Shown here piece after piece: positions 1 to 64,000 of a DNA stretch of 64,000 bases. Under the pieces are notes generated by a model. The model ran no database searches and was not told the origin of the DNA. It saw nothing but the letters and a program-made list of their open reading frames with translations. The DNA is from a virus: positions 117,279 through 181,278 of IMG/VR virus record IMGVR_UViG_3300032668_000004; one strand, given 5' to 3'. The stretch's first letter is position 1. Each line of letters starts with the position of its first letter. The translations under genes were made by a program, and so were the position numbers.

Positions 1-299
1 CTAATCAAGTTTTATACAGTATTCCTGCAGGCAACATTTCAGGAGTAGAATTTAATATTATTGCTACAGACCAAAGTACACTAACTAGGCAGTCATCAAA
101 AATTACATCTATCGTTTATAATGGACAGGTGCAGTTCAACGAATATGCAGGGTTGCAGATCAATGGTGGTATAGGGTCATTTGAAATACAATATAATCCC
201 GGAGACATCAGTAGTCCGCCGGCAGTGCAACTCAACGTTAGTCCAAATTCATCTTCGTCAATTATATACGGAATGTTGATTACAGTGTATTCGGATTAA
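1..299 (+). CDS. C-terminal end of a structural-type protein (5' truncated by window)
   Basis: An open frame enters from the left edge (first full codon at position 3) and ends at TAA 297-299, giving about 98 residues. The peptide is rich in Ser, Asn, Ile and Gly with alternating hydrophobic residues, as in beta-rich tail or fibre proteins. It sits directly before two long fibre-like genes on the same strand. No named family was recognised; the structural role is inferred from composition and position. Confidence 0.6.
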   Translation, partial: NQVLYSIPAGNISGVEFNIIATDQSTLTRQSSKITSIVYNGQVQFNEYAGLQINGGIGSFEIQYNPGDISSPPAVQLNVSPNSSSSIIYGMLITVYSD

Positions 300-308
300 C
301 ACAAAATA

Positions 309-316
309 GATAAATA
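309..316 (+). promoter_or_regulatory. T4-type late promoter-like box (GATAAATA)
   Basis: GATAAATA matches the T4 late consensus TATAAATA at 7 of 8 positions. It lies in the gap between two structural genes, 42 bases before the ATG at 359. The same box recurs before many genes of this window. The leader that follows contains two AGGAAAAACA copies ending in an AAAGG ribosome-binding site. Confidence 0.5.
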
Positions 317-358
317 ATATAAAATAGGAAAAACATAGGAAAAACAAAGGAAAAACAA

Positions 359-3300
359 ATGGCCATTAAATCTTTAAATTCAGTAGCAGGTTTCTCGGTA
401 GGAGAAACACCTTCCAATATTATATTGGCTAACGGAGACATCACCACGACGAACATAACTACTACTGGTGTAGCCAATCTCAACTCGATCGGTAACGTCA
501 AAATTACTGGTGGGATGTCTGGGCAGGTCATCTCCACTGATGGTACTGGAAACTTATCATTCACTACAGTAGGTACTGCATCGCTGTCCAATGGTACTAG
601 TAATATACAGGTAATTAATAATGGTAATATCAACTTCAGTAGTGCAGGAAATGCCAACGTAGTTGTAATTACTGATACCGGAATAAATGTATCCGGTACA
701 TCTGATGTAACTGGAACGTCAAATACTGCTAATCTAAATGTTTCTGGATTAAGCAATTTAGGCGCAGTAGGCAATTTAACTATTACCGGTGGTTCATCAG
801 GTTACTATTTGCAAACAGACGGGTCAGGCGGCCTATCTTGGGAAGCAGTAGCAACCGGAAACGCTATTAGTAACGGTTCCTCTAACATCACTGCAGGCAC
901 AACTGACGGTAACATTACCGTTTCTATTGGCGGCACTGCTAATACTGTGACATTTACTAGTACTGGTGTTAATATTGCAGGTTATGCAGATCTAGGTTCT
1001 GGTGCACTAACTACTACAGGAAATGCAAATCTAGGTAATATTGGTACAGGTTTTGTTGGCGCGACAGCGAACGTAACTGCACCGCAATTTATATCAAACG
1101 CTGCAACTGGTACTGCACCGTTTACAGTGGTGTCAGTAACTCGCGTTGCTAATTTAAACGTAGCAAATGCCGGATTCGCCGATGCTGCAACTAACGCAGC
1201 CGCAGTACAGACAAATGCTTCAACTGCAACTACGGTATACCCTACATTCGTAACTGCGTCGACCAATGCAAACTATTCATTGAATACAGTTTCTGGTATC
1301 AGTGCTAACTTATCAAATAACTCGATCACGGCAACTACTTTTGTCGGATCGCTTTCAGGTACTGCAACAGCAGCAACTAATGCCGCAGCAGTGCAAACCA
1401 ACACTTCTACTAGCTCAACTGTGTATCTGACTGGTACTACGTCAAGCTCAAATGGTAACAGCGCACTTAATATTGTAACTGGTATTACTGCAAACTACGC
1501 CAACAACGCAATTACATCTACAACATTTGTTGGTAATTTAAGCGGCAACGTGATCGGAAACATTCAAGGTATTCTTGCAAATGGTACGTCAAACGTTGCA
1601 ATTCCTACTGCAAGCGATAATGTGAACATCTCTGCTGCTGGTACTGCAAATGTTCTTGTTGTTACGGGTACTGGTGCAAACATCACAGGTACAGCAAACG
1701 TATCTGGAAACGCAAACGTTGGTAACTTAGGTACTGCACAGGTACTCGCAACCGCAAACGTCACTGCACCTCAGTTAATATCTAATGTTGCGACTGGTAC
1801 TGCTCCATTAGTTGTATCATCCACAACTCAGGTACCTAACTTATTTGTTGAACGAGCAAACGTTAGTATGTATTCAAACGTTACTGCGGTCACTGGTGGT
1901 ACTTATTATCCGCAGTTTACTAGCGCAACTTCAGGTAATACTCAAACTGCTGCAAATTCGGCGTATACTGCTAACGTAGCAAACGGATCGTTCTCCGCAA
2001 CTACGTTTGTAGGTAATCTAACTGGCGCACTTGCAAATGGTAATTCAAATGTTAACATTCCAAGTGCTAATGGCAACGTTAATATCTCTGCTACCGGCAC
2101 TGCCAACGTACTTGTTGTAACTGGCACAGGTGCAAACATCACAGGTACTGCAAACGTATCTGGAAATGCCAATGTCGGAAACATTGGTGCAACTAATGCT
2201 GTTGTATCTAACGCAAACGCATCAGTCGGTGTCAACACACCAAACGTAACAAGTTCAACATCACTAACATTAACTGCAACAAGTGGCAATGTTAATCTTT
2301 CTGCTACTAGCGGAAATGTTGTTCTTAATAATGTTCAGATTAAGGAAGTTTCTAACCCAACTGCTGCACAGGACGCCGCTACAAAATACTACGTTGATAA
2401 CGCAGTTGCAGCAGGAATTGATATTCACCCAGCAGTAGTTGATGCCTCAGACACTAACCTATCTGCAACATATGCCAATGGCGGTACAACTCCTACTTGG
2501 ACAAGCATCACCGGCGGCAACACACTTAATACAGGTTCTGCTCACGGCTTGTCTGTAAACGATGTCATCGTATTCAATACAGGCACAACGGGAACAGGAT
2601 TGACTGCTGGTACACCATATTTCGTCCAGTCAATTGTTTCGTCAACTGCGATTACGGTATCGTTAAATTGGAGCGGTGATGCAGTAGCATTAACAAATGG
2701 TACAGGTCTAACGATTACATCACTTGCAAATGCGGGTGTTGGCGCAACACTAACATCAACTGGTACAGGCCCACTTGTAATTGCAGGATATACTGCTGCA
2801 CTCAATGACAGAATTCTTGTTGTTGGACAGTCAACTGCTTCACAAAACGGTGTGTATTATATCTCACAGGTTGGTGTTGTAAGTTCTACTCCATGGATTC
2901 TAACTCGCGCAACTGACGGCAACACATATATTCTAGATAGCGCAGCAGGACTTGACACTGGTGCATATTTCTTAGTAACAAGCGCCAGTGATGGAGGTGC
3001 AGCATATGTTCTAAGTACTACCGGAACAATTGTGTTTGGTACTACTAATTTAACATTTGCTCTGTTCTCACAGACTCAGGTATACACCGCTGGTACTGGA
3101 TTAACACTTGCATCCAACTTACAGTTCAGCATCACTAATACTACAGTACCTTCTGGTAGTTATGGTAATGGAGACGCAGTTGCAACATTTACTGTTAACG
3201 GTCAAGGACAATTAACTGCCGCCTCTAATGTTTCAATCACCGCAAATGCTGCCAATCTGACAGGTAATACTCTTGCATCGTCTATTATTAACTCAAGCTT

Positions 3301-4606
3301 AACGAGCGTAGGTACTCTTGGATCACTATCTGTAACCGGAAATGCGACCGCTGGTAACTTTGTAGGGCGTCTAGCAAACGGAAACTCAAACGTCAATATT
3401 GCTGCTGCAAATGGTAACGTAACCATCGCCGCAGTAGGTACTAACATCGTAACTGTAACTGGCACTGGTGTTAATATTGCAGGCTATGCAAACTTAGGCA
3501 GCGGAGCATTTACTACTACTGGTAACGCGAACGTTGGTAACTTAGGTACCGCACAAGTACTTGCAACTGCAAACGTAACTGCTCCGCAATTAATCTCAAA
3601 CATTTCAACTGGTACTGCTCCGTTCGTCGTGACCTCAACTACTCAGGTAGCAAATCTAAACGTTGCTACTGCAGGAAGTGCTACTAACGCAGCAGCAGTA
3701 CAGACCAACACTTCTACTAGCTCTACTGTATATCTTGCTGGTGTAACCTCTTCTTCAAACGGTAATAGCGCACTTAACATTGTGACAGGTATTACCGCTA
3801 ATTTTGCATCAAATACTATATCTGCTACTACATTTACTGGTACATTAGCAAACGGCAACTCAAACGTAAATATTCCTGCTGCTAACGGCAATGTCAATAT
3901 AGCTGCTGTCGGTAATACAACATTAGTTGTTACTGGTACTGGTGCGAATATAACAGGTACTGCAAACGTATCTGGTAACGCAAACGTAGGTAATTTAGGT
4001 ACAACTACTGCAATTATCACTACTGGTAATATTACTACTATAAACAGTGGACTATTGCAAAACGGAACAACCAACGTAACAATTGCATCCGGCGGCAATG
4101 TTTCTACGTACACAGGTGGCAACTCTACTGCTCAGTTTGTAATTGCATCTACTGGAGTCAATGTTGCAGGTTATGCGAACGTTGCAGGAAACGTATCTGC
4201 TGGTAATATAAGCTCAGCCGGTTCTGCAAACATAAGCACCACCGCAAACGTAGGTACTAGTGTCGTCTTAGGCAACACTTCGGTTACTACTACTATAACC
4301 TGGGGCTCTGTTACTACAACCTCAGTTACAGCAAACCAAACAATTGCAAGCTTCTCAGTAACTGGTGTAACTGGTGTAGAATTCCTAGTTAAAGGAATCG
4401 ATTCTGTTGGTGGCAAGTACAGCATGTCAACTGTACATGCAGTAACAGATGGTGCTAACGTTGACTGGGTGGTATACGGCGGAGCATACTTAGTAAGTAC
4501 TACTGGTTCTCTATCAGTTAATATATCAGGTTCTACGATTCGTTTGGCTGTTACACCAGCCAGCAGCAACTCAACTGTTTGGACAACACAGTATAGATTA
4601 GTTTAA
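359..4606 (+). CDS. Large repetitive tail-fibre-like protein (1415 aa)
   Basis: A 1415-residue protein built almost entirely of short Asn/Gly/Thr/Val/Ala-rich modules such as NVNISATGTANVLVVTGTG and ITGTANVSGNANVGNLG, repeated many times with small changes. Such low-complexity beta-prone repeats are typical of phage fibres and adhesins. Residues about 670-960 are less repetitive and may form a separate folded domain. The N-terminus (MAIKSLNSVAGFSVGE) matches that of the next gene (MASKQFNAIQGFTVGD), so the two are paralogues, probably sharing an attachment domain. The start is ATG at 359 with AAAGG upstream. A role in host binding is inferred; no receptor-binding tip was recognised. Confidence 0.75.
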   Translation: MAIKSLNSVAGFSVGETPSNIILANGDITTTNITTTGVANLNSIGNVKITGGMSGQVISTDGTGNLSFTTVGTASLSNGTSNIQVINNGNINFSSAGNANVVVITDTGINVSGTSDVTGTSNTANLNVSGLSNLGAVGNLTITGGSSGYYLQTDGSGGLSWEAVATGNAISNGSSNITAGTTDGNITVSIGGTANTVTFTSTGVNIAGYADLGSGALTTTGNANLGNIGTGFVGATANVTAPQFISNAATGTAPFTVVSVTRVANLNVANAGFADAATNAAAVQTNASTATTVYPTFVTASTNANYSLNTVSGISANLSNNSITATTFVGSLSGTATAATNAAAVQTNTSTSSTVYLTGTTSSSNGNSALNIVTGITANYANNAITSTTFVGNLSGNVIGNIQGILANGTSNVAIPTASDNVNISAAGTANVLVVTGTGANITGTANVSGNANVGNLGTAQVLATANVTAPQLISNVATGTAPLVVSSTTQVPNLFVERANVSMYSNVTAVTGGTYYPQFTSATSGNTQTAANSAYTANVANGSFSATTFVGNLTGALANGNSNVNIPSANGNVNISATGTANVLVVTGTGANITGTANVSGNANVGNIGATNAVVSNANASVGVNTPNVTSSTSLTLTATSGNVNLSATSGNVVLNNVQIKEVSNPTAAQDAATKYYVDNAVAAGIDIHPAVVDASDTNLSATYANGGTTPTWTSITGGNTLNTGSAHGLSVNDVIVFNTGTTGTGLTAGTPYFVQSIVSSTAITVSLNWSGDAVALTNGTGLTITSLANAGVGATLTSTGTGPLVIAGYTAALNDRILVVGQSTASQNGVYYISQVGVVSSTPWILTRATDGNTYILDSAAGLDTGAYFLVTSASDGGAAYVLSTTGTIVFGTTNLTFALFSQTQVYTAGTGLTLASNLQFSITNTTVPSGSYGNGDAVATFTVNGQGQLTAASNVSITANAANLTGNTLASSIINSSLTSVGTLGSLSVTGNATAGNFVGRLANGNSNVNIAAANGNVTIAAVGTNIVTVTGTGVNIAGYANLGSGAFTTTGNANVGNLGTAQVLATANVTAPQLISNISTGTAPFVVTSTTQVANLNVATAGSATNAAAVQTNTSTSSTVYLAGVTSSSNGNSALNIVTGITANFASNTISATTFTGTLANGNSNVNIPAANGNVNIAAVGNTTLVVTGTGANITGTANVSGNANVGNLGTTTAIITTGNITTINSGLLQNGTTNVTIASGGNVSTYTGGNSTAQFVIASTGVNVAGYANVAGNVSAGNISSAGSANISTTANVGTSVVLGNTSVTTTITWGSVTTTSVTANQTIASFSVTGVTGVEFLVKGIDSVGGKYSMSTVHAVTDGANVDWVVYGGAYLVSTTGSLSVNISGSTIRLAVTPASSNSTVWTTQYRLV

Positions 4607-4621
4607 TGATTTGTTTCTCCG

Positions 4622-4629
4622 AATAAATA
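4622..4629 (+). promoter_or_regulatory. Late promoter-like box (AATAAATA)
   Basis: AATAAATA lies in the 37-base gap between the two fibre-like genes, 14 bases before the ATG at 4644. It matches the late box seen elsewhere at 7 of 8 positions. The short distance to the ATG would leave only a very short leader. Confidence 0.35.
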
Positions 4630-4643
4630 CCTGAGAATAAATT

Positions 4644-6704
4644 ATGGCAAGCAAACAGTTTAACGCAATACAGGGATTCACAGTAGGAGATGCTACTATA
4701 GTTAGCGTAATAGACGCTAACGCCAATGTTACGGCTAATGCGTTAACTGCTACAGGTAATGCTAACGTTGGTAATTTGGGCTTTGGTTCGGGTGTTATAA
4801 CTGGCACTGGTAACATCACTGCTGGTAATATCATAGGTATTATTGCAGCAGGTAGTAATACTATTACTACGACTGGCAATATCACCGGTGGTAACTTGAT
4901 TGGGCCACATGCTAACGGCAACTCAAACGTAAATATCCCAGCAGCTAACGGCAACGTCAACATATCTGCTGTCGGTAATGCTAATATCTTAGTAGTAACC
5001 GGTACTGGTGTAAATGTTTCAGGCACATTGAATGCTACTGGCAACGCTAACGTAGGTAATATCGGCGCAGCAACTGGCGTATTTACTACAGTAAAGGGTG
5101 AGGGTGGCAATCTCAGTAATATTCAGGGTGCTAATGTCAGTGGAACAGTTTCAAGTGCTACAACCGCAGGTACGGTCACTACAGCAGCACAGCCAAATAT
5201 CACAAGTGTTGGTACTCTTACATCATTGAGTGTAACTGGCAACACTACAGTTGGTAACTTGATCGGTACGGTTGCTAATGGTAACTCAAACATTAGTATC
5301 CCTGCTGCAAATGGTAACATCAACTTAACTGCTGCTGGTGTAGCAAACGTTCTTGTTGTAACAGGCACAGGTGTCAATGTCAGCGGTACACTAAACACAA
5401 CTGGCAATGCTAACGTTGGTAACTTAGGTTTCGGTTCAGGTCAGATCACGGGTTCAGGTAACATCACTGGTGGTAACTTGGTATTGACTGGTAACTTAAC
5501 AGTTGGCGGCACTGTAACCTATATCAACTCACAGACTCTTGCTGTTGTAGATCCAATCATTAATCTACAAACAGGTTCAAATGGTGCTCCGTTAGTAAGT
5601 AATACTGGCTATGATGTCGGTCTACAACTCAATTATTACACAAGTGCTCCGGTAGCTGCGTTTATGGGTTGGAAATCAGCTAATGCTGAATTTGTTTTTG
5701 CAAGTAACGTTACTCAAACTGCTAATGTTGAAACTATTACTACACTAGGTAACGTTCGTGTTGGCAACATCATTGGTAATGGTCAGGCATTGACCGGTCT
5801 TGCAGGTGCTAATGTTACTGGACAAGTAGCTAATGCACTAGTAGCAGGAACTGTATATACTAACGCACAGCCAAACATTACGTCTGTAGGTACACTAACG
5901 TCACTTGCTGTTACAGGCAATATTACAGGTGGAAACTTAATAGGACCTCATGCAAATGGCAATAGCAATGTCAATATTCCTGCTGCAAATGGCAATGTTA
6001 ACATAACTGCTGCCGGGAATGTGACATTTGTAGTTACTGGAACTGGTGTTAACGTATCCGGTACATTAAATGCTACAGGTAATGCTAACGTTGGTAATTT
6101 GGGCTTTGGTTCGGGTGTTATAACTGGCACTGGTAACATCACTGCTGGTAATATCATAGGTATTATTGCAGCAGGTAGTAATACTATTACTACGACTGGC
6201 AATATCACCGGTGGTAACTTGATTGGGCCACATGCTAACGGCAACTCAAACGTCAATATTCCTGCTGCAAATGGCAATGTTAATATCTCATCGGCGGGTA
6301 ACGCCAATATCTTAATTGTCACTGGCACTGGTGCAAATATCACAGGTACTTTAGGTGTCTCGGCCAACATAACAGCGACATCATATTATATTCATCCAGT
6401 TGCGACTGGTATCGCGGCGGCCGGCTCCGCTCAAGGAAATGCTACAGTTCTAACTAAAGAAATTAATGTGGTAAGTACAGTATCTTCCGGCGCAAATGGC
6501 GTGCAACTTCCTCTTAACCTTGCAGGTGGTATAATTTTCATTACTAACACTTCAGCGAACGCATTAAATGTTTACCCATCATCATCTGGTGCAATAAACA
6601 CATTGGCAGCCAACGTAGCATTTGTTCAGTCTGCAGGTTCAACAATACAGTACATTGCACCAACTACCACTCAGTGGTATACAGTAGGCGCCACATACGC
6701 TTAA
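4644..6704 (+). CDS. Second repetitive tail-fibre-like protein (686 aa)
   Basis: Paralogue of the preceding gene, with the same N-terminal attachment-like motif (MASKQFNAIQGFTVGD) and the same Asn/Gly/Thr repeat modules (NIPAANGNVNISAVGNANIL, TGNITGGNLIGPHANGNSN). Residues about 290-370 interrupt the repeats with a distinct segment (VDPIINLQTGSNGAPLVSN...) seen once. The C-terminal ~110 residues are non-repetitive and could be the trimerising or receptor-facing end. The gene contains a 183-bp perfect direct repeat. A structural fibre role is inferred. Confidence 0.75.
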   Translation: MASKQFNAIQGFTVGDATIVSVIDANANVTANALTATGNANVGNLGFGSGVITGTGNITAGNIIGIIAAGSNTITTTGNITGGNLIGPHANGNSNVNIPAANGNVNISAVGNANILVVTGTGVNVSGTLNATGNANVGNIGAATGVFTTVKGEGGNLSNIQGANVSGTVSSATTAGTVTTAAQPNITSVGTLTSLSVTGNTTVGNLIGTVANGNSNISIPAANGNINLTAAGVANVLVVTGTGVNVSGTLNTTGNANVGNLGFGSGQITGSGNITGGNLVLTGNLTVGGTVTYINSQTLAVVDPIINLQTGSNGAPLVSNTGYDVGLQLNYYTSAPVAAFMGWKSANAEFVFASNVTQTANVETITTLGNVRVGNIIGNGQALTGLAGANVTGQVANALVAGTVYTNAQPNITSVGTLTSLAVTGNITGGNLIGPHANGNSNVNIPAANGNVNITAAGNVTFVVTGTGVNVSGTLNATGNANVGNLGFGSGVITGTGNITAGNIIGIIAAGSNTITTTGNITGGNLIGPHANGNSNVNIPAANGNVNISSAGNANILIVTGTGANITGTLGVSANITATSYYIHPVATGIAAAGSAQGNATVLTKEINVVSTVSSGANGVQLPLNLAGGIIFITNTSANALNVYPSSSGAINTLAANVAFVQSAGSTIQYIAPTTTQWYTVGATYA
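4748..4930 (+). repeat. 183-bp perfect direct repeat, copy 1
   Basis: By direct base comparison this segment is identical to 6071-6253. The copies lie 1323 bp apart, exactly 441 codons, inside one fibre-like gene. Recombination between them would delete 441 residues without breaking the frame. Confidence 0.9.
6071..6253 (+). repeat. 183-bp perfect direct repeat, copy 2
   Basis: Identical to 4748-4930 over 183 bases and in the same reading frame. Neighbouring repeats in both fibre genes are diverged, so this pair is probably a recent duplication or kept alike by gene conversion. Confidence 0.9.
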
Positions 6705-6720
6705 TTGAAGGGAAATTAAA

Positions 6721-6903
6721 ATGGCTAAAGCAAAAGGTTCAACTTCAGGTTCAACTTCAGGTTCAAGTAAAGGTACTAAGGTCATATTTAGTACACAAAA
6801 AGGTAAAAGCTCTATCGGCAAAAATCCTAGCTCAATCAAATTCAGCACTATGAATAAGAAGAAGCGTGCAAGCTATAAAGCATATCGTGGACAAGGTAGC
6901 TAA
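6721..6903 (+). CDS. Small Ser/Gly/Lys-rich basic protein (60 aa)
   Basis: Starts at ATG with GAAGGGAAA just upstream. The N-terminal half is a GSTSGSTSGSSKG-type low-complexity stretch, and the C-terminal half is strongly basic (KKKRASYKAYRGQGS). It lies between a fibre gene and the endolysin, ends 2 bases before the endolysin ATG and is probably co-transcribed. No family was recognised; a small virion or DNA-binding protein is possible. Confidence 0.6.
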   Translation: MAKAKGSTSGSTSGSSKGTKVIFSTQKGKSSIGKNPSSIKFSTMNKKKRASYKAYRGQGS

Positions 6904-6905
6904 GC

Positions 6906-7529
6906 ATGAGCGAAGTTACACTAGAGTTATTACAGAAAATTTGTCCAAATACAAAATCTACTGTTTTGGCTAAATTTTTTGACCCTCTAAATACGGTAGG
7001 TCATCATTTTGGATTGTTTGATAATCCAAAAAGAATGGCGGCCTTTTTGGCACAAGTAGCACATGAATCTGGTGGGTTCAACTCCATCAAAGAAGGATTG
7101 AGCTACTCAGCAATTTCTCTGAATGAAGTCTTTAAAAAGTATTTCCCTACGGTAGATTCCGCTAAACCATATGAACGTAATGCACAAAAGATTGCAAGCA
7201 AAGTATATGCCAATCGTATGGGTAATGGAAACGAAGCATCCGGTGATGGATATAAATTCTGCGGACGGGGCCTAATTCAGTTAACCGGAAGACAGAATTA
7301 TACTAAGTTTGCAGCATCAATTGGTAAAACACTTGACGAAACGGTCGCATACTTAGAAACACCAGAAGGTGCAACAGCAAGTGCGGGTTGGTTTTGGGAC
7401 GTTAACAAGCTAAGTATATATGCAGACACAGAAGATTTTGTGGGCTTAACTAGACGAATAAATGGTGGAACCATCGGATTAGAAGATAGAAAACATAACT
7501 ATGAACTTGCTATTGCTGCATTGAGCTAA
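6906..7529 (+). CDS. Endolysin, glycoside hydrolase family 19 (chitinase/lysozyme-like)
   Basis: A 207-residue single-domain enzyme of the GH19 chitinase/lysozyme type, which cleaves beta-1,4 bonds of peptidoglycan. Diagnostic elements are AHESGGF with the presumed catalytic Glu54, a second Glu at about residue 63, the FCGRGLIQLTGRQNY substrate-cleft motif near residue 120, and the C-terminal INGGTIGLEDR motif. No signal peptide or transmembrane segment is visible, so export would need a holin; a holin-like gene lies at 16702-17223. A second GH19 domain is fused inside the protein at 33682-35952. Confidence 0.9.
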   Translation: MSEVTLELLQKICPNTKSTVLAKFFDPLNTVGHHFGLFDNPKRMAAFLAQVAHESGGFNSIKEGLSYSAISLNEVFKKYFPTVDSAKPYERNAQKIASKVYANRMGNGNEASGDGYKFCGRGLIQLTGRQNYTKFAASIGKTLDETVAYLETPEGATASAGWFWDVNKLSIYADTEDFVGLTRRINGGTIGLEDRKHNYELAIAALS

Positions 7530-7537
7530 GGATTAAA

Positions 7538-10081
7538 ATGGCACAGCCGATTTGGAATACTCCTGCAGGAGCATTAGGAACATATTCTGCAAACAGCGCA
7601 TTGGTTTATCAACTGTCAGCATCGGCGGTTTTACCTGCGATTTCGGTAACTTACACTATAATCAGCGGAAATCTTCCGCCGGGTCTGAACATGGATTTTG
7701 CTGGTCTAATTACTGGAATCCCGTCGATAGTAAACGGTAATGCTACCTCTACGTTCGTGGTACGTGCAACAGACAATCTTCAAAACATCAGAGACAGAAC
7801 TTTTAATTTGGTAATTTCCGGAAATGTAGCTCCTAAATTCACTACTTCCTCAGGTGTTATTGCAACTATATTAGACAGTACCTGGTTCTCATATCAAATA
7901 GAATATAGTAATCAAATAAGCACAAATCCAGTAGACATTCGAGTGGTTCAAGGTGGATTGCCCCCGGGAATAGAGATTAATCCATATGGACTAATACAGG
8001 GATACGCGGCTCCCCCGATAATAAGTGTGAACTTAGTAGCAGTTACCACAACTGCTACTTCTACACATGCTAATGCTATTGTATGTTTTAGTACCACTGG
8101 ATTTACAGTAGGCAGACCAGTCGTATTTACTGGTACAGTTTTTGGTGGCGTTGATCCCTCTACAACATACTACATTCAATCTATCGTTAACAGTAATTCA
8201 TTCACAATTTCTACTACTGCAGGCGGCCCGGTATTTCTATTGGACGACGCTTCGGGATTCATGACAGTGACTTTACCATCGATAACAGTTGGTGAACCAA
8301 CTACACAAACATATTCGTTTACCTTGAAGTTAGATAGCCCAAATGGTAGTAGTGTTCAAAATTATTCAATCACAGTAAGTAATCAAAATGCGGCGTCTTC
8401 GTTTGGGCCGGCCAAACCACCTAATACCAGAATACCTACAATTTTTAATACTAGACCAGAAACATACAATTTGGCTAGTAATGAGCAAGAATTTGGATAT
8501 TATGTACTGCCCCCGAATTCGGAAGGTCAAACATATGCACCTACTCAGCTAGCGTATATAGGTCAAGTATCTAACGATAACTATTTTTCTTTTAAGATTT
8601 TGGGACATGATTTTGATGGTAATCCTCTAACGTATATATTTGCTGACTTGCCGATATGGTTATCAGGTGATACTGTTACTGGTTGGCTTACTGGAATACC
8701 TATTATAGGTAATAATTCCATAAGCGAGTACAATTTTAGTGTGTCTGTTTCTAAAACAAATAATCCTGCAATTCAAACGCCGTCGTTTAACTTTTCTCTA
8801 ACGGTTTCAAACGGCATATTAGGAAATGTCGTATGGATAACACCTTCTAATCTGGGTGAAATCTATAATGGTACTATTAGCACGAGTAAAGTAAAAGCTT
8901 TGTCTGATGTTCCGTTGAATTATAGATTGGCACCTGGTTCAAATGCATTACCACCTAATTTGTCCTTGTTCGACAACGGTGAAATTTCTGGAGTAGTTGC
9001 ATTTCAACCGACTGATGTACTTCTAGATGTTGGAACAACTACAGATTTTACTTTTACTGTAGAAGCCTATTCATCATCCTTTCCTATGATATCTTCGACT
9101 CAGACATTTACTCTGTCTGTTTATCAAGAGTATTCTCAACCCACAGATACTATCTACATAAAATGTGTACCTAGTGTATCGGATAGACAGTTATTAGCTA
9201 GTTTGCTTAACAATGATTCATTAATACCAAATAGCTATCTGTACAGACCAAATGATCCTTATTTCGGTAAGGCATCCAGTATTGTATATGAACATGCATA
9301 TGGTATTTTCGCAAGCAACTTTGATGAATATGTAGCAGCAATCACAAAAAATCACTATTGGAGAAACATAACCTTAGGTGAAATAAAAACTGCGGTCGCA
9401 AAAGATGATAACGGAAATATCATTTATGAAGTAGTATATAGCGAAGTTATAGATAACTTGATAAATCCTCAAGGTATTAGCGTTTCAGAAGAACTGTATT
9501 GGCCTAGACCTATTCCATTGAATTTGGGACCATGGTATGATAGCGTCACGGACATTTTTACGAGCTACGAACAGGCTCCTGACGGTCAAGAGTTTTATAC
9601 TAGTCTAACTCCCGGAGTTGCTCAAGTCGTATATCCTAACTCTCTACCAAATATGAGAAACAGAGTCGGGCAAGAACTAGGACAGACATTTAACTCTAAG
9701 ATACTTCCCGCTTGGATGACTAGTCAACAATCAGATGGATCCACATTAGGATATACTCCTGCTTGGGTAATAGCATATTGTAGCCCAGGTACAGTAAATT
9801 TAAATGGTACCAACGTTAGCTATGCACAGTACATTCAATATCAAATTCAAAACAACTGGGTGAACGAGTTGGGATATGTAAACACACTTAATACTATTAA
9901 CTTCAAGATAGACAGAATCACAGTAGATAAGAGTGTTACTTACGATTATGAAAACAATCTAAGTCCTCCCGCATGGACTGGTCTTCCAAGTGCTACTCCT
10001 ACACCTAATCCACTGGATTCTAAAGACTTTAGTGTGTTGTTCCCGCAACAAACAATTTTACCGAACAAGACTCAATACTAA
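7538..10081 (+). CDS. Large structural protein with Ig-like (He_PIG-type) domains
   Basis: An 847-residue protein starting at ATG 7538, 8 bases after the endolysin stop, with an AAGGATTAAA ribosome-binding site. Residues about 30-105 and 335-560 contain repeated cadherin/He_PIG-like signatures (LPPGLNMDFAGLITGIPS, LPPNLSLFDNGEISG), common in phage tail and adhesion proteins. Residues about 165-260 contain a segment of the form FTGTVFGGVDPSTTYYIQS that also occurs in the protein at 10104. The C-terminal ~290 residues are non-repetitive and rich in Tyr and Trp. Probably a baseplate- or fibre-associated protein; the exact position in the virion is unknown. Confidence 0.65.
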   Translation: MAQPIWNTPAGALGTYSANSALVYQLSASAVLPAISVTYTIISGNLPPGLNMDFAGLITGIPSIVNGNATSTFVVRATDNLQNIRDRTFNLVISGNVAPKFTTSSGVIATILDSTWFSYQIEYSNQISTNPVDIRVVQGGLPPGIEINPYGLIQGYAAPPIISVNLVAVTTTATSTHANAIVCFSTTGFTVGRPVVFTGTVFGGVDPSTTYYIQSIVNSNSFTISTTAGGPVFLLDDASGFMTVTLPSITVGEPTTQTYSFTLKLDSPNGSSVQNYSITVSNQNAASSFGPAKPPNTRIPTIFNTRPETYNLASNEQEFGYYVLPPNSEGQTYAPTQLAYIGQVSNDNYFSFKILGHDFDGNPLTYIFADLPIWLSGDTVTGWLTGIPIIGNNSISEYNFSVSVSKTNNPAIQTPSFNFSLTVSNGILGNVVWITPSNLGEIYNGTISTSKVKALSDVPLNYRLAPGSNALPPNLSLFDNGEISGVVAFQPTDVLLDVGTTTDFTFTVEAYSSSFPMISSTQTFTLSVYQEYSQPTDTIYIKCVPSVSDRQLLASLLNNDSLIPNSYLYRPNDPYFGKASSIVYEHAYGIFASNFDEYVAAITKNHYWRNITLGEIKTAVAKDDNGNIIYEVVYSEVIDNLINPQGISVSEELYWPRPIPLNLGPWYDSVTDIFTSYEQAPDGQEFYTSLTPGVAQVVYPNSLPNMRNRVGQELGQTFNSKILPAWMTSQQSDGSTLGYTPAWVIAYCSPGTVNLNGTNVSYAQYIQYQIQNNWVNELGYVNTLNTINFKIDRITVDKSVTYDYENNLSPPAWTGLPSATPTPNPLDSKDFSVLFPQQTILPNKTQY

Positions 10082-10084
10082 ATA
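10077..10084 (+). promoter_or_regulatory. Late promoter-like box (ACTAAATA)
   Basis: ACTAAATA overlaps the stop codon of the preceding gene and lies 19 bases before the ATG at 10104. It belongs to the recurring xxTAAATA family of this window. Confidence 0.4.
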
Positions 10085-10103
10085 CATTACGGAATAGAGA
10101 AAT

Positions 10104-11393
10104 ATGAGCCAAATAAACACAAACGGAATCAACACTAATTATCCTGTACCTGGACAAAACAATAGTTCACAGGGTTTCAGAGATAATTTTAGTCAAATAA
10201 CGACACAGCTAGATACCGGTGCGTCTGAAATTACAGATTTGCAGTCTAAGGTTTTGTTAAAAGCTGCATTGAACAACTCCACGTTGAACAATGACATGGC
10301 CAATACTTTAATCAGCAATGCCTCTACTAGAGGATTTAGAGCTACCACTTATAATCTAGGCAATGCGTTGTCAGGAACTGTTCTTGTGGATGTAAACAGA
10401 GCAGATGTGCAAATTGGCGCTATAACAGGAAATGTAACACTTCAATTTGGTGGTTGGTCTCCGACTAACACCGAAAGCAATGTCGTATTGAGACTGACTG
10501 TCGCAAATGCTAATGCAACTATTTCGCTTCCTAGTAGCTGTGTTTCTTCGAATAATGATTATGGTGTTACGTTATTAGAAAATTATGCAAACATAGCCAA
10601 TGTTGCAACATTAACAGCACCCGCAAATACTTCTCTATTAGAATACACCTTTTCGACAATAGATTGTGGAAATACAGTTATAGTTTCTCCAATCAATCGA
10701 TCATACAAGTCAACCCAAATTGTTACTCGTGACCCTCCACCAACTGGTCTGCCAGGAGACACAGCCGGCGACGTTGCAATGGGGTCATCTATTGGACAAT
10801 TGACAATCACGTCATCAGCCGGAACAAGCGAATTATTTACTACTAGCGGAAATACTTCTCAACTATATCCAACTTTACCAATTGTGTTCACCGGTACTAG
10901 CTTTGAGGCAAACATTACTGCTGGTACAACCTATTATGTAAGAAACGTATATTCTAGCAATACGTTTACCGTATCAAGTACATTAGGTGGAGCCAATGTA
11001 AATTTAGCAGGATGCTCTTCACCTACATTGTCAATGTACGCTAATCCGGCTACATATCTTTATCTGGCTACTGGAAATTTTAACTCGACCCCGCAGGCCA
11101 AACAAGTACAGAATACGTATGCAACTGGTAACCTAATTAATCTAGATGGTACTGCAAACTTAGTAGTTAATGCTCCAATCGTATTTACGGGTAACGTGTT
11201 CGGTGGTATTGTAGCTAATACAGTTTACTACATTACATCAATTAGTTCTCCTAATATTTCAGTAAGCCAAACCCGTGTCAACGGTGTCGCCGGTGCAAAT
11301 ATTGCTCTTACTGATGCTAACGGCACTGCTGTAGCAACATGTTATACTGGTGGAAATGATATTTGGAAACGCATTTCGCTCACGCCGTGGTAA
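10104..11393 (+). CDS. Structural (tail/fibre-associated) protein, 429 aa
   Basis: The N-terminus (INTNYPVPGQNNSSQGFRDN) resembles a class of structural proteins I recall from T4-like phages of aquatic bacteria. The rest is rich in Asn, Thr, Ser and Ala and predicted to be beta-rich. It carries two FTGxxFxxxxxxxTxYYVxxxxSSNxFTVS segments (residues about 255-300 and 350-400), also found in the protein at 7538, so these two share a module. The stop is 4 bases before the next ATG. Assignment as structural is from composition and context. Confidence 0.6.
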   Translation: MSQINTNGINTNYPVPGQNNSSQGFRDNFSQITTQLDTGASEITDLQSKVLLKAALNNSTLNNDMANTLISNASTRGFRATTYNLGNALSGTVLVDVNRADVQIGAITGNVTLQFGGWSPTNTESNVVLRLTVANANATISLPSSCVSSNNDYGVTLLENYANIANVATLTAPANTSLLEYTFSTIDCGNTVIVSPINRSYKSTQIVTRDPPPTGLPGDTAGDVAMGSSIGQLTITSSAGTSELFTTSGNTSQLYPTLPIVFTGTSFEANITAGTTYYVRNVYSSNTFTVSSTLGGANVNLAGCSSPTLSMYANPATYLYLATGNFNSTPQAKQVQNTYATGNLINLDGTANLVVNAPIVFTGNVFGGIVANTVYYITSISSPNISVSQTRVNGVAGANIALTDANGTAVATCYTGGNDIWKRISLTPW

Positions 11394-11397
11394 TCTG

Positions 11398-11646
11398 ATG
11401 TCTGAACATCCATTCATTGATCGAATTGTACTTGAAAGTAAATCTCTAGAAGAACTTCAAGAAACAGTATCTAGCCTAACAAACAAGCTAACGTTCGCAT
11501 ATAGAACCATGAACGGTCCGCTGATTCAGCAATTGCAGATGGCACTGGAATCATACAAAGGCCAGCAACGAAAAAAGATGGATGAGATTTTTGAAAAACA
11601 AAAGATCAACACCAAAATCAATATTCAATCTGATACCCAAAAGTAA
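11398..11646 (+). CDS. Small conserved phage protein, helical (82 aa)
   Basis: Starts at ATG 11398, four bases after the preceding stop; an earlier in-frame ATG at 11350 would overlap the upstream gene and is less likely. The sequence (MSEHPFIDRIVLESKSLEEL) is mostly charged and helical, with a Gln/Lys-rich tail. It resembles short proteins I recall from T4-like cyanophages, but no function is known to me. Confidence 0.65.
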   Translation: MSEHPFIDRIVLESKSLEELQETVSSLTNKLTFAYRTMNGPLIQQLQMALESYKGQQRKKMDEIFEKQKINTKINIQSDTQK

Positions 11647-11675
11647 TTGACATTTAAGACATAATGTCGTATATA
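11647..11675 (+). promoter_or_regulatory. Sigma70-type promoter (TTGACA-N17-TATATA)
   Basis: A perfect -35 hexamer TTGACA (11647-11652), a 17-base spacer and TATATA (11670-11675). The -10 box ends 6 bases before the ATG at 11682, so the transcript would start at or very near the start codon and be almost leaderless. The dnaJ promoter at 17227 has the same geometry. Confidence 0.7.
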
Positions 11676-11681
11676 TGAAAT

Positions 11682-12191
11682 ATGATTACCGACAAATATG
11701 GTCAACAAATCTATTCTGAGCAGGACATCTGCGATTTATACATGACCAATCCAGATATGGTATTCAATAATGCTTTGGTTTCATCTGATATAAACTTTGA
11801 TCCTAAGTTAAACCTAGATCAAGTTCCTAAACTCATTCATCATATAGTAGATGAGTCTAATACAGTAGAAAAATTTGATGAAATATGCCAGCAAAATTGG
11901 CATTTGCCTGAGGCATATAAAAACTTTGACATCGCAAAGTTCGTGTTAGACCAATGCAAAAATGAAGCAGAACTTCAACGAGCAGGAGAAGAATTGATTC
12001 TCTATCAAGAACGCGGCATGTTTATATTATTGCAGTATCTAAAATATCTAGTAGATACAATGCGCAGAAATAAAATAGTGTGGGGTGTGGGGAGAGGTTC
12101 AAGCGTAAGTAGTTTCGTTCTGTATCTTCTAGGAGTCCATCGGATTAATTCTTTACATTACGATTTGTCCATAGACGAATTCTTAAAATAA
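11682..12191 (+). CDS. DnaE-like (DNA polymerase III alpha) partial-domain protein
   Basis: A 169-residue protein whose C-terminal third (residues about 120-168) contains WGVGRGSSVSSFVLYLLG followed by a conserved-looking LHYDLSIDEFL. This matches the GRGSxxGSLVxYLLGI...PLxYxLxFERFL region of bacterial replicative DNA polymerase III alpha. The protein ends before the position of the catalytic PDxDxD motif, so it cannot be a polymerase by itself. It may be a captured fragment with a new role, such as interfering with or binding replisome parts. It has its own strong host-type promoter, suggesting early expression. The family match is seen; the function is unknown. Confidence 0.65.
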   Translation: MITDKYGQQIYSEQDICDLYMTNPDMVFNNALVSSDINFDPKLNLDQVPKLIHHIVDESNTVEKFDEICQQNWHLPEAYKNFDIAKFVLDQCKNEAELQRAGEELILYQERGMFILLQYLKYLVDTMRRNKIVWGVGRGSSVSSFVLYLLGVHRINSLHYDLSIDEFLK

Positions 12192-12208
12192 AGTCGTGTA
12201 TATACGAG

Positions 12209-12216
12209 CATAAATA
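12209..12216 (+). promoter_or_regulatory. Late promoter-like box (CATAAATA)
   Basis: CATAAATA lies 17 bases before the ATG at 12234, followed by an AAAAGGAG ribosome-binding site. This is one of the clearest late-type sites in the window. Confidence 0.5.
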
Positions 12217-12233
12217 CAAAAAAGGAGACTAAA

Positions 12234-12683
12234 ATGGCAACACATAGATCAGCAATGGGAAGATCAGTAGATATGTCCCAGATTGTGGCTAGAAATGAGC
12301 GTGTGCGTGCAGTCGGTAATATGAAGGTTAATGCGCGTGGTGATAGCATCGATTCTCAAGGTCGAATTATTTCCCCTATGACACAAAAGGCAGGCCAACG
12401 TTATCAAAATACTGTAAACAACCGTACAGCAAATGAACTTAATCAAGGACTTCAACGTAGACCAAATCCACAACCAGTTGATAATGTTCCACCGGCGCCA
12501 GTAGCGGCTCCGGTACCTATTCCAGTTGACGAGCTATTAGCAAACGAACTTGAATTGGAAGACGACGCAGAGGCAGCAGAAATTGAATCTATTAAAGCAG
12601 CCGAAGCAAAGAAAAAAGTAGTAATCAAGCCTGCTAGTGAGGCTCCAGATTTTTTCAAACCAGAACCTAAGAAAACAAAATAA
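12234..12683 (+). CDS. Conserved phage protein with basic N-terminus and acidic, Pro/Ala-rich C-terminus
   Basis: A 149-residue protein with a strong AAAAGGAG site. Residues 1-80 are basic and polar (HRSAMGRSVDMSQIVARNER). A Pro/Ala/Val linker follows (about 82-100), then an acidic helix and a Lys-rich tail. The N-terminal motif resembles proteins I recall in T4-like phages of marine bacteria; the role is unknown. A late-type box lies upstream, so a virion or assembly protein is plausible. Confidence 0.55.
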   Translation: MATHRSAMGRSVDMSQIVARNERVRAVGNMKVNARGDSIDSQGRIISPMTQKAGQRYQNTVNNRTANELNQGLQRRPNPQPVDNVPPAPVAAPVPIPVDELLANELELEDDAEAAEIESIKAAEAKKKVVIKPASEAPDFFKPEPKKTK

Positions 12684-12689
12684 ATACAT

Positions 12690-13055
12690 ATGACAAAAGT
12701 TAACGCTACAATAACTAAATTAGAAAAACTCCGACCACTAAGAGATACTATTCTAGTATGTGACATGGAGTTTAAAGAACGTCTAAGCCGTGGGGGAATT
12801 ATTCTCATGGATGATGACATGAAAAGTTCAGGGATTCGACCCCGCTGGGCAAAAGTATATGCAGTGGGGCCTGAAGTAAAAGATGAAGATATTAAAGTAG
12901 GCAGTTATATTATGATAGCGCACGGTCGCTGGTCGCGCGGACAGACTATAGAAGACGCGGACGGCGAGAAAATTATCCGTAAAGTTGATTCAAATGATAT
13001 TTTACTAGTTAGCGATGAGTACGTTAACGATTATACTATGAGTGATAAAATTTAA
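12690..13055 (+). CDS. GroES-like co-chaperonin (gp31-type)
   Basis: A 121-residue beta-rich protein with GroES signatures: a KLRPLRDTILV start to the fold, a mobile loop near residues 30-45 (RLSRGGIILMDDD), a VYAVGPEV turn and a terminal DILLVSDE strand. T4 gp31 is the functional analogue, working with host GroEL to fold the major capsid protein. The start is ATG 12690, 6 bases after the previous stop. A hairpin terminator follows. With DnaJ and the ClpA-type unfoldase nearby, the phage carries an unusually full protein-folding set. Confidence 0.85.
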   Translation: MTKVNATITKLEKLRPLRDTILVCDMEFKERLSRGGIILMDDDMKSSGIRPRWAKVYAVGPEVKDEDIKVGSYIMIAHGRWSRGQTIEDADGEKIIRKVDSNDILLVSDEYVNDYTMSDKI

Positions 13056-13063
13056 AAACAAAA

Positions 13064-13112
13064 GGGGAGCGAGAAAAATACGGTGCAATTGGCCCCGTGC
13101 TCCCCGATTTTA
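13064..13112 (+). terminator. Hairpin terminator after GroES gene
   Basis: GGGGAGC (13064-13070) pairs with GCTCCCC (13099-13105). An inner ACGG/CCGT stem (13080-13083 and 13095-13098) lies inside, and a short T run follows. It sits just after the GroES stop. Confidence 0.6.
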
Positions 13113-13122
13113 AGGCAAATCA

Positions 13123-13323
13123 ATGAAAACTGAAAATAAAAAGAGTGCCCTTATGCAGGCTGCTCCGTATTTTGTTGCGGCAAGTTTAGCTGTTGCGGCA
13201 TATACCTGGTATCTTTCTTCTAAAGGTGAAGAAGAACGGGAACCTATAGAAGATCCTCCCCTTGACTTTGATCAGGATCCTGCGATACAATCATTGTTGA
13301 GAGAAATGAGAGAATATTTATGA
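13123..13323 (+). CDS. Small single-pass membrane protein (66 aa)
   Basis: A Lys-rich N-terminus is followed by one hydrophobic segment (residues about 11-30, AAPYFVAASLAVAAYTWYL), then a highly acidic tail. This layout predicts an inner-membrane anchor with the tail on one side. The stop TGA overlaps the ATG of the clamp-loader gene (ATGA), so the two are translationally coupled. No family was recognised. Confidence 0.6.
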   Translation: MKTENKKSALMQAAPYFVAASLAVAAYTWYLSSKGEEEREPIEDPPLDFDQDPAIQSLLREMREYL

Positions 13324-14246
13324 AAAATGCCCTTTGGGTTGAGAGATACCGCCCGACATCAATCACTGACTATGTATTCGTAGATCAGCGACAAAAGGAT
13401 CAGGTAGAAGCTTGGATTAAGGAAGGGACTATTCCACATCTACTTTTGTCAGGTGATCCGGGTACAGGTAAGACTACCCTAGCTAAGGTTCTGATCAGTG
13501 AACTTGGTGTACAACCATATGACGTGATGGAAATCAACGCTTCTCGTCAAAACGGCATCGATATCGTAAAAGACAAGATTAACGGTTTTGCGCAGACTAT
13601 GCCTTTTGGTAAGTTTAAAGTCATTCTACTTGACGAAGCAGACTATACGACTCCTAACTTTCAGGCTGCATTGCGTAGCGATATGGAAACTTATGCAGAC
13701 ACCGTTAGATTCATTCTGACTTGTAACTATGAATCTAAGATTATCCCTGCTCTAAGAGAAAGCCGCTGTTATAAATTTCATATCGCCAAACCTGATCACG
13801 TAGAGTTTACCGCAAGAGCAGCAACAGTATTGGTATCCGAAGGTATAGATTTTGATCTAGACACTCTAGACACATATGTTCGTGCATCCTATCCTGATTT
13901 GCGTAAGTGCTTGAATCAATTACAGAATAACTCTAAAACAGGAAAACTTGTTCCTCCTAATACTGAGGGAAATAGCGAGGACGAAATATTGCTCGCTGCT
14001 ACCGAACTTTTTAAAGATGGCAAGATTCTTGAGGGGCGCCAACAACTAATGCAGTACATCAGCCTCTACCCGACTAGGATTGAAGACACCTATCGATGGA
14101 TGTATATGAACTTAGATTTGTGGGGAAAGACACAAGAACGTAAGGATGCCAGTATCGTCATCATTCGTAACGGACTCGCTAATCTTCCGCTTGTTGGTAT
14201 TCCCGAAATTTCATTGGCAGCTACAATTATAGAGTTAACATCATGA
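13320..14246 (+). CDS. 44: Clamp-loader ATPase subunit (gp44/RFC-type)
   Basis: An AAA+ ATPase of 308 residues that loads the sliding clamp on DNA at the phage fork. Visible motifs are Walker A GDPGTGKT (residues 45-52), Walker B VILLDEAD (101-108) and the clamp-loader SRC motif at 148-150 (RESRC). The length agrees with T4 gp44 (319 aa). The start overlaps the upstream stop (ATGA), and the stop overlaps the next start. The partner clamp is encoded at 49279. A recognisable gp62 small subunit was not found. Confidence 0.9.
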   Translation: MKNALWVERYRPTSITDYVFVDQRQKDQVEAWIKEGTIPHLLLSGDPGTGKTTLAKVLISELGVQPYDVMEINASRQNGIDIVKDKINGFAQTMPFGKFKVILLDEADYTTPNFQAALRSDMETYADTVRFILTCNYESKIIPALRESRCYKFHIAKPDHVEFTARAATVLVSEGIDFDLDTLDTYVRASYPDLRKCLNQLQNNSKTGKLVPPNTEGNSEDEILLAATELFKDGKILEGRQQLMQYISLYPTRIEDTYRWMYMNLDLWGKTQERKDASIVIIRNGLANLPLVGIPEISLAATIIELTS

Positions 14247-14518
14247 GATATCTTCTCCTCACCTTTTCCCGTAAGGCCAATGGTCAAATTGACGAAATGG
14301 TAACCACTAGTAAGCGAGTTAGAACTTCTGACCTAACCAACTCCAATGTCATTCTAGACTTTGCTGAAAAGAAAGTTGACAAGTGCGTAATTGAGGGGAA
14401 GAAGCACGACACTACATTCGAGCAAATGCGCAATTACTATCAAAAGATATATCCTCAGTTGATTGACCAGTTAGAGCGAGAAGCTCCTATTACTGCCAAA
14501 GAAAAGAAGAAGAAATAG
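14243..14518 (+). CDS. Conserved hypothetical phage protein downstream of gp44 (91 aa)
   Basis: Its ATG overlaps the gp44 stop, implying translational coupling. The sequence begins MRYLLLTFSRKANGQIDEMV, with a predicted beta-hairpin and then helices ending in a Lys-rich tail. Its position is where T4 encodes gp62, but it is half the length of gp62 and I see no clear similarity. A short gp62 substitute or an unrelated small protein are both possible. Confidence 0.6.
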   Translation: MRYLLLTFSRKANGQIDEMVTTSKRVRTSDLTNSNVILDFAEKKVDKCVIEGKKHDTTFEQMRNYYQKIYPQLIDQLEREAPITAKEKKKK

Positions 14519-14541
14519 TAAACGGGGCACTGCCCCGTTTA
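14519..14541. terminator. Bidirectional hairpin terminator between convergent genes
   Basis: An almost perfect palindrome: TAAACGGGGCA and TGCCCCGTTTA around one base. It sits between the plus-strand gene ending at 14518 and the minus-strand phoH ending at 14545. A/T flanks on both sides suit termination in both directions. Confidence 0.75.
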
Positions 14542-14544
14542 CCT

Positions 14545-15324
14545 TTACGAATACATTGTTAAGACATGTTCAATAATTGAATGTCTTCTAATGTCCTTTT
14601 TATCAAACTCACAAGCTACCATGCCAGGCACGCTATATTTTTGAAGTCTGTGAGTAAGATCCAATAGCCCGTTTTCAGGGGTTTTGCGATCTGTTTGTTC
14701 TACGTCACCGGTGATGACAATTTTACTGCCTTCACCGATTCTAGTCATCAACATTTTCATTTGGCTAGGTGTGGCATTTTGCGCTTCGTCAAGAATGATC
14801 CAACTGTGCTTAAAATTACGACCACGACAGAATGCTAATGGTGCAATTTCGATGACTTGTTCTTTGACCATATATTCGAGTTCCGTAGCTGTATAGAATT
14901 CTCTCAGCACGTCAAATAATGGTCTAACCCACGGTTCCATTTTTTCGTTTAAGTCGCCAGGCAAAAAGCCGTGCTTCTCATCGTCAACTGCAACTGCAGG
15001 TCTTGTTAGTAGAATTTTATCACACTCTCCTTGTTTCATAGCTTTGATAGCTGCTAGCATAGCAAGATAAGTTTTACCTGTTCCTGCAGGGCCACTCACC
15101 ACGACGATATCTGTTTCAGGGTCGGTCAATGCGATGATGTATTTTTCCTGATTTATACTCTGAGGTATTAGTTCGACTGGTTTTTTGTTAGCTCTTTTAG
15201 GTTGGGCTTGAGCAAAATCTATAGTTTTAGATTCCTTCATATAGTATGTTCTATTCTCATCTTGATATCTTCTATTAGCATATCTTGTGTCTTTGCGAAG
15301 CTCGCTTGTTTTTCTTTTACTCAC
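14545..15324 (-). CDS. phoH: PhoH-family ATPase
   Basis: A P-loop NTPase of the PhoH type, widespread in T4-like phages and bacteria and thought to act on RNA or in phosphate stress. Walker A GPAGTGKT lies at about residues 78-85, and LLTRPAVAVDDEKHGFLPGD and SWIILDEAQN (Walker B) follow in order, then VITGDVEQTD. I place the start at GTG 15324 because AGGAGA lies 7 bases upstream; the longer open frame to 15414 has no such site. It is one of the few minus-strand genes here and converges on the clamp-loader operon. About 55 lysine-rich residues precede the ATPase core. Confidence 0.88.
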   Translation of the reverse strand: MSKRKTSELRKDTRYANRRYQDENRTYYMKESKTIDFAQAQPKRANKKPVELIPQSINQEKYIIALTDPETDIVVVSGPAGTGKTYLAMLAAIKAMKQGECDKILLTRPAVAVDDEKHGFLPGDLNEKMEPWVRPLFDVLREFYTATELEYMVKEQVIEIAPLAFCRGRNFKHSWIILDEAQNATPSQMKMLMTRIGEGSKIVITGDVEQTDRKTPENGLLDLTHRLQKYSVPGMVACEFDKKDIRRHSIIEHVLTMYS

Positions 15325-15433
15325 TAAAGTCTCCTGAGTTTGAAACAAAGTATTGAAAGCTGTATTCTGCCTTCGAATGTATTTAAGGTCTGTAATTAAG
15401 TAAACTATGAGCATCTAGGAAATAGTTTCCTAT

Positions 15434-15441
15434 GATAAATA
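15434..15441 (+). promoter_or_regulatory. Late promoter-like box (GATAAATA)
   Basis: GATAAATA in the divergent gap between phoH and the gene at 15499, 57 bases before that ATG. A second identical box at 15486-15493 is only 5 bases from the ATG and is a less likely promoter. Confidence 0.45.
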
Positions 15442-15498
15442 TAATGTTCGTTTCAAAAACGTTTCCTTCATTAATACGCTGTAAAGATAAATACTTAC

Positions 15499-16110
15499 AT
15501 GAGCAAATCATTACCAGCAGATACTTTTTTTAATGACATCGATTTTGTCAGTATTGTAGATACGATCAAAGGTATCTACATGAGTGACGGCTCGATGTCT
15601 ACTTTGATAGACTTTGAGAGAGTTTTAGACGAAGCTGATCTTTATGCCTTCAAAAATTGGATTTTAGGCGAGTTGGTTCAAGGTCCAGAAATAGGCAGAT
15701 ACACTTGTAAATGTATTTTCATGTGGCCATATAAGTTAATGCCTGATCCACGTGGGGCTCTGCGCCTCACTACTATTGGGTGTAAAGTAACCTTTGGAAA
15801 GGGTGAGTTGAAAGTTCCCGTAGAAGTAAAAGATTATGAAGATTTTGTACCAGGAACTCGCTATCCAAAGATGAAGGAACGTAAGGTTTGGTTTGTAGAA
15901 ATCACTATTCCGTTCGAACTTATGGATGACATTAAGGAAGGTACTATTGATCTTGCAGACCAAACTATCGACTTGTCTGAGATTGAAGATGCATATGCTG
16001 AGGATTTGGATGACTCCACTAAAGAAGAACCATCAGTTAAAACCACAGCAGATGAAAATCAATTAGGTAATGCTCCTGGCGCCGCGCTGGGCCCTGCTCC
16101 GATGATGTGA
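15499..16110 (+). CDS. Conserved phage protein of unknown function (203 aa)
   Basis: Folded-looking protein of about 150 residues (MSKSLPADTFFNDIDFVSIV, then an alternating beta pattern with VWFVEITIPFELMDDI) followed by an acidic and then Ala/Pro-rich tail. It starts a plus-strand run of genes after phoH and is followed closely by the 16119 gene. I do not recognise the family. Location among virion and assembly genes suggests a structural or assembly role, but this is inference. Confidence 0.55.
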   Translation: MSKSLPADTFFNDIDFVSIVDTIKGIYMSDGSMSTLIDFERVLDEADLYAFKNWILGELVQGPEIGRYTCKCIFMWPYKLMPDPRGALRLTTIGCKVTFGKGELKVPVEVKDYEDFVPGTRYPKMKERKVWFVEITIPFELMDDIKEGTIDLADQTIDLSEIEDAYAEDLDDSTKEEPSVKTTADENQLGNAPGAALGPAPMM

Positions 16111-16118
16111 GGCGTATA

Positions 16119-16700
16119 ATGAAAATTTTAAATGAAGCCCTCGATTACATGGATCTAGAAGACCAGTTATCAGATAAGATAACGGTTGACGAATATTCTG
16201 CTAAAATCGGTTCAGATGCAGACATAGTAACTGTCACTTTTATGGCATATTCAAAGTTGGCTGCAAAGGATTTAGTAACCTGGTTTGAACGTGGGTATAC
16301 CTGGGTATTAGATGCCAGTGTAAGCGATGGTGAAATTGAACCTGGTAAGTGGTTAGTATTTGTTGAAATGGATCGCAGATCAACTACGCCTAAAAGAATC
16401 ATTTCGCTTCTTTCTGATCTTGAGACCTTAACTGGATTAAAGCTTAAGGATTGGACCGTTGAGGTTGAGGGAGAAGATTATGATGCTGACGAAGAAATTC
16501 TACATCAGGCTATTATATGCAATCCTAATGAATACAAGATTGATCGCGGCGACGACGGAAACGTTGATGACGAAAAAAACGAAAAAAACGAAAAAGATGA
16601 CGGATTAAATGAAGTGAGAATTCGTGCAGGTATTGATCCGAAGGCGCCATACAATAATGATGAATACATTAAAAATATAAAATCAATGGCAGGAATGTAA
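16119..16700 (+). CDS. Unknown protein with possible capsid-targeting N-terminus
   Basis: I choose ATG 16119 because GAGG lies six bases upstream; an in-frame GTG at 16107 overlaps the previous stop. The 193-residue protein begins MKILNEALDYMD. LNE followed by Ala fits the (L/I)xE-Ala/Gly pattern cut by the T4 prohead protease, although the peptide is shorter than the other tagged proteins here. Residues about 30-120 look like an alpha/beta domain (VTVTFMAYSKLAAKDLVTW). Near residue 150 the repeat NEKNEKNEKDD, encoded by an AAAAAACGA repeat, forms a charged linker. The function is unknown. Confidence 0.5.
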   Translation: MKILNEALDYMDLEDQLSDKITVDEYSAKIGSDADIVTVTFMAYSKLAAKDLVTWFERGYTWVLDASVSDGEIEPGKWLVFVEMDRRSTTPKRIISLLSDLETLTGLKLKDWTVEVEGEDYDADEEILHQAIICNPNEYKIDRGDDGNVDDEKNEKNEKDDGLNEVRIRAGIDPKAPYNNDEYIKNIKSMAGM

Positions 16701-16701
16701 T

Positions 16702-17223
16702 ATGGCAGATTCAGGATTACCCGGCATGACATTGCCAGAACCGAACGATAATGAAGAAATGCAAGTCGTCGCAAAGAACGATGAACACTATGATAGCATG
16801 GTAAATGATAAGGAGTTTTACGAAGATATGGTACAGAAAAATGAATTGCAGAATCTAACCAATGCTTCTCTCACGCAAGCAGGAAGCAATGCTGCACAGA
16901 ACGCAGATGTTCTTGTTAAGAACGATAATGAGGATTGGATCAATAAGAAGTGGCGCCCAGCAATGGGGTGGATGTATATGGCAGTCTGCATATGCGACTT
17001 CATTTTATTCCCAATTCTCTGGTCTATCGTACAGCTTGTCGGTAAGGGAAGTGTCACGACGCCATGGCAACCATTGACCCTTCAAGGTGCAGGTTTATTT
17101 CACATTGCAATGGGCGCTGTTCTTGGTATTGCTGCTTTTGGTCGTACACAAGAAAAACTTCAAGGTGCAACGAACGTAGATACTTCAGTGGGTACACCTC
17201 CACCGGGAATTCCTGGAAAGTAA
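16702..17223 (+). CDS. Holin-like membrane protein (GTA-holin/3TM type)
   Basis: A 173-residue protein with a hydrophilic, acidic N-terminal half and a C-terminal membrane region. The order WRPAMGWMYMAVCICDFILF, an amphipathic LTLQGAGLF segment and HIAMGAVLGIAAFGRTQEK resembles the three-segment holin family found in gene transfer agents and many phages. It could form the pore that releases the GH19 endolysin at 6906, although the two genes are 9 kb apart. The long N-terminal extension (~85 residues) is unusual for a holin. The call rests on motif resemblance and hydrophobicity. Confidence 0.55.
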   Translation: MADSGLPGMTLPEPNDNEEMQVVAKNDEHYDSMVNDKEFYEDMVQKNELQNLTNASLTQAGSNAAQNADVLVKNDNEDWINKKWRPAMGWMYMAVCICDFILFPILWSIVQLVGKGSVTTPWQPLTLQGAGLFHIAMGAVLGIAAFGRTQEKLQGATNVDTSVGTPPPGIPGK

Positions 17224-17226
17224 GAA

Positions 17227-17255
17227 TTGACATATAACACCCAGCGTGATACTAT
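17227..17255 (+). promoter_or_regulatory. Sigma70-type promoter of dnaJ (TTGACA-N17-TACTAT)
   Basis: TTGACA at 17227-17232, a 17-base spacer and TACTAT at 17250-17255. The -10 box ends 6 bases before the ATG at 17262, predicting a leaderless or near-leaderless dnaJ transcript as at 11682. Confidence 0.6.
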
Positions 17256-17288
17256 ATGATTATGGATCATTATATGACGCTGGGTGTT
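17236..17288 (+). promoter_or_regulatory. 12-bp inverted repeat enclosing promoter -10 box and dnaJ start codon
   Basis: AACACCCAGCGT (17236-17247) is the exact reverse complement of ACGCTGGGTGTT (17277-17288). The right arm encodes dnaJ residues about 6-9. The left arm lies in the promoter spacer, and the loop contains the -10 box and both candidate ATGs. It could be an operator for a dimeric repressor. If a longer transcript reads through, it could be a hairpin hiding the start. Confidence 0.6.
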
Positions 17289-18062
17289 TCTAGGACAGCC
17301 ACCCAAGAAGAAATTAAAAAAGCATATCGTAAATTAGCAATGGAGCATCACCCTGATCGGGGAGGTGATCTAGCAAAATTTCAAGAAATCAGTGTGGCTT
17401 ATGAAATATTAGGTGATGCTGACAAGAGAGCAGCATATGACAGGCCTCCCCAGCCTTCGCCGCAATTTGGACCGGGTGGATTCTCATTCAGCTTCAATGG
17501 ATTTGATTTAAACGAGTTTTTTGCACAATCATTTGGCGGACCACAAAACTTTGCACAAAATAGACAACCACAGAAACCAGTTTTTAGAACTAGAGTATCA
17601 GTGTCATTGCAAGATGCATTTAGTGGTGCCGAGCAGGTACTGCAATTAGGTACGCCAAACGGCGTAAAGGTCGTGAATGTTAAGGTGCCACCCGGCATCT
17701 CGTCTAGAAGTAGCATTCGATATGACAATCTGATTGAAGAAGGTACGCTAATCATCGAATTCCATGTTCTAGATGATCTACGATTTGACAGAAAAGGTGA
17801 CGATTTGTATACGAATATACCTATCTCTGTCTTAGATTTGATTGTCGGTACTAAAATTGAGTTTACTACCATAGGCGGAAATAAAATTGAGGTTGATATT
17901 CCAGCTGGAACTCAAACATATCATCAGTTTAGACTGCCTGGCTACGGAATGCCCACAGCCAACAACGGTTATGGTGACCAAATACTATTGTTAAAGGTAA
18001 TAGTCCCTGCTAACATCGACAATGATATTATTGAAAGTATCAAGCGTAGTCGATCTAAATAA
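17262..18062 (+). CDS. dnaJ: DnaJ-like co-chaperone (J domain + C-terminal substrate domains)
   Basis: A 266-residue Hsp40 of the CbpA/DnaJB type. The J domain covers residues 1-65 with HPD at 30-32. A Gly/Phe/Gln-rich linker follows (70-105, GGFSFSFNGFDLNEFFAQSF), then two beta-sandwich substrate domains (about 110-262) without the zinc-finger cysteines of classic DnaJ. I start at ATG 17262 because the J domain begins there; an ATG two codons earlier lacks support. It probably works with host DnaK. Placed just before the ClpA-type gene, with a short gap, the two likely form a folding/unfolding operon. Confidence 0.85.
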   Translation: MDHYMTLGVSRTATQEEIKKAYRKLAMEHHPDRGGDLAKFQEISVAYEILGDADKRAAYDRPPQPSPQFGPGGFSFSFNGFDLNEFFAQSFGGPQNFAQNRQPQKPVFRTRVSVSLQDAFSGAEQVLQLGTPNGVKVVNVKVPPGISSRSSIRYDNLIEEGTLIIEFHVLDDLRFDRKGDDLYTNIPISVLDLIVGTKIEFTTIGGNKIEVDIPAGTQTYHQFRLPGYGMPTANNGYGDQILLLKVIVPANIDNDIIESIKRSRSK

Positions 18063-18082
18063 CTTTTTAAAAGGATTAAAAG

Positions 18083-20347
18083 TTGCAATCATCCCCTGAA
18101 ATTGAAAATATTATTGAACATGCAGTCCAAGCTGCAAAGCAAAGACAACATGCATATGTTACTGTAGAGCATTTGCTTTGGGCTCTCGTTTCGCACCCTC
18201 CTTTTAAGAAATGTCTAAATGGCATCAATGTAGATACGGATTTGATGCTTGCTGAAATTGAGGCTTATCTCAATGGACTGCACGCAATTGTTTCTAAAGA
18301 TCCAAATTGCCAACCAAAGCGCACTAACACGCTTGAACGTGTGATGAATCGTTCTGTGACACAGGTTCTATTCACCGGCCGCAGACAAGTTGCTACTATT
18401 GATTTGTACATGAGCATCGCAACAGAATCTAATTCTCATGCTCACTATTTCCTACTTAAGTACGGTGTCTCTAAGTCTGATTTTCTTACTTACTGGCAGA
18501 AGCATTATGCGGGTGGCGACTACGCAGCTATCAGTCCAAATCAGGCTGACGAAATTCTTGATGAGTATACAATCAATCTGACTGATTTGGCTCGTCAAGA
18601 CAAGTTGGAGCCAGTGATCGGTCGTCATAAGGAAATCGATGACATTATCAATGTTCTTGCCAAGAGATTCAAGTCTAACGTACTTATGGTCGGCGATCCG
18701 GGTGTAGGTAAGACTGCTATCGCTGAAGGTATCGCAAACGCAATCGTTGCCGGAACAGTTCCGGACTTCCTACTAGACCACGAACTTTATTCACTTGAAG
18801 TTGGTTCGCTTCTTGCTGGTTCTCGTTATCGAGGTGACTTTGAAGAAAAGGTCAAGCAGGTTCTTGATGCGTTGAACGTCAAAAAGAAGGCGATTCTGTT
18901 CATTGACGAAGCGCATACTATGCAAGGTGCGGGCGGATCCACTACTGGATCAGTTGATTTTGCTAACATGATCAAGCCTGCAATCACTAAGGGTACGCTT
19001 AAGGTCATTGCTTCTACCACGTGGGAAGAATTCTACGAATCATTTGAAAAGGATCGTGCGTTGATGCGTCGATTCTATCGTGTTTCGGTTGATGAACCTT
19101 CTCATGACACGACTGTTCGTATTCTTAACGGATTATCTGAACGTCTCAATGATTTCCACAATGTGAAGATTACACCAGAAGCCATTAAAGCAGCAGTAGA
19201 GTCCGCTGATCGATACATCCATGATCGTAAGAATCCTGACAAGTCTATCGACCTACTAGATGCGGCGTGTGCTAAGCAACGTGTCCTGCAGAACAAGGAC
19301 GCTGAAATTACTACGGCACTTATTCACGAACAAGTTGAAAAGTTCACCGGCGTTCCGGCAGATAAGTTGAGCGGTGATAACTTCGACCGGATCAATAATC
19401 TTGAAATGAACGTCAAGAATAAGCTGTATGGGCAGGATGAGACTGTCGATAAGGTTCTTGAACGAGTGTATGTCTCGTTTGCGGGGATCGGTAACGATAA
19501 GAAGCCGATTGCGAGCTTCTTGTTCTTGGGCCCAACGGGTACGGGTAAAACGGAATTGGCTAAGTTGCTGTCCAAAAATTTGGATATGCCGCTTCTCAAG
19601 TATGACATGTCGGAGTACGCAGAGAAGCACAGCGTAAGCAGCTTGATCGGGCCGCCCCCGGGCTACGTAGGCTTTGGCGATTCACAAGTTCAAGGTGGAC
19701 GCCTAATTTCAGACTTGAGCAAGAACCCGCACTCTATTCTTCTGTTCGATGAAGTCGAAAAGGCTCACCCTGATATCTTCAACATCTTCCTACAGATTTT
19801 GGATGAAGGTCGAATCACCGGATCAAACGGTAAGGAAGTTTCTTGTAAGAATACTCTTATCATTATGACTTCTAATTTAGGGTCGGCTGACGGTGAACGA
19901 AACAATATTGGTTTCGGTTCGCAAGAACGCACTGGTGAAGATGATAAGGCTCTTAAGCAATTCTTCAAGCCTGAGTTCCGTAATCGTCTTGATATGGTCT
20001 GCAAATTCCAAAAGCTAGACATGCTTTCGATAAAGAAGATCGTTGTGAAATTCTTGGAAGATGTTAAGAAGCCGTTGCTTGACAAGCACAATATCACGCT
20101 GAACCTCAGTGAGGAAGTCATTGAGTATTTGGCTGATAAGGGCTATGATAGCAAGATGGGTGCAAGACCTCTCGGTCGTAAGATCGATGAATTGATTCGT
20201 GTTCCTCTTTCAAAGAAAATTTTGTTTGAGCGTATTGCTAACGCAAACATTATGGCTGTGTTGGAGAACAATGAAATCGTGTTTCAAGTAACTTCAAAGC
20301 AAACTGCGAGAATTGGCGATGACGGCATCATTCAAGTCGAAGGTTGA
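18083..20347 (+). CDS. ClpA/ClpB-type AAA+ protein unfoldase
   Basis: A 754-residue Hsp100 protein starting at TTG 18083 with AAAAGGATTAAAAG upstream. The order is a Clp N-domain (1-145), a first AAA+ ring with Walker A GDPGVGKT near residue 204, a second with GPTGTGKT near 483, and a C-terminal sensor-2 domain. The length and the lack of a long coiled-coil middle domain match ClpA rather than ClpB. NIGFGSQERTGEDD, just before PEFRNRLD, corresponds to the IGL/IGF loop ClpA uses to dock on ClpP, so it may steer host ClpP. Possible targets are host regulators or capsid assembly intermediates (inference). Confidence 0.88.
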   Translation: MQSSPEIENIIEHAVQAAKQRQHAYVTVEHLLWALVSHPPFKKCLNGINVDTDLMLAEIEAYLNGLHAIVSKDPNCQPKRTNTLERVMNRSVTQVLFTGRRQVATIDLYMSIATESNSHAHYFLLKYGVSKSDFLTYWQKHYAGGDYAAISPNQADEILDEYTINLTDLARQDKLEPVIGRHKEIDDIINVLAKRFKSNVLMVGDPGVGKTAIAEGIANAIVAGTVPDFLLDHELYSLEVGSLLAGSRYRGDFEEKVKQVLDALNVKKKAILFIDEAHTMQGAGGSTTGSVDFANMIKPAITKGTLKVIASTTWEEFYESFEKDRALMRRFYRVSVDEPSHDTTVRILNGLSERLNDFHNVKITPEAIKAAVESADRYIHDRKNPDKSIDLLDAACAKQRVLQNKDAEITTALIHEQVEKFTGVPADKLSGDNFDRINNLEMNVKNKLYGQDETVDKVLERVYVSFAGIGNDKKPIASFLFLGPTGTGKTELAKLLSKNLDMPLLKYDMSEYAEKHSVSSLIGPPPGYVGFGDSQVQGGRLISDLSKNPHSILLFDEVEKAHPDIFNIFLQILDEGRITGSNGKEVSCKNTLIIMTSNLGSADGERNNIGFGSQERTGEDDKALKQFFKPEFRNRLDMVCKFQKLDMLSIKKIVVKFLEDVKKPLLDKHNITLNLSEEVIEYLADKGYDSKMGARPLGRKIDELIRVPLSKKILFERIANANIMAVLENNEIVFQVTSKQTARIGDDGIIQVEG

Positions 20348-20987
20348 GGTCGAAGACCGAACCCTTCTATACTACAACAATTTCAAGTATAAGGTTGTGT
20401 TAAAAGACAATGCAATTAGCTTTGTATTTAGAGCCAAAACCATTGAACAATACGTGCAGTACGTTAAGAACCAAATATTACTAAAGGACCGGTGGTCCCG
20501 AAAAATAAGGTTAGAAGATATAGATTTGTCTAAAATGGAAGGCCTCATTAAATTTAGAGCAAATCACTACAAAGATCCTAAAATTCAAACCCGGCAGTAT
20601 GATTCTGCATTTTCTGTCTATACAAATGACGAGAATATCATTAAGGAGATTTGTAAATTTTGGTCAGATCCTAAAATTCATGAAGCGAATTTGTTACCAG
20701 CCGGTATAAAATATTTCAAGAAGGATCCGCCTGCTAAGTTTAGGGTTTATCTAAAAAACTTTTACGACAGAGACGGCAATATTAAGGAAGACCTAAAAGA
20801 ATACTTGAAAAGAACACCGGATCTTGTCATTAGTGAGTCTTTGTCAATGGTATTAAATTATAATTTTACTTACCTAAGCACTAGCCACTTTATCAACTAC
20901 AATGATGAAAAGAATCTCATGATGATGTATCTGATGTTTCCGAACATCATAGGTAAAAGTTACAAATTAGAAAAGAAAACGGTATAA
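20319..20987 (+). CDS. Conserved hypothetical phage protein (222 aa)
   Basis: A Lys/Tyr/Phe-rich protein that overlaps the end of the ClpA-type gene by about 30 bases. ATG 20319 is taken as the start (an in-frame TTG lies at 20313); no strong ribosome-binding site decides between them. It has a mixed alpha/beta pattern (LLYYNNFKYKVVLKDNAISF near the N-terminus) and no metal-binding or nucleotide-binding motif that I can see. Overlap with the unfoldase gene suggests coupled translation. The function is unknown. Confidence 0.6.
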   Translation: MTASFKSKVEVEDRTLLYYNNFKYKVVLKDNAISFVFRAKTIEQYVQYVKNQILLKDRWSRKIRLEDIDLSKMEGLIKFRANHYKDPKIQTRQYDSAFSVYTNDENIIKEICKFWSDPKIHEANLLPAGIKYFKKDPPAKFRVYLKNFYDRDGNIKEDLKEYLKRTPDLVISESLSMVLNYNFTYLSTSHFINYNDEKNLMMMYLMFPNIIGKSYKLEKKTV

Positions 20988-20995
20988 GATAAATA
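20988..20995 (+). promoter_or_regulatory. Late promoter-like box (GATAAATA)
   Basis: GATAAATA directly after the preceding stop and 23 bases before the ATG at 21019, followed by a TGGAG ribosome-binding site. Confidence 0.45.
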
Positions 20996-21018
20996 CTCTA
21001 ATAAAATGGAGTATTTTT

Positions 21019-21183
21019 ATGGCAAAGGTCGTCGAAGACGTACTTGTTATCAAGCTTAGTAAGCTTGTGAAGGATGATGCTGCTGACAGCGGAATCCTTA
21101 CTAATGAAGTGCAATCTGCACTGGAACAAGTAGCCCAAGAACTAGTAGGCGATGGGATCATAGTGGAGGTTGCGAAAGCTTAA
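21019..21183 (+). CDS. Small conserved phage protein (54 aa)
   Basis: A short gene with a late-type box and TGGAG upstream. It begins MAKVVEDVLVIKLSKLVKDD and is predicted to be a beta strand plus two helices. Its TAA overlaps the ATG of the homing-endonuclease gene (TAATG). Similar short proteins occur, as far as I recall, in T4-like phages of cyanobacteria; the function is unknown. Confidence 0.6.
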   Translation: MAKVVEDVLVIKLSKLVKDDAADSGILTNEVQSALEQVAQELVGDGIIVEVAKA

Positions 21184-21869
21184 TGTCGCAACTACCTTAC
21201 ACATATTTACTTAAATGGTCAACTACCGGAATGAAGTACTATGGTGTCAGGTACGCCTCTGGTTGTCATCCGACAGATTTATGGAATCCATACAAGACTT
21301 CAAGTAAGCACGTTAAATCATATGTTCAGGAGTATGGAAATCCTGACATAATTTCCGTACGGAAGGTATTTCGTGGTAAAAACGCGGTAGAAAAGGCTCA
21401 ACGCTGGGAACACACCGTGTTACGTAGAAGGAAAGTAATAACCAATCCTACGTTTTTAAATCGCACGGATAACAAATCGATATCACCTGAAGATTGTGGT
21501 AAATCTGCCAAAATTGCAGCAGCCAAACGAAAAACCCGAAACAAGGACAATTGGCCTGCATTGATGGAACTGTCTATTAGGTTTTCAGGCCGAACAAAAG
21601 AAACCCATCCACATATTGCAGCGGCGGCAGCCAAACTTGCCGGCCGAACAAAACTGACCCACGCATACTTAGCTAAGAAAGCTACCCAAACTGCCAGTCA
21701 AACGGCTAAAGTTTGGGAGATAACCTCACCTGTCGGAGAGATAATTACCATCGTTAATATGTGCGAATGGTGTCGAAATAATAACGTCAAACGTGGATCA
21801 ATAAAAAACGGAGTAACTCGAAACGGGTACACGTTTCGAGTTATATCTAATCCTGGAGTAAACCCGTGA
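21183..21869 (+). CDS. GIY-YIG-like homing endonuclease with DNA-binding repeats
   Basis: A 228-residue basic protein. Residues 1-85 resemble a divergent GIY-YIG nuclease domain (YTYLLKWSTTGMKYYGVRYA, then Lys/Glu-rich helices with RWEHTVLRRR). Residues 115-180 contain two SGRTKETHPHIAAAAAKLAG-type repeats like the NUMOD3/minor-groove-binding repeats of phage endonucleases. The C-terminal WEITSPVGEIITIVNM... resembles a NUMOD-type helix-turn-helix. It is wedged between two small genes with overlapping starts and stops; its 3' end carries the GGAG site for the next gene. Typical of a free-standing mobile gene. Confidence 0.7.
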   Translation: MSQLPYTYLLKWSTTGMKYYGVRYASGCHPTDLWNPYKTSSKHVKSYVQEYGNPDIISVRKVFRGKNAVEKAQRWEHTVLRRRKVITNPTFLNRTDNKSISPEDCGKSAKIAAAKRKTRNKDNWPALMELSIRFSGRTKETHPHIAAAAAKLAGRTKLTHAYLAKKATQTASQTAKVWEITSPVGEIITIVNMCEWCRNNNVKRGSIKNGVTRNGYTFRVISNPGVNP

Positions 21870-22252
21870 GCCAATCTACGACCCTAATCCTATTCCCACA
21901 AACAACCTATATAAATCCAGGCAACGGAGCACCCTACACTGTTATCGGCGATTCAAAACCAGCGGCGGCCTATTATTTAGGAAACAAGGATTTGCAGACC
22001 GTTAATATTAGTTTGACACAATGTACGGGTAATATCGTGATTCAAGCTACGTTGGCACCTGCCCCACTTGACACTGACTGGTTTAATGTGTATGAATTAG
22101 AAGCTAACGCAAATGCTGTAGCAAATTCAGCTCCACAGATTGCATCAAACGCCTCAATGTATACTAATATCGATGGAAATTTCGTATACATGCGCGCACA
22201 GATTCAGGACTTTCAAGGTGGCGGTGTCAATTACGTGAAACTCAGTTACTAA
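21866..22252 (+). CDS. Small beta-rich virion-type protein (128 aa)
   Basis: Starts at GTG 21866, overlapping the endonuclease stop (GTGAG), with GGAG seven bases upstream inside the endonuclease gene. The sequence (TTLILFPQTTYINPGNGAPY) is rich in Asn, Thr and Ala with alternating hydrophobics, as in capsid decoration or tail proteins. It lies 1 base before the nucleotidyltransferase fusion gene. No family was recognised. Confidence 0.55.
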   Translation: MSQSTTLILFPQTTYINPGNGAPYTVIGDSKPAAAYYLGNKDLQTVNISLTQCTGNIVIQATLAPAPLDTDWFNVYELEANANAVANSAPQIASNASMYTNIDGNFVYMRAQIQDFQGGGVNYVKLSY

Positions 22253-22253
22253 C

Positions 22254-23888
22254 ATGAAGGTGATAGCAGTTTATCCGGGAAGATTTCATCCCTTTCACAA
22301 AGGCCACGCCGCAAGTTTTAAGCAGCTGGCTAGTAGATTTGGTTTGGAAAACACTTACCTTGCTATCTCTGCTAAACAAGATCAACCAAAGAGTCCTTTT
22401 TCAGCACAAGATCGTGCAAAGATGGCAATGGCTTTGGGCATTCCATCAAAAAACATTATTGCAGTGAAGAATCCGTACTCAGGCGATGAGTACATGAAAA
22501 TGTTTCAAACTAAAGGATATGATCCCGAACATACTGCTTTGGTATTTGGTGTCAGTAAAAAGGATATGGAGGGTGATCCTTCTATGGGCATTGAACCCGA
22601 TCCTCGCTTCTCCTTTAAGCCTAAAAAGGATGGTACAGCATCTTACTTTCAGCCGCTAAAAGGCAAAAACATTAAACCAATGACACAGCACGGATACATT
22701 CTTTCTACTGACGTAGCAGAGTTTCCTATCGCTGGCAAAACTATGCGCGATGCTAGTGCTATTCGTAAGGCATATGCAGGCTCTGATAACAAAACAAAAA
22801 TGAAAATTCTTACAGATTTATACGGAGACTCAGCAGAGAAAATGAAGCAGACATTCGACAATAACCTACAAGTCACTGAGAGCATCCGCGCTCTAATCAA
22901 CAAAATCAAACCTCTTATCAGTGAGGCGTCCCCTCAACAAAAGGCAAAGTTTGTTAAGCTATTGAGTGAAGCTAAGAAGACACTAAGAAATACTAACCCA
23001 TGTTGGGATGGGTACAAACCAGTTGGCACCAAAAAGAAGAACGGTAAGACTGTTCCTAATTGCGTTCCGGTGAAGGAATCGTATAGTGTTCAACGTATCT
23101 ATGGTCCATCAGACGTAAACATTGTAAAAGATTTAGGAAACGGATACTTACTTTCATACGAGATGGACGAAGATGATGATGTTCGTAAGGAAGGTTTTGA
23201 AGTAGTTAAGCTTGCTCCAAACGAAACAAAGAAATATATTCCAGTTGGTACCCTGAAAGTAAGTCCTTATCCTGGCAATCGTAAGCCTGGTCAACTTGAA
23301 GCTGAAATAAACCGTATTATCGCGGCTGATGAAGCCAAAAGTCCTCTGGACGAAGAAGAGGATCCATTTGATATTGATCCAGAACTAAATGCTACTGTAT
23401 CTTTTGCACAACAGCACTATCGTAATCCAAAAAAGCAAGCTGCATTTATCAAGTTTGTTCAGCGCAGCCTCAAGCATTCTAAGGAAGACGATGAGCGTTT
23501 AGATAAAGAAGTCGATGAACTAAAAGACAGAGTTGATACTCTGGACCGAAAGGTTGGAAAAATGAATTCTTCCAAATCGGTAGATTTTCCTGCTCAAAGA
23601 TTGAAGGAAGGCACTATGAAACCGACTCATGTTACTGGTGAAGAAAAATCTGGTTCTGTAGAGGCCTTAGAAAAAGCATTGCTAAGAACCAAAGCGCCCG
23701 GCGTTAAACTAGACTATGACAAAATAGATAAAATGATGCAATTAATCTGTAAAAAATATCATCTAACCGGTGATAAATTACATAACGATTTTGTGAAAAA
23801 GCATCGTGTGGTTCCCGATAAATGGATCGTAAAACAAACAGTTAAAGAGAGTTTTACAAAAAACGCTGATTATCTAGACGAAAAATAA
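22254..23888 (+). CDS. Nucleotidyltransferase (NMNAT/cytidylyltransferase-like) fused to virion-type C-terminal domains
   Basis: A 544-residue multidomain protein. Residues 1-205 are an adenylyl/cytidylyltransferase fold with YPGRFHPFHKGH (the HxGH-type nucleotide-binding motif), as in NadM/RibL-type enzymes, suggesting action on NMN or a phospho-alcohol. Residues 215-245 contain LISEA and LLSEA sites of the prohead-protease type, then the Cys motif CWDGYKPVG...VPNCVP (about 250-272). The C-terminal part (about 485-530) is a domain shared with the metallopeptidase at 43056 (DYxxID...TGxxLHxxFVK...PDxWI). The enzyme may be packaged in virions or cleaved during head maturation (inference). Confidence 0.7.
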   Translation: MKVIAVYPGRFHPFHKGHAASFKQLASRFGLENTYLAISAKQDQPKSPFSAQDRAKMAMALGIPSKNIIAVKNPYSGDEYMKMFQTKGYDPEHTALVFGVSKKDMEGDPSMGIEPDPRFSFKPKKDGTASYFQPLKGKNIKPMTQHGYILSTDVAEFPIAGKTMRDASAIRKAYAGSDNKTKMKILTDLYGDSAEKMKQTFDNNLQVTESIRALINKIKPLISEASPQQKAKFVKLLSEAKKTLRNTNPCWDGYKPVGTKKKNGKTVPNCVPVKESYSVQRIYGPSDVNIVKDLGNGYLLSYEMDEDDDVRKEGFEVVKLAPNETKKYIPVGTLKVSPYPGNRKPGQLEAEINRIIAADEAKSPLDEEEDPFDIDPELNATVSFAQQHYRNPKKQAAFIKFVQRSLKHSKEDDERLDKEVDELKDRVDTLDRKVGKMNSSKSVDFPAQRLKEGTMKPTHVTGEEKSGSVEALEKALLRTKAPGVKLDYDKIDKMMQLICKKYHLTGDKLHNDFVKKHRVVPDKWIVKQTVKESFTKNADYLDEK

Positions 23889-23945
23889 TTCCACCCCCTG
23901 TCTTCGTTGTAAATAACTGTATAGTTTTACAACAAAGAGGACTTA

Positions 23946-24848
23946 ATGGCACGTAAATCAAAAAATTCAAACGTCACTATCGCTAAGCCGAACGGCGAGC
24001 AACAAACTGTACCTGCAGAACAAGTACAAGAGGTTATTGAGCAGGCTGCTCAGGAACAAAAGCCACAAGAAGGCCAAGTTCAAGTAAACGTAGACTATCT
24101 ACGTACCACTAAGGTTCACATCGCAATGCCATGCTACGGTGGTATGTTGACTGAATCTACATTCATGTCATTTATCAAGTGGGCAAATACTGCACGTCAA
24201 TTGGGTGTCGACTGGACTCTCGAAACCATGACCAATGAGAGTTTAATCAGTCGTGCAAGAAATACTCTTACTGCTAAGTTTCTTGCAATGCCGGACGCAA
24301 CTCACTTGTTCTTCGTTGACGCTGATATTGGTTGGGAACCATGGCACTTGCTAGTCCTCTTGAACAGAGATGTTGATGCGATCGGGGGCCTATATCCAAT
24401 GAAGACTATGCCAGTTAAGTGGGTAGTTAATGGATTTGAAGGCGCAGAAGAAGGCCCTGATGGCTTGCAAGAAGTATCTAAGGCTGGTACTGGATTTCTT
24501 CTTATGAAACGACGCTGTTTTGAAAAGTTAAACTCACATCCGGCTGTTAAGCAATATAAAAACGATATCGGTCTTGATCCCATGTACGATCAGTATTTGA
24601 AGACTTATTTTGATACTGCTGTTCGCCAAAATCGCTATTATAGCGAGGACTGGACCTGGTGTGAGAACTTTAGAGATTTAGGCGGTAAGATTTGGGTTGA
24701 CAAGCGAGTATTGCTACGTCACTCGGGAAGCTATGTGTTTTCAATGGAAAATCAGCAGTATTTGCTTGATCAAATCGGCCCCATGTGGGCTGAAGCGCAG
24801 AAGGCAAAAGGCTACAAGATTATTGACGAAAACGGAAACGAGATTTAA
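23946..24848 (+). CDS. GT-A type glycosyltransferase
   Basis: A 300-residue protein with a Gln/Glu-rich N-terminus (about 1-50), then a GT-A glycosyltransferase fold: VHIAMPCYGGMLTESTFMSF, NESLISRARN, and the metal-binding FFVDADIGW (DxD near residue 122). A late SEDWTWCENFRDLGGKIWVD motif is typical of family GT2-like enzymes. It could modify phage DNA bases, virion proteins or host surface sugar. A hairpin and a TGTAAATA late-like box precede it (23906-23933). It is followed by a strong terminator. Confidence 0.75.
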   Translation: MARKSKNSNVTIAKPNGEQQTVPAEQVQEVIEQAAQEQKPQEGQVQVNVDYLRTTKVHIAMPCYGGMLTESTFMSFIKWANTARQLGVDWTLETMTNESLISRARNTLTAKFLAMPDATHLFFVDADIGWEPWHLLVLLNRDVDAIGGLYPMKTMPVKWVVNGFEGAEEGPDGLQEVSKAGTGFLLMKRRCFEKLNSHPAVKQYKNDIGLDPMYDQYLKTYFDTAVRQNRYYSEDWTWCENFRDLGGKIWVDKRVLLRHSGSYVFSMENQQYLLDQIGPMWAEAQKAKGYKIIDENGNEI

Positions 24849-24862
24849 GTTTCTATAGGACT

Positions 24863-24893
24863 GGGAGGGGAGAGAAATCTTCCCTCCCTTTTT
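24863..24893 (+). terminator. Rho-independent terminator
   Basis: GGGAGGG (24863-24869) pairs with CCCTCCC (24882-24888), followed by TTTTT. It sits 14 bases after the glycosyltransferase stop. Confidence 0.7.
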
Positions 24894-24973
24894 GGATATT
24901 TCGTAATAAATAAAAATGTAGTTCGCGGAGGTGAGATTCCCAACTACTCTAACACTGTTATGGAGTATCAGCA

Positions 24974-25668
24974 ATGAATATTTATTCTACAGACAATCTA
25001 CCAATTGGTTTCTATATCTATGCGTATGTGCGAACTAGTGGAACCCCTTATTATATAGGCAAAGGACAAGACGGTAGAGCCTGGACAGGTCACCGATACA
25101 AAGACGCAAATAGTGGGAAATGGAAGGGGTACACGTCCCTCCCAATTCTAGAATCATTATTATGGAAACAAATCTTACTGAGGTTGGTGCTTTCGCTTTA
25201 GAACGCAGGTATATTAGGTGGTATGGTCGTAAAGATAAAATATCTTGGGGAATATTACACAATAGAACTGACGGCGACGAGGGCGTGTCGGGAATGGTTC
25301 AATCCGCTTCATCTAATAAAAAACGAAGTGATGCTCTTACTGGAAAGTCGCGCCCAGATGTGTCTGATAGACTAAAGGGGAAACCAAATCTTAAAGTTAG
25401 TGCTGCACTCATCGGAGTACCTAAATCAGCGGAGTCTATTTCAAAAAGAACCAAAACTCGTAAGGGAAAAACCTACCCTAAATTGGGGGACTGGCAGCGC
25501 GGCGTGAATAAATCCGCAGAGGCAATCGCCAAACGATCCGCAACTCGTCTGGGGAAATCTATTAAAAAACACGAAATCGTAACCTGTCCATATTGTGGGA
25601 AAACAGGAGGTGCCGGCGGCATAAAGGTATGGCACTTTGACCGATGCAAATACAAACCGACAACTTGA
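24974..25668 (+). pseudogene. GIY-YIG homing endonuclease, frameshifted
   Basis: The first frame (ATG 24974 to TAG 25201) encodes a clear GIY-YIG core (FYIYAYVRTSGTPYYIGKG). From about 25126 the homologous sequence continues in the -1 frame ([20 protein letters not shown]) to TGA 25668, with NUMOD3-type repeats ([16 protein letters not shown]) and a zinc-ribbon-like C-terminus (CPYC...HFDRC). A 4-G run at 25126-25129 is the likely site: one extra G would restore the frame. Either the gene is inactivated or there is a sequencing/assembly error. An in-frame internal ATG at 25120 could express only the C-terminal DNA-binding half. Confidence 0.75.
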
Positions 25669-25677
25669 ATCAATCAG

Positions 25678-25685
25678 CATAAATA
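25678..25685 (+). promoter_or_regulatory. Late promoter-like box (CATAAATA)
   Basis: CATAAATA sits 23 bases before the ATG at 25709, the first gene of the tagged virion-protein block, and is followed by an AAGGA ribosome-binding site. Confidence 0.5.
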
Positions 25686-25708
25686 CTACACTACTAAGGA
25701 TTTGATTC

Positions 25709-26797
25709 ATGAAAATTAGCGATATCTATGAAAGTACGACCTCAGGCGCGATTGCTACTGTCGCACAGCCAATGGCCGGCGCAACACAAAAACGTTCAAC
25801 TGTAGGCAAAGGAGTCTACGCTAATCAAAAGCCCGGGAATCTTCTTACCGGTAAGAAGACCAACAAGAAATTTGCTAATTCCCTTCATGAAGGTAAGATG
25901 AAGGAACTCGCGTCAGATTTAGATTACCTTGACAATCTAAACTTTCAGAAAAAGTACAAGGCTACCAAAGAACAAATTAGAGCAAGATTCAAGATACAAG
26001 AAGCACAATTAGAAGAAGACGATTTGATTCTTGTGCCAGGCCAAGGTCATAGATTGAAGACTGGATTCCATTCATTTGATCCGGATAAAGCAGAACACGA
26101 AGGTGAAACTCTAAAGAACAGTCTCAGAACAATATCACGTAATGCAAAAGAACTATATGACGTATTAGAAAATTGTGATAGTATTCCTGAATGGGTAAGT
26201 GAGAAGGTCGGCCAGATTAAGGGCATGATGACCAATGTTAATAATTACATGGTTAGCAAGAAACAACAATCAGAAGGTGTTATTGCCGCCGGTGGCGTCG
26301 GTGAAAACCAAGAACACTTCGATCATGAGATAAGCATGGCTAAGAGCGAAATGCGTAGCGCTGCTAAAGCCGCAAAAAGAATCTATCAAATGCTAGATGA
26401 GCGTGATGAATTAATGGCATGGCAGCAAAGCTATATCACTTTAGCTAGTGACTATCTAGGTAGCGTAGCTGATAGCATGGAAGAAGAGTTAAGCGAAGGT
26501 AAACAGGGCGGCGAGAAAGAAGTACAAGATTATAAGAAGTGGCGCAAAGACAATCACGACGATCTAGGCACCACTAGAAAAATCATCAGTAGAGAACCTA
26601 GCAAGGGTAGCCCCTGGCAAGATATGGAAGACTTCGGTAAGAAGGTAACTGACGAAGGTGCCAAAGTAGATCGCATGGTTAAGCACATTGCTAAGTCAGA
26701 ACGTGAAGCCGGCAAGCCAGCAAAGAAAGCAACAGATATTGCATGGGCCACGGTCAACAAGCGTGGCTATCTAGATAACAAAAACAAAAAGGGTTAA
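25709..26797 (+). CDS. Putative prohead-core/virion protein with capsid-targeting-like N-terminus
   Basis: A 362-residue, highly charged, helical protein starting MKISDIYESTTSG; IYE before Ser fits the (L/I)xE prohead-protease pattern. Residues 125-260 form long helices (AELYDVLENC... and SEMRSAAKAAKRIYQMLDER) as in scaffold or core proteins. The C-terminus is Lys-rich (KKATDIAWATVNKRGYLDNK). It opens the block of similar proteins downstream of a late-type box. Scaffold or internal head protein is inferred; no enzyme motif is visible. Confidence 0.55.
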   Translation: MKISDIYESTTSGAIATVAQPMAGATQKRSTVGKGVYANQKPGNLLTGKKTNKKFANSLHEGKMKELASDLDYLDNLNFQKKYKATKEQIRARFKIQEAQLEEDDLILVPGQGHRLKTGFHSFDPDKAEHEGETLKNSLRTISRNAKELYDVLENCDSIPEWVSEKVGQIKGMMTNVNNYMVSKKQQSEGVIAAGGVGENQEHFDHEISMAKSEMRSAAKAAKRIYQMLDERDELMAWQQSYITLASDYLGSVADSMEEELSEGKQGGEKEVQDYKKWRKDNHDDLGTTRKIISREPSKGSPWQDMEDFGKKVTDEGAKVDRMVKHIAKSEREAGKPAKKATDIAWATVNKRGYLDNKNKKG

Positions 26798-26801
26798 CTG
26801 C

Positions 26802-28784
26802 TTGTCAAACTCTATTGTAGTGAATACGTTGAATGTCCGCGATGCCTATGATTTGAAAAACAATACCACAGAGGCTAATTGGAAAGAAGACAGAGCTTTA
26901 TTTGCTACAGGTAACACTATTATTCAGGAATCTATTATACACAAGTGGATGAGTAGAGACAACGAATTCCGTAAACAGGGACTTACCGAAGGGCTAAGCC
27001 ATTGTAACAATAAAACGTCGATCACAAAACTTTCATTTGTAGACACTGAATCCTTAGGCGATATGTCCACAAGAGTAGCATTTATGGAATCATATCTACT
27101 TAATAATGAGAGTTTACTAGAATCTAATGACACGACTTTATTAACAGCATTTCGTAATTTACCCAAACAAGCTGCGGCCCCAGAAGTAGGAACCTCGTAT
27201 CTGATTATTGGGTTGTATCTTATTAATGACACATTAGGTGTGACGCATCAGCCATGTATTGCCAAATTGTTAGAAATCAACGACGATTCATATGTATTGT
27301 ATATACCTGCTGAAAACAGAACAGTAAAATTGCCTGAAAAAACACTGTCAGATGTCGCGCCTATGGTCACCTTACTGTTTAATAGTATTGTTCAATACGA
27401 TAAATTAAGAACCTTTGTAGTTTTAAAATTCGGCATTAACTTACCAGAATACAACGACATACCCATTAAGGAGAATAAAATGAGTAATAATATGAAAGGT
27501 CTACGTGAAAGTAGTATCATGAAAGGCATCGTAGATGAAGATGGAGCATCTTTTGTCATCTACATTAATGGCAAACCAGCAACTAAATATGTAAATTCCA
27601 AAAAAGCTGAAGCCGCAGTTAGTATGATGAAGTCAAAGTTCCCTGATAAGAAATTTGAGATAAAGCATCAACCTGAAGGTCATGCATCCGATGCAGTTGA
27701 TACACTTTATATCAATGATAAACCTAGTATAAAATATAGAGATCCAGATCAAACATTAGCAGCCATGGAACTTTTAAGAAAAAAGCACCCTAGCAGCAAA
27801 TATGATCTTAAGCCTGAGGTCAGAGAAGCTCAAGCGGATGCTCACCTACTCAAGCGTATAACTGTAAAAAAGCACGGCGGAAATGACGAGAATAGTTGGG
27901 CAGTTTTTATCGACGGTAAACCAGCAGTAACTGGACTTAACAAACGATCAGTACCGCACTATAAGTCATTGCTTCTAAAGAAGCTAAAAGAAAAGCCGAG
28001 CTTAACTGGATCAAGCGAAGTTGAAGAAGCCCGCGGCTCAGGTGTAATGTACATAGTTAAGTCTAAAGACGGCGTCGAGAAGGCATTTAAAAATCTACAC
28101 GCCGCCGAAGATTGGAAAAACTCATACCAACGTAAGGCTCCTAAGGACGATGACGGCACATGGGCATGGGCCTGTCATGACGGCACATGGACAATCGGTC
28201 CTAAGGACGATGACGGCACATGGACAATCGGTGAAAGCCCAGATTATCCTGCAGTTGCTCAGCAACCAGGTGGATGGCGTAAATACCGCACAAAACCAGC
28301 TGGTAAATTGTCAGAGGGTGAAGACACGACTGAAGCAGTTGCTAATGCTATCATACGCCGCATCACTACTCAATATTTGGATGTATTGAGTAAATACGGT
28401 CCAGCCGCAGTGATGGCGGCAGTTGATGAACTTGCAAGTCATTATCATGACTTAGAAGAAATTGGTTCAAGTGATGTTAGTATTTGGACTAAAGAAGTTA
28501 TTAAGGATCTAGAGTCTGGATACTATGATGATCTTAAGGAAGATACTGCATATGCAGGTGGTATGGGTCAAGGTGGAAATGCTGGTCAATCATATCGCAA
28601 GTTTAAACCTAAGGTGGCTGGAACATTCAAAGAAGACTCTGATATGCGATTCGCTGCCGAAAAGACTCCTGCAGTTAATCCATACGGTGGACAAAAAGAT
28701 AGACAGTTTAGAGGTTCTATTAACGAACAACCAAAAAAGGTCATCAAAAAGGAAAGCTCTGTAATGAAGGGACTTCGTCGCTAA
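26802..28784 (+). CDS. Large virion-type protein with an in-frame internal start
   Basis: A 660-residue frame beginning at TTG 26802, 4 bases after the previous stop. Residues 1-226 form one alpha/beta region. At 27480 an ATG with a perfect AAGGAG site begins MSNNMKGLRESSIMKG, so a 434-residue product is probably also made. That part has three related ~35-residue beta-alpha units (FVIYINGKPATKYVNSKKAE; LYINDKPSIKYRDPDQTLAA; WAVFIDGKPAVTGLNKRS). A PKDDDGTW repeat follows, then a helical domain (ITTQYLDVLSKYGPAAVMAA) near residues 515-580. It ends with ESSVMKGLRR, echoing the internal start peptide. Probably a head-core or packaged protein; the function is unknown. Confidence 0.55.
   Translation: MSNSIVVNTLNVRDAYDLKNNTTEANWKEDRALFATGNTIIQESIIHKWMSRDNEFRKQGLTEGLSHCNNKTSITKLSFVDTESLGDMSTRVAFMESYLLNNESLLESNDTTLLTAFRNLPKQAAAPEVGTSYLIIGLYLINDTLGVTHQPCIAKLLEINDDSYVLYIPAENRTVKLPEKTLSDVAPMVTLLFNSIVQYDKLRTFVVLKFGINLPEYNDIPIKENKMSNNMKGLRESSIMKGIVDEDGASFVIYINGKPATKYVNSKKAEAAVSMMKSKFPDKKFEIKHQPEGHASDAVDTLYINDKPSIKYRDPDQTLAAMELLRKKHPSSKYDLKPEVREAQADAHLLKRITVKKHGGNDENSWAVFIDGKPAVTGLNKRSVPHYKSLLLKKLKEKPSLTGSSEVEEARGSGVMYIVKSKDGVEKAFKNLHAAEDWKNSYQRKAPKDDDGTWAWACHDGTWTIGPKDDDGTWTIGESPDYPAVAQQPGGWRKYRTKPAGKLSEGEDTTEAVANAIIRRITTQYLDVLSKYGPAAVMAAVDELASHYHDLEEIGSSDVSIWTKEVIKDLESGYYDDLKEDTAYAGGMGQGGNAGQSYRKFKPKVAGTFKEDSDMRFAAEKTPAVNPYGGQKDRQFRGSINEQPKKVIKKESSVMKGLRR
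27468..27482 (+). promoter_or_regulatory. Internal ribosome-binding site and start codon
   Basis: AAGGAG (27468-27473) lies 6 bases before ATG (27480-27482), in frame with the longer gene. It is a better site than that of the TTG start at 26802. It predicts a nested, shorter protein, as with the lambda C/Nu3 protease-scaffold pair. Confidence 0.6.
28140..28223 (+). repeat. 60-bp tandem partial duplication inside coding sequence
   Basis: The 24 bases from 28140 and from 28200 (starting CCTAAGGACGATGACGG) are identical at a period of exactly 60 bases, with a further GACGGCACATGGACAATCGG copy between and after. It encodes PKDDDGTW twice in frame and looks like a recent slippage duplication. Confidence 0.8.
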
Positions 28785-28788
28785 GATT

Positions 28789-30078
28789 ATGCGAGCCATA
28801 GAGTTTCTAATTGAATATGATAGAAACAAAACCGCACAGACACTAGGTACTGGTCTCATTCCTGCATTTGCTAAGGATATGGGCGCCATTAGTGGTAATA
28901 TGATGGTATACAGGCAATTCGCTAGAGAAGTTCTAGTACCTGGTAATAAGGCTACTGAGGCCGACAAAGCCGACATAATTCAACACATATTGCAGGCTAT
29001 AGAAGAAAAAGATCCAACACCAAATAAAGAATACACTCAGTGGCTTGCTAGAATGTATGCTAAAGGTGGAGTGAAGTTAGAGGACTTAAACAGAGGAAAT
29101 CTACTTGGTATCTACAATTTAGGTAAGAAACGCAGGATGATTAAACCAGAACATGCTGATATTAATCGATTCAAAAACTACAAAGAATTTGAAGATACTA
29201 TGCTGAGTAATTATGATTTAGATCAGATTGAAGGTGCGGATTCTGCAAAAGCTAAAGAAAAGGGTCAGGCTAACACAATATTTGACAATGAACAAGTACG
29301 CATAATTGTTCCTGAGGACGAAGCCGCTGCATGTTACTATGGAAGAGGCACCCGCTGGTGTACTGCTGCAACTAAAGGAACGAACTACTTCAAAAATTAT
29401 AGTAGTCAAGGTAAATTGTATATCTTGATACCAAAACATCCTAAACGCGACGGTGAAAAATACCAAATACATTTTCAAACCGGTTCATTCATGGATGAAG
29501 CCGATTCTCCAGTAAACGTAGAGGAATTAATTACCAAAAGATTTGGAGATTTGTCCTCATTCTTTAGAGAAAATGAACCAGCAATTAAAAACAGCATATT
29601 ATTTGCAGATGACGACGTTCTGACTTCGGTTATTACTAAAATTAGTCAAATAGCTATGGATAAGGCATACGAAGAAATTGCGGAATGGGAACAGAATGAC
29701 GATTATTATTATCGAGACATGAGAGAACTTTATGGCGATGAGGACGGAGATATTGATTGGGACGCAGCATATGCAGCAGGTAACGATTATATGTCTTGGA
29801 ATCCAGATGCTAAAGAATGGGTGGATAATATTGAAAGCATAGTTACACCATCACCGCGTCATCTGAAGGCCTGCACGCAAGAGATGACACAAGAAGGTGA
29901 TTATGTCGGTGTCGGAATAGATGACACACCAAGCATAATATCAGACATGTTGTTAAACCATTTTAGAGGTAGCCGACTACATGACACTGGTATTGCTAAA
30001 TATTTGGTAAAGAACGTTCTTGTACAAAAAAAGAAAGATGGTAGCTGGGACGTAGATTTGATCGAAAGAAACAAATGA
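28789..30078 (+). CDS. WCTA-domain virion protein A with capsid-targeting-like N-terminus
   Basis: A 429-residue protein starting MRAIEFLIEYDRNKT; FLIE followed by Tyr gives an LxE site near residue 9. Residues about 75-130 (YTQWLARMYAKGGVKLEDLN) and 165-245 (IIVPEDEAAACYYGRGTRWCTA) are shared with the proteins at 43643, 32698 and 33682, forming a paralogous family. The Cys/Trp pattern CYYGRGTRWCTA looks like an active or binding site, but I do not know the reaction. The C-terminus is acidic (DDYYYRDMRELYGDEDGDID). Its stop overlaps the ATG of the next gene (ATGA). Capsid packaging is inferred from the tag. Confidence 0.6.
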   Translation: MRAIEFLIEYDRNKTAQTLGTGLIPAFAKDMGAISGNMMVYRQFAREVLVPGNKATEADKADIIQHILQAIEEKDPTPNKEYTQWLARMYAKGGVKLEDLNRGNLLGIYNLGKKRRMIKPEHADINRFKNYKEFEDTMLSNYDLDQIEGADSAKAKEKGQANTIFDNEQVRIIVPEDEAAACYYGRGTRWCTAATKGTNYFKNYSSQGKLYILIPKHPKRDGEKYQIHFQTGSFMDEADSPVNVEELITKRFGDLSSFFRENEPAIKNSILFADDDVLTSVITKISQIAMDKAYEEIAEWEQNDDYYYRDMRELYGDEDGDIDWDAAYAAGNDYMSWNPDAKEWVDNIESIVTPSPRHLKACTQEMTQEGDYVGVGIDDTPSIISDMLLNHFRGSRLHDTGIAKYLVKNVLVQKKKDGSWDVDLIERNK

Positions 30079-31196
30079 GAGCCCGAGAATTCATCTCTGA
30101 AAATGAACCGCTCAACGAGTTAACTGGTTATAAGAAAGATCCAGTGTATTCTCTGTTGCAGAACAGCAGAAATATGGAAGAATTTTTGGATGCCTTAAAA
30201 CTGGCAGGATATCAGCAATACGTATTAGGCTCAGGTTGTTTCGGCACAGCATTCAAGCGTCCCGGCGAAGACAGTATCATCAAGCTTTGGAAAGATGATC
30301 CTGCATATGACACCTATCTTTCTTTTGTGTTACAGAATCAATCTAACCCACATGTTCCAAAGATTATTGGCCGCCCAGTAAAGTTATTGCGCAGATTTAA
30401 TCTAATGCGAATGGAGTTGTTGGATAACAAAAATCTATTCACTTTAGAGAGAAAAAATATTAGATATCAGATACAAGAATATTTAGAGGTATATCCGCGG
30501 CGCCCATACGCAGAAGAAACTACACTTTTTGAAGAATTCCCTCAACTAAAACCAGTTTTGGATTTTATTAGAAGTGCAGCAGGTGGAACCGTTGTAATAG
30601 ATGTAGGTATAAGTAACATACTTTGGAGAAAAGGTGACATTCCTGTTATCACTGATCCTATTGCTGATGTTGAGAAGCTGAGAGAAACCATCAGTACTGG
30701 TCAGGGCGGAGGTTCGGCCGGGATAGGCGGCGGATCGATGGTCGGGGGTCCAACTACATATGAACAAGAGTATGGTCAATTCAAAACCAAAGGACCTCAT
30801 CGTATTACTGCTATGACATATGAGGATTTTTCATCAGAAAATAAGATTACATTGAAACAGTTGTATAGTAAGGGTCTCCCAGATCACGATGAGATGATTT
30901 GGAATTTTGTAGGTGACTCAGACTTTAATGTACCTTTTACAGTTCAAACTATTTCACCAGTTAAACTGGAACTACTATTTAAAAGTCAATATGGCGTAGA
31001 TCATATCGATGAAATTTATGACATGCTAGATTCTGATCAAGAAGATATTGTAGATTCATATAGATCAGATCCTAATTTATCAAATAGTATTATTGTCATG
31101 AACGACGGAATTGTAGTCGACGGGCATCATCGTGCATTAGCAGCGATATTAAATAGGAAACCAATTAAGTACGTGGATGTGAGTCAAGAAGCATAA
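30075..31196 (+). CDS. Protein-kinase-like domain fused to ParB-like domain, capsid-targeting-like N-terminus
   Basis: A 373-residue protein beginning MRAREFISENEPLNE (ISE before Asn). Residues 50-75 read LGSGCFGTAFKRPGEDSIIK, a kinase glycine-rich loop and putative ATP lysine. Near residues 172-197, VIDVGISNILWRKGDIPVIT followed by DP resembles the catalytic-loop Asp...Asn and the metal-binding Asp of eukaryotic-like or small phosphotransferase kinases. A Gly-rich linker (about 213-230) leads to a C-terminal domain ending IIVMNDGIVVDGHHRALAAI, with the DGHHR motif of ParB/Srx-type nucleotide-binding folds. The start overlaps the previous stop. A packaged phosphotransferase acting on host proteins is an attractive but unproven reading. 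Confidence 0.65.
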   Translation: MRAREFISENEPLNELTGYKKDPVYSLLQNSRNMEEFLDALKLAGYQQYVLGSGCFGTAFKRPGEDSIIKLWKDDPAYDTYLSFVLQNQSNPHVPKIIGRPVKLLRRFNLMRMELLDNKNLFTLERKNIRYQIQEYLEVYPRRPYAEETTLFEEFPQLKPVLDFIRSAAGGTVVIDVGISNILWRKGDIPVITDPIADVEKLRETISTGQGGGSAGIGGGSMVGGPTTYEQEYGQFKTKGPHRITAMTYEDFSSENKITLKQLYSKGLPDHDEMIWNFVGDSDFNVPFTVQTISPVKLELLFKSQYGVDHIDEIYDMLDSDQEDIVDSYRSDPNLSNSIIVMNDGIVVDGHHRALAAILNRKPIKYVDVSQEA

Positions 31197-31199
31197 ATA
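31192..31199 (+). promoter_or_regulatory. Late promoter-like box (CATAAATA)
   Basis: CATAAATA overlaps the stop of the kinase-like gene and lies 18 bases before the Dps-like ATG, with a TATAGGA site between. Confidence 0.45.
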
Positions 31200-31217
31200 G
31201 TCTATAGGATTACAAAC

Positions 31218-31661
31218 ATGTTAGCAGATACTCTTAAGACACTATTGGCATCCGCGTATGCACTATCGATCAAAGCTCAATTCTTTCACTGGAATGTAGA
31301 AACTCCGGATTTTCCCCAATACCATGAATTTTTCGGTAACTACTATGAAGAAGTGTATGACAATACGATTGATAGACTGGCAGAAATAATTCGTCAAGTT
31401 GATGAATACACTCCGGGCAGTCTCATTCGTTTTTCAGAACTTAGTCAAATCGCAGACCAAACTAAAGTTCCCCGCGCCGAATTAATGATGAAAGAACTTT
31501 TTGAAGATAATGCCAAAATGCTTGCGATGTATAAGGCAGCATTTCACGTAGCAGAAGATGCAGATGAGCAAGGTATTGCTAACTTTATCGCGGAGAGAAT
31601 TGACGCCCACGGTAAACATCAATGGATGCTTCGTTCCATACTAAAAATTTCAAGGGCATAA
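31218..31661 (+). CDS. dps: Dps-like ferritin-family protein
   Basis: A 147-residue four-helix protein of the Dps/ferritin-like family, which oxidises and stores iron and shields DNA. The diagnostic motif FHWNVETPDFPQYHEFF carries the two ferroxidase His (24 and 36), followed by IDRLAEIIR with the Asp52/Glu56 pair. This is the H-x11-H...D-x3-E arrangement of Dps, with one extra residue in between. The length is near the usual 150-170. It has no capsid-targeting peptide although it sits inside the tagged block. It may protect phage DNA from oxidative damage, in the cell or packaged (inference). Confidence 0.8.
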   Translation: MLADTLKTLLASAYALSIKAQFFHWNVETPDFPQYHEFFGNYYEEVYDNTIDRLAEIIRQVDEYTPGSLIRFSELSQIADQTKVPRAELMMKELFEDNAKMLAMYKAAFHVAEDADEQGIANFIAERIDAHGKHQWMLRSILKISRA

Positions 31662-31663
31662 TT

Positions 31664-32692
31664 ATGAGAGTTACAGAATTTCTATCCGAAAATGTATCTA
31701 AACCAATGATTGGTTCAGCTAAAAAACCGGCAAACGAGTTGACTGAATCTGTAGGACATTTCCTATCAGAGATTCTTTCTGAGGCATCTACTGCAATGTC
31801 CGCAGTTAGAAACAGCCCATATGCTGATCAACTCATAAAGACAATTCACAGTAGCTTATCATTGCCTCATAATCAAGAATGGGCTCCGGTAGATTCTATT
31901 AGTTGGACTGATGTTAAGGATTATGCACCTAATTTTGTTCTTATGGCAGGTACTAAAGGAACCGCTGCTGTAAAATGGGCAAGTGGACATTATTATTTGG
32001 TAACTGCGAATAGTGAAGGTATACAGACTGATAGAATTACTAGTATAAACGCAGCAGCTAGCCAAATTAAATCTAATATCGGTAAAATAACTGGATTTTG
32101 GATTAATCCTAAAACGTATCGTGTTCGTGGACCTGGCGCTTATCACAGTGCTGCACATGGATCTGAAACTTCAGTAGATCAACTTCGCACAAAACGCAGA
32201 GAAGCAAAGGCCCTAACTATTCCTAATATGTATGATATAAACCGCGGGTCATCGCATAATAGACAGGTACTATTGGCTAAGTTACGTCCTCTGTTAGGAA
32301 AATATGTTCAACAAGCATTAGCGGACGTTAAAGGAGCCGTTGGTATTTCTATTAAGAATGACGCATTCGATAGAGCCAAGAAAAAGTTACAAGTAGCAAA
32401 GCGTCTACAAGAATTGTACGACACTCTGGAACAAGCAAAGTCAGTACAGGCTTTGCCGCCTGTGCTTAATCAGACGCTAAATTTAGCTATATTGATGGCA
32501 GCAGGTTATTATTATCCTGAAGAAACCGGAAACATTAGTCGCGGCGGTGGTCCCCGCGATCATTATAGATCAGATTCTATTTCTGTTTATTCCGCCGGTC
32601 CAAATAAGGTTATTGCTGATATCATCAACGGGGATACTAAAAAGTTATCAACTGTGATGGCCTTCCTCAAGCAAGAATTGGTGCACGGATAA
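31664..32692 (+). CDS. Unknown tagged virion protein with several prohead-protease-like sites
   Basis: The start is ATG 31664, three bases after the dps stop; it begins MRVTEFLSENVSKP. The first 45 residues contain several LxE sites (LSE, LTE, LSE, LSE before Asn, Ser, Ile and Ala), suggesting stepwise removal of an N-terminal propeptide. Residues about 75-150 look like a beta-rich domain (FVLMAGTKGTAAVKWASGHY), and 220-270 like a helical coiled coil. A Gly/Arg patch (RGGGPRDHYRSD) lies near residue 300. No known catalytic motif was recognised. Confidence 0.55.
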   Translation: MRVTEFLSENVSKPMIGSAKKPANELTESVGHFLSEILSEASTAMSAVRNSPYADQLIKTIHSSLSLPHNQEWAPVDSISWTDVKDYAPNFVLMAGTKGTAAVKWASGHYYLVTANSEGIQTDRITSINAAASQIKSNIGKITGFWINPKTYRVRGPGAYHSAAHGSETSVDQLRTKRREAKALTIPNMYDINRGSSHNRQVLLAKLRPLLGKYVQQALADVKGAVGISIKNDAFDRAKKKLQVAKRLQELYDTLEQAKSVQALPPVLNQTLNLAILMAAGYYYPEETGNISRGGGPRDHYRSDSISVYSAGPNKVIADIINGDTKKLSTVMAFLKQELVHG

Positions 32693-32697
32693 AAATC

Positions 32698-33678
32698 ATG
32701 AAAACTAGAGTAAATCTCACTGAGACTATAGCTGCTAAAATAGCAAATGATCCAAAAACAGAAAAAATGATCGCATTGGCTCTTCGCCATGATCATACCT
32801 TTCCTGCTGCAACAAGGGCGTCGATTGGCCCAAACGCATCTGACCATGACATCGCACTACTTTGGGCTAATATGGTAGACAATGCTTTGGCCAATTCTGA
32901 ATATGGTGATCTATCCAGAGATGGTAAGTTTGATCAGTGGTTGCTTAGACTATATATGAATCACGTTGCTGATTATGAAGATATATCAGGTGAAGGAGTA
33001 CCTGCTCTTGGTCAATGGAAGGCACTTAGTATTCGTAATCTCCTTCGCCCAGAACATCAAGACTTTAATAGATTTCGTTCTTTAGAACAATTATATAATG
33101 TAGTTCGTAGCAGAGAATACAGAGACGCATTGGCCAGAATTAAAGATGCTGAGCGTATTGCAAAGATGAAGCGAGACAAAAAGGAAATCATTTTGATTAA
33201 TGACGACCGCTTTTTTGTCATGGTACCATTGAATTACGGTTCTTGCTATACATTCAACAATGAAGAGGGTGTTCAGGCATCATTCTGTACTGGTAGCAGT
33301 GACGGTGAACGTTGGTTCAACCGATATTCTAAAGACGGTCCGATTGTGAGTATCATCGATAAGAAAAACATGAATGACCCTAAGGGAAAGTGGCAAATGC
33401 ATTCTCAGACTAATCAGCTAGTAGATGCAAACCAAAATAACAGAGGCTATCCGCACCGTAATGATGCTGAATTTGCTGAATTATTTCCGGGATTGATGAA
33501 GCAAATTGTTAGTGCTTTAGAAAAACATTCAGAAGACCTCAAACAAGCCTCTAAGGATATGGGAATTACACACGGTGGGTGGAACATCGCAGAAGAAGTA
33601 GGTCGAATAAAACGTGATTTCCCAACAGCATTTGCATCAGAACCCAAAGAAAATCCTGAACAACCCGAATTGGCTTAA
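32698..33678 (+). CDS. WCTA-family paralogue B, tagged virion protein
   Basis: A 326-residue protein starting MKTRVNLTETIAAK (LTE before Thr). Residues 75-150 parallel the helical region of the 28789 and 43643 proteins (FDQWLLRLYMNHVADYEDIS; RPEHQDFNRFRSLEQL). Residues about 160-250 parallel their Cys domain, but the motif is SFCTGSSDGERWF rather than WCTA, so a key Trp is lost or moved. An Asn-rich stretch follows, then a charged C-terminus. It sits 5 bases after the previous gene and 3 bases before the next. The function is unknown. Confidence 0.55.
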   Translation: MKTRVNLTETIAAKIANDPKTEKMIALALRHDHTFPAATRASIGPNASDHDIALLWANMVDNALANSEYGDLSRDGKFDQWLLRLYMNHVADYEDISGEGVPALGQWKALSIRNLLRPEHQDFNRFRSLEQLYNVVRSREYRDALARIKDAERIAKMKRDKKEIILINDDRFFVMVPLNYGSCYTFNNEEGVQASFCTGSSDGERWFNRYSKDGPIVSIIDKKNMNDPKGKWQMHSQTNQLVDANQNNRGYPHRNDAEFAELFPGLMKQIVSALEKHSEDLKQASKDMGITHGGWNIAEEVGRIKRDFPTAFASEPKENPEQPELA

Positions 33679-33681
33679 TAA

Positions 33682-35952
33682 ATGCGAGTAACAGAATTCA
33701 TCGCTGAGGGCTACAAAGAAGTAGCGCAGAAATATATTAACTCAGGAGTACCTGCAGAGGATGTACAAAGAGCCATCGCCGCCTTTAAGGAACTCGTCAA
33801 CAAAAATCAAGTTAGTGGCACTGAGCGAAATATTGACTGGTGGGGAAAGAAGTCCTTTAGTGAGTTTACGCAGTTTGTAAATTCTATCGATCCATCAAGA
33901 ACAAAAAGACAACTAAAGCGCGGAAAGATTCCTGGAAAAAGTATTACATTGGTTGACAATGACAAGTGGCTTGTCATTGTTCCTCTAGATAAAGATGCAA
34001 GTTGTTTCTATGGTAAAAATACTGATTGGTGCACAGCCAAACGTGCTCCAGGTCATTTTGAACAACACTTCTATCAAGATGAATCTATTTTAATATATTG
34101 TATCAATAAACAGTCCGGCGCCAAGTGGGCAATCGCGTCACACACGGTAACCAACCTAATGCCTTCTGACAACACTATGCGAGGATCAGAATACGACGGG
34201 GATACTCAATATTTTGATGCAGAGGATGACGAAATTTCTCACAGTTCATTTGCAGCAGAAACTAAGTTATCTTCAGAAAAATTACTCAACCTAGCTTTAC
34301 AAAAAAAGGATAAAATTGAATTAGCTAGAGTACCGCACTCTAGCGCAGTAACTCGCGTAAAGGATTGGTTATACGGCCCGAGAAGCTACGTGGATCGTGA
34401 TTTATCTATAGAAAAGGATCTACTTTTTATCAATAATACCAAATATACATATGATTATATCTCAGAACTAGTTAGTAATAATGTAGATGTATCTAAAATA
34501 CCGGATCGATTATTAGTAGATGCAGCAGTATATAGTCCTTCTGTATTGAGATGCATGAACCCTCAACCAAATGAAAAGGTATTAAGAGATATTGTAATTG
34601 AAGTTCCGGACGCAATTCAGGTCATCAAGAATCCTTCACTGGAAGTACAAAAAATAGCAGTCACCGAATATCCTGCTGCTATTCTACTTATTAAAAATCC
34701 AAATCCTAATACAGTTAAGCTAGCAATTACCCTTGATCCTAAATTAGAGAAGGCACTAGTCAAAGATAATTCTACAAGTGAATTAGACGAAGACTGGAAA
34801 TCAGCCGCTAAAGGTATGGGCGTAGCTGCAGGATTAGCTTTGGGTATGCACGGTATGCCCAACAAGACAGTAGAACCAGTTACGCCACACATGCCGGTAT
34901 CACATCAGGTGCAATTACCTAAGGTTGATCCTGCTGTAGTAAAGCAAACGCTGTCCGGGTTAACTAACCCATATGGTGTAGCACTTAGACGAGCAGCACA
35001 GGCAGCTGGCATCACCGGAACCGAACTTGCGCAGTTTCTGGCACAATGCGCACATGAGACACAAAATTTTTCGTCACTAAAAGAGTTTGGCGGAAAATTA
35101 GATTTTAAGAAATATGATCCTAAATATAATCCAGAAAAAGCAAAGCTATTGGGTAACACACATCCAGGAGATGGTGCACGATATCACGGGCGAGGATTCA
35201 TTCAATTAACAGGTAGAGAAAATTACCGTAAGGTAGGAAAAGCCTTAGGTTTACCATTAGAGCAGCAACCTGAACTTGTTGAACGACCAAACGTTGCAGC
35301 CAGGGTTGCTGTTTGGTTTTGGCAAAACAGAGTTGCACCTAAGGTTACTAATTTCAACAATACTCAGGCTGCGACTAAACCAATTAACGCAGGGCTGCAT
35401 GGTCTTGAAGATAGAGTAAACAAATTTAATGCTATTATGCAAGTAATAGCTAATAATCATAGATCAACACCTTCGCCAGTAAACGAGTATAAAGTTGATA
35501 ACGACATAAATGGTGAAGGTCTTGGTGCTACTGGATACAATGCGAATGTAGCGTACAGAGGAATGCGTGTTCTTATGCGTCCTAGCACATTCTTATCTTT
35601 GGCACTACCTTTAGATAAACCAGTATCAGTAGAGCATATAAAACAACATATGCAGGCCGGCGGAGCATTAGGTTCACCATTTTTAATTTTTGATTTTCCC
35701 GTTGAATGGGAAGACGGTGATTTCAGCGAGTCAGCTAGAATAGTAGGACACGAAGGTCGTAACCGTATATTGGCTATTCAAGATTTAGAAGGTGACGATC
35801 CGGTAGAGGTTCATATGTTTGGATTAGGTGAACTTCGTGCTAGACATTTAACTCCTGAAATCGTGAAGCATCTTCAAACAGGGATGCTTAATCAAAATAA
35901 AAGCAAGTTAATTACTCCTATTAAGGGTGATGTTCTTTTTAAAAGAATATAA
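33682..35952 (+). CDS. Tagged multidomain virion protein: WCTA domain, helical repeats, GH19 lysozyme, GHEGR domain
   Basis: A 756-residue protein starting MRVTEFIAEGYKEV; IAE before Gly is almost identical to the T4 capsid-targeting cleavage site. Domains in order: the WCTA domain (residues 85-165, CFYGKNTDWCTA); ~22-residue helical repeats (about 270-370, QVIKNPSLEVQKIAVTEYPA); a linker; a complete GH19 lysozyme domain (about 415-595, AHETQNF and YHGRGFIQLTGRENY); and a C-terminal domain (about 610-756) with ARIVGHEGRNRILAIQ, reminiscent of ParB-like folds. A packaged lysozyme could help local cell-wall opening during DNA entry (inference). The stop is followed by a host-type promoter. Confidence 0.7.
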   Translation: MRVTEFIAEGYKEVAQKYINSGVPAEDVQRAIAAFKELVNKNQVSGTERNIDWWGKKSFSEFTQFVNSIDPSRTKRQLKRGKIPGKSITLVDNDKWLVIVPLDKDASCFYGKNTDWCTAKRAPGHFEQHFYQDESILIYCINKQSGAKWAIASHTVTNLMPSDNTMRGSEYDGDTQYFDAEDDEISHSSFAAETKLSSEKLLNLALQKKDKIELARVPHSSAVTRVKDWLYGPRSYVDRDLSIEKDLLFINNTKYTYDYISELVSNNVDVSKIPDRLLVDAAVYSPSVLRCMNPQPNEKVLRDIVIEVPDAIQVIKNPSLEVQKIAVTEYPAAILLIKNPNPNTVKLAITLDPKLEKALVKDNSTSELDEDWKSAAKGMGVAAGLALGMHGMPNKTVEPVTPHMPVSHQVQLPKVDPAVVKQTLSGLTNPYGVALRRAAQAAGITGTELAQFLAQCAHETQNFSSLKEFGGKLDFKKYDPKYNPEKAKLLGNTHPGDGARYHGRGFIQLTGRENYRKVGKALGLPLEQQPELVERPNVAARVAVWFWQNRVAPKVTNFNNTQAATKPINAGLHGLEDRVNKFNAIMQVIANNHRSTPSPVNEYKVDNDINGEGLGATGYNANVAYRGMRVLMRPSTFLSLALPLDKPVSVEHIKQHMQAGGALGSPFLIFDFPVEWEDGDFSESARIVGHEGRNRILAIQDLEGDDPVEVHMFGLGELRARHLTPEIVKHLQTGMLNQNKSKLITPIKGDVLFKRI

Positions 35953-35961
35953 TAATTTCGG

Positions 35962-35990
35962 TTGACACTCTGAATGATGGACAGTAGTAT
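35962..35990 (+). promoter_or_regulatory. Sigma70-type promoter (TTGACA-N17-TAGTAT)
   Basis: TTGACA (35962-35967), a 17-base spacer and TAGTAT (35985-35990). The ATG at 36021 follows after a 30-base leader containing AGAGGA. Confidence 0.65.
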
Positions 35991-36020
35991 GTCTTCATTC
36001 AAACAGAGGACTACACCACT

Positions 36021-36299
36021 ATGAACATCTACGACGATTTCCAAAATGAAGTTGACTCGGTCTCGGATCCTGATCAAGATCAGGTCCCCCACATCGTCAT
36101 GCAGTTCAAGAAGGTTCTTGATCTGAAGGGCAACTATCCGATTGTTTTTAAGGATGGCACTAAGGCGGTTGTTCCCACTCATATCATCACTCAATTCATG
36201 AGCAAGTTCTCTCGCCTTAAGCCCATGGATCGCGAGCGTCTGCAAGACATCGCTATTCGCAGCAAGGACGATTTCGCTAAGGTCCTGCAGTCGCTGTAA
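36021..36299 (+). CDS. Small conserved phage protein (92 aa)
   Basis: A 92-residue protein expressed alone from its own host-type promoter and closed by a terminator overlapping its stop. The sequence (MNIYDDFQNEVDSVSDPDQD) has an acidic N-terminus, then a beta-hairpin-like YPIVFKDGTKAVVP and two helices. Its codons are GC-richer than those of its neighbours. Separate transcription suggests an early or regulatory role; I do not recognise the family. Confidence 0.6.
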   Translation: MNIYDDFQNEVDSVSDPDQDQVPHIVMQFKKVLDLKGNYPIVFKDGTKAVVPTHIITQFMSKFSRLKPMDRERLQDIAIRSKDDFAKVLQSL

Positions 36300-36318
36300 T
36301 ATATACAGCGATTTTTTT
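36292..36318 (+). terminator. Hairpin terminator overlapping the stop codon
   Basis: CGCTGTA (36292-36298) pairs with TACAGCG (36304-36310), followed by a run of seven T. The left arm contains the end of the coding sequence. Confidence 0.7.
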
Positions 36319-36328
36319 ACCCATTTTG

Positions 36329-36336
36329 ACTAAATA
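36329..36336 (+). promoter_or_regulatory. Late promoter-like box (ACTAAATA)
   Basis: ACTAAATA in the gap after the terminator, about 55 bases before the ATG at 36392. It is the only candidate promoter seen for the two membrane genes that follow. Confidence 0.35.
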
Positions 36337-36391
36337 CTAATGTGTCATAGTACAGTTGTGCTATGGCATGTTCGTGTTTAAAGAGATAGAG

Positions 36392-36673
36392 ATGGGAAAT
36401 TTCCTAAAACTTATTGCTGATGTTGGTTTTCCTATTGCGGCCGCAATGGGTGCAGGATACTTCGTATTCCTAACACTGAAATTCATACTTGCCGGCGTCA
36501 CCGGTAGTATCAAAGGTATGGCTGGCATCATCACGGCGCTTGACAATCGTGTAAAAACCATGAATCATGATGTTATTCGTATTGACACTATGGTTTCTAA
36601 CGCTTTAGGGCTAGAACCAGATATAGATAGAATAGCCCGCGCCGATGGTAAAACAGATGCACGGAGAGATTAA
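36392..36673 (+). CDS. Small membrane protein, paralogue 1 (93 aa)
   Basis: The start is taken at ATG 36392 by alignment with the next gene; the open frame extends upstream to a TTG at 36356. One transmembrane segment (FPIAAAMGAGYFVFLTLKFI, residues about 11-30) is followed by a helical, coiled-coil-like tail (LDNRVKTMNHDVIRIDTMVS). The N-out, single-span layout resembles small holin or spanin-like proteins, but no family is assigned. It overlaps the start of its paralogue by one base. Confidence 0.6.
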   Translation: MGNFLKLIADVGFPIAAAMGAGYFVFLTLKFILAGVTGSIKGMAGIITALDNRVKTMNHDVIRIDTMVSNALGLEPDIDRIARADGKTDARRD

Positions 36674-36981
36674 TGGGATCTGACTTAGCTGATCTAGTAA
36701 ACAAGTACGGTTTTCCGATCATAGCAGCGGTCGGTATGGGATATCTCATATTCTATGTATGGGAGTGGGCTACTAAAGAAGTTAAACCAGTGCTGGGCGA
36801 AGCTAATACAACTTTGATCGCACTTATAGACCGTATTAGAATGCTAGATAATGATCTAATTAGACTAAACCAAAAAGTCAAAACAGTGTTGCATTTACGC
36901 GGCAAGACAATCGAGTATGGAAGAGTAGAAGCAGAAAAAGCAATTAACCAGTTAAGCAGGTCTGATCACAGGACCGACTAA
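36673..36981 (+). CDS. Small membrane protein, paralogue 2 (102 aa)
   Basis: Shares layout and motif with the preceding gene: MG..L..L...GFPI.AA.GMGY..F, one transmembrane segment (residues about 12-30), then LIALIDRIRMLDNDLIRLNQ as a coiled coil. The pair probably arose by tandem duplication and may form a hetero-oligomer. They lie directly before the curli cassette, so a role in its membrane context cannot be excluded. Confidence 0.6.
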   Translation: MGSDLADLVNKYGFPIIAAVGMGYLIFYVWEWATKEVKPVLGEANTTLIALIDRIRMLDNDLIRLNQKVKTVLHLRGKTIEYGRVEAEKAINQLSRSDHRTD

Positions 36982-37031
36982 GATAAGAAAGCTGCTGATA
37001 GTGATAGTTAGTATATTTGGAGATATGTATT

Positions 37032-37481
37032 ATGAAGAAGATCATACTACTTTCTCTGTTTGCATCGTGCTTGAGTAGTTCGGCATTTGCTTCGGAGTTA
37101 GTTCAACAATTTAAAGATCCTATATTTAATGGGGTCAGCTATGGCACGTTTGCTACTTCTACATATCAACAAGAAGAATCAGCTAAACAAACTATAGCTA
37201 CCGCAAAACAAAATTCTATAATAGCTCAACAAAATGCTGCTGCCAGTACTCCAACCGCAAAATTTATAGCTTTGTTCACAAGCCAAGTATATTCTCAATT
37301 GGCTACACAGCTATCAAATAATCTATTCTCTGGAACTAGTTCTTCTAATTCCGGAATGTTTAATTTGTCTGGTGATACAATATCATATGTTAAATCTGGA
37401 ACCAGTGTAACACTTACAGTTGTAGATACAAATGGAAATCAAACTATAGTTACTGTTCCAATAGCAACGTTTGCATTCTGA
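37032..37481 (+). CDS. csgF: CsgF-like curli assembly factor
   Basis: The start is ATG 37032 with GGAG upstream; the frame opens 15 bases earlier at TTG. A signal peptide (residues 1-20, ending SSAFA) precedes a mature protein of about 129 residues. The mature start SELVQQFKDPIFNGVSYGTF followed by Gln/Ala-rich helices matches CsgF, whose N-terminus lines the CsgG pore and couples export to fibre nucleation. The stop overlaps the csgG ATG (TGATG), giving translational coupling. CsgF with CsgG and a curlin-like protein in one operon makes the call secure. Confidence 0.8.
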   Translation: MKKIILLSLFASCLSSSAFASELVQQFKDPIFNGVSYGTFATSTYQQEESAKQTIATAKQNSIIAQQNAAASTPTAKFIALFTSQVYSQLATQLSNNLFSGTSSSNSGMFNLSGDTISYVKSGTSVTLTVVDTNGNQTIVTVPIATFAF

Positions 37482-38302
37482 TGAAGAGAATAATTATAGT
37501 TCCATTTCTTTGTGTATTTCTATCTGGCTGTTTAGGTGGATCTATTCCGGCATTAAACCAGTCTTTTCTTCAAAAAGATTCACCAAAGATAACTCATACA
37601 GCTCAACCGCATATATTTGATAATATTCCAGAATTAGATGGTACACCTATTCCAATTGCGGTATATTCATTTATTGATAAAACTGGTCAAAGAAAACCTT
37701 CTCAAACTGTAAGTTCATTTTCTACCGCAGTAACTCAGGGAGCAGATGCTTACGTTGTAAAAGCACTTTATGAAGCTGGAAATGGGAAATGGTTTAAGCC
37801 AGTTGAAAGAGTAGGATTAGATGATTTAGTAAAAGAGCGCCAACTTATTCGTCAAATGAGAGAGCAAGAACAAGGCGATAAGGCTCAAGCTCTTCCTCCA
37901 CTTTTAGTTGCAGGAGTATTGCTAGAAGGCGCAATTATAGATTATAATTCTTCTATAAAAACTGGAGGAAATGGTGCTAGATATCTTGGTATTGGACCAA
38001 ACACGCAGTATATCCAAGATCAAGTAACAATTAATATGAGATTGGTGTCTGTACAGACTGGAGAAGTACTTACTTCAGTATCTGTAGAAAAGAATCTATT
38101 GTCTACTTCTGAAGGCATTAGCGCATTTACTTTCTTTAATCAGGGAACTAATGCTTTTGAAATAGATTCACAACAAACTAAGAATGAGCCGGAAAATTAT
38201 GCTATTCGATCTGCCATAGAAACAGGTGTTGTTGAATTAATAAAGAGTGGTGAAAAAATAGGGCTATGGCATTATAAAACCACACAGGAGAAACACAAAT
38301 GA
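37481..38302 (+). CDS. csgG: CsgG-like outer-membrane secretion lipoprotein
   Basis: A 273-residue protein, near E. coli CsgG (277). It has a lipoprotein signal peptide with LSGC (lipidated Cys17). Conserved regions are IPIAVYSFIDKTGQRKP, then KALYEAGNGKWFKPVERVGL, LLVAGVLLEGAIIDYNS and RYLGIGPNTQYIQDQVTINM, all typical of the nonameric CsgG channel. It would export curlin across the host outer membrane. It overlaps csgF upstream and the curlin-like gene downstream. DNA composition here is clearly AT-richer than the replication genes. Confidence 0.88.
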   Translation: MKRIIIVPFLCVFLSGCLGGSIPALNQSFLQKDSPKITHTAQPHIFDNIPELDGTPIPIAVYSFIDKTGQRKPSQTVSSFSTAVTQGADAYVVKALYEAGNGKWFKPVERVGLDDLVKERQLIRQMREQEQGDKAQALPPLLVAGVLLEGAIIDYNSSIKTGGNGARYLGIGPNTQYIQDQVTINMRLVSVQTGEVLTSVSVEKNLLSTSEGISAFTFFNQGTNAFEIDSQQTKNEPENYAIRSAIETGVVELIKSGEKIGLWHYKTTQEKHK

Positions 38303-39105
38303 AACTATTAAAAACACTAGCAATAATGGCGATGCTATTTACTACACCAGCATTAGCTCAAACTGCATCGCCAACTGGTCCCGCAACTCCAGCAACTGCG
38401 GCATTACCTGGTGCGCCATCAGCACCATCTATTATAGCAACTTCACCAAATCAAAATAATGCTGATAGTATGTCAACGACAAATGATGTTTATATTAATC
38501 AATCTGGTGATAATGTTAATATTAATATTAAACAAACTGGCCAGACAAATATCTTTGGTACTTTTACAGATCCTGTATATTTGAGAGGAGCTAACCAATC
38601 TATTATTGGTATTCAAACTGGTAATAATAATGAAGCCCTAATCTCAGTTGTATCTGGTACTGCTGGAACAGATAATGCTTCATTATCTCTTCAACAAATT
38701 GGAAATAGCAACTATGCTCTAATTCGTTGTGGAAGTAGTTTAGGCGACGCGAGTTGTACCGGTCTAAACTTTAATGCTAGATTTACAGGTGATAGTAATT
38801 CTCTAAATTATCATGGTGCAGGTGCTAATATTACAACTACCCTTGATATTACTGGTGGAAATAACTCATTAACAATGTCTGCAATTTCACCAAATGCTTC
38901 TCAAACAATCTTAGTATCTGGTGATTACAATACTTTAAATACTACACAAACAGACCTTGGTGGCACATATGGGCACAGTCTATATGTAAATCTAACAGGA
39001 ACTGGAAATGCTATTACTACACAACAATATGGAGCTACTGAAACTGTTATTAATGTGACAAGTGTTGGAAATAATGGTAACATTAACATTAAGACTGGCC
39101 ACTAG
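38299..39105 (+). CDS. Curlin-repeat (CsgA/CsgB-like) secreted protein
   Basis: A 268-residue protein with a signal peptide (residues 1-20, ending ALAQT) and a Pro/Ala-rich spacer. Repeats with Gln/Asn/Gly spacing follow, such as INQSGDNVNINIKQTG, IGIQTGNNNEALISV and LQQIGNSNYALIR. These resemble the amyloid strand-loop-strand repeats of CsgA/CsgB, though less regular. It is the likely export substrate of the CsgG/CsgF pair. Its end overlaps the next gene's signal peptide in another frame. An amyloid made during phage infection could alter host surface, aggregation or superinfection (inference). Confidence 0.75.
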   Translation: MKLLKTLAIMAMLFTTPALAQTASPTGPATPATAALPGAPSAPSIIATSPNQNNADSMSTTNDVYINQSGDNVNINIKQTGQTNIFGTFTDPVYLRGANQSIIGIQTGNNNEALISVVSGTAGTDNASLSLQQIGNSNYALIRCGSSLGDASCTGLNFNARFTGDSNSLNYHGAGANITTTLDITGGNNSLTMSAISPNASQTILVSGDYNTLNTTQTDLGGTYGHSLYVNLTGTGNAITTQQYGATETVINVTSVGNNGNINIKTGH

Positions 39106-40213
39106 TTTTTTTCTTCTGTTAGCTACTCCAGCTTTTGCTAGTATTGGTGCAATAACAGATTTTAAAGGCGGCGGACAAATAAAACGTTCATCTTCTACTA
39201 TACCGGCAAATAAAAGTTCAGGTATAGAGAAGATGGACACCATCATAACTAATAGTCAGGGTAAGTTTGGAATTACATTTAATGATCAGACTAAAGTTAA
39301 CATTACTGAAAATAGTAAATTAGTCATTGATGATTTTGTATATGATGATAATGAGAAATCTAAAGGAAAACTTGGACTTAAAGTAGCTTTAGGAACAGTA
39401 CGATATACCTCCGGAGCAATTGCTCACAACAATCCAAATTCAGTAGATATTAGAACTCCAACTGCCACCATAGCTGTTCGTGGAACAGATTTCCTTATGT
39501 CTGTAGATGAAGTAGGAAGAACTACAGTAATTTTAGTTCCAGAATGCTTTATGAATAATGGTGAGATTAGAATGGATAAAGAATGTGAAACTGGAGCTAT
39601 TGAAGTAGCTACTGCTGCTGGAGTAGTTAAAATGGATAAACCATTCCAGGCTACAGTCGTAGAAACATCTTCTGGTCCCCCAAGCACTCCATCAGTAATT
39701 AGTATGGAAGGAAGATCGGCAGATAATAATATTCAACTTTCAACTCCTTCTCTTGAAGGAGGAGCTAATCTATTAACACAAGCTAGAAAAGATATTAAGA
39801 ATAAAGTAAATCCAGCTGGGGCGGCCGCAGACAATAACCAAGATCCTAATACTGGAACGGATGATTTAAATCAAGTGTTTGCTGCTCTTCAAAGAACTCC
39901 AACTCCGTCAGAATTATTACAAGTATATGAAGAATATAATTCTGATGCTCCATTAAAACAGACTTTATATACAGATATTTCTCCACTTTTGAAAAAACAA
40001 ATTCAAATTGGTTGGGCATATTCTTTATTATCTCAAGCTAAACTAGAAGTTGTTACTGTGGTTTTACCAAAAGCAACTGGTGTAGATATTACAACAATAC
40101 AAGACGGATCTTATGATTATTATAACTTCTCTGAGCAGAAATGGCCAACATCAGGAACCGGTAGACCAAATGGTCATATAACTATAATTCAAACTAATAT
40201 AGCAAATAAATAA
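39074..40213 (+). CDS. FecR-domain periplasmic/secreted protein
   Basis: The start is ATG 39074 (GTG 39062 also possible), giving a signal peptide VTLTLRLATSFFLLLATPAF with cleavage after FAS. Residues about 30-150 form a FecR domain: GKFGITFNDQTKVNITENS, then LGTVRYTSGAI and the hallmark RTPTATIAVRGTDF. In bacteria FecR domains sense or bind at the periplasm or cell surface, and FecR proteins often sit beside CHASE2 cyclases. The C-terminal part contains a Gln/Pro-rich linker and a helical region. The first 30 bases overlap the curlin gene. It probably feeds a signal or anchor to the curli system (inference). Confidence 0.75.
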   Translation: MVTLTLRLATSFFLLLATPAFASIGAITDFKGGGQIKRSSSTIPANKSSGIEKMDTIITNSQGKFGITFNDQTKVNITENSKLVIDDFVYDDNEKSKGKLGLKVALGTVRYTSGAIAHNNPNSVDIRTPTATIAVRGTDFLMSVDEVGRTTVILVPECFMNNGEIRMDKECETGAIEVATAAGVVKMDKPFQATVVETSSGPPSTPSVISMEGRSADNNIQLSTPSLEGGANLLTQARKDIKNKVNPAGAAADNNQDPNTGTDDLNQVFAALQRTPTPSELLQVYEEYNSDAPLKQTLYTDISPLLKKQIQIGWAYSLLSQAKLEVVTVVLPKATGVDITTIQDGSYDYYNFSEQKWPTSGTGRPNGHITIIQTNIANK

Positions 40214-40232
40214 TTAAAACGGGGATTATACT

Positions 40233-42269
40233 ATGAAAAAGATTCTTCTATCGCCTTGGCTTGCGATTATTACTTTTGCTCTATTACTTACTATTAAAAT
40301 ATCCAATCCATTTTTGGTAGATGCAATCAAATTAAAATACTATGATTATCTTATGCGTGGTCCAGCAAAACAGTCTGAACAGATTGTAATTGCAAATATA
40401 TCAGATAAGACTATAGAGAAATATGGACAATATCCTTTTCCAAGAGAAACTTATTCTAAAATAATCAACGATTTGTATTTACATCGTGTTGGTGTAATTG
40501 GAAATACAATAATCTTTTCTGAACCAGATAGATTTAATACAGACAAAAATCTTACTGCTACTTTAAAACAGCATCCAATAATTTTATCTCAGACACTATC
40601 GACGCAATCTAAGCCAAATCAAAATATTCGTAAAACTGGTGTGGCTATAATTGGAGATGGTAAAACTACACAGTTTTTGCCAAATTATCCTTCAGTTCTT
40701 AATAATATTTCAGAATTTCAAGATGCTGCTGTTGGTATTGGTGTAACTTCTACTTTACCGGAATCTGATGGTGTTGTTCGCCGTGTACCTTTATTATCAA
40801 TGTCTCAAGGTGAATACTATCCATCTTTTTCTATGGAAATGTTAAGAGCAATTTCCGGTGATCCATCTTATCAAGCTAAGATTAACGAGACTGGTGTGGA
40901 AGCTTTAAGAATTCCATCATTCAATACTATTAAAACAGATGAGTACTCTAGAGTATTTGTGAACTGGAACTATAAGTTTACTCAATTTGATATTGGAGAC
41001 AAAACTCCAGATTTGCTTAATAAAATTGTAATTCTTGGTGTAACTGCTTCAGGTGTGGCCAATCCAGTAGCTACTCCAGTTGGTGCACAATTTCCACAAG
41101 CAGTTCAAGCTAGTCTTCTTCAAACTCTAATTAATGGAGATACAGTTTCTATTCCAAACTGGGCTGGAATATTGGATTATGCACTTTTAGTAGTATTGGC
41201 TCTCGGAATCATTTTGTTATCTAAAGTAAGATTCTCTGTAGTTTGGATTATAGCTCTTATTGGTGTTTATCTTTACTTCCCCGTTTATATGTTTAATCAT
41301 AATCATATTCTAATAGATGTAACATTTAATGCACTTATTGCAATGATACTTTATTTGCACATTTATACAATCAAGTTTATCTCAGAATTCTTACAGAAGC
41401 AACAAATCAAAAAGCAATTTGGAACTTATCTATCTCCAGCTATGGTTGAAAAATTACAAAAGAATCCAGAACTATTACAACTTGGAGGTGATTCTAGAGA
41501 ACTTTCTATTATGTTTACAGATGTTCGTGGATTTACTACTATTTCTGAACATTACGGCAAAGATGTTCAAGGTCTTACAAAGATCATGAATCGCTATATG
41601 ACTGCGATGACAAAAGCAATTCTAGAGAACAACGGCACCCTCGATAAGTACATAGGTGATGCTCAGATGGCATTTTGGAATGCACCTCTTAGTAATCAAC
41701 AACACGCTAAGGATGCTGTCAAGACGGCGTTTGAGATGATGAAGGCATTAGAGAGATTTAACGATGAGATTACACTGGAAGGAGTCCCGGCTTTTGGAAT
41801 GGGCCTCGGTATTAATACTGATACTGTGGTTGTTGGTAATATGGGTAGCACTCAGCGGTTTGACTATACTTGTCTTGGGGACGGCGTCAATCTTGCATCT
41901 CGCCTCGAAGGTCAATCTAAACCGTACGGGGTCAAAATCATCATCGGACCAAAAACTGCCGAATACGTGAGAGATGAATATCAGGTAGTAGAACTTGATC
42001 TTATTGCAGTCAAAGGAAAAACTGAACCGGCTCGCATCTATACTGTCCTATCTTCATATGATGCATCGGGAGAAAAACAACACTTGAGATTCTTGGATAG
42101 CTATCGTAAGGGTGAATGGGACTCTGCTAGAACATATGCTTCTAATATGAAGAAGTTCTGGAGCGGAGAGCTAAACAAGTACTACACGGAAATGATTGAC
42201 CGTATAGAGGAATATGCTAAGAATCCACCAGTTAACTGGGATGGAGTGTATAGGGCAACTTCAAAGTAA
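40233..42269 (+). CDS. CHASE2-domain class III adenylate/guanylate cyclase
   Basis: A 678-residue membrane sensor. An N-terminal membrane segment (residues 5-27) is followed by an extracytoplasmic CHASE2 domain (about 35-300), three transmembrane helices (about 310-385) and a class III cyclase domain (about 415-620). The cyclase domain has LSIMFTDVRGFTTIS (first metal Asp), DKYIGDAQMAFWN (second metal Asp) and VVVGNMGSTQRFDYTCLGDG, so it looks active. It would make cAMP or cGMP in response to an outside signal. GC content rises sharply within the gene near 41570, at the start of the cyclase domain. Directly after the FecR gene, it completes the apparent curli/FecR/CHASE2 unit. Confidence 0.88.
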   Translation: MKKILLSPWLAIITFALLLTIKISNPFLVDAIKLKYYDYLMRGPAKQSEQIVIANISDKTIEKYGQYPFPRETYSKIINDLYLHRVGVIGNTIIFSEPDRFNTDKNLTATLKQHPIILSQTLSTQSKPNQNIRKTGVAIIGDGKTTQFLPNYPSVLNNISEFQDAAVGIGVTSTLPESDGVVRRVPLLSMSQGEYYPSFSMEMLRAISGDPSYQAKINETGVEALRIPSFNTIKTDEYSRVFVNWNYKFTQFDIGDKTPDLLNKIVILGVTASGVANPVATPVGAQFPQAVQASLLQTLINGDTVSIPNWAGILDYALLVVLALGIILLSKVRFSVVWIIALIGVYLYFPVYMFNHNHILIDVTFNALIAMILYLHIYTIKFISEFLQKQQIKKQFGTYLSPAMVEKLQKNPELLQLGGDSRELSIMFTDVRGFTTISEHYGKDVQGLTKIMNRYMTAMTKAILENNGTLDKYIGDAQMAFWNAPLSNQQHAKDAVKTAFEMMKALERFNDEITLEGVPAFGMGLGINTDTVVVGNMGSTQRFDYTCLGDGVNLASRLEGQSKPYGVKIIIGPKTAEYVRDEYQVVELDLIAVKGKTEPARIYTVLSSYDASGEKQHLRFLDSYRKGEWDSARTYASNMKKFWSGELNKYYTEMIDRIEEYAKNPPVNWDGVYRATSK

Positions 42270-42307
42270 CTTACAATATGTTATATGTTTATAGTAGTGT
42301 TATACAT

Positions 42308-42421
42308 ACTAAATATATATCTCAAGCTCCTTAATAGGTTCTTGTGGGTACCAATATAAGACTTACACAGGTACCAATACACTGGCCTTAAAAGCCAGAT
42401 TAACAAAAGGAAATACAATCT
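42308..42421 (+). promoter_or_regulatory. Late-like box and structured leader of the outer-membrane protein gene
   Basis: ACTAAATA (42308-42315) starts a ~106-base leader. The leader contains two GGTACCAATA copies 29 bases apart and a CTGGC...GCCAG hairpin shortly before the AAAAGGAAA ribosome-binding site. No known riboswitch class was recognised. The region 42270-42421 has no gene. Confidence 0.4.
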
Positions 42422-42982
42422 ATGAATAAGTTATTCTTGATCGCAGCACTTGCGGCGGCTGTTGCTACTCCGGCTCTTGCTGAATCTATCACCGGTGAAG
42501 TTCGTACTATTGATCCGCAACCTGCTAAGATAGCAAACTCAACTGAATATCGTCTAACCTATAGTGAAACTGTTGCCAATATTGCTAATGTCGGCGCCGA
42601 GTTCACCGGGTCTCAACCGTATCATAACGGTACTCTAAACAGCAAGATCGTGCTGCAAGGCGGCCCTGCACTTCCCACAGTTGCAGGATTTACTCCTGCT
42701 GCTTATGGTGAGTATGGCCGTTCACTGAACACTAATAAGGACTTTAACTTCTGGGGATACGGTGCTTCTGTTTCGCATGAAGTATACGGCCCGGTATCAG
42801 TAAACGTTGGTTATCGTCATCGTCAAGGACCTAACACTCCTACCTTTACAGAAGATCGTCTTAACGGCGGTGTCGCTTTTGCTATCACCGAAGATAATAT
42901 TGTAGGTGTAAATTACTATCGCACTCGTAGCAATAGTGTCACCTCTGACATCTTGGGTGTTAACTATACTCGCAACTTTTAA
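42422..42982 (+). CDS. Outer-membrane beta-barrel protein
   Basis: A 186-residue protein with a clear signal peptide (FLIAALAAAVATPALA) and a mature part rich in alternating hydrophobic and polar residues (YRLTYSETVANIANVGAEFT; YGPVSVNVGYRHRQG). It ends in Phe (NYTRNF), the C-terminal signature for insertion by the BAM complex. The length fits an eight-stranded barrel. A phage could use it to change host permeability or to block its own receptor after infection. No specific porin family was recognised. Confidence 0.7.
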   Translation: MNKLFLIAALAAAVATPALAESITGEVRTIDPQPAKIANSTEYRLTYSETVANIANVGAEFTGSQPYHNGTLNSKIVLQGGPALPTVAGFTPAAYGEYGRSLNTNKDFNFWGYGASVSHEVYGPVSVNVGYRHRQGPNTPTFTEDRLNGGVAFAITEDNIVGVNYYRTRSNSVTSDILGVNYTRNF

Positions 42983-43003
42983 TAAAACTTGAACTGATTA
43001 AAG

Positions 43004-43033
43004 TAACGGCGGGGAGCAATCTCCGCCGTTATT
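43004..43033 (+). terminator. Hairpin terminator
   Basis: AACGGCGG (43005-43012) pairs with CCGCCGTT (43023-43030), followed by a short T-rich tail. It lies 22 bases after the outer-membrane protein stop. Confidence 0.55.
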
Positions 43034-43042
43034 CATATGTAA

Positions 43043-43050
43043 GATAAATA
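43043..43050 (+). promoter_or_regulatory. Late promoter-like box (GATAAATA)
   Basis: A perfect GATAAATA, but only 5 bases before the ATG at 43056. It is either a promoter for a leaderless or downstream start, or a chance or RBS-linked occurrence. Confidence 0.3.
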
Positions 43051-43055
43051 TATTC

Positions 43056-43631
43056 ATGATCGGAAATGAAATCATTCTAGAGTCTGCTGCTAGTGAGTTA
43101 GCCAAAAAGCTACCATCTTTAGAAAAGCACGACTATAACACTATTGACCAACTAATGCGAAAGATTGCTGCTAAGCATCACATTACTGGTAAGGCCCTGC
43201 ACGACCTTTTTGTGAAGCGATATAGCTCTACACCTGACAGTTGGATCAAAAATAAGTTAGATGAAACCGATGAAGAATTAAATATTCCCGAAGAAGTACA
43301 AAAGTTTGCAGAATGGGCTTCACGTAGAGTTCATCTAAAGAATCCCATTAAAGTAGACCTCAGCTACGACACCGAAGAAGCTCAGCATAATCATCATACT
43401 GGCAGGCACACTGAAGGTGATCCCACGATCTGGGTTTATGCTAAGAACAGAAACCTAGTAGATATTCTTAGAACGGTATTCCATGAAATCGTACACTGTC
43501 GTCAAAGTGAACTAGGTATGATTAAGCCTGGTGACAGCTATCCTGGTAGCCCAATCGAAGCGATGGCCGACCTCTTAGCTGGCAAATACATTAAAATTTA
43601 TGGTGAACGTCATCATTATATATTCCAATAA
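43056..43631 (+). CDS. Zinc metallopeptidase-like virion protein with capsid-targeting-like N-terminus
   Basis: A 191-residue protein starting MIGNEIILESAASE; ILE before Ser is an IxE site. Residues 25-70 are the same domain found at the C-terminus of the nucleotidyltransferase at 22254. Residues 140-175 carry VFHEIVHCRQ (HExxH at 143-147) and, 20 residues on, PIEAMADLLAG with a likely third zinc ligand Glu168, as in gluzincin-type peptidases. Two His-rich residue clusters (HNHHTGRH, ~111-118) precede it. The enzyme could process virion or host proteins. Its stop lies 11 bases before the next tagged gene. Confidence 0.7.
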   Translation: MIGNEIILESAASELAKKLPSLEKHDYNTIDQLMRKIAAKHHITGKALHDLFVKRYSSTPDSWIKNKLDETDEELNIPEEVQKFAEWASRRVHLKNPIKVDLSYDTEEAQHNHHTGRHTEGDPTIWVYAKNRNLVDILRTVFHEIVHCRQSELGMIKPGDSYPGSPIEAMADLLAGKYIKIYGERHHYIFQ

Positions 43632-43642
43632 TTGGTGTATAC

Positions 43643-44656
43643 ATGCGAGCAAATGAATTTCTTATTGAATATGACAGAACAAAGACCGCCGCTACTTTGG
43701 GTGATAAGCTCATTCATGTTGCGTACGAAGATAACACCTATAGGACCTATAGGTCCGGAATAACACCATCTGATATTTTAGAAAAGATAGAGACTAAGGA
43801 TCCAACTCCAAATAAAGAATATACTCAGTGGTTGGCTCGTATGTATGCCAAAGGCGGAGTACCGTTCGAAGACCTAAACAGAATGGATGTTTTAAGTTCA
43901 TATAATATAGGCAAGAAGAGAAGACAAATTCAACCAGAAGACGCTGACATCAACAAATTTAAAACATATAAAGAATTTGAAGATACCATGATGTCAAAGT
44001 ATTCACAATTGAATACTGATCCGAAGGAGGTCAACAAAGGAAAATCTACTCTTTATTTTGAAGATGATAATGTAAGAATAATCATACCAGAAGATGAGGC
44101 AGCAGCATGTTATTATGGTAGAGGCACGCGGTGGTGTACAGCAGCCACAAAGGGTGAAAATTATTTCAATCATTATAATACAAAAGGCAAGATATATATA
44201 ATTCTATTCAAGAAATTTCCGAACAAGTGGCAGTTTCATTTTGAAACTGCCCAGTTTATGGATGAGGCTGATAATGAACTCGGTATAGAACAAGTAAGAT
44301 CAGTCTCGCATTATTTTTCTAAAAAGATATGGAATGATGCGTTTATCAATCGTCCAGCTGAGATGTTAAAATACATAAAAAACCCAACTGAGAAACAAAA
44401 AATAGCAGCAGTTACGGATTCGGCATTGCTAGCTCTAGAATATATAAAAAATCCAAGTAATGCAGTTAAATTAGCAGCAATAACATCCGATCCTGAGATA
44501 ATTCAATACATAGAAAACCCAACTGAACAAATGCAACTAGTTGCAGTTGAGTCTGATGGATACCTTATTCGTTATATAAAAAATCCAAGTAATGCGGTTA
44601 TGATGGCCGCGGTTAAAACTAATCCGATGTCTATGAAACGCTACATATATAGATAA
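43643..44656 (+). CDS. WCTA-family paralogue C with helical repeats (frameshifted C-terminus)
   Basis: A 337-residue frame starting MRANEFLIEYDRTKTAATLG, nearly the same as the 28789 protein (LIE before Tyr). Residues about 55-125 and 135-225 are the shared helical and Cys domains (PEDEAAACYYGRGTRWCTAA). Residues 245-335 are ~22-residue helical repeats (EYIKNPSNAVKLAAITSDPE), like those in the 33682 protein. The frame stops at 44654 directly after an AT dinucleotide run, but repeat-coding sequence continues in another frame to 45029, so the product may be truncated by a slip in that run. Confidence 0.65.
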   Translation: MRANEFLIEYDRTKTAATLGDKLIHVAYEDNTYRTYRSGITPSDILEKIETKDPTPNKEYTQWLARMYAKGGVPFEDLNRMDVLSSYNIGKKRRQIQPEDADINKFKTYKEFEDTMMSKYSQLNTDPKEVNKGKSTLYFEDDNVRIIIPEDEAAACYYGRGTRWCTAATKGENYFNHYNTKGKIYIILFKKFPNKWQFHFETAQFMDEADNELGIEQVRSVSHYFSKKIWNDAFINRPAEMLKYIKNPTEKQKIAAVTDSALLALEYIKNPSNAVKLAAITSDPEIIQYIENPTEQMQLVAVESDGYLIRYIKNPSNAVMMAAVKTNPMSMKRYIYR

Positions 44657-45029
44657 TCCACCAGAAGAGGTTCAACTGGCTGCGGTCCGAAGAGACATAC
44701 GTGCATTTATATATATAAAAAATCCTACCGAAAAAGTACAATTTGAAACAGTTTCTAAAAATGGATTCCTTATAAGGGATATCACAAATCCTTCAGCCCA
44801 AATACAACTTGCGGCGGTAACTGATGCGGCGTCCGCAATACGATTTATACAAAACCCAACCGAACAAGCACAAATTATTAACTCTGAAACGTACCATATT
44901 CAGAATATAAAAAACCCCACCGAAAAAGTACAATTGGCTGCTGTTCGAAGAGACATGCGTGCATTTGACCTTATAAAAAACCCAACAGACAAAGTTAAAG
45001 CTTTGGTTGCTAAACTAAAAGCAAAGTAA
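44649..45029 (+). pseudogene. Out-of-frame continuation of the helical repeats of the preceding gene
   Basis: Read from ATA 44649 to TAA 45027, this stretch encodes IDNPPEEVQLAAVRRDIRAF and at least four more units (IKNPTEKVQ..., ITNPSAQIQLAAVTDAASA, IQNPTEQAQ...). The ~22-residue period matches the upstream frame. It lacks its own start. A loss of two bases from the AT run (around 44644-44651) would explain the break; a full-length gene would run 43643-45029. Confidence 0.75.
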
Positions 45030-45054
45030 TATACAGTACATCCTCCCAAAACAA

Positions 45055-45083
45055 TTGAACTATACTTGTAAGTACTATATACT
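45055..45083 (+). promoter_or_regulatory. Sigma70-type promoter (TTGAAC-N17-TATACT)
   Basis: TTGAAC (45055-45060), a 17-base spacer and TATACT (45078-45083). The ATG at 45108 follows with an AAGGAG site. It drives the DsbA-like gene and probably the DNA polymerase. Confidence 0.7.
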
Positions 45084-45107
45084 TCACAAGACATAGAAGG
45101 AGTATAC

Positions 45108-45365
45108 ATGTCTAGAGTATTCAACACTGACGCAAAGATTAAGTTGACCCAACTGGTTAACGAGGGCTTAGGTGTCCTACAAGAAATTGAAACTCTTAAT
45201 GAAGGTCTAAACGACACCATTAAGGCAATCGCAGAAGAACTAGAAATAAAGCCAGCCATTCTTAAGAAGGCTATCAAGGTTGCACAGAAGCAGCGCCTCG
45301 CACAAACTAACGAGGAAAATGAGGAACTCAATACCATTTTGGAGACTGTTGGTCGAGCTAATTAA
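45108..45365 (+). CDS. DsbA-like double-stranded DNA-binding protein
   Basis: An 85-residue helical protein with strong AAGGAG and promoter signals. The stretch LNDTIKAIAEELEIKPAILK followed by KAIKVAQ resembles the late-gene double-stranded DNA-binding protein DsbA of T4-like phages, which aids late transcription. The ATG of the polymerase gene overlaps or abuts its stop (TAATGG). The similarity is short, so the gene symbol is left open. Confidence 0.55.
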   Translation: MSRVFNTDAKIKLTQLVNEGLGVLQEIETLNEGLNDTIKAIAEELEIKPAILKKAIKVAQKQRLAQTNEENEELNTILETVGRAN

Positions 45366-47044
45366 TGGCATATGTCGATGCAGTATTAGATTCCAACGCA
45401 GATCGAATCCACGTTGTAGAACGTACTCCTGAAGGTAAACGTGCATACAAAGAGTTCCCTACGAACTACGTAATGTACTATGCTGATCCTAAAGGAAAGT
45501 ATCGTTCTATTTACGGTGATCCGCTGTCTCGGTTCTCTACTCGTAAACGTAGCGAATTCGAGAAGGAACGCAGAATACATAGTAACAAAAAACTATTTGA
45601 GAGCGACGTTAACGTAGTATTTAGGTGTTTGGCTGATAACTACCTTAATGCTGAACCACCAAAGCTTCATACTTGCTTTTTCGACATTGAAGTGGACTTT
45701 GATCCTGAGCGAGGATTTAGTCCTACTAGTGATCCGTTCAATCCAGTAACTGCAATCTCAATGTATCTAGATTGGCTTGATCAACTGATTACGTTGGTCA
45801 TGCCACCTAAGCACATGACAGATGAAACTGCGCAAGAGTTAACTAAAGATTTTCCAAACTGCTTTCTGTTTCGTTCTGAAATAGAGATGTTTGAAACCTT
45901 CTTTGAGTTGATCGAAGATGCTGACATTCTAACTGGCTGGAACTCAGAGGGATACGACATTCCGTATACGGTTAATCGCGTTACTAGAATCATGTCTAAA
46001 AACGATACTCGTAAGTTTTGTCTGCTGGGGAAACTCCCTAAGACTCGTACCTATGAACGTTTCGGCAAGGAAGAAGAAACATACGATCTAGTTGGTAGAA
46101 TTCATATGGACTACCTTCAACTGTATAAGAAGTACAACTACGAGTCTCGTCATAGTTATTCTCTTGATGCTATCGGTGAGATGGAAGTAGGTGAACGTAA
46201 AACTCAGTACGAAGGCAGTTTGGATCAGTTATACAATCAGGACTTTAAAACGTTCGTGGAGTATAACAGACAAGACACGATGCTTATGGTTAAAATTCAC
46301 AATAAGCTAAAGTTCCTTGATCTTGCTAACGCACTAGCACACGAGAATAGCGTACTTCTTCCGACAGTTATGGGTTCGGTGCAGATGATCGAAATGGCTA
46401 TCTTCAATGAAGCTCACGCACGTGGAATGATCGTACCTAACAAGAAGCCCAAAGAAGATACTGGGTTTCCGGCAGCTGGTGCGTTTGTTGCTATTCCTAA
46501 ACAAGGAATGCACGAATATCCTGGTGCAGTTGACATCAACTCTCTGTATCCGTCTGACATTCGAGCGCTGAACATGTCTCCGGAAACCATCATAGGTCAA
46601 GTTCGTCAAACACTGACTGACCAATACATGCACGAAAAGAGCATGAGATTGGCTTCTGAAAAGAAGAACAAGAAGAAGAAAAAGTTCGGAGATGACAGCG
46701 AGGAAGAAGGCGTCATTGGTGCAATTCTGTGGGAAGGATTGTTTGGCTCAATTGAGTATACAGCAATCATGAATCAAGAACGCGGAACTACCCTTTGGAT
46801 AGACTATGAAGATGGTAGAAGTGTACAAATGTCTGCTGCTGAAATTTGGAAGATGATCTTCGACAGTAACAGACCATGGATCCTTTCAGCAAATGGTACC
46901 ATCTTTACTTACGAAAAAGAAGGAGTGATTCCAGGACTACTTTCTCGGTGGTATACTGAACGTAAAAAACTTCAGAAAAAACAATACGCAGTTAGAGAAA
47001 TACTCTATGGTAAATCTTTACCTGATGATTTTTTTACCGATTGA
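45365..47044 (+). CDS. 43: DNA polymerase (family B, gp43-type), N-terminal fragment
   Basis: A 559-residue N-terminal part of the replicative polymerase. The proofreading exonuclease motifs are present: FFDIEVDF near residue 106, GWNSEGYDIPY near 193 and YNRQDTMLM near 300. Polymerase motif A DINSLYPSDIRALN lies near 390. The frame ends shortly after LSRWYTERKKLQKKQYAVRE, before motif B, where a minus-strand endonuclease gene has been inserted. The C-terminal fragment with motifs B and C begins at 47959. The two parts presumably associate to form the enzyme, as known for split phage polymerases. It is translationally coupled to the upstream small gene. Confidence 0.9.
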   Translation: MAYVDAVLDSNADRIHVVERTPEGKRAYKEFPTNYVMYYADPKGKYRSIYGDPLSRFSTRKRSEFEKERRIHSNKKLFESDVNVVFRCLADNYLNAEPPKLHTCFFDIEVDFDPERGFSPTSDPFNPVTAISMYLDWLDQLITLVMPPKHMTDETAQELTKDFPNCFLFRSEIEMFETFFELIEDADILTGWNSEGYDIPYTVNRVTRIMSKNDTRKFCLLGKLPKTRTYERFGKEEETYDLVGRIHMDYLQLYKKYNYESRHSYSLDAIGEMEVGERKTQYEGSLDQLYNQDFKTFVEYNRQDTMLMVKIHNKLKFLDLANALAHENSVLLPTVMGSVQMIEMAIFNEAHARGMIVPNKKPKEDTGFPAAGAFVAIPKQGMHEYPGAVDINSLYPSDIRALNMSPETIIGQVRQTLTDQYMHEKSMRLASEKKNKKKKKFGDDSEEEGVIGAILWEGLFGSIEYTAIMNQERGTTLWIDYEDGRSVQMSAAEIWKMIFDSNRPWILSANGTIFTYEKEGVIPGLLSRWYTERKKLQKKQYAVREILYGKSLPDDFFTD

Positions 47045-47904
47045 ATCCTACTTTCCATTATGCCATTAGTATGCGAAATGATTGCATCCTTGCTGCCGAA
47101 GATAAAGGAGAAATCAAGGTTAGTGTCTGATAAGCGCAATATTGTATGTCCGCTTGCCAATGCCACGTTATTTTTTATTAAATCTCGATTTATTTGTCTT
47201 TTAGATGTGTGCCAATATTCACCATCAACTTCTACTAGTAAATTTAGATTTGGTAATAAGAAATCAAATAACCAACTACCCTTTTCAGTATGTATAGGAT
47301 GCTGATGAATGTACAATATATCATTATTCTTGCAAAATTCAATAAACGACAATTCAATAGAAGTATGTTTTTTAGGAGTATCGTTCTTAGACATGAATTC
47401 TACTCGTTTTTTACTCCTATTGCGTCGTTGGTTATCTGATAGATCAAGCTTTTTACCCTTATTTCCGGAGCCGCCTAACCCAATGGTATTTCCTATCATT
47501 TTAGTAGACTGTTTGGCTCTTCTCTCCGCAGTCCACGGTTTCTGTTTCCATCCATTGGCTATTCTCTCTTCCATATTAATCTTGCTGACAACCTTCATGT
47601 ATTCTTTATGTTCAGGTGTGTGGGTTCCCCAAGATACTCCGGTTCGTGCGGTTGATAATTTTTGTTTATGTTCCTCTGTTTTTCGTTTACCAGTTAATGC
47701 GTTTCTTACTTTTTCTACACTAACTGGATCATGCATTGGGTTGTTATCTCTCGCGTGTTTTCCGTATGCATGCCTTAGCTCATCAGAAAATAAAACAGAT
47801 CCTGGAAATTGCGCTAAGTATTCAGCCGTAGTTATATTGTGAGTTTTTAAATGACTACTAGTCACTCGTTTCATTTCTTTGTTACAAATAGCACAATCCA
47901 CCAT
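47005..47904 (-). CDS. EDxHD/Vsr-type homing endonuclease inserted in the DNA polymerase gene
   Basis: A 299-residue minus-strand protein. It has an N-terminal MucR/Ros-like zinc finger (CAICNKEMKRVTSSHLKTH), then NUMOD3-type minor-groove repeats (RNALTGKRKTEEHKQKLSTA). The C-terminal nuclease domain (about 195-280) has SIELSFIEFCKNN, WLFDFLLPNLNLLVEVDGEY and WHTSKRQ, as in the Vsr-like EDxHD homing endonucleases (I-Bth0305I type). It converges on the polymerase N-fragment and overlaps its last ~40 bases in antisense. Its own late-type box lies at 47936-47943. Insertion between polymerase motifs A and B is a known hot spot. Confidence 0.8.
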   Translation of the reverse strand: MVDCAICNKEMKRVTSSHLKTHNITTAEYLAQFPGSVLFSDELRHAYGKHARDNNPMHDPVSVEKVRNALTGKRKTEEHKQKLSTARTGVSWGTHTPEHKEYMKVVSKINMEERIANGWKQKPWTAERRAKQSTKMIGNTIGLGGSGNKGKKLDLSDNQRRNRSKKRVEFMSKNDTPKKHTSIELSFIEFCKNNDILYIHQHPIHTEKGSWLFDFLLPNLNLLVEVDGEYWHTSKRQINRDLIKNNVALASGHTILRLSDTNLDFSFIFGSKDAIISHTNGIMESRIQSVKKSSGKDLP

Positions 47905-47935
47905 ATACGACTCTCCTTTAAAAAAGCACCATATG

Positions 47936-47943
47936 TATTTATC
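47936..47943 (-). promoter_or_regulatory. Late promoter-like box on the minus strand (GATAAATA)
   Basis: On the minus strand this reads GATAAATA, 31 bases before the endonuclease ATG (complement of 47904), followed by an AAAGGAGAG ribosome-binding site. It shows the mobile gene carries its own late-type promoter. Confidence 0.55.
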
Positions 47944-47958
47944 TTATAGAGCAAAAAT

Positions 47959-49203
47959 ATGAATCTAACGAAAATTATATTGGAATACGATACTAATAAA
48001 GTGAATGATTTTATTCAAAACAAAGACAAAATTGGTCTTGTTGAATACATAACTGGTTTCGGATTAGAAATACGAGACCGCTCCATTCATCCAATGGAAG
48101 CATATAAATCAGTTTGGGGGTTAGCAATGGAGTATTGGGACAAACGACAGTTAGTAAAAAAAATTCTCTTGAACTCTACATATGGATCCATTTTGAACGA
48201 ATATTGCAGGTTTTATGATAAGCGGATCGGACAGTCAGTTACTTTGTCTGGTCGTCAAATTGTTAGGCACATGATGAGCCAGATCAATGAAATCATTGCA
48301 GGTGAATACACTCACGAAGGTGAGGCGATCATCTACGGTGATACTGACTCCTGCTACTTCACTGCATATTCTATATTAAAAGATAGAATCGAACAAGGTG
48401 AAATAGAATGGAACAAGGAAGTTTGCATCGAACTGTACGACAACATCGCAGAGCAAACTAACGCTAGCTTTCCTGCTTTCATGGAGAAAGCGTTCCATTG
48501 TCCCCGCAAGAACGGTGAGGTCATCAAAGCTGGTAGAGAATTGATCGGTGATCGTTCTATCTTTATTACAAAGAAGCGTTACGCAATCAACATCTTCGAC
48601 AAAGAAGGTAAACGCAAGGATAAGGAAGGTAAATTAGGTGAAATCAAAGCTATGGGTCTAGACCTAAAGCGTGCAGATACACCTAAGTACGTTCAGGAAT
48701 TTCTTATGGAAATTCTTTGTATGGTAATTCAAGAGGGTAAGGGCCGAGACGAAGTGATCGAAAAGATCAAAGAGTTTAAAAGAAAGCTTTCAGAACAAGA
48801 CAGTTGGACTAAGGGTTCACCTAAATCAGTTAATAATTTGACAAATCATACCATTAAGTATGAGAGAACCGGTAAGTGCAGTGTTGGTCATGCTAAGGCC
48901 GCCATTCACTACAATCAACTGCGTAAGATGAATAGCGACCAGTACAGCCAAAAAATTGTCGACGGCATGAAGGTTGTGGTGTGTACACTAAAATCAAATC
49001 CCTTAGGTATTACTTCAATCGCATATCCCACCGATGAATTACGACTTCCAAAATGGTTCCTAGAACTACCATTCGATGATCTTGATATGGAACGTAAACT
49101 AGTGGATGAAAAGATAGACAACCTGTTAGGTGTGTTAGATTGGAAAATCAGATATGACACCAATACTAATAGTACATTTAGTTCGTTGTTTACTTTCGGC
49201 TAA
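47959..49203 (+). CDS. 43: DNA polymerase (family B, gp43-type), C-terminal fragment with acquired N-terminus
   Basis: A 414-residue protein carrying polymerase motif B (KILLNSTYGSILNE, near residue 70), motif C YGDTDSCYF near 127, the KKRY motif and the thumb. The polymerase-like part begins at about residue 58 (EYWDKRQLVKK). The first ~57 residues (MNLTKIILEYDTNKVNDF...) do not look like polymerase; they resemble the capsid-targeting-like N-termini of the 28789 and 43643 proteins. The segment may have come with the insertion and supplies a start codon. The C-terminus may bind the clamp. Confidence 0.88.
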   Translation: MNLTKIILEYDTNKVNDFIQNKDKIGLVEYITGFGLEIRDRSIHPMEAYKSVWGLAMEYWDKRQLVKKILLNSTYGSILNEYCRFYDKRIGQSVTLSGRQIVRHMMSQINEIIAGEYTHEGEAIIYGDTDSCYFTAYSILKDRIEQGEIEWNKEVCIELYDNIAEQTNASFPAFMEKAFHCPRKNGEVIKAGRELIGDRSIFITKKRYAINIFDKEGKRKDKEGKLGEIKAMGLDLKRADTPKYVQEFLMEILCMVIQEGKGRDEVIEKIKEFKRKLSEQDSWTKGSPKSVNNLTNHTIKYERTGKCSVGHAKAAIHYNQLRKMNSDQYSQKIVDGMKVVVCTLKSNPLGITSIAYPTDELRLPKWFLELPFDDLDMERKLVDEKIDNLLGVLDWKIRYDTNTNSTFSSLFTFG

Positions 49204-49211
49204 CAGTATAG

Positions 49212-49240
49212 TTGACTTTCGTAAAGAATTCCACTATTAT
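49212..49240 (+). promoter_or_regulatory. Sigma70-type promoter (TTGACT-N17-TATTAT)
   Basis: TTGACT (49212-49217), a 17-base spacer and TATTAT (49235-49240), upstream of the sliding-clamp gene. Confidence 0.65.
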
Positions 49241-49254
49241 AAACAAAATAAAGA

Positions 49255-49262
49255 CCTAAATA
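49255..49262 (+). promoter_or_regulatory. Late promoter-like box (CCTAAATA)
   Basis: CCTAAATA lies 16 bases before the clamp ATG, directly after the host-type promoter. If both work, the clamp is made early and late, which suits its role as the T4 late-transcription activator. Confidence 0.4.
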
Positions 49263-49278
49263 CATTAAAGGAAAACAC

Positions 49279-50010
49279 ATGAAAGATTACTTAGTTGATC
49301 TGATCCAACACACGCAAGGACTCGGTGTAGTCGAGCTTATAAAGGTTGTGGGTACAGACACAGAAACAAAAATTGCAGGATTGGCGACTGACAGATCGCT
49401 TATTCTGTTTGGTGATTTCAAGAATCCGATCCCAGAATTCAAAGGCACGTTTGGTATGCCTAACTTGTCTAAGCTAAAGACTATTTTAGGATTCGAGGAT
49501 TATGATGACACTTCAACTATAAACCTTGTACGCGAAACATACGATGGACAAGATCATCCTGCATCAATTCACTTTGAAACTAGTAATGGTGACTTTGTTA
49601 ATGACTACCGACTGATGGCTAAGTCTGTCATAGAAGCTACTGTTGCTCCAGTTAAGTTCAACGGAGCAACTTGGGATATCACGTTTGAGCCTACAAACGC
49701 CGGCATTCAACGTCTTAAGAAGCAAGCACAGGCTAACAGTGAAGAAGTAAACTTCTCAACGAAGGTCGAAAACAACGAACTCAAGTTTTTCTTTGGTGAC
49801 AAGTCGTCTCACTCTGGTAACTTTGTGTTCCAAACTAACATTACCGGAAAGCTAACAAAAGTTTGGAATTTGCCGGTAAAGGTGTTCTTGTCCGTATTAG
49901 ACTTAGACGGTGACAAGACCATCAGAATGTCTGATCAGGGCGTTGCAGAGATTGTCGTTGATAGTGGTCTGGCAGTATATCGCTATATGATTCCTTGTCA
50001 GGGAAAGTAA
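49279..50010 (+). CDS. 45: Sliding clamp (gp45-type DNA polymerase processivity factor)
   Basis: A 243-residue protein (T4 gp45 has 228) with the clamp-like pattern of alternating strands. Features are IKVVGTDTETKIAGLATDRS near the start, PNLSKLKTILGFEDY near residue 60, RLMAKSVIEATVAPVKFNGA, and a C-terminal VDSGLAVYRYMIPC. It forms the ring that tethers the polymerase and, in T4, also activates late promoters. An AAAGGAAAA site precedes the ATG. It is adjacent to the polymerase gene, as in related phages, while its loader lies at 13320. Confidence 0.88.
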   Translation: MKDYLVDLIQHTQGLGVVELIKVVGTDTETKIAGLATDRSLILFGDFKNPIPEFKGTFGMPNLSKLKTILGFEDYDDTSTINLVRETYDGQDHPASIHFETSNGDFVNDYRLMAKSVIEATVAPVKFNGATWDITFEPTNAGIQRLKKQAQANSEEVNFSTKVENNELKFFFGDKSSHSGNFVFQTNITGKLTKVWNLPVKVFLSVLDLDGDKTIRMSDQGVAEIVVDSGLAVYRYMIPCQGK

Positions 50011-50379
50011 ATGATTAAGAGCATCTACGGAGGACAGGGAATTATTGTTAATGGAGGGATGCCTTCGGTACCCTACATCAACATGAGCAACCAGAGTGCT
50101 GGCATGGTAAGATTTAACGGCACCATCCAATCATTGGAAGTAGATGACGGTTCTACTTGGTATGGTATTAATAATACTGCGAGCATGGAACTTTCTCCGG
50201 AAGTTGTATCGATCTTAGCTTGGGCAAGAAATAAACAGCAGGAAGAAAAAGACCTGCTTAATCTTTCTGAAACGAATGCTACTATCCGTGATCTGGTTGA
50301 TCAAATTAAAGAAAAACAAAAACAAATTGAAGTCGTTAAGATATTGATTAAAGAAGAAGCTAAACTTGGAACAAATTAA
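50011..50379 (+). CDS. Conserved phage protein with C-terminal coiled coil (122 aa)
   Basis: Starts at ATG 50011 immediately after the clamp stop. The N-terminal half is Gly/Asn-rich and beta-like (YGGQGIIVNGGMPSVPYINM; STWYGINNTASMELS). The C-terminal half (residues 70-118) is a predicted coiled coil (ATIRDLVDQIKEKQKQIEVV). It overlaps the DpdA-like gene start by 14 bases. I recall similar proteins next to gp45 in T4-like cyanophages; the function is unknown. Confidence 0.6.
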   Translation: MIKSIYGGQGIIVNGGMPSVPYINMSNQSAGMVRFNGTIQSLEVDDGSTWYGINNTASMELSPEVVSILAWARNKQQEEKDLLNLSETNATIRDLVDQIKEKQKQIEVVKILIKEEAKLGTN

Positions 50380-51916
50380 CTTATCAAACGCACACCAGTC
50401 AGACTGGGCTTTGTTCCTGCCGGCAGTATCGTCATTTTTTATTGCTGGTTTAGGTAAACAACGTGAGGGTGAAAACTATTTTGATTCGGCTAGAATACCT
50501 GTTGGATTAAACGGTAATGTTGAAAAGCTAAATTTTCTGAACGAAAAAGAAGGACTGTACACTTACAAGTGGGGCCTGTATTCAGCTGGTCACGCTAATC
50601 TAGACATTACGAAGAATGATCACAATGAGAGCATCATTCGTAAGCGTGATCGTAAAAATACATTCATGTTAGGTGATTCTGGTGGATTCCAAATTCTAAA
50701 GTGTCAATGGCCCGCTGACTGGAAAGATCCTAACTGCCCGAAGGCCATGAAGAAACGCACTGAGGTTTTGAAGTGGATGGACGAGTACATGGACTACGGT
50801 ATGTGTCTCGACATTCCTTCACAGTCGCTTACTACATATCATATCAAAGACCCCAAAACGGGTAAGTCCGTGCACGGCATTCGAACCATTGAGGACGCTA
50901 TTGCTGCTACTCATATTAACAATGAGTATTTCATTGCTAATCGTGATGGCCGTTGTAAGTTTCTAAACGTTCTACAAGGACGTAATCATAAACAGTCTGA
51001 TGATTGGTATGAAGAAATGAAGAAGTATTGCGATCCTAATATTTACCCAGACAATCATTTCAACGGATGGGCGTTTGGTGGTCAAACAAAGATCGACGTG
51101 CATCTGATGCTAAAGCGTATGGTTAACATCATTCATGATGGTCTGCTTGAGCCAGGCAAACATGATCTTATTCACTGTTTGGGTACTTCTATTCTAGAAT
51201 ACGCTATTTTGTTCACCGATATTCAAAGAGCAATACGCAAGTATCACAATCCAAATTTGCAAATCACGTTTGATTGTGCGTCTCCATTCTACGCGGCCGC
51301 AAAGGGGCTTGCGTATAACAACAATACGTTTAGACATAACACGAAGTGGACGTATTCGATGGAAAAAACTGCTGAAAACAAAAATTATGCGACTGATACT
51401 CGCAAGTTCAAAGATGCGGTTTTGGAAGACGGCATCCATAAAGTGTTTAGTGATAGCCCTGTAACTGATATAATGATGGTTAAGGATCTCTGTTACAGAG
51501 GACCAGGCTTTCTGGGGCAACACGGCAAAGAAACGAAGACCAGCTGGGACACTCTTAGTTATACATTGATGCAAGCACATAACGTATATCGGCACATTTA
51601 TGCGGTACAAGAAGCCAATCGTAAATCAGACTCGGGTATTAATCCTAAAATGGTTTTGGACAAGTTTGATGGTACCACATTCGGTGATCTTATTGATAAG
51701 ATTTTTTCTCTAAAGGATCGTGAGAAAAGCCTTGCAATGATTGATCAATATAATCTATTCTGGCAGCAGATGAAGGCCGGACAAGGGTTTTCCGGAAAAA
51801 GGGCTACAAATGCTCTTTCAAAGTTTGAGGAGTGTTTTACTATAGAAGAACCTGATCCTGAAATCGAAGAAGTTGTTGAAGATAGCGATGACGCTATGTT
51901 AGAAGTTTTAGAATAG
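50366..51916 (+). CDS. dpdA: DpdA-like tRNA-guanine-transglycosylase-family DNA modification enzyme
   Basis: A 516-residue protein starting at TTG 50366 inside the end of the previous gene, with AAGAAG upstream; no ATG occurs for the first ~100 codons. FMLGDSGGFQILK (residues 100-112) is the TGT signature with the catalytic/binding Asp104. FNGWAFGGQTK and later HCLGTS.. also fit the TIM barrel. In phages this family (DpdA) exchanges guanine in DNA for a 7-deazaguanine made by FolE-QueD-QueE-QueC. FolE, QueD and QueE are encoded nearby (55052-57925). An acidic tail closes the protein. A tRNA-modifying role is the alternative. Confidence 0.82.
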   Translation: MEQINLSNAHQSDWALFLPAVSSFFIAGLGKQREGENYFDSARIPVGLNGNVEKLNFLNEKEGLYTYKWGLYSAGHANLDITKNDHNESIIRKRDRKNTFMLGDSGGFQILKCQWPADWKDPNCPKAMKKRTEVLKWMDEYMDYGMCLDIPSQSLTTYHIKDPKTGKSVHGIRTIEDAIAATHINNEYFIANRDGRCKFLNVLQGRNHKQSDDWYEEMKKYCDPNIYPDNHFNGWAFGGQTKIDVHLMLKRMVNIIHDGLLEPGKHDLIHCLGTSILEYAILFTDIQRAIRKYHNPNLQITFDCASPFYAAAKGLAYNNNTFRHNTKWTYSMEKTAENKNYATDTRKFKDAVLEDGIHKVFSDSPVTDIMMVKDLCYRGPGFLGQHGKETKTSWDTLSYTLMQAHNVYRHIYAVQEANRKSDSGINPKMVLDKFDGTTFGDLIDKIFSLKDREKSLAMIDQYNLFWQQMKAGQGFSGKRATNALSKFEECFTIEEPDPEIEEVVEDSDDAMLEVLE

Positions 51917-51982
51917 TTATCCAAATAGGTTGAAATTATATACACAAACGTTAAAATAAATCTTAAGCAGTGGAGTATAAAA

Positions 51983-52177
51983 ATGAACTTGACCAGCAAA
52001 ATTAATCTTCTGCAAGTCGAACTGGATTTGCTAACTGAACAAATTGCCAATGAAACAAAAGAGCCGGTGCGAAAAATTCTGGCTATGCAACGTATACATA
52101 CCTTTGAAGAACTTCGGGCAGCTAAGCGCTTGCAAGAACGTCAAATGTCTGATATTATTGAATATAATGATTACTGA
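51983..52177 (+). CDS. Small helical protein (64 aa)
   Basis: Starts at ATG 51983 with a GTGGAGTATAA ribosome-binding site. It is charged and fully helical (MNLTSKINLLQVELDLLTEQ; ELRAAKRLQERQMSDIIEYN), probably a coiled coil. It immediately precedes the endonuclease-hit gene and was not recognised. Confidence 0.55.
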   Translation: MNLTSKINLLQVELDLLTEQIANETKEPVRKILAMQRIHTFEELRAAKRLQERQMSDIIEYNDY

Positions 52178-52184
52178 AGAAATA

Positions 52185-52631
52185 ATGAATACTAATAATT
52201 TACCCGAACAAGCTATTCAGGCTCTAGCCGATCAACGAAATAGAATCTCCGCAAGGGCAAAGCGTAAAGTGTGGGTGACCTTTCAACGCGAAGGCATTCA
52301 TAGGTATCCTGCTGCTGAAGACGATCCCAACCTTAAGACTGGCGATGAATATGACGTTAGTTTTCTGGCACATCCTCACCGACATATCTTTCATTTTAAG
52401 GTGGCGATTGCGGTAGAGCATTCTAACCGAGCAATTGAATTTATACAATTCAAGCGTTGGTTGGAAAGTTTATACGGTAACGGCGTTTTGCAATTAGATT
52501 ATAAATCTTGCGAAATGATAGCAGAAGATTTATATGAAGTTATTGCGTCTAAATATCCTAACAGATATATTCAAATATCAGTGAGTGAAGACGGAGAAAA
52601 TGGAGCAGAACTAACTTTTACCACAGCATAA
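52185..52631 (+). CDS. Conserved T4-like phage protein, 3' end replaced by homing-endonuclease insertion
   Basis: A 148-residue protein; ATG 52185 is taken as the start (ATG 52167 is an alternative). It has VWVTFQREGIHRYPAAEDDP, FHFKVAIAVEH and IEFIQFKRWLESLYG, a pattern I recall from an uncharacterised family in T4-like phages. The C-terminus ends IQISVSEDGENGAELTFTTA. A second version of the same ending lies in frame-compatible form at 53399-53509, beyond an endonuclease gene. The last ~60 bases overlap that gene in antisense. Confidence 0.7.
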   Translation: MNTNNLPEQAIQALADQRNRISARAKRKVWVTFQREGIHRYPAAEDDPNLKTGDEYDVSFLAHPHRHIFHFKVAIAVEHSNRAIEFIQFKRWLESLYGNGVLQLDYKSCEMIAEDLYEVIASKYPNRYIQISVSEDGENGAELTFTTA

Positions 52632-53338
52632 AGTTCTTCTTTAGTGATGGAACATTTTGTCCGTTTTGATCTATTATCGCTTTTTAATAACAGTTCTAGA
52701 TTGGCAGCATGGCCTATAATTTCAGGTGGAATACTTTGTTTGAATCCCTCTGTAATGCTAAATCGGTGATCTAGTTCGTATTCATTTCCTCTTTTTAGAT
52801 TGTTCGGATTAATAATATGTTCTGCATACTTCCAGCTAGTATTAGTGAAATTAGTGACTTGCTCTCTATATAATTCCCATTCTGTCTTGAGTTCTTTCGG
52901 TATAGAAATTCCACGTTCTATTTTTGTCAGTGTAGCTTTTTGATATGACTCAGGTGATCTGTTTGATGCCCGCGATGATTGCATCTGTTTAGTATGAGAG
53001 GTATGTTTTTTATTGAACATCGGATTGCGTTCACCGGTATGTCCACCTCGTTGCTGCAAAGCATCAGAAATTTTCTTACCCTTTTCTTCTACCCAGTTAG
53101 GATCAGTATGCAGTTGCTGAAGTTTCTTATTCCCAACCTCACTCATCTTCTTCATGTGGACTCTCCTTTCCTCAGGAGTAATGTTTTTTTTCCTAGAAGA
53201 TTCTGCCTTTGCGATGAAGCCCGGACATTGAGTAATTTTTTCTACACAACGGAAAACCTTAGAATTTACACTTATCCATTTTGCTTGATTCCCGCAGTAT
53301 ACGCAAGTATAATTATGTTGCTCTTGAAGTTTAGGCAT
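52571..53338 (-). CDS. HNH homing endonuclease
   Basis: A 255-residue minus-strand protein. It has an N-terminal zinc-ribbon-like CVYC...RCVEKITQC, a Lys/Gln-rich linker with NPMFNKKHTSHTKQMQSSRA (NUMOD3-type), and a C-terminal HNH nuclease: YELDHRFSITEGFKQ, then HAANLELLLKSDNRSKRTKC. It has inserted near the 3' end of the 52185 gene and overlaps it in antisense. A late-type box (53363-53370) and ribosome-binding site serve it separately. Architecture matches the insertion in the polymerase gene. Confidence 0.8.
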   Translation of the reverse strand: MPKLQEQHNYTCVYCGNQAKWISVNSKVFRCVEKITQCPGFIAKAESSRKKNITPEERRVHMKKMSEVGNKKLQQLHTDPNWVEEKGKKISDALQQRGGHTGERNPMFNKKHTSHTKQMQSSRASNRSPESYQKATLTKIERGISIPKELKTEWELYREQVTNFTNTSWKYAEHIINPNNLKRGNEYELDHRFSITEGFKQSIPPEIIGHAANLELLLKSDNRSKRTKCSITKEELYAVVKVSSAPFSPSSLTDI

Positions 53339-53362
53339 AGTTCAATCTTTCTTTCATCATTG

Positions 53363-53370
53363 TATTTATG
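53363..53370 (-). promoter_or_regulatory. Late promoter-like box on the minus strand (CATAAATA)
   Basis: Reads CATAAATA on the minus strand, 24 bases before the HNH endonuclease start. It parallels the box in front of the endonuclease in the polymerase gene. Confidence 0.5.
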
Positions 53371-53398
53371 CCTAAACCTTTAAAGGAGACCAGTATGA

Positions 53399-53509
53399 GA
53401 TAAAATTTTTAACCCAAATCGTGATATTGAAATTACCGTTTCAGAAGACGGTGAAAACGGTGCCACGATTTTCTATAATACTACTCAATCTCAACAACTC
53501 ACCATCTAA
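53399..53509 (+). pseudogene. Orphaned C-terminal remnant of the 52185 gene
   Basis: This stretch encodes NPNRDIEITVSEDGENGATI and continues to TAA 53507. It matches the C-terminus of the upstream gene (PNRYIQISVSEDGENGAELT) residue for residue through most of its length. It has no start codon. It is best explained as the original 3' end of the host gene, displaced when the endonuclease brought in a substitute ending. Confidence 0.85.
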
Positions 53510-53519
53510 GGAACTAAAA

Positions 53520-53753
53520 ATGGCAAAGCTCGACAATAAGTCTATCGTCAATCAAATCTTTGAAGATTTGGAGAACTACCGTATTTTCTGTAGAGACTAC
53601 GGTTATCGATATGATGAGCGAGATTTATATAACAACAAGAGCTATATCTATCGGCAGTACCAAAAGACAGTTGCAAGCAAACCTGCAAAGAATCAATGGG
53701 AAATCGATGCAGAGAAGTTTAAGGAACGTGAACTTCTTAATACCCGTCGATAA
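53520..53753 (+). CDS. Small conserved phage protein (77 aa)
   Basis: The start is ATG 53520 with TAAGGAAC upstream; the open frame extends into the remnant upstream but that part is not coding. The sequence (MAKLDNKSIVNQIFEDLENY) and a YNNKSYIYRQY motif resemble a short family in T4-like cyanophages. It is basic, helical and of unknown function. Its stop lies in a GTCGATA/TATCGAC hairpin, followed by a terminator. Confidence 0.65.
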   Translation: MAKLDNKSIVNQIFEDLENYRIFCRDYGYRYDERDLYNNKSYIYRQYQKTVASKPAKNQWEIDAEKFKERELLNTRR

Positions 53754-53767
53754 AGTATCGACATACA

Positions 53768-53799
53768 GTAACGGGTGGTTAACCACCCGTTACCTTTTT
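53768..53799 (+). terminator. Perfect palindromic terminator
   Basis: GTAACGGGTGGTT is followed directly by its exact reverse complement AACCACCCGTTAC (53768-53793), then CTTTTTA. The palindrome also suits a cruciform or bidirectional stop. Confidence 0.75.
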
Positions 53800-53813
53800 A
53801 TTAGGACAATATT

Positions 53814-54989
53814 ATGCGTAAACTATACTATATGGGATTGGAGCCTTATAAGGCTCGGTACACTCTCCAATTGACATACTGGAATACTAGAGTCTTTGAT
53901 CGTAGGGGCATCGACTACATAGTGGTGCCGGGCGAAACGCTCGATAGCAGCAAGGCTATCGTAACTGGTCAAGTGCTAGACGCACATGGTCGTTCTTATT
54001 TCGGTATGAGCCAGATGATGAATTTGGTAAAGCTGATGAAGGAAGGTAAGATCACACAAGAAGATGTTATCTACTTTGAAGATATGTTTCAGCCGGGAAT
54101 TGAGTCTCTTCCGTATATCATGGATCAGATTCCATATGACATGAGACCCAAAGTATATGTTCGCTGTCTAGCACAAACGATTGACCCTGATGATTTTGTT
54201 CACGTATGGGGAATGGAACGCTGGATGGGGCATTACGAGAAGATGGTTAACGAATTTGTCGACGGTGTTCTTGCAACCAATGAAGAAATGGTTGCGCACA
54301 TGGCCATTGCTGGTTGGACTGCTCCCATCTATAATATTTCCGGTCTTGCTTTTGGTAAGGATGAGGTGCAAAGTCGAGTTGAACGTATCAAGCCGTTCAA
54401 TGACCGTCGTATGCGAGTTGTTTTCTCTGCACGCTGGGATCAGGAGAAGCAACCTGACTTCTATCTCGATTTGATCGATGAATGGCACAAGCAACATCCG
54501 AGCAAAAATGTAGAATTCGTTATTTGTAGCGGCAGCAAGCTGAAAAGCAACAATGACAGCTACATGCAACGCACTCGCAAGATGATCGAAGATCGAAAAT
54601 TAACGCTATATGAAGATTTGGAAAAGAATCAATACTATGAGATTGTTAACGATAGCCGAGTAGTCTTCAACTGTGCATTACAAGATTGGGTATCCAACAC
54701 TGTAAGCGAGGCTGATGCATTGGGTTGCAATGTGCTGTATCCCGCATATCGTTCGTTTCCTGAAACTTTTGCTAATGATCCTGAGCGTTTGTACATTCCG
54801 TGGTCTATTCAAGATGCGATCAACAAGCTAGATCCTTTGCTGCGTCGTCCACACGCAAATATGGGCAAGATCAGTGATTGGACCGATAAAACTGTGGATC
54901 GTATTTGCGATATCCTTGAAGGAAACGGGGAGAAGTGGAATCGTGATCGTACGGATTATAGAAAATATACAAGAGAATCAAAGTACTAA
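53814..54989 (+). CDS. GT-B type glycosyltransferase-like protein
   Basis: A 391-residue protein with the features of a two-domain GT-B enzyme. The N-terminal half contains FEDMFQPGIESLPY and GVLATNEEMVAH. The C-terminal half begins RVVFSARWDQEKQPDFYLDL and contains NVEFVICSGSKL, ENSRVVFNCALQDWVSNTVS (approximately), and EADALGCNVLYPAY. It could transfer sugar to modified phage DNA bases or to virion proteins. It is GC-richer than the curli cassette, uses ATG with AGGACAAT upstream and is transcribed separately from the preceding gene. The acceptor is unknown. Confidence 0.7.
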   Translation: MRKLYYMGLEPYKARYTLQLTYWNTRVFDRRGIDYIVVPGETLDSSKAIVTGQVLDAHGRSYFGMSQMMNLVKLMKEGKITQEDVIYFEDMFQPGIESLPYIMDQIPYDMRPKVYVRCLAQTIDPDDFVHVWGMERWMGHYEKMVNEFVDGVLATNEEMVAHMAIAGWTAPIYNISGLAFGKDEVQSRVERIKPFNDRRMRVVFSARWDQEKQPDFYLDLIDEWHKQHPSKNVEFVICSGSKLKSNNDSYMQRTRKMIEDRKLTLYEDLEKNQYYEIVNDSRVVFNCALQDWVSNTVSEADALGCNVLYPAYRSFPETFANDPERLYIPWSIQDAINKLDPLLRRPHANMGKISDWTDKTVDRICDILEGNGEKWNRDRTDYRKYTRESKY

Positions 54990-54992
54990 ATA
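54985..54992 (+). promoter_or_regulatory. Late promoter-like box (ACTAAATA)
   Basis: ACTAAATA overlaps the glycosyltransferase stop, 59 bases before the FolE ATG. A GTCAC/GTGAC inverted repeat lies between. Confidence 0.35.
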
Positions 54993-55023
54993 CATGTGTC
55001 ACACAACGGTGACGCACTCAAAA

Positions 55024-55052
55024 TTGACATCCGCGTAAGGAAGGATTTACTA
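55024..55052 (+). promoter_or_regulatory. Possible sigma70-type promoter before folE
   Basis: TTGACA (55024-55029) with TTTACT (55046-55051) at 16-base spacing. The -10 would touch the ATG at 55052, so a leaderless start downstream is required. The AAGGAAGG in the spacer is an alternative as a ribosome-binding site for a transcript from further upstream. Confidence 0.4.
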
Positions 55053-55732
55053 TGTCATACAACAAAACCAAAACGGACCCCGATCTGGGTCGTAGCGTCC
55101 ATGAACATCTTGTTAAAGTCGGAGTAGAAACTCCGTTTAAAGATAACGGATTAGACCGTAAAGACAAGATTGAAATCATCGAACGAGATTTCGAACATAT
55201 TATGAAAACGTTAGGACTTGATCTAACAGACGACAGCTTGGCTGAAACGCCAAAGCGGGTTGCTAAAATGTACTGCAACGAAATATTTTGGGGTTTGGAT
55301 TATGATGCATTCCCGAAGTGTACGACTGTAGAGAATAAGATGAAATATAACGAAATGGTAGTAGAACGAAACGTGAACGTTCAATCTAACTGTGAGCATC
55401 ATTTTGTGGTCATCGATGGAGTTGCGACGGTCGCATATGTACCTAAGGATAAGGTTCTTGGGTTGTCTAAGATCAATCGCATTGTCGAATACTTCAGTAA
55501 GCGTCCTCAAATTCAAGAGAGACTGACTGAACAGGTATTTCATACTCTGCAATTTATTCTAGATACTGAGGATGTTGCAGTTATGATTGATGCACAGCAC
55601 TATTGCGTGAAATCGCGTGGTGTTGAGGATACCGGATCTTCAACGGTAACTGTTCGTTTAGGTGGTGGATTCAAGACTGACCCTGCTGCTAGAAATGAAT
55701 TCCTAAGCATTGCAAGAATGGGAAAATGCTAA
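55052..55732 (+). CDS. folE: GTP cyclohydrolase I
   Basis: A 226-residue FolE enzyme that converts GTP to dihydroneopterin triphosphate, the first step toward 7-deazaguanine bases. Seen are AETPKRVAKMYCNEIFWGLD, QSNCEHHFVVIDG with the zinc Cys/His, KDKVLGLSKINRIVEYFSKR, and IDAQHYCVKSRGVEDTGSST with the second zinc Cys. The length agrees with bacterial FolE (~220). It lies upstream of the small Smr-like gene, queD and queE on one strand, forming a probable preQ0 operon. Confidence 0.92.
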   Translation: MSYNKTKTDPDLGRSVHEHLVKVGVETPFKDNGLDRKDKIEIIERDFEHIMKTLGLDLTDDSLAETPKRVAKMYCNEIFWGLDYDAFPKCTTVENKMKYNEMVVERNVNVQSNCEHHFVVIDGVATVAYVPKDKVLGLSKINRIVEYFSKRPQIQERLTEQVFHTLQFILDTEDVAVMIDAQHYCVKSRGVEDTGSSTVTVRLGGGFKTDPAARNEFLSIARMGKC

Positions 55733-55938
55733 ATCTAGATTTACATGGTGTACGACATCAAGACGTTGATGTTATGGTGGAAAACTTCATTCTGTTAAAT
55801 CAGAAGGAGTTTCCGCTTACCATACTGTGTGGTAACAGTGTAAAAATGATTAAGCTAGCAGAAGCAGTCATAGAAAGAATTGGCTGTGAAGCAAAAATGT
55901 ATCGTTACGGTATCATAACCGTTGAACGATTTACGTAA
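55726..55938 (+). CDS. Small Smr-domain-like protein (70 aa)
   Basis: The ATG at 55726 overlaps the folE end. The peptide starts MLNLDLHGVRHQDVDVMVEN and contains LTILCGNSVKMIKLAEAVIE, matching the DLHG...GxGxH-type core of Smr domains, which bind or cut nucleic acids. It is shorter than the usual ~80 residues but seems complete. Why it sits inside the deazaguanine operon is unknown. Confidence 0.65.
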   Translation: MLNLDLHGVRHQDVDVMVENFILLNQKEFPLTILCGNSVKMIKLAEAVIERIGCEAKMYRYGIITVERFT

Positions 55939-55944
55939 GAAAGA

Positions 55945-56454
55945 ATGAAAATGACATTACAACCAGTATCATATGCATATACTAGTACAAAGGAATACCA
56001 CGATGCGTTTCCTTGTGCTTATCGGCAATGGAGAGCAGATTCTCATTGCAATTTGATTCACGGATATAGCTTTTCTATGAAGTTCTATTTTGGAACTAAC
56101 GAGCTAGACGTTCGTAATTGGGCCGCCGATTATGGCGGTCTTAAGGAGCTAAAGAAGGTACTTGAAGACCAATTTGACCATACCACATTAGTTAGTTCTG
56201 ATGACCCGGAACTTGACTGGTATAAAGAAGCAGAAAAGCGTGGTCTTATGAAGTTAACTATACTCCCGAAATTGGGATGCGAAAGCTTAGCCGACATGCT
56301 TTATAAGTATGTCAATGGAGTTTATATTCCTGAAATGTGGGGGCCTTCCGAGGCGGCCCGGCTGTGGTGCTATCGCGTCGAAGTGCGCGAGACTCAAAGC
56401 AATATGGCATTCAGAGAAGGGCACCGTGAATGGAATGAGGACCTTTTTGCGTGA
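55945..56454 (+). CDS. queD: QueD-like 6-carboxy-tetrahydropterin synthase
   Basis: A 169-residue protein of the 6-pyruvoyl-tetrahydropterin synthase fold. ADSHCNLIHGYSF supplies zinc His residues, with a conserved Cys in FPCAYRQW; DQFDHTTLVSSDDP and CYRVEVRET follow, the latter near the usual Glu of the active site. It converts the FolE product to carboxy-tetrahydropterin. It is longer than bacterial QueD (~120) with an insertion before residue 110. It is in the folE-queE operon. Confidence 0.85.
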   Translation: MKMTLQPVSYAYTSTKEYHDAFPCAYRQWRADSHCNLIHGYSFSMKFYFGTNELDVRNWAADYGGLKELKKVLEDQFDHTTLVSSDDPELDWYKEAEKRGLMKLTILPKLGCESLADMLYKYVNGVYIPEMWGPSEAARLWCYRVEVRETQSNMAFREGHREWNEDLFA

Positions 56455-56615
56455 ATAAACTTTGGGGATTATGGGCTAAGGCTTTAGGAGAAAAGGCTTC
56501 TCCTTGTGATATAGAGTCTGATCGGATCGCTTGGATTCGAACAGTCTTAATAACCCAGTCTGTGATTACCAACATTTTTATTATCGAAAACGCAATTAGA
56601 CACTGGCATGGATAA
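56451..56615 (+). CDS. Small conserved phage membrane-type protein (54 aa)
   Basis: Starts at GTG 56451 overlapping the queD stop (GTGA) and ends inside the start of the next gene. The sequence MNKLWGLWAKALGEKASPCD followed by a hydrophobic segment (RTVLITQSVITNIFIIENAI) predicts one membrane-associated helix. It resembles a short family I recall in T4-like phages. The overlap on both sides argues it is real although it is short. Confidence 0.65.
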   Translation: MNKLWGLWAKALGEKASPCDIESDRIAWIRTVLITQSVITNIFIIENAIRHWHG

Positions 56616-57066
56616 ATCTAACAGAATGCGAGCCGACTTGATGGTGCAGCAGCAAATAAAAGGACCATGGCAACACATGGTCGGAGTAATCATGTTGAAC
56701 CAAACATCCAGGCAGCAAGTAAAGAAAGTATTACCTGAGTTTTTAACGAGTTGGGATACACCTGAGAAGTTGCTGTTAGCTATCGAAGACGATATCAAAC
56801 GTGTAGTCTCTCCTTTAGGCATGACTAATGTTCGGGTAAAAAGATTGCTTGGAATGACCCGAGATTATTTGAATTGGGATCATGATGATGCTACAATGCT
56901 CTATGGTATTGGTAAATACGGCAGCGACAGTTATGAAATATTTTTCAAAAATAACTATGCGGTTCAACCAACGGACAAAGAACTAATACGATACTTGTCG
57001 AGTAATCAGCATAAGTCCGAAAATGATAACTTGAAAGAAGAAAATGACAAAAATAAAGATCAGTGA
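56608..57066 (+). CDS. MBD4-like HhH-GPD DNA glycosylase
   Basis: A 152-residue single-domain glycosylase of the endonuclease III superfamily, resembling the C-terminal domain of eukaryotic MBD4. Features are MVGVIMLNQTSRQQV at the start, VVSPLGMTNVRVKRL, the helix-hairpin-helix LYGIGKYGSDSYEIF (residues 98-112), and QPTDKEL with the likely catalytic Asp123. MBD4 enzymes remove T or U opposite G. In this operon it may handle mismatches or modified bases, or attack host DNA while 7-deazaguanine-marked phage DNA is spared (inference). Its end overlaps queE. Confidence 0.8.
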   Translation: MDKSNRMRADLMVQQQIKGPWQHMVGVIMLNQTSRQQVKKVLPEFLTSWDTPEKLLLAIEDDIKRVVSPLGMTNVRVKRLLGMTRDYLNWDHDDATMLYGIGKYGSDSYEIFFKNNYAVQPTDKELIRYLSSNQHKSENDNLKEENDKNKDQ

Positions 57067-57925
57067 GTTATTCTACTCAATTCAAGGCGAGGGAAGATAT
57101 CAAGGCGTCCCGTCGGTATTTTTACGCACGTTTGGCTGTAACTTCAAATGTGCTGGTTTCGGAATGCCCAAAGGTGAGTTAAGTGACGAGGTTGATGCTA
57201 TCGCCTTCGCTCATAAGAATACTCCTTATGAAAATTATGAATCTCTACCATTAGTCAGCACCGGGTGTGACAGTTATGCTAGCTGGGATCCTCGCTTCAA
57301 GGACTTGTCTCCATTCAAGACGGTCAATGAAATAGTTGATGACATTATGGTAATACTACCGTTCAATGAATGGAGGCGAGAGCATCTTGTTATTACTGGC
57401 GGAGAACCATTGCTTACGTGGCAACGATCATATCCGTCTTTGTTGAGTCATCCCAAAATGAAGGGTCTGCGAGAAATCACCTTTGAGACAAATGGCACCC
57501 AGCCGCTTACTCATGAACTTAGACACTATCTAGAGGATTGGGTGTATGAAGGTGGAAAGTTAGGATTTGGTTCAGATGACAAGGATCGTGAGATTACGTT
57601 TTCTGTCAGTGCCAAACTAAGCTGCTCGGGCGAAGCACGCGAGAAGGCGATTCAGCCCGATATCGTATGCAGCTATGAGGAAGTTGGACACACGTATCTA
57701 AAGTTTGTTGTAGCTACAGAAAATGACATTGATGAGGCCTTAGAAACGACTCAAGTGTACCGTGATGCTGGATTTACGGGTGATGTTTATCTGATGCCAG
57801 TTGGTGGCGTAGAAAGTGTGTATCAACTGAATAACAAGAACGTGGCACTAGCAGCAATGAAGCATGGGCTTCGTTATAGTGATAGATTGCAGGTCACGCT
57901 CTGGAAGAACCAATGGGGAACGTAA
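57044..57925 (+). CDS. queE: QueE-like 7-carboxy-7-deazaguanine synthase (radical SAM)
   Basis: A 293-residue radical SAM enzyme converting carboxy-tetrahydropterin to 7-carboxy-7-deazaguanine. ISELFYSIQGEGRYQGVPSV at the N-terminus and FLRTFGCNFKC match QueE, as do LVITGGEPLLTW and ITFETNGTQPL. The iron-sulfur cysteine motif is odd. The usual CxxxCxxC is split: CNFKC is followed by 38 residues before GCDSYASW, which aligns with the third Cys of canonical enzymes. It is longer than bacterial QueE (~210-245). It overlaps the glycosylase gene. QueC was not found in this window. Confidence 0.85.
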   Translation: MTKIKISELFYSIQGEGRYQGVPSVFLRTFGCNFKCAGFGMPKGELSDEVDAIAFAHKNTPYENYESLPLVSTGCDSYASWDPRFKDLSPFKTVNEIVDDIMVILPFNEWRREHLVITGGEPLLTWQRSYPSLLSHPKMKGLREITFETNGTQPLTHELRHYLEDWVYEGGKLGFGSDDKDREITFSVSAKLSCSGEAREKAIQPDIVCSYEEVGHTYLKFVVATENDIDEALETTQVYRDAGFTGDVYLMPVGGVESVYQLNNKNVALAAMKHGLRYSDRLQVTLWKNQWGT

Positions 57926-58159
57926 ATGTGGCATATGGTCAACACAGAGGCTAACCAAATTTGGATAAGGGGTGCAGATGAAATTCGATTAATGTTCTGT
58001 TTCTTTCCACACAAGTGCAGTCAAAGCGGAGATTGGATTTGGTTTAAAAATGCATATAGAATATCGCAGAGACTAACATATAATGAATTAGGAACTACCT
58101 ATAGGATAGATCGTTGGTACACGATTCAAGATTATCATCTATTGTTGGTTGCTAGATGA
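57926..58159 (+). CDS. Small unknown protein (77 aa)
   Basis: Starts at ATG 57926 directly after queE stop (TAAATG) and overlaps the next gene's ATG. It is rich in Trp, Arg and Tyr (MWHMVNTEANQIWIRGADEI; YRIDRWYTIQDYHLLLVAR). No family was recognised; the tight packing supports it being real. Confidence 0.5.
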   Translation: MWHMVNTEANQIWIRGADEIRLMFCFFPHKCSQSGDWIWFKNAYRISQRLTYNELGTTYRIDRWYTIQDYHLLLVAR

Positions 58160-59493
58160 ACTTATATACTCACAGAATTGGCTTTTTGGTTAGTTCACAG
58201 ACCCTAATTCCGCATGGTGGAATTGGACAATTCGCAAAGAGTTTCTGTGAAATGATGAGTAGTCATGGCATAAAAGTTGATATCATTACAGATAAAGTTC
58301 CACAGGGTCTTGCAGAAGATTTTGTTAAAGAGCTTAAGGTTAATGTAATTTATCCTAAGGTTCCGCTTCAATACACTGATCACAGTGCAATTTTTATGTA
58401 TGAAGATAGCTATTGTTATGAACGCATGGCTAACTTTAGAGATGCAATCGTTAAAGCATTAACAACTAACATCTATGACGCATTTGTATGCAACACCTAT
58501 GAAACTATACAAGTTGCCGCCGCATTAGGATTATCTGATTGTATTCAAAATATCGCTTACACTCACCTAGAATCACAGATTTTTAAAGATACTAAAAATC
58601 CTTTTTTGGACAGTGTCAATGAAATGATGCGTGAGCAGTTACAGTTGAATAGCCTTACTATTGGAACACAAAGTAGGTTTAATCAATCGACATTCTCTAA
58701 CGCAGAGTATCTACCTATTCCTATATCAGAAAAAGGATTGCTCGAAAAATACAGCGGACCTCGCGAGGGTATTTTATTTGTAGGTAGATGGGAAGACGGA
58801 AAACAGCCCGAACTTTTTATAGAATTGATAAATCAGGTTAAACTGCCGGCCCGTATCATGACCAGTGCCACCGGCGCTAAGAAGTTTGAAGATCGTCTGA
58901 AAACTATCAATGCCAAATACGAAATTAAGGTAGGGATCATAGGACAAGAAAAAGTAGATTTCATTTCAGGGTCTAGGATAGCATTTAATCCTAGCACCGT
59001 AGAAAGCTATGGCATGGCTTTTTATGAACAGCACATACAATTACCTACATTTGTGCTTGAAAATCAGCGATGGACTAATAACTTTAACAAGAAATTCTTT
59101 TTTGAAACCAATAAGAAAACGATGGCTAATGACATCATAGTTGCTTATGAAAAGTACCCTACTGCAAATGATTGGTATCAAGTAGGATCACTATCCAATG
59201 CTATAGCTATGGAATCAACGGTATTTCACAGCTGGAGTAACTGTATCAATAACTTTGTTGAAAAGAAGTCAAACAATAGCACTGCTAAGATATGCAATGA
59301 AACCACTGTAAAGTATGCTGATTTTATAAAAGATTTAGGTAGAAAGATAATCTGCATCGATGACATAAAGTCTGTTCTAACCAATAAGCATAAGTTCAGA
59401 GTTATCTATACGGATAACGATACATACTTAACAAAAGACCCGATGTTCGAACCTAAGAAAGAACTATCGGGCCTAGATTTATTTGAATTTTAG
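58156..59493 (+). CDS. GT-B glycosyltransferase (GT4-like)
   Basis: A 445-residue two-domain enzyme. The N-terminal domain starts RIGFLVSSQTLIPHGGIGQF with the Gly-rich donor loop. The C-terminal domain contains EGILFVGRWEDGKQPELFIE, PARIMTSATGAKK and RIAFNPSTVESYGMAFYEQH; the last matches the E-x7-E-type nucleotide-sugar site of GT4 enzymes. It could decorate deazaguanine-modified DNA, tail proteins or host surface. It converges with the minus-strand GP88-like gene, overlapping by 4 bases. Confidence 0.75.
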   Translation: MNLYTHRIGFLVSSQTLIPHGGIGQFAKSFCEMMSSHGIKVDIITDKVPQGLAEDFVKELKVNVIYPKVPLQYTDHSAIFMYEDSYCYERMANFRDAIVKALTTNIYDAFVCNTYETIQVAAALGLSDCIQNIAYTHLESQIFKDTKNPFLDSVNEMMREQLQLNSLTIGTQSRFNQSTFSNAEYLPIPISEKGLLEKYSGPREGILFVGRWEDGKQPELFIELINQVKLPARIMTSATGAKKFEDRLKTINAKYEIKVGIIGQEKVDFISGSRIAFNPSTVESYGMAFYEQHIQLPTFVLENQRWTNNFNKKFFFETNKKTMANDIIVAYEKYPTANDWYQVGSLSNAIAMESTVFHSWSNCINNFVEKKSNNSTAKICNETTVKYADFIKDLGRKIICIDDIKSVLTNKHKFRVIYTDNDTYLTKDPMFEPKKELSGLDLFEF

Positions 59494-60692
59494 TGCATTA
59501 GCAGGAAGCTGTTTAGAACGTCACTTCTGTTTGCAGAGTCGTCACCGTCTCCCGGCATGACGATCACGTTGTACTTGTTTTTTTCGGAACTAACTGGGGT
59601 TGACATCATTTCATCGTATGTTAGTATTGACTTTGGATCTACACTGTATTTTGCAGCAAGGCGTTCTTTGAATGCCTTGAGATCCTGTTTTGTTTTGAAC
59701 TGCATACGACCTTTGGCGTCCTTCAGTAGTTTTGCTCCGTCTTTAGCAATAAGATCAGTGAATAATTCACGAGGAACAACTCTACTGTTTTTAGTAACAG
59801 CAAAATCGATTTCTTTTTCTTGAGAAGGTTTTGCACCCATTGAATAGTTAATCTTGAAGTTATCAGGCTTTTCTGATTTAGCAACCGATGCTAATTTTGT
59901 GTAAGCATAGAAGTCTACTTTAGGATACTTTTTAGCTAGTGAATATGCCATTGCAAGATATTGTGGAGAGAAGAAGTCACCTGCGTCGTGCCAACGAATT
60001 ACTAGTTTGGTCTTCTTGTCTTTCTTGTTAAACTTTTTGTCTGCTGCTTCAATTTCACTACCCATCATGTCCATAAATCCTGATGGATCATTATAGAGGA
60101 AGTTTAAAAGCTGTGACTGGTCCATCGATACATTCTTCCATTGTATGTAGCCGCCCTTCATAGCGTAACAATATGTTTGACATGCACCCGCACCCGGACA
60201 AGTGTCGATGATTACGAATTCTCCGTTGTCTTCATCGACCGCTAAGCCTTTAAGCGCAGGCAGACCTACATTGTAGAAGACGCTTGCAGTACCATCACTG
60301 TGTTGCATCTTTTCGTTCTGCTTGAGTACTTTGGCTGGCCTCTTAGTGATATCTGAACGTAGTTTCTTTAGATCGTATTTTTCGCCGCCTTCACCAACAA
60401 TAGGAATGTTACTACCATGAATATATGGCTTTTTATACTTATCTGCTTTGCCTTTAGTTTTGCTTGTGATTGTATCGAGGTACTTTGTCATTTCCTCTTT
60501 GCCAAAAGGTCTCGCGGTCGCATCTAGTTTTGCTTCGTCAACCTCTTCCTCTTTCTCATCTGGAGTGAGGATTCCTGACATGTTTAGAAACTGTCCCAAC
60601 GTCATGACATTCAAGTTATCCGAAAACGGAGGTGTTCCCTTGACTTCTCCGGTGTTTTCATTTATTATGTCTATAATTCTACGAATGTCCAT
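59490..60692 (-). CDS. GP88-like phage protein with capsid-targeting-like N-terminus
   Basis: ATG 60692 is taken as the start (earlier in-frame starts at 60704 and 60728). The 400-residue protein begins MDIRRIIDIINENTGEVKG; INE before Asn is an IxE site. Residues about 150-300 contain TCPGAGACQTYCYAMKGGYI, then RWHDAGDFFSPQYLAMAYSL and VDFYAYTKLASV. This matches the gene-product-88 family known from actinobacteriophages and others, with a Cys-rich site probably binding a metal or cluster; its activity is unknown to me. A late-type box on the minus strand precedes it. Confidence 0.7.
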   Translation of the reverse strand: MDIRRIIDIINENTGEVKGTPPFSDNLNVMTLGQFLNMSGILTPDEKEEEVDEAKLDATARPFGKEEMTKYLDTITSKTKGKADKYKKPYIHGSNIPIVGEGGEKYDLKKLRSDITKRPAKVLKQNEKMQHSDGTASVFYNVGLPALKGLAVDEDNGEFVIIDTCPGAGACQTYCYAMKGGYIQWKNVSMDQSQLLNFLYNDPSGFMDMMGSEIEAADKKFNKKDKKTKLVIRWHDAGDFFSPQYLAMAYSLAKKYPKVDFYAYTKLASVAKSEKPDNFKINYSMGAKPSQEKEIDFAVTKNSRVVPRELFTDLIAKDGAKLLKDAKGRMQFKTKQDLKAFKERLAAKYSVDPKSILTYDEMMSTPVSSEKNKYNVIVMPGDGDDSANRSDVLNSFLLMH

Positions 60693-60718
60693 ATATAATC
60701 CCATTGTTAAGTATAAAC

Positions 60719-60726
60719 TATTTATC
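60719..60726 (-). promoter_or_regulatory. Late promoter-like box on the minus strand (GATAAATA)
   Basis: Reads GATAAATA on the minus strand, 26 bases before the chosen GP88-like start. It also sits between divergent genes. Confidence 0.5.
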
Positions 60727-60745
60727 ATTCATCTGGAGAAGTACG

Positions 60746-61333
60746 ATTAACATTTTCTATGTAAACTCTGATCCCAAGCTTGCTGCGCAGTCTATGGTCG
60801 ATCGGCACGTGGTCAAAATGATCATCGAGACAGCACAATTGCTATCAACTGCCCATCGTATGCTCGACGGGGTTCAGGAAGCTCAAAAGACGGCCCGAGG
60901 CCGTAACATTAAGCGATATGTTCTATCAGATAGCCGCGAGGATCATCTGTACAAAAGTACCCACGCAAATCACCCGTCTGCTGTTTGGGCCCGGGAATCA
61001 TTGGATAATTACAAGTGGCTACATGCACATTTGATCGCATTAGGTGATGAGTATACTCATCGTTATGGCAAGCAGCATTCTACTATGAAAAGCGTAGCTC
61101 GGATTCTTGAGACTACCCCAACGAACTTGCGCCGAAACGCAATGACTAAAATGCCGTCTTGCATGGCTGTCGAATTTATTATCAGTGATGATCCTATCGT
61201 CAACTATCGAAATTATTACAACAAAGGTAAGAAAGACTTGCATCGCTGGTCTAATCGAGAGCCTCCTGTTTGGATTGACGGTGCTGTTGTTTCTCAACGG
61301 GTTAAGGACAAGACGATATATACTACTATATAA
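60746..61333 (+). CDS. Conserved T4-like phage protein, probable ATT start
   Basis: The family, as I recall it in T4-like phages, starts with MNIFYVN. Here that point is ATT 60746, with GGAGAAG 5 bases upstream, and no ATG in frame nearby. A TTG at 60704 is the alternative but lies across the divergent promoter region. The 195-residue protein has AAQSMVDRHVVKMIIETAQL, LSTAHRML and HPSAVWARESLDNYKWLHAH, rich in His and conserved-looking. Function is unknown; a metal-dependent nucleic-acid or nucleotide enzyme is possible. Confidence 0.7.
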   Translation: MNIFYVNSDPKLAAQSMVDRHVVKMIIETAQLLSTAHRMLDGVQEAQKTARGRNIKRYVLSDSREDHLYKSTHANHPSAVWARESLDNYKWLHAHLIALGDEYTHRYGKQHSTMKSVARILETTPTNLRRNAMTKMPSCMAVEFIISDDPIVNYRNYYNKGKKDLHRWSNREPPVWIDGAVVSQRVKDKTIYTTI

Positions 61334-61342
61334 GGAAAAATT

Positions 61343-61795
61343 ATGTTTGATGCATTAAAAAAGTGGTGGAATGGCACACCTGTTGAGCAGCCTGCACCTA
61401 TCCCAGAACTAGTCGAAGTTCCTAAGGTTAGAAAGCCTAGAAAGCCTAGGGCTCCTAAACCAGCGGTACCCGCATTGACTGCTAAGGAACTGGCTACTGC
61501 TGCTGGTCAACCATATATCGCAATTACTAAAGTCGAACTTGATCCCAAAGACATTAACAATGGATCGTTTGAATTAGACTGGAATGACAAGTTTGTGTTA
61601 AATCTTGTCAAACAAGGTTACAAATTTAGACAAAATGACACTGATGCAGAGATTGTTGACCGCTGGTTTCAAACAGTTTGTCGCAATATTGCACTAGAAG
61701 TGTATGAGCAAGAACAAGCAGACCCGGCTAAGCGTGACGATGTTCGTATCATAGCTCAGCGAGATTTGGGTAACGGATTTACTGAGGTCAGCTAA
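61343..61795 (+). CDS. Conserved T4-like phage protein (150 aa)
   Basis: Starts at ATG with TAAGGAAAAATT upstream. Residues 1-55 are Pro/Lys-rich and disordered (VPKVRKPRKPRAPKPAVPAL). Residues 60-150 are folded, with FELDWNDKFVLNLVKQGYKF, DTDAEIVDRWFQTVCRNIAL and a terminal DLGNGFTEVS that I recall as a conserved ending in T4-like phages. It lies 1 base before the next gene. The function is unknown. Confidence 0.65.
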   Translation: MFDALKKWWNGTPVEQPAPIPELVEVPKVRKPRKPRAPKPAVPALTAKELATAAGQPYIAITKVELDPKDINNGSFELDWNDKFVLNLVKQGYKFRQNDTDAEIVDRWFQTVCRNIALEVYEQEQADPAKRDDVRIIAQRDLGNGFTEVS

Positions 61796-62065
61796 ATGAA
61801 TAATTTTAAATTTTTACATGAACTAGTAGACTACTTACACAGCGATTCTACCGAAAGTGTTCGACAATATGTCACAGAACAGGTCGTAAAAACCACAGAC
61901 AATAACAAAGGATATTTTTGGGAGGGTGTTTTGGCTAAAGCCATGTCGGGTCACACGACATGGCTTGGGAAACAGACGGTAGGTAGGGATTATGATGACA
62001 ACACTGATGCAAAATTTGCAACATTCTACCGTACAGGCGAGTGCAATCTCACTTTTCAAGCCTAA
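61796..62065 (+). CDS. Unknown protein, N-terminal part, interrupted by an in-frame TAA
   Basis: An 89-residue frame beginning MNNFKFLHELVDYLHSDSTE, then WEGVLAKAMSGHTTWLGKQT, and DAKFATFYRTGECNLTFQA before TAA 62063. The same frame continues without another stop to 62308, so the two parts look like one ~170-residue protein. The DAK near residue 72 and a following LRVCLCVPG strand recall PD-(D/E)xK nucleases, but this is weak. Confidence 0.55.
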   Translation: MNNFKFLHELVDYLHSDSTESVRQYVTEQVVKTTDNNKGYFWEGVLAKAMSGHTTWLGKQTVGRDYDDNTDAKFATFYRTGECNLTFQA

Positions 62066-62308
62066 GTATCCGGAATAAAAAATAAAATTGGACCTCTGAG
62101 AGTGTGTCTATGTGTACCTGGACAGAAATTTCACAAATTGTTTTTCCTATTCATACCGCATGAAGCTTACCAGCAATATATTAAAAACAGCAACGCCGAA
62201 CAAGTTGCATTGAAGTTTGGCTTAGGATCGGGTGGAACTCCCACTAGCCCGCTCATGAAGTACGCTTGTTCATTCCAAGAAGTTTGCAGACCACATATTT
62301 TTCATTAA
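62066..62308 (+). pseudogene. C-terminal part of the interrupted protein (same frame after TAA)
   Basis: Directly after TAA 62063-62065 the frame reads VSGIKNKIGPLRVCLCVPGQ and on to FIPHEAYQQYIKNSNAEQVA, ending TAA 62308. A GTG at 62102 is the only early start and has no good ribosome-binding site. It may reflect a nonsense mutation, stop readthrough or a sequence error. Confidence 0.6.
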
Positions 62309-62338
62309 AAACCTAACGACAAAAAGGATTTATTAAGT

Positions 62339-63565
62339 ATGTCAAGTTCTAAGTTTCCGTCAGTTTTCAAACGGATTGATATTCTAAACAATAGAAAGGG
62401 TCAAGATACGATTGATTCGGCCGCTAGACCTACTAACGTATTGGACAAGAAACCAGGAGACGTTGCTGGGGTATCTGTAGAAAGTTTAGTAAATGATTTT
62501 GTTAGTTGTCCGCTCGGTGTAAAAACGAAGGACATTTTAGAAAAGAAATCGACTCCGAATCTGGCCATCAAGCCAAAGCCTGAGGAGATTCCGTTGCGCA
62601 AATTACTCAGTGCGCAGGCCGTCCAGCGACCGTATAGCCCAAAACATATCAAAAAGATATTAGAAAACTTTGATAGTAAAAAATCTCAGTTCGTCAATGT
62701 GCTGAAAATCAAGCGCGGAAATAAGCTTAATTATTACATCACAGACGGGCAACACACCGCGATCTGTCATGGTATATTAGCCAAATGGGGATACTATCAT
62801 TCTAGCAAAGGCATTTCATCAGATAAGTGGCTTGATCTAAAAATTGAATGTCAGGTTGTGGAATTTGACAACTTTATATTTGCACGGGAACACTTTTTAG
62901 GTATTAACGGAGATGACAAAAAGAAACTTGCGTCCTTTGACAAATGGAAAAATTACGTATTGGCTAAACGTCAGGATAGTCCGAATTCCATAACGCTCGA
63001 CAAGTATGAAACTGCATATGCATTTCAGAAAATTATGGAATCATATGACATCACTCCGGTTCACGAAAGAGATGATGAAAACAAGGATAAACCCGGAGCC
63101 TTCACTCGGGTAGATTTGCTTAAGGATCTTACTGTAGAAGAAATGCATTGGTGGTGCCAAATTCATAAATGGAACTGGGATGACCGAGCAGTAGATTCGG
63201 TTGAGGTTTTACCGATGGTAACCCTACGTAGGAAAATTAAAGGTACTACGTCACTGTCTAACAAAACAATAAAAGAATTTTTACATACTTTAGGTAACAT
63301 CATTTACAATCTTGAAGGTTCTCCCGGAGAATTTCGACTCTTAGCAGACGCCACGTACAAACACTGGTATAGTATGAAATATCCTAAGGAGAAGATACCT
63401 AACACACCAGCAGACGCTTCATTGGCTCTATGGTTGCAGATATATTATCAGGCCGGCGGAACTTTCAAAAACATATCTAAGAATTTTTTGGACGACTATG
63501 ATGACAACGGATATACGTTGTTTCATGCTTTGTCGCAGGCTAAGCAGACTGCTATCTTAAAATGA
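62339..63565 (+). CDS. ParB/DGQHR-like protein
   Basis: A 408-residue protein starting at ATG with AAAAGGATTTATT upstream. Near residue 135, KLNYYITDGQHTAICHG matches the DGQHR-type core of ParB/DndB-like nucleotide-binding domains, preceded by a helical segment (SPKHIKKILENFDSKKSQFV). The C-terminal half is helical with a WWCQIHKWNWDDRA stretch. DpdB, the partner of DpdA in bacterial DNA-modification islands, belongs to this DndB-like group. A link to the DpdA-like gene here is possible but unproven. It overlaps the next ATG by 4 bases. Confidence 0.65.
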   Translation: MSSSKFPSVFKRIDILNNRKGQDTIDSAARPTNVLDKKPGDVAGVSVESLVNDFVSCPLGVKTKDILEKKSTPNLAIKPKPEEIPLRKLLSAQAVQRPYSPKHIKKILENFDSKKSQFVNVLKIKRGNKLNYYITDGQHTAICHGILAKWGYYHSSKGISSDKWLDLKIECQVVEFDNFIFAREHFLGINGDDKKKLASFDKWKNYVLAKRQDSPNSITLDKYETAYAFQKIMESYDITPVHERDDENKDKPGAFTRVDLLKDLTVEEMHWWCQIHKWNWDDRAVDSVEVLPMVTLRRKIKGTTSLSNKTIKEFLHTLGNIIYNLEGSPGEFRLLADATYKHWYSMKYPKEKIPNTPADASLALWLQIYYQAGGTFKNISKNFLDDYDDNGYTLFHALSQAKQTAILK

Positions 63566-63993
63566 CATTAGTTCTGTATATCGCAGAAATAAAAGGGGTT
63601 GACACCTATACCAAACCTGGAATTACAACAGATTTATACAGTCGCACCAATGCATATACTAAAATCGGAAATACAGCAGTAATACATTTTTTAGCTATTG
63701 CTCAGCCAGGTTTTGAGGGGCAGATCAGAACCTTAGAGGAAGACGGGAAAACCTACCTAAAACCCCATAGGTCTAGATTTAATGGACTAGATCGTACAGA
63801 ATATATAAGTGTCAGTAAAACTGGCATCACACCATCTGTGGTAGAAGAATATTTTCGCAAAAAAATTGAAGGTATTCCATCTGTACATATTGTAAAAAAG
63901 GAATATCTTCCTCTTAACATAGAAAGTCCTGACCTTAAGAATTTTATTACACTCGCACTTAAGTATCCAGATAAATATCTTGAAAATTTTTAG
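63562..63993 (+). CDS. GIY-YIG/T5orf172-like protein
   Basis: A 143-residue protein with VLYIAEIKGVDTYTKPGITT, DLYSRTNAYTKIGNT and EGQIRTLEED, resembling the T5orf172/MUG113 branch of GIY-YIG nucleases in which the second GIY half is KIGxT/KPGITT. It ends inside the window at TAG 63993. The start overlaps the ParB-like stop (ATGA). It may be a nuclease working with the ParB-like protein or a free-standing homing endonuclease. A GATAAATA at 63970 may serve the next gene beyond the edge. Confidence 0.65.
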   Translation: MTLVLYIAEIKGVDTYTKPGITTDLYSRTNAYTKIGNTAVIHFLAIAQPGFEGQIRTLEEDGKTYLKPHRSRFNGLDRTEYISVSKTGITPSVVEEYFRKKIEGIPSVHIVKKEYLPLNIESPDLKNFITLALKYPDKYLENF

Positions 63994-64000
63994 TAGTTGG

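Follow-up and report, generated by a model that had tools for sequence, protein, structure and literature searches.

Introduction

The best described precedent for the proteins considered here is the capsid-targeting sequence of bacteriophage T4. In the accessible text of the sources we consulted, this peptide is known in T4 from a few small internal proteins; in IPI, IPII and IPIII it is a short N-terminal sequence of the form [E][F][I/L]xE, which the prohead protease gp21 cleaves after L/I-x-E (PMC9026906). For targeting, the N-terminal 10 residues of IPIII are enough, and its mutational map assigns residues 4 and 7 to targeting and residues 8 and 10 to processing, an aspartate at residue 10 blocking processing whilst leaving targeting intact (PMC9026906, accessible portion). 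The same accessible text records that the sequence has already been proposed as a general route for loading diverse proteins (PMC9026906, PMC3012670), and that T4 Alt, an ADP-ribosyltransferase, is packaged, cut by gp21 and injected (PMC9026906, PMC5512222).

Two further systems are relevant. The ejection proteins of SPN3US and phiKZ are head proteins cut by a distant relative of gp21 (PMC10052503, PMC9026906); as far as the accessible portions of these sources go, the motif there is A-x-E or S/A-x-E and the propeptides of eight SPN3US substrates are 20–254 residues long. The polyvalent proteins of Iyer et al. (2017) (PMC5512222) are multidomain proteins predicted to be injected, amongst which a ParB-like domain fused to a lysozyme has been described in a late phage context. 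The accessible part of that paper describes autoproteolysis by a fused peptidase domain, as opposed to border sites for a prohead protease, and no N-terminal tag shared by these proteins.

Here we consider a large T4-related phage in which otherwise different proteins begin with a tag that, like the T4 sequence, is a short N-terminal peptide of this form, but which is usually nine residues long and led by MR. In contrast to T4, the tag of this lineage is spread over 32 sequence clusters, including kinase-like, wall-hydrolase, acetyltransferase and ParB/Srx-like proteins, and its site also appears at internal domain borders; in phiKZ we find no match to the tag pattern. We think it highly probable that the motif belongs with the capsid-targeting sequences of the T4 internal proteins, and that it is a peptide through which its bearers would be targeted to the prohead, cleaved and injected as cargo. 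In the accessible literature, T4 work already covers the targeting peptide, how it is cut and its general use. Within the literature searched, two elements are new: how widely the tag is spread amongst environmental T4-related phages, and that the cut site is kept where domains meet inside a protein; our search, limited for subscription papers, found no earlier report of such a tag repertoire.

Results and discussion

Tagged genes in the window

The window analysed is a stretch of 64,000 nucleotides, bases 117279–181278 of the 181,278-base virus record IMGVR_UViG_3300032668_000004. A megablast search with 20 kb against phages gave no match. Genes are named below by their first position in the window, and an arrow marks the predicted cut site.

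25709–26797, plus strand: protein with divergent tag MKISDIYE↓STTSG (translation and relatives)
27480–28784, plus strand: internal start of ORF 26802, MSNNMKGLRE↓SSIMKG, variant site (relatives)
28789–30078, plus strand: tag MRAIEFLIE↓Y and ‘WC’ domain (translation; phrog_17056, phrog_28193)
30075–31196, plus strand: tag MRAREFISE↓N, protein-kinase-like (phrog_15752, E 1.2e-6)
31664–32692, plus strand: tag MRVTEFLSE↓N (translation), inside the longer ORF 31622
32698–33678, plus strand: variant tag MKTRVNLTE↓T and WC domain (homology to WC families)
33682–35952, plus strand: tag MRVTEFIAE↓G, three-part fusion of WC, GH19 wall hydrolase and ParB/Srx-like domains
34783–34791, plus strand: predicted internal cut site LDE↓DWK in 33682, P1 at residue 370, ahead of the hydrolase module
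35479–35487, plus strand: predicted internal cut site VNE↓YKV in 33682, P1 at residue 602, ahead of the C-terminal domain
35488–35949, plus strand: C-terminal domain of 33682, ParB/sulfiredoxin-like by model (AlphaFold2, pLDDT 89.0)
43056–43631, plus strand: tag MIGNEIILE↓S, HEIVH motif read by eye, metallopeptidase-like
43643–44656, plus strand: tag MRANEFLIE↓Y, WC domain and C-terminal repeats (phrog_17056, E 1e-34)
59490–60692, minus strand: GP88 family protein, MDIRRIIDIINE↓N (PF17338, E 1.5e-30)

A first-pass annotation had credited at least ten proteins with MRxxEF(L/I)xE or a close form. On translation the exact motif heads five genes (28789, 30075, 31664, 33682 and 43643), and 25709, 32698 and 43056 hold as divergent forms of eight or nine residues ending in (I/L)xE. 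Two other candidates fall away: 16119, listed as a possible member, has a 66%-identical homolog with no tag at the called start, and 47959 is the second half of a split DNA polymerase, probably matching by chance (−1.4 bits on the tag profile described below).

The relatives of the divergent genes are informative. Those of 25709, a gene scoring low on the profile (−4.6 bits), keep M-K-I-x-D-I-x-E↓(S/T)T-SG (amongst the 12 listed of 19 distinct N-termini found), with starts such as MKINDIYE, MRFNQIVE and MKITDIFE, and in locus L136 the canonical MRAHEFIAE stands ahead of a TTVSGGIATVAMP stretch like that of the 25709 protein. Relatives of 43056 carry MRYTEFIIE↓S and MNSTDFISE↓T on the same protein, with one relative (L126) lacking the glutamate; family searches matched no peptidase family to 43056. 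Both genes had been taken as close forms, and their homologs, with similar or canonical tags, bear this out. By contrast, the reading of 32698 as an MRxxEF start was mistaken: it begins MKTRVNLTE (1.0 bits) and is a divergent form by virtue of homology to families with MK...(L/I)xE↓AN(V/I)AAK, relatives having (L/I)xE at the same place. The internal start at 27480 has moderate support as a variant tag site from the starts MSSIIKGLIDE and MSSIMKGLVTE in L092 and L102. For the minus-strand gene at 59490, neither of the two homologs found has a clear tag. Relatives of 31664 begin MRSTE(I/L)FKE, and the protein itself has more (L/I)xE sites after its tag, at residues 28, 36 and 40.

At the DNA level the tag pattern occurs five times in the window against 0.13 expected (shuffle mean), and none of 100 shuffles reaches five. 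A slightly looser pattern gave 11 matches in the full 181,278-base record against one in the control; with two removed, one having an in-frame stop and the other lying within a GTP cyclohydrolase-like gene (window 55052–55732), nine tagged gene starts are left, five in the window and four outside it (L002:17208 and, on the minus strand, L089:6447, 6827 and 17899). These four were missed by the first-pass annotation. The one at L002:17208, tagged MKIQELLNE↓S, is a second kinase-like gene (phrog_15752, E 1.3e-13); this family carries a host-takeover kinase annotation.

Correspondence with the T4 targeting sequence

A profile was built from 86 distinct tags of the phage's own lineage, with no T4 or PA5oct sequence included. 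It gives 14.0 bits each to T4 ipII and ipIII, both of which start MKTYQEFIAE in NC_000866, and 13.3 bits to T4 gene 61.1. When MKTYQEFIAE is aligned with MRAxEF(I/L)xE, the conserved F6, I/L7 and E9 pair with T4 residues 7, 8 and 10, so that of the four positions marked out in the accessible account of the IPIII map (4, 7, 8 and 10) the correspondence covers the last three. Some ten N-terminal residues ending in L/I-x-E are found at the nine record starts, the five window genes included. The profile misses some cases, since the known packaged protein Alt scores 0.6 bits at its N-terminus and the phage's own divergent tags score −4.6 to 2.1 bits.

The T4 likeness extends to the protease. A prohead protease had been expected in the same genome, and a gp21 homolog is indeed present 8.2 kb before the window, as a Peptidase S77 match (PF03420, E 2.6e-26, 89 bits against a cut-off of 27; phrog_207, E 7.8e-57) that aligns to the solved T4 gp21 structure 5jbl (E 1.3e-12) with the SRG serine aligned. 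By family and structural homology it is a predicted Peptidase S77 member. It lies in a T4-like head module just upstream of the window, comprising a portal gene (PF07230) broken up by an intein, a gp67/68-like protein (a weak match, E 0.00085), gp21, a scaffold-like protein and gp23 (phrog_138, E 6.1e-98), the last 66.5% identical to gp23 of Pseudomonas phage PA5oct and relatives.

The tag in environmental relatives

Related loci were gathered from IMG/VR via gp23, four tagged proteins and alignments of two domains. The tag count covered 182 loci (2.47 Mb), contigs identical with the phage itself being left out, and 2,912 unique ATG starts at which a ribosome-binding site was recognised, the expectation being taken from internal positions of the same proteins. 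The tag was found at 92 distinct starts against 1.0 expected which, with the excess in the window, rejects a chance origin. Given the tag prefix, residue 9 is glutamate in 92 of 114 starts and aspartate in six. Around gp23 itself the tag is rare (2/846 called genes in 80 loci) and thus is not a general mark of head genes.

Orthologs 67% identical swap tags before the same mature start (MKIKDVLNE↓GMTFNPVVEK and MRAFEFITE↓GMTFNPVVEK). In the WC family, M.{2,10}[LIVMF].E is found in 46 of 53 distinct starts, counting those of the phage itself; the peptide varies in length and sequence and is typically followed by AN(V/I)AAK or YxR/N. A similar expression, one residue narrower, fits 73 of 440 PA5oct genes. 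The modelled WC domain (pLDDT 87.8) has no meaningful match in the PDB (best E 1.7).

These observations suggest the following scheme. Newly made tagged proteins would bind the prohead core via their first residues, the gp21-type protease would cut after the final glutamate of (L/I/V)xE, and the matured proteins would remain alongside the DNA and pass into the next host. Whatever protein gained these 8 to 10 residues would become cargo, which would account for the many unrelated tagged proteins in this phage and its relatives. When tagged genes fuse, one N-terminal tag would remain and (L/I/V)xE would be kept at the domain borders, so that cleavage in the head would release several cargo proteins from a single precursor.

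Predicted cut sites at internal domain borders

33682, which may be comparable with the polyvalent proteins, joins a WC domain, a GH19 wall hydrolase (PF00182, E 5.1e-13, residues 446–589) and a C-terminal domain whose assignment as ParB/Srx-like is tentative, as its best Foldseek matches, to the ParB-like PadC and to sulfiredoxin, are weak (E 0.08–0.09); injection of the protein is predicted by analogy with T4. In relatives this last domain is either a separate tagged gene (MRANEFIVE↓YKVDN in L102) or the end of longer proteins. Anchoring succeeded for 35 of 38 distinct copies, own-phage copies included here and in the hydrolase-module counts below. Of the 35, 16 lie near a gene start and 19 are internal; the other three of the 38 are two truncated copies and one from L141 tagged MRAVEFITE. 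The motif [LIVMF]xE falls exactly at the domain border in 18 of the 19 internal and 13 of the 16 near-start copies, with no other offset exceeding four.

A second, unrelated module gives the same picture. It consists of DWK/GWK or PxWAKKG with a hydrophobic stretch and precedes wall-hydrolase domains where these are identified. Of 21 distinct matches, 19 have [LIVM]xE immediately ahead of the module and 20 have it there or one residue away, the background being 1.5% per position. Four of the 21 are not deep inside a protein but at most 25 residues from a tagged N-terminus, and the single clear miss, in L133, is probably something other than the module.

The junction sites, the tag swaps and the WC starts are better explained by a cleavage site than by a plain address. 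From them we infer that 33682 may be made as a precursor, with cuts following residues 9, 370 and 602. More generally, one tag might carry a precursor of fused domains into the prohead; the protease there would cut the border LxE sites and free separate enzymes for injection, a proposal to which we give an even chance. The second product of 33682 would then start with a short hydrophobic segment ahead of the wall hydrolase, exposed as if it were an export or membrane signal. If this is true, the border sites would add a viral polyprotein strategy to the tailed phages.

The main alternative for the border sites is that LxE is merely left over from gene fusion or belongs to the first helix of the domain, and that the precursors stay whole. 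We consider this a serious contender, if somewhat short of an even chance. A glutamate in the first helix could have a structural role; T4-type sites are short, with a chance occurrence of about 1.5% per position in these proteins; and 33682 has other (L/I)xE sites within its domains. Against this, P3 of the internal border sites varies amongst L, I, V and M yet stays hydrophobic, P1 is glutamate in 18 of 19 copies with differing upstream sequence, and the same pattern recurs at the second module.

Cargo tag or another address

Another reading is that the tag addresses proteins to a different cell site, such as the replication site, the membrane or a phage compartment, in which case cutting would be incidental or would not occur. 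The co-occurrence of tag and gp21, which the first-pass annotation had proposed as a check, bears on this in two ways. In 12 contigs picked by gp23 alone, gp21 is present in all 12 and the tag pattern in eight, with 26 matches against three in the control (any position). Amongst the 20 records behind tagged or related loci, gp21 was found in three, the same three that have a portal and full gp23; the other 17 have none of these, one having a short gp23 fragment, and since portal and full gp23 are missing too they are probably fragments. G008, a 265-kb record in which five pattern matches but no gp21, portal or gp23 were found, may be an exception, and a permissive phrog_207 search (E up to 10) of six records without gp21 returned nothing.

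Across the 20 records and PA5oct the tag DNA pattern gave 79 matches against three in the control and was present in 17 of 21, at any position and not at gene starts alone. Counted in the same way in cultured phages, the nine-residue pattern gave three matches against one control in PA5oct, seven against one in Salicola phage SCTP-2, one against none in PBECO4 and three against none in Sinorhizobium phage Phosso. T4 itself gave none against none for the nine-residue form and three against none for the ten-residue form. In phiKZ, G, SPO1, P1, lambda and N4, which have no T4-type head, there were no matches against three in the control (1.12 Mb).

PA5oct offers an experimental comparison, as 92 of the 440 coding genes in our set (record bases 233901–236899 left out) are flagged ESI-MS/MS. 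The loose motif was not enriched amongst them (12/92 flagged versus 37/348 unflagged, p 0.31), and neither was the profile score overall (p 0.94). Only two PA5oct proteins exceed 6 bits, and both are flagged (2/92 versus 0/348, p 0.043). On direct comparison the tagged family with a PA5oct homolog is the WC family, and this homolog (EST35_0205, MKLFEVFTLYE↓D), which is the PA5oct counterpart of 43643, is flagged, lending weak and indirect support to packaging. The T4-type targeting reading put forward in the first-pass annotation stands up to every sequence test we made except that against the PA5oct virion, which was null overall.

An address elsewhere in the cell would accommodate the lack of overall enrichment in PA5oct and the tagged records without detected gp21, all the more as packaging and cutting are deduced here from sequence. 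Nevertheless we consider it unlikely: the residues are those of the T4 targeting sequence (accessible account), scored blind to T4; the cut motif persists at internal borders, where an N-terminal address is impossible; and a homologous mature start directly follows the glutamate.

Descent and DNA-level signals

Inheritance of the common N-termini from one ancestral gene family by duplication is very improbable. There is partial homology over the WC domain amongst 28789, 32698, 33682 and 43643, as this explanation would have it, but orthologs carry different tags, and once the first 12 residues are removed the 92 tagged starts form 32 single-linkage clusters with no detectable similarity between them at E 1e-4, which rejects common descent of the whole proteins.

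A signal carried by the DNA or mRNA where the gene begins, for example a promoter or translation enhancer, would suit a motif always found at the start codon, but it is scarcely credible and we reject it, since third codon positions vary freely in seven own tags whose 20 upstream bases have no obvious common block, placing the likeness at the protein level, and since (L/I/V)xE also lies deep inside genes at domain borders. The T4 late-promoter motif TATAAATA is absent from the window (6.4 expected) and occurs twice in L002 (1.4 expected), so that its distribution gives no support for late timing or expression.

The predicted cargo repertoire

If the tag is a capsid-targeting sequence, it acts like a portable label and provides a sequence handle for listing injected proteins in uncultured genomes, amongst which there would be probable host-takeover and counter-defence factors. 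Further domains carried by the predicted cargo of relatives include an acetyltransferase (PF00583) and LysM. Judged by eye, the tagged relatives L096:13069 and L060:12139 (both minus strand) and L176:8370 look like ADP-ribosyltransferases and would in this recall T4 Alt; one such relative shows sub-threshold similarity to Tpt1/KptA, a related family (E 0.0034).

Further candidate tags

T4 itself may encode an additional capsid-targeted protein: the product of gene 61.1, annotated as hypothetical, is a candidate on the basis of its N-terminus.

NC_000866 18966-19130, minus strand: T4 gene 61.1, N-terminus MKTFKEFIKE

The tag profile, which was built from the phage's lineage with no T4 sequence included, gives it 13.3 bits, and it contains a TTSG stretch resembling that of 25709, the window gene with a divergent tag. 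Possible divergent tags also begin two genes in L002, a stretch of the phage record upstream of the window.

L002:16096-16608: sigma-factor-like gene (phrog_351, E 6.2e-11), starting MSADLFRTYIDIINE|N
L002:16624-17205: methyltransferase-like gene, starting MKIQELFE|S

Neither gene had homologs in the fetched set of relatives' loci. The T4 late-promoter motif, TATAAATA, is absent from the whole window, against 6.4 occurrences expected.

Interrupted genes

Window 45365-49203: DNA polymerase, split into two ORFs
Window 47005-47904, minus strand: gene between these ORFs, weak endonuclease-like match
L002:5470-8529 (record 102969-106028): portal gene gp20 with an intein insertion (PF14890)

The gp20 intein carries an HNH motif, with an HNH_3 match below the cut-off.

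A curli-type gene run

The gene run at window 37017-42269 is not one usually seen in phages.

CsgF (PF10614, E 3.4e-13)
CsgG (PF03783, E 6.6e-52)
Window 38299: protein without a Pfam match, in which repeated QxGxxN-like stretches were read by eye
FecR domain protein (E 2.1e-11)
CHASE2 (E 2.7e-37) and nucleotidyl-cyclase (E 8.5e-20) protein

The run suggests a cassette for curli-type secretion and signalling.
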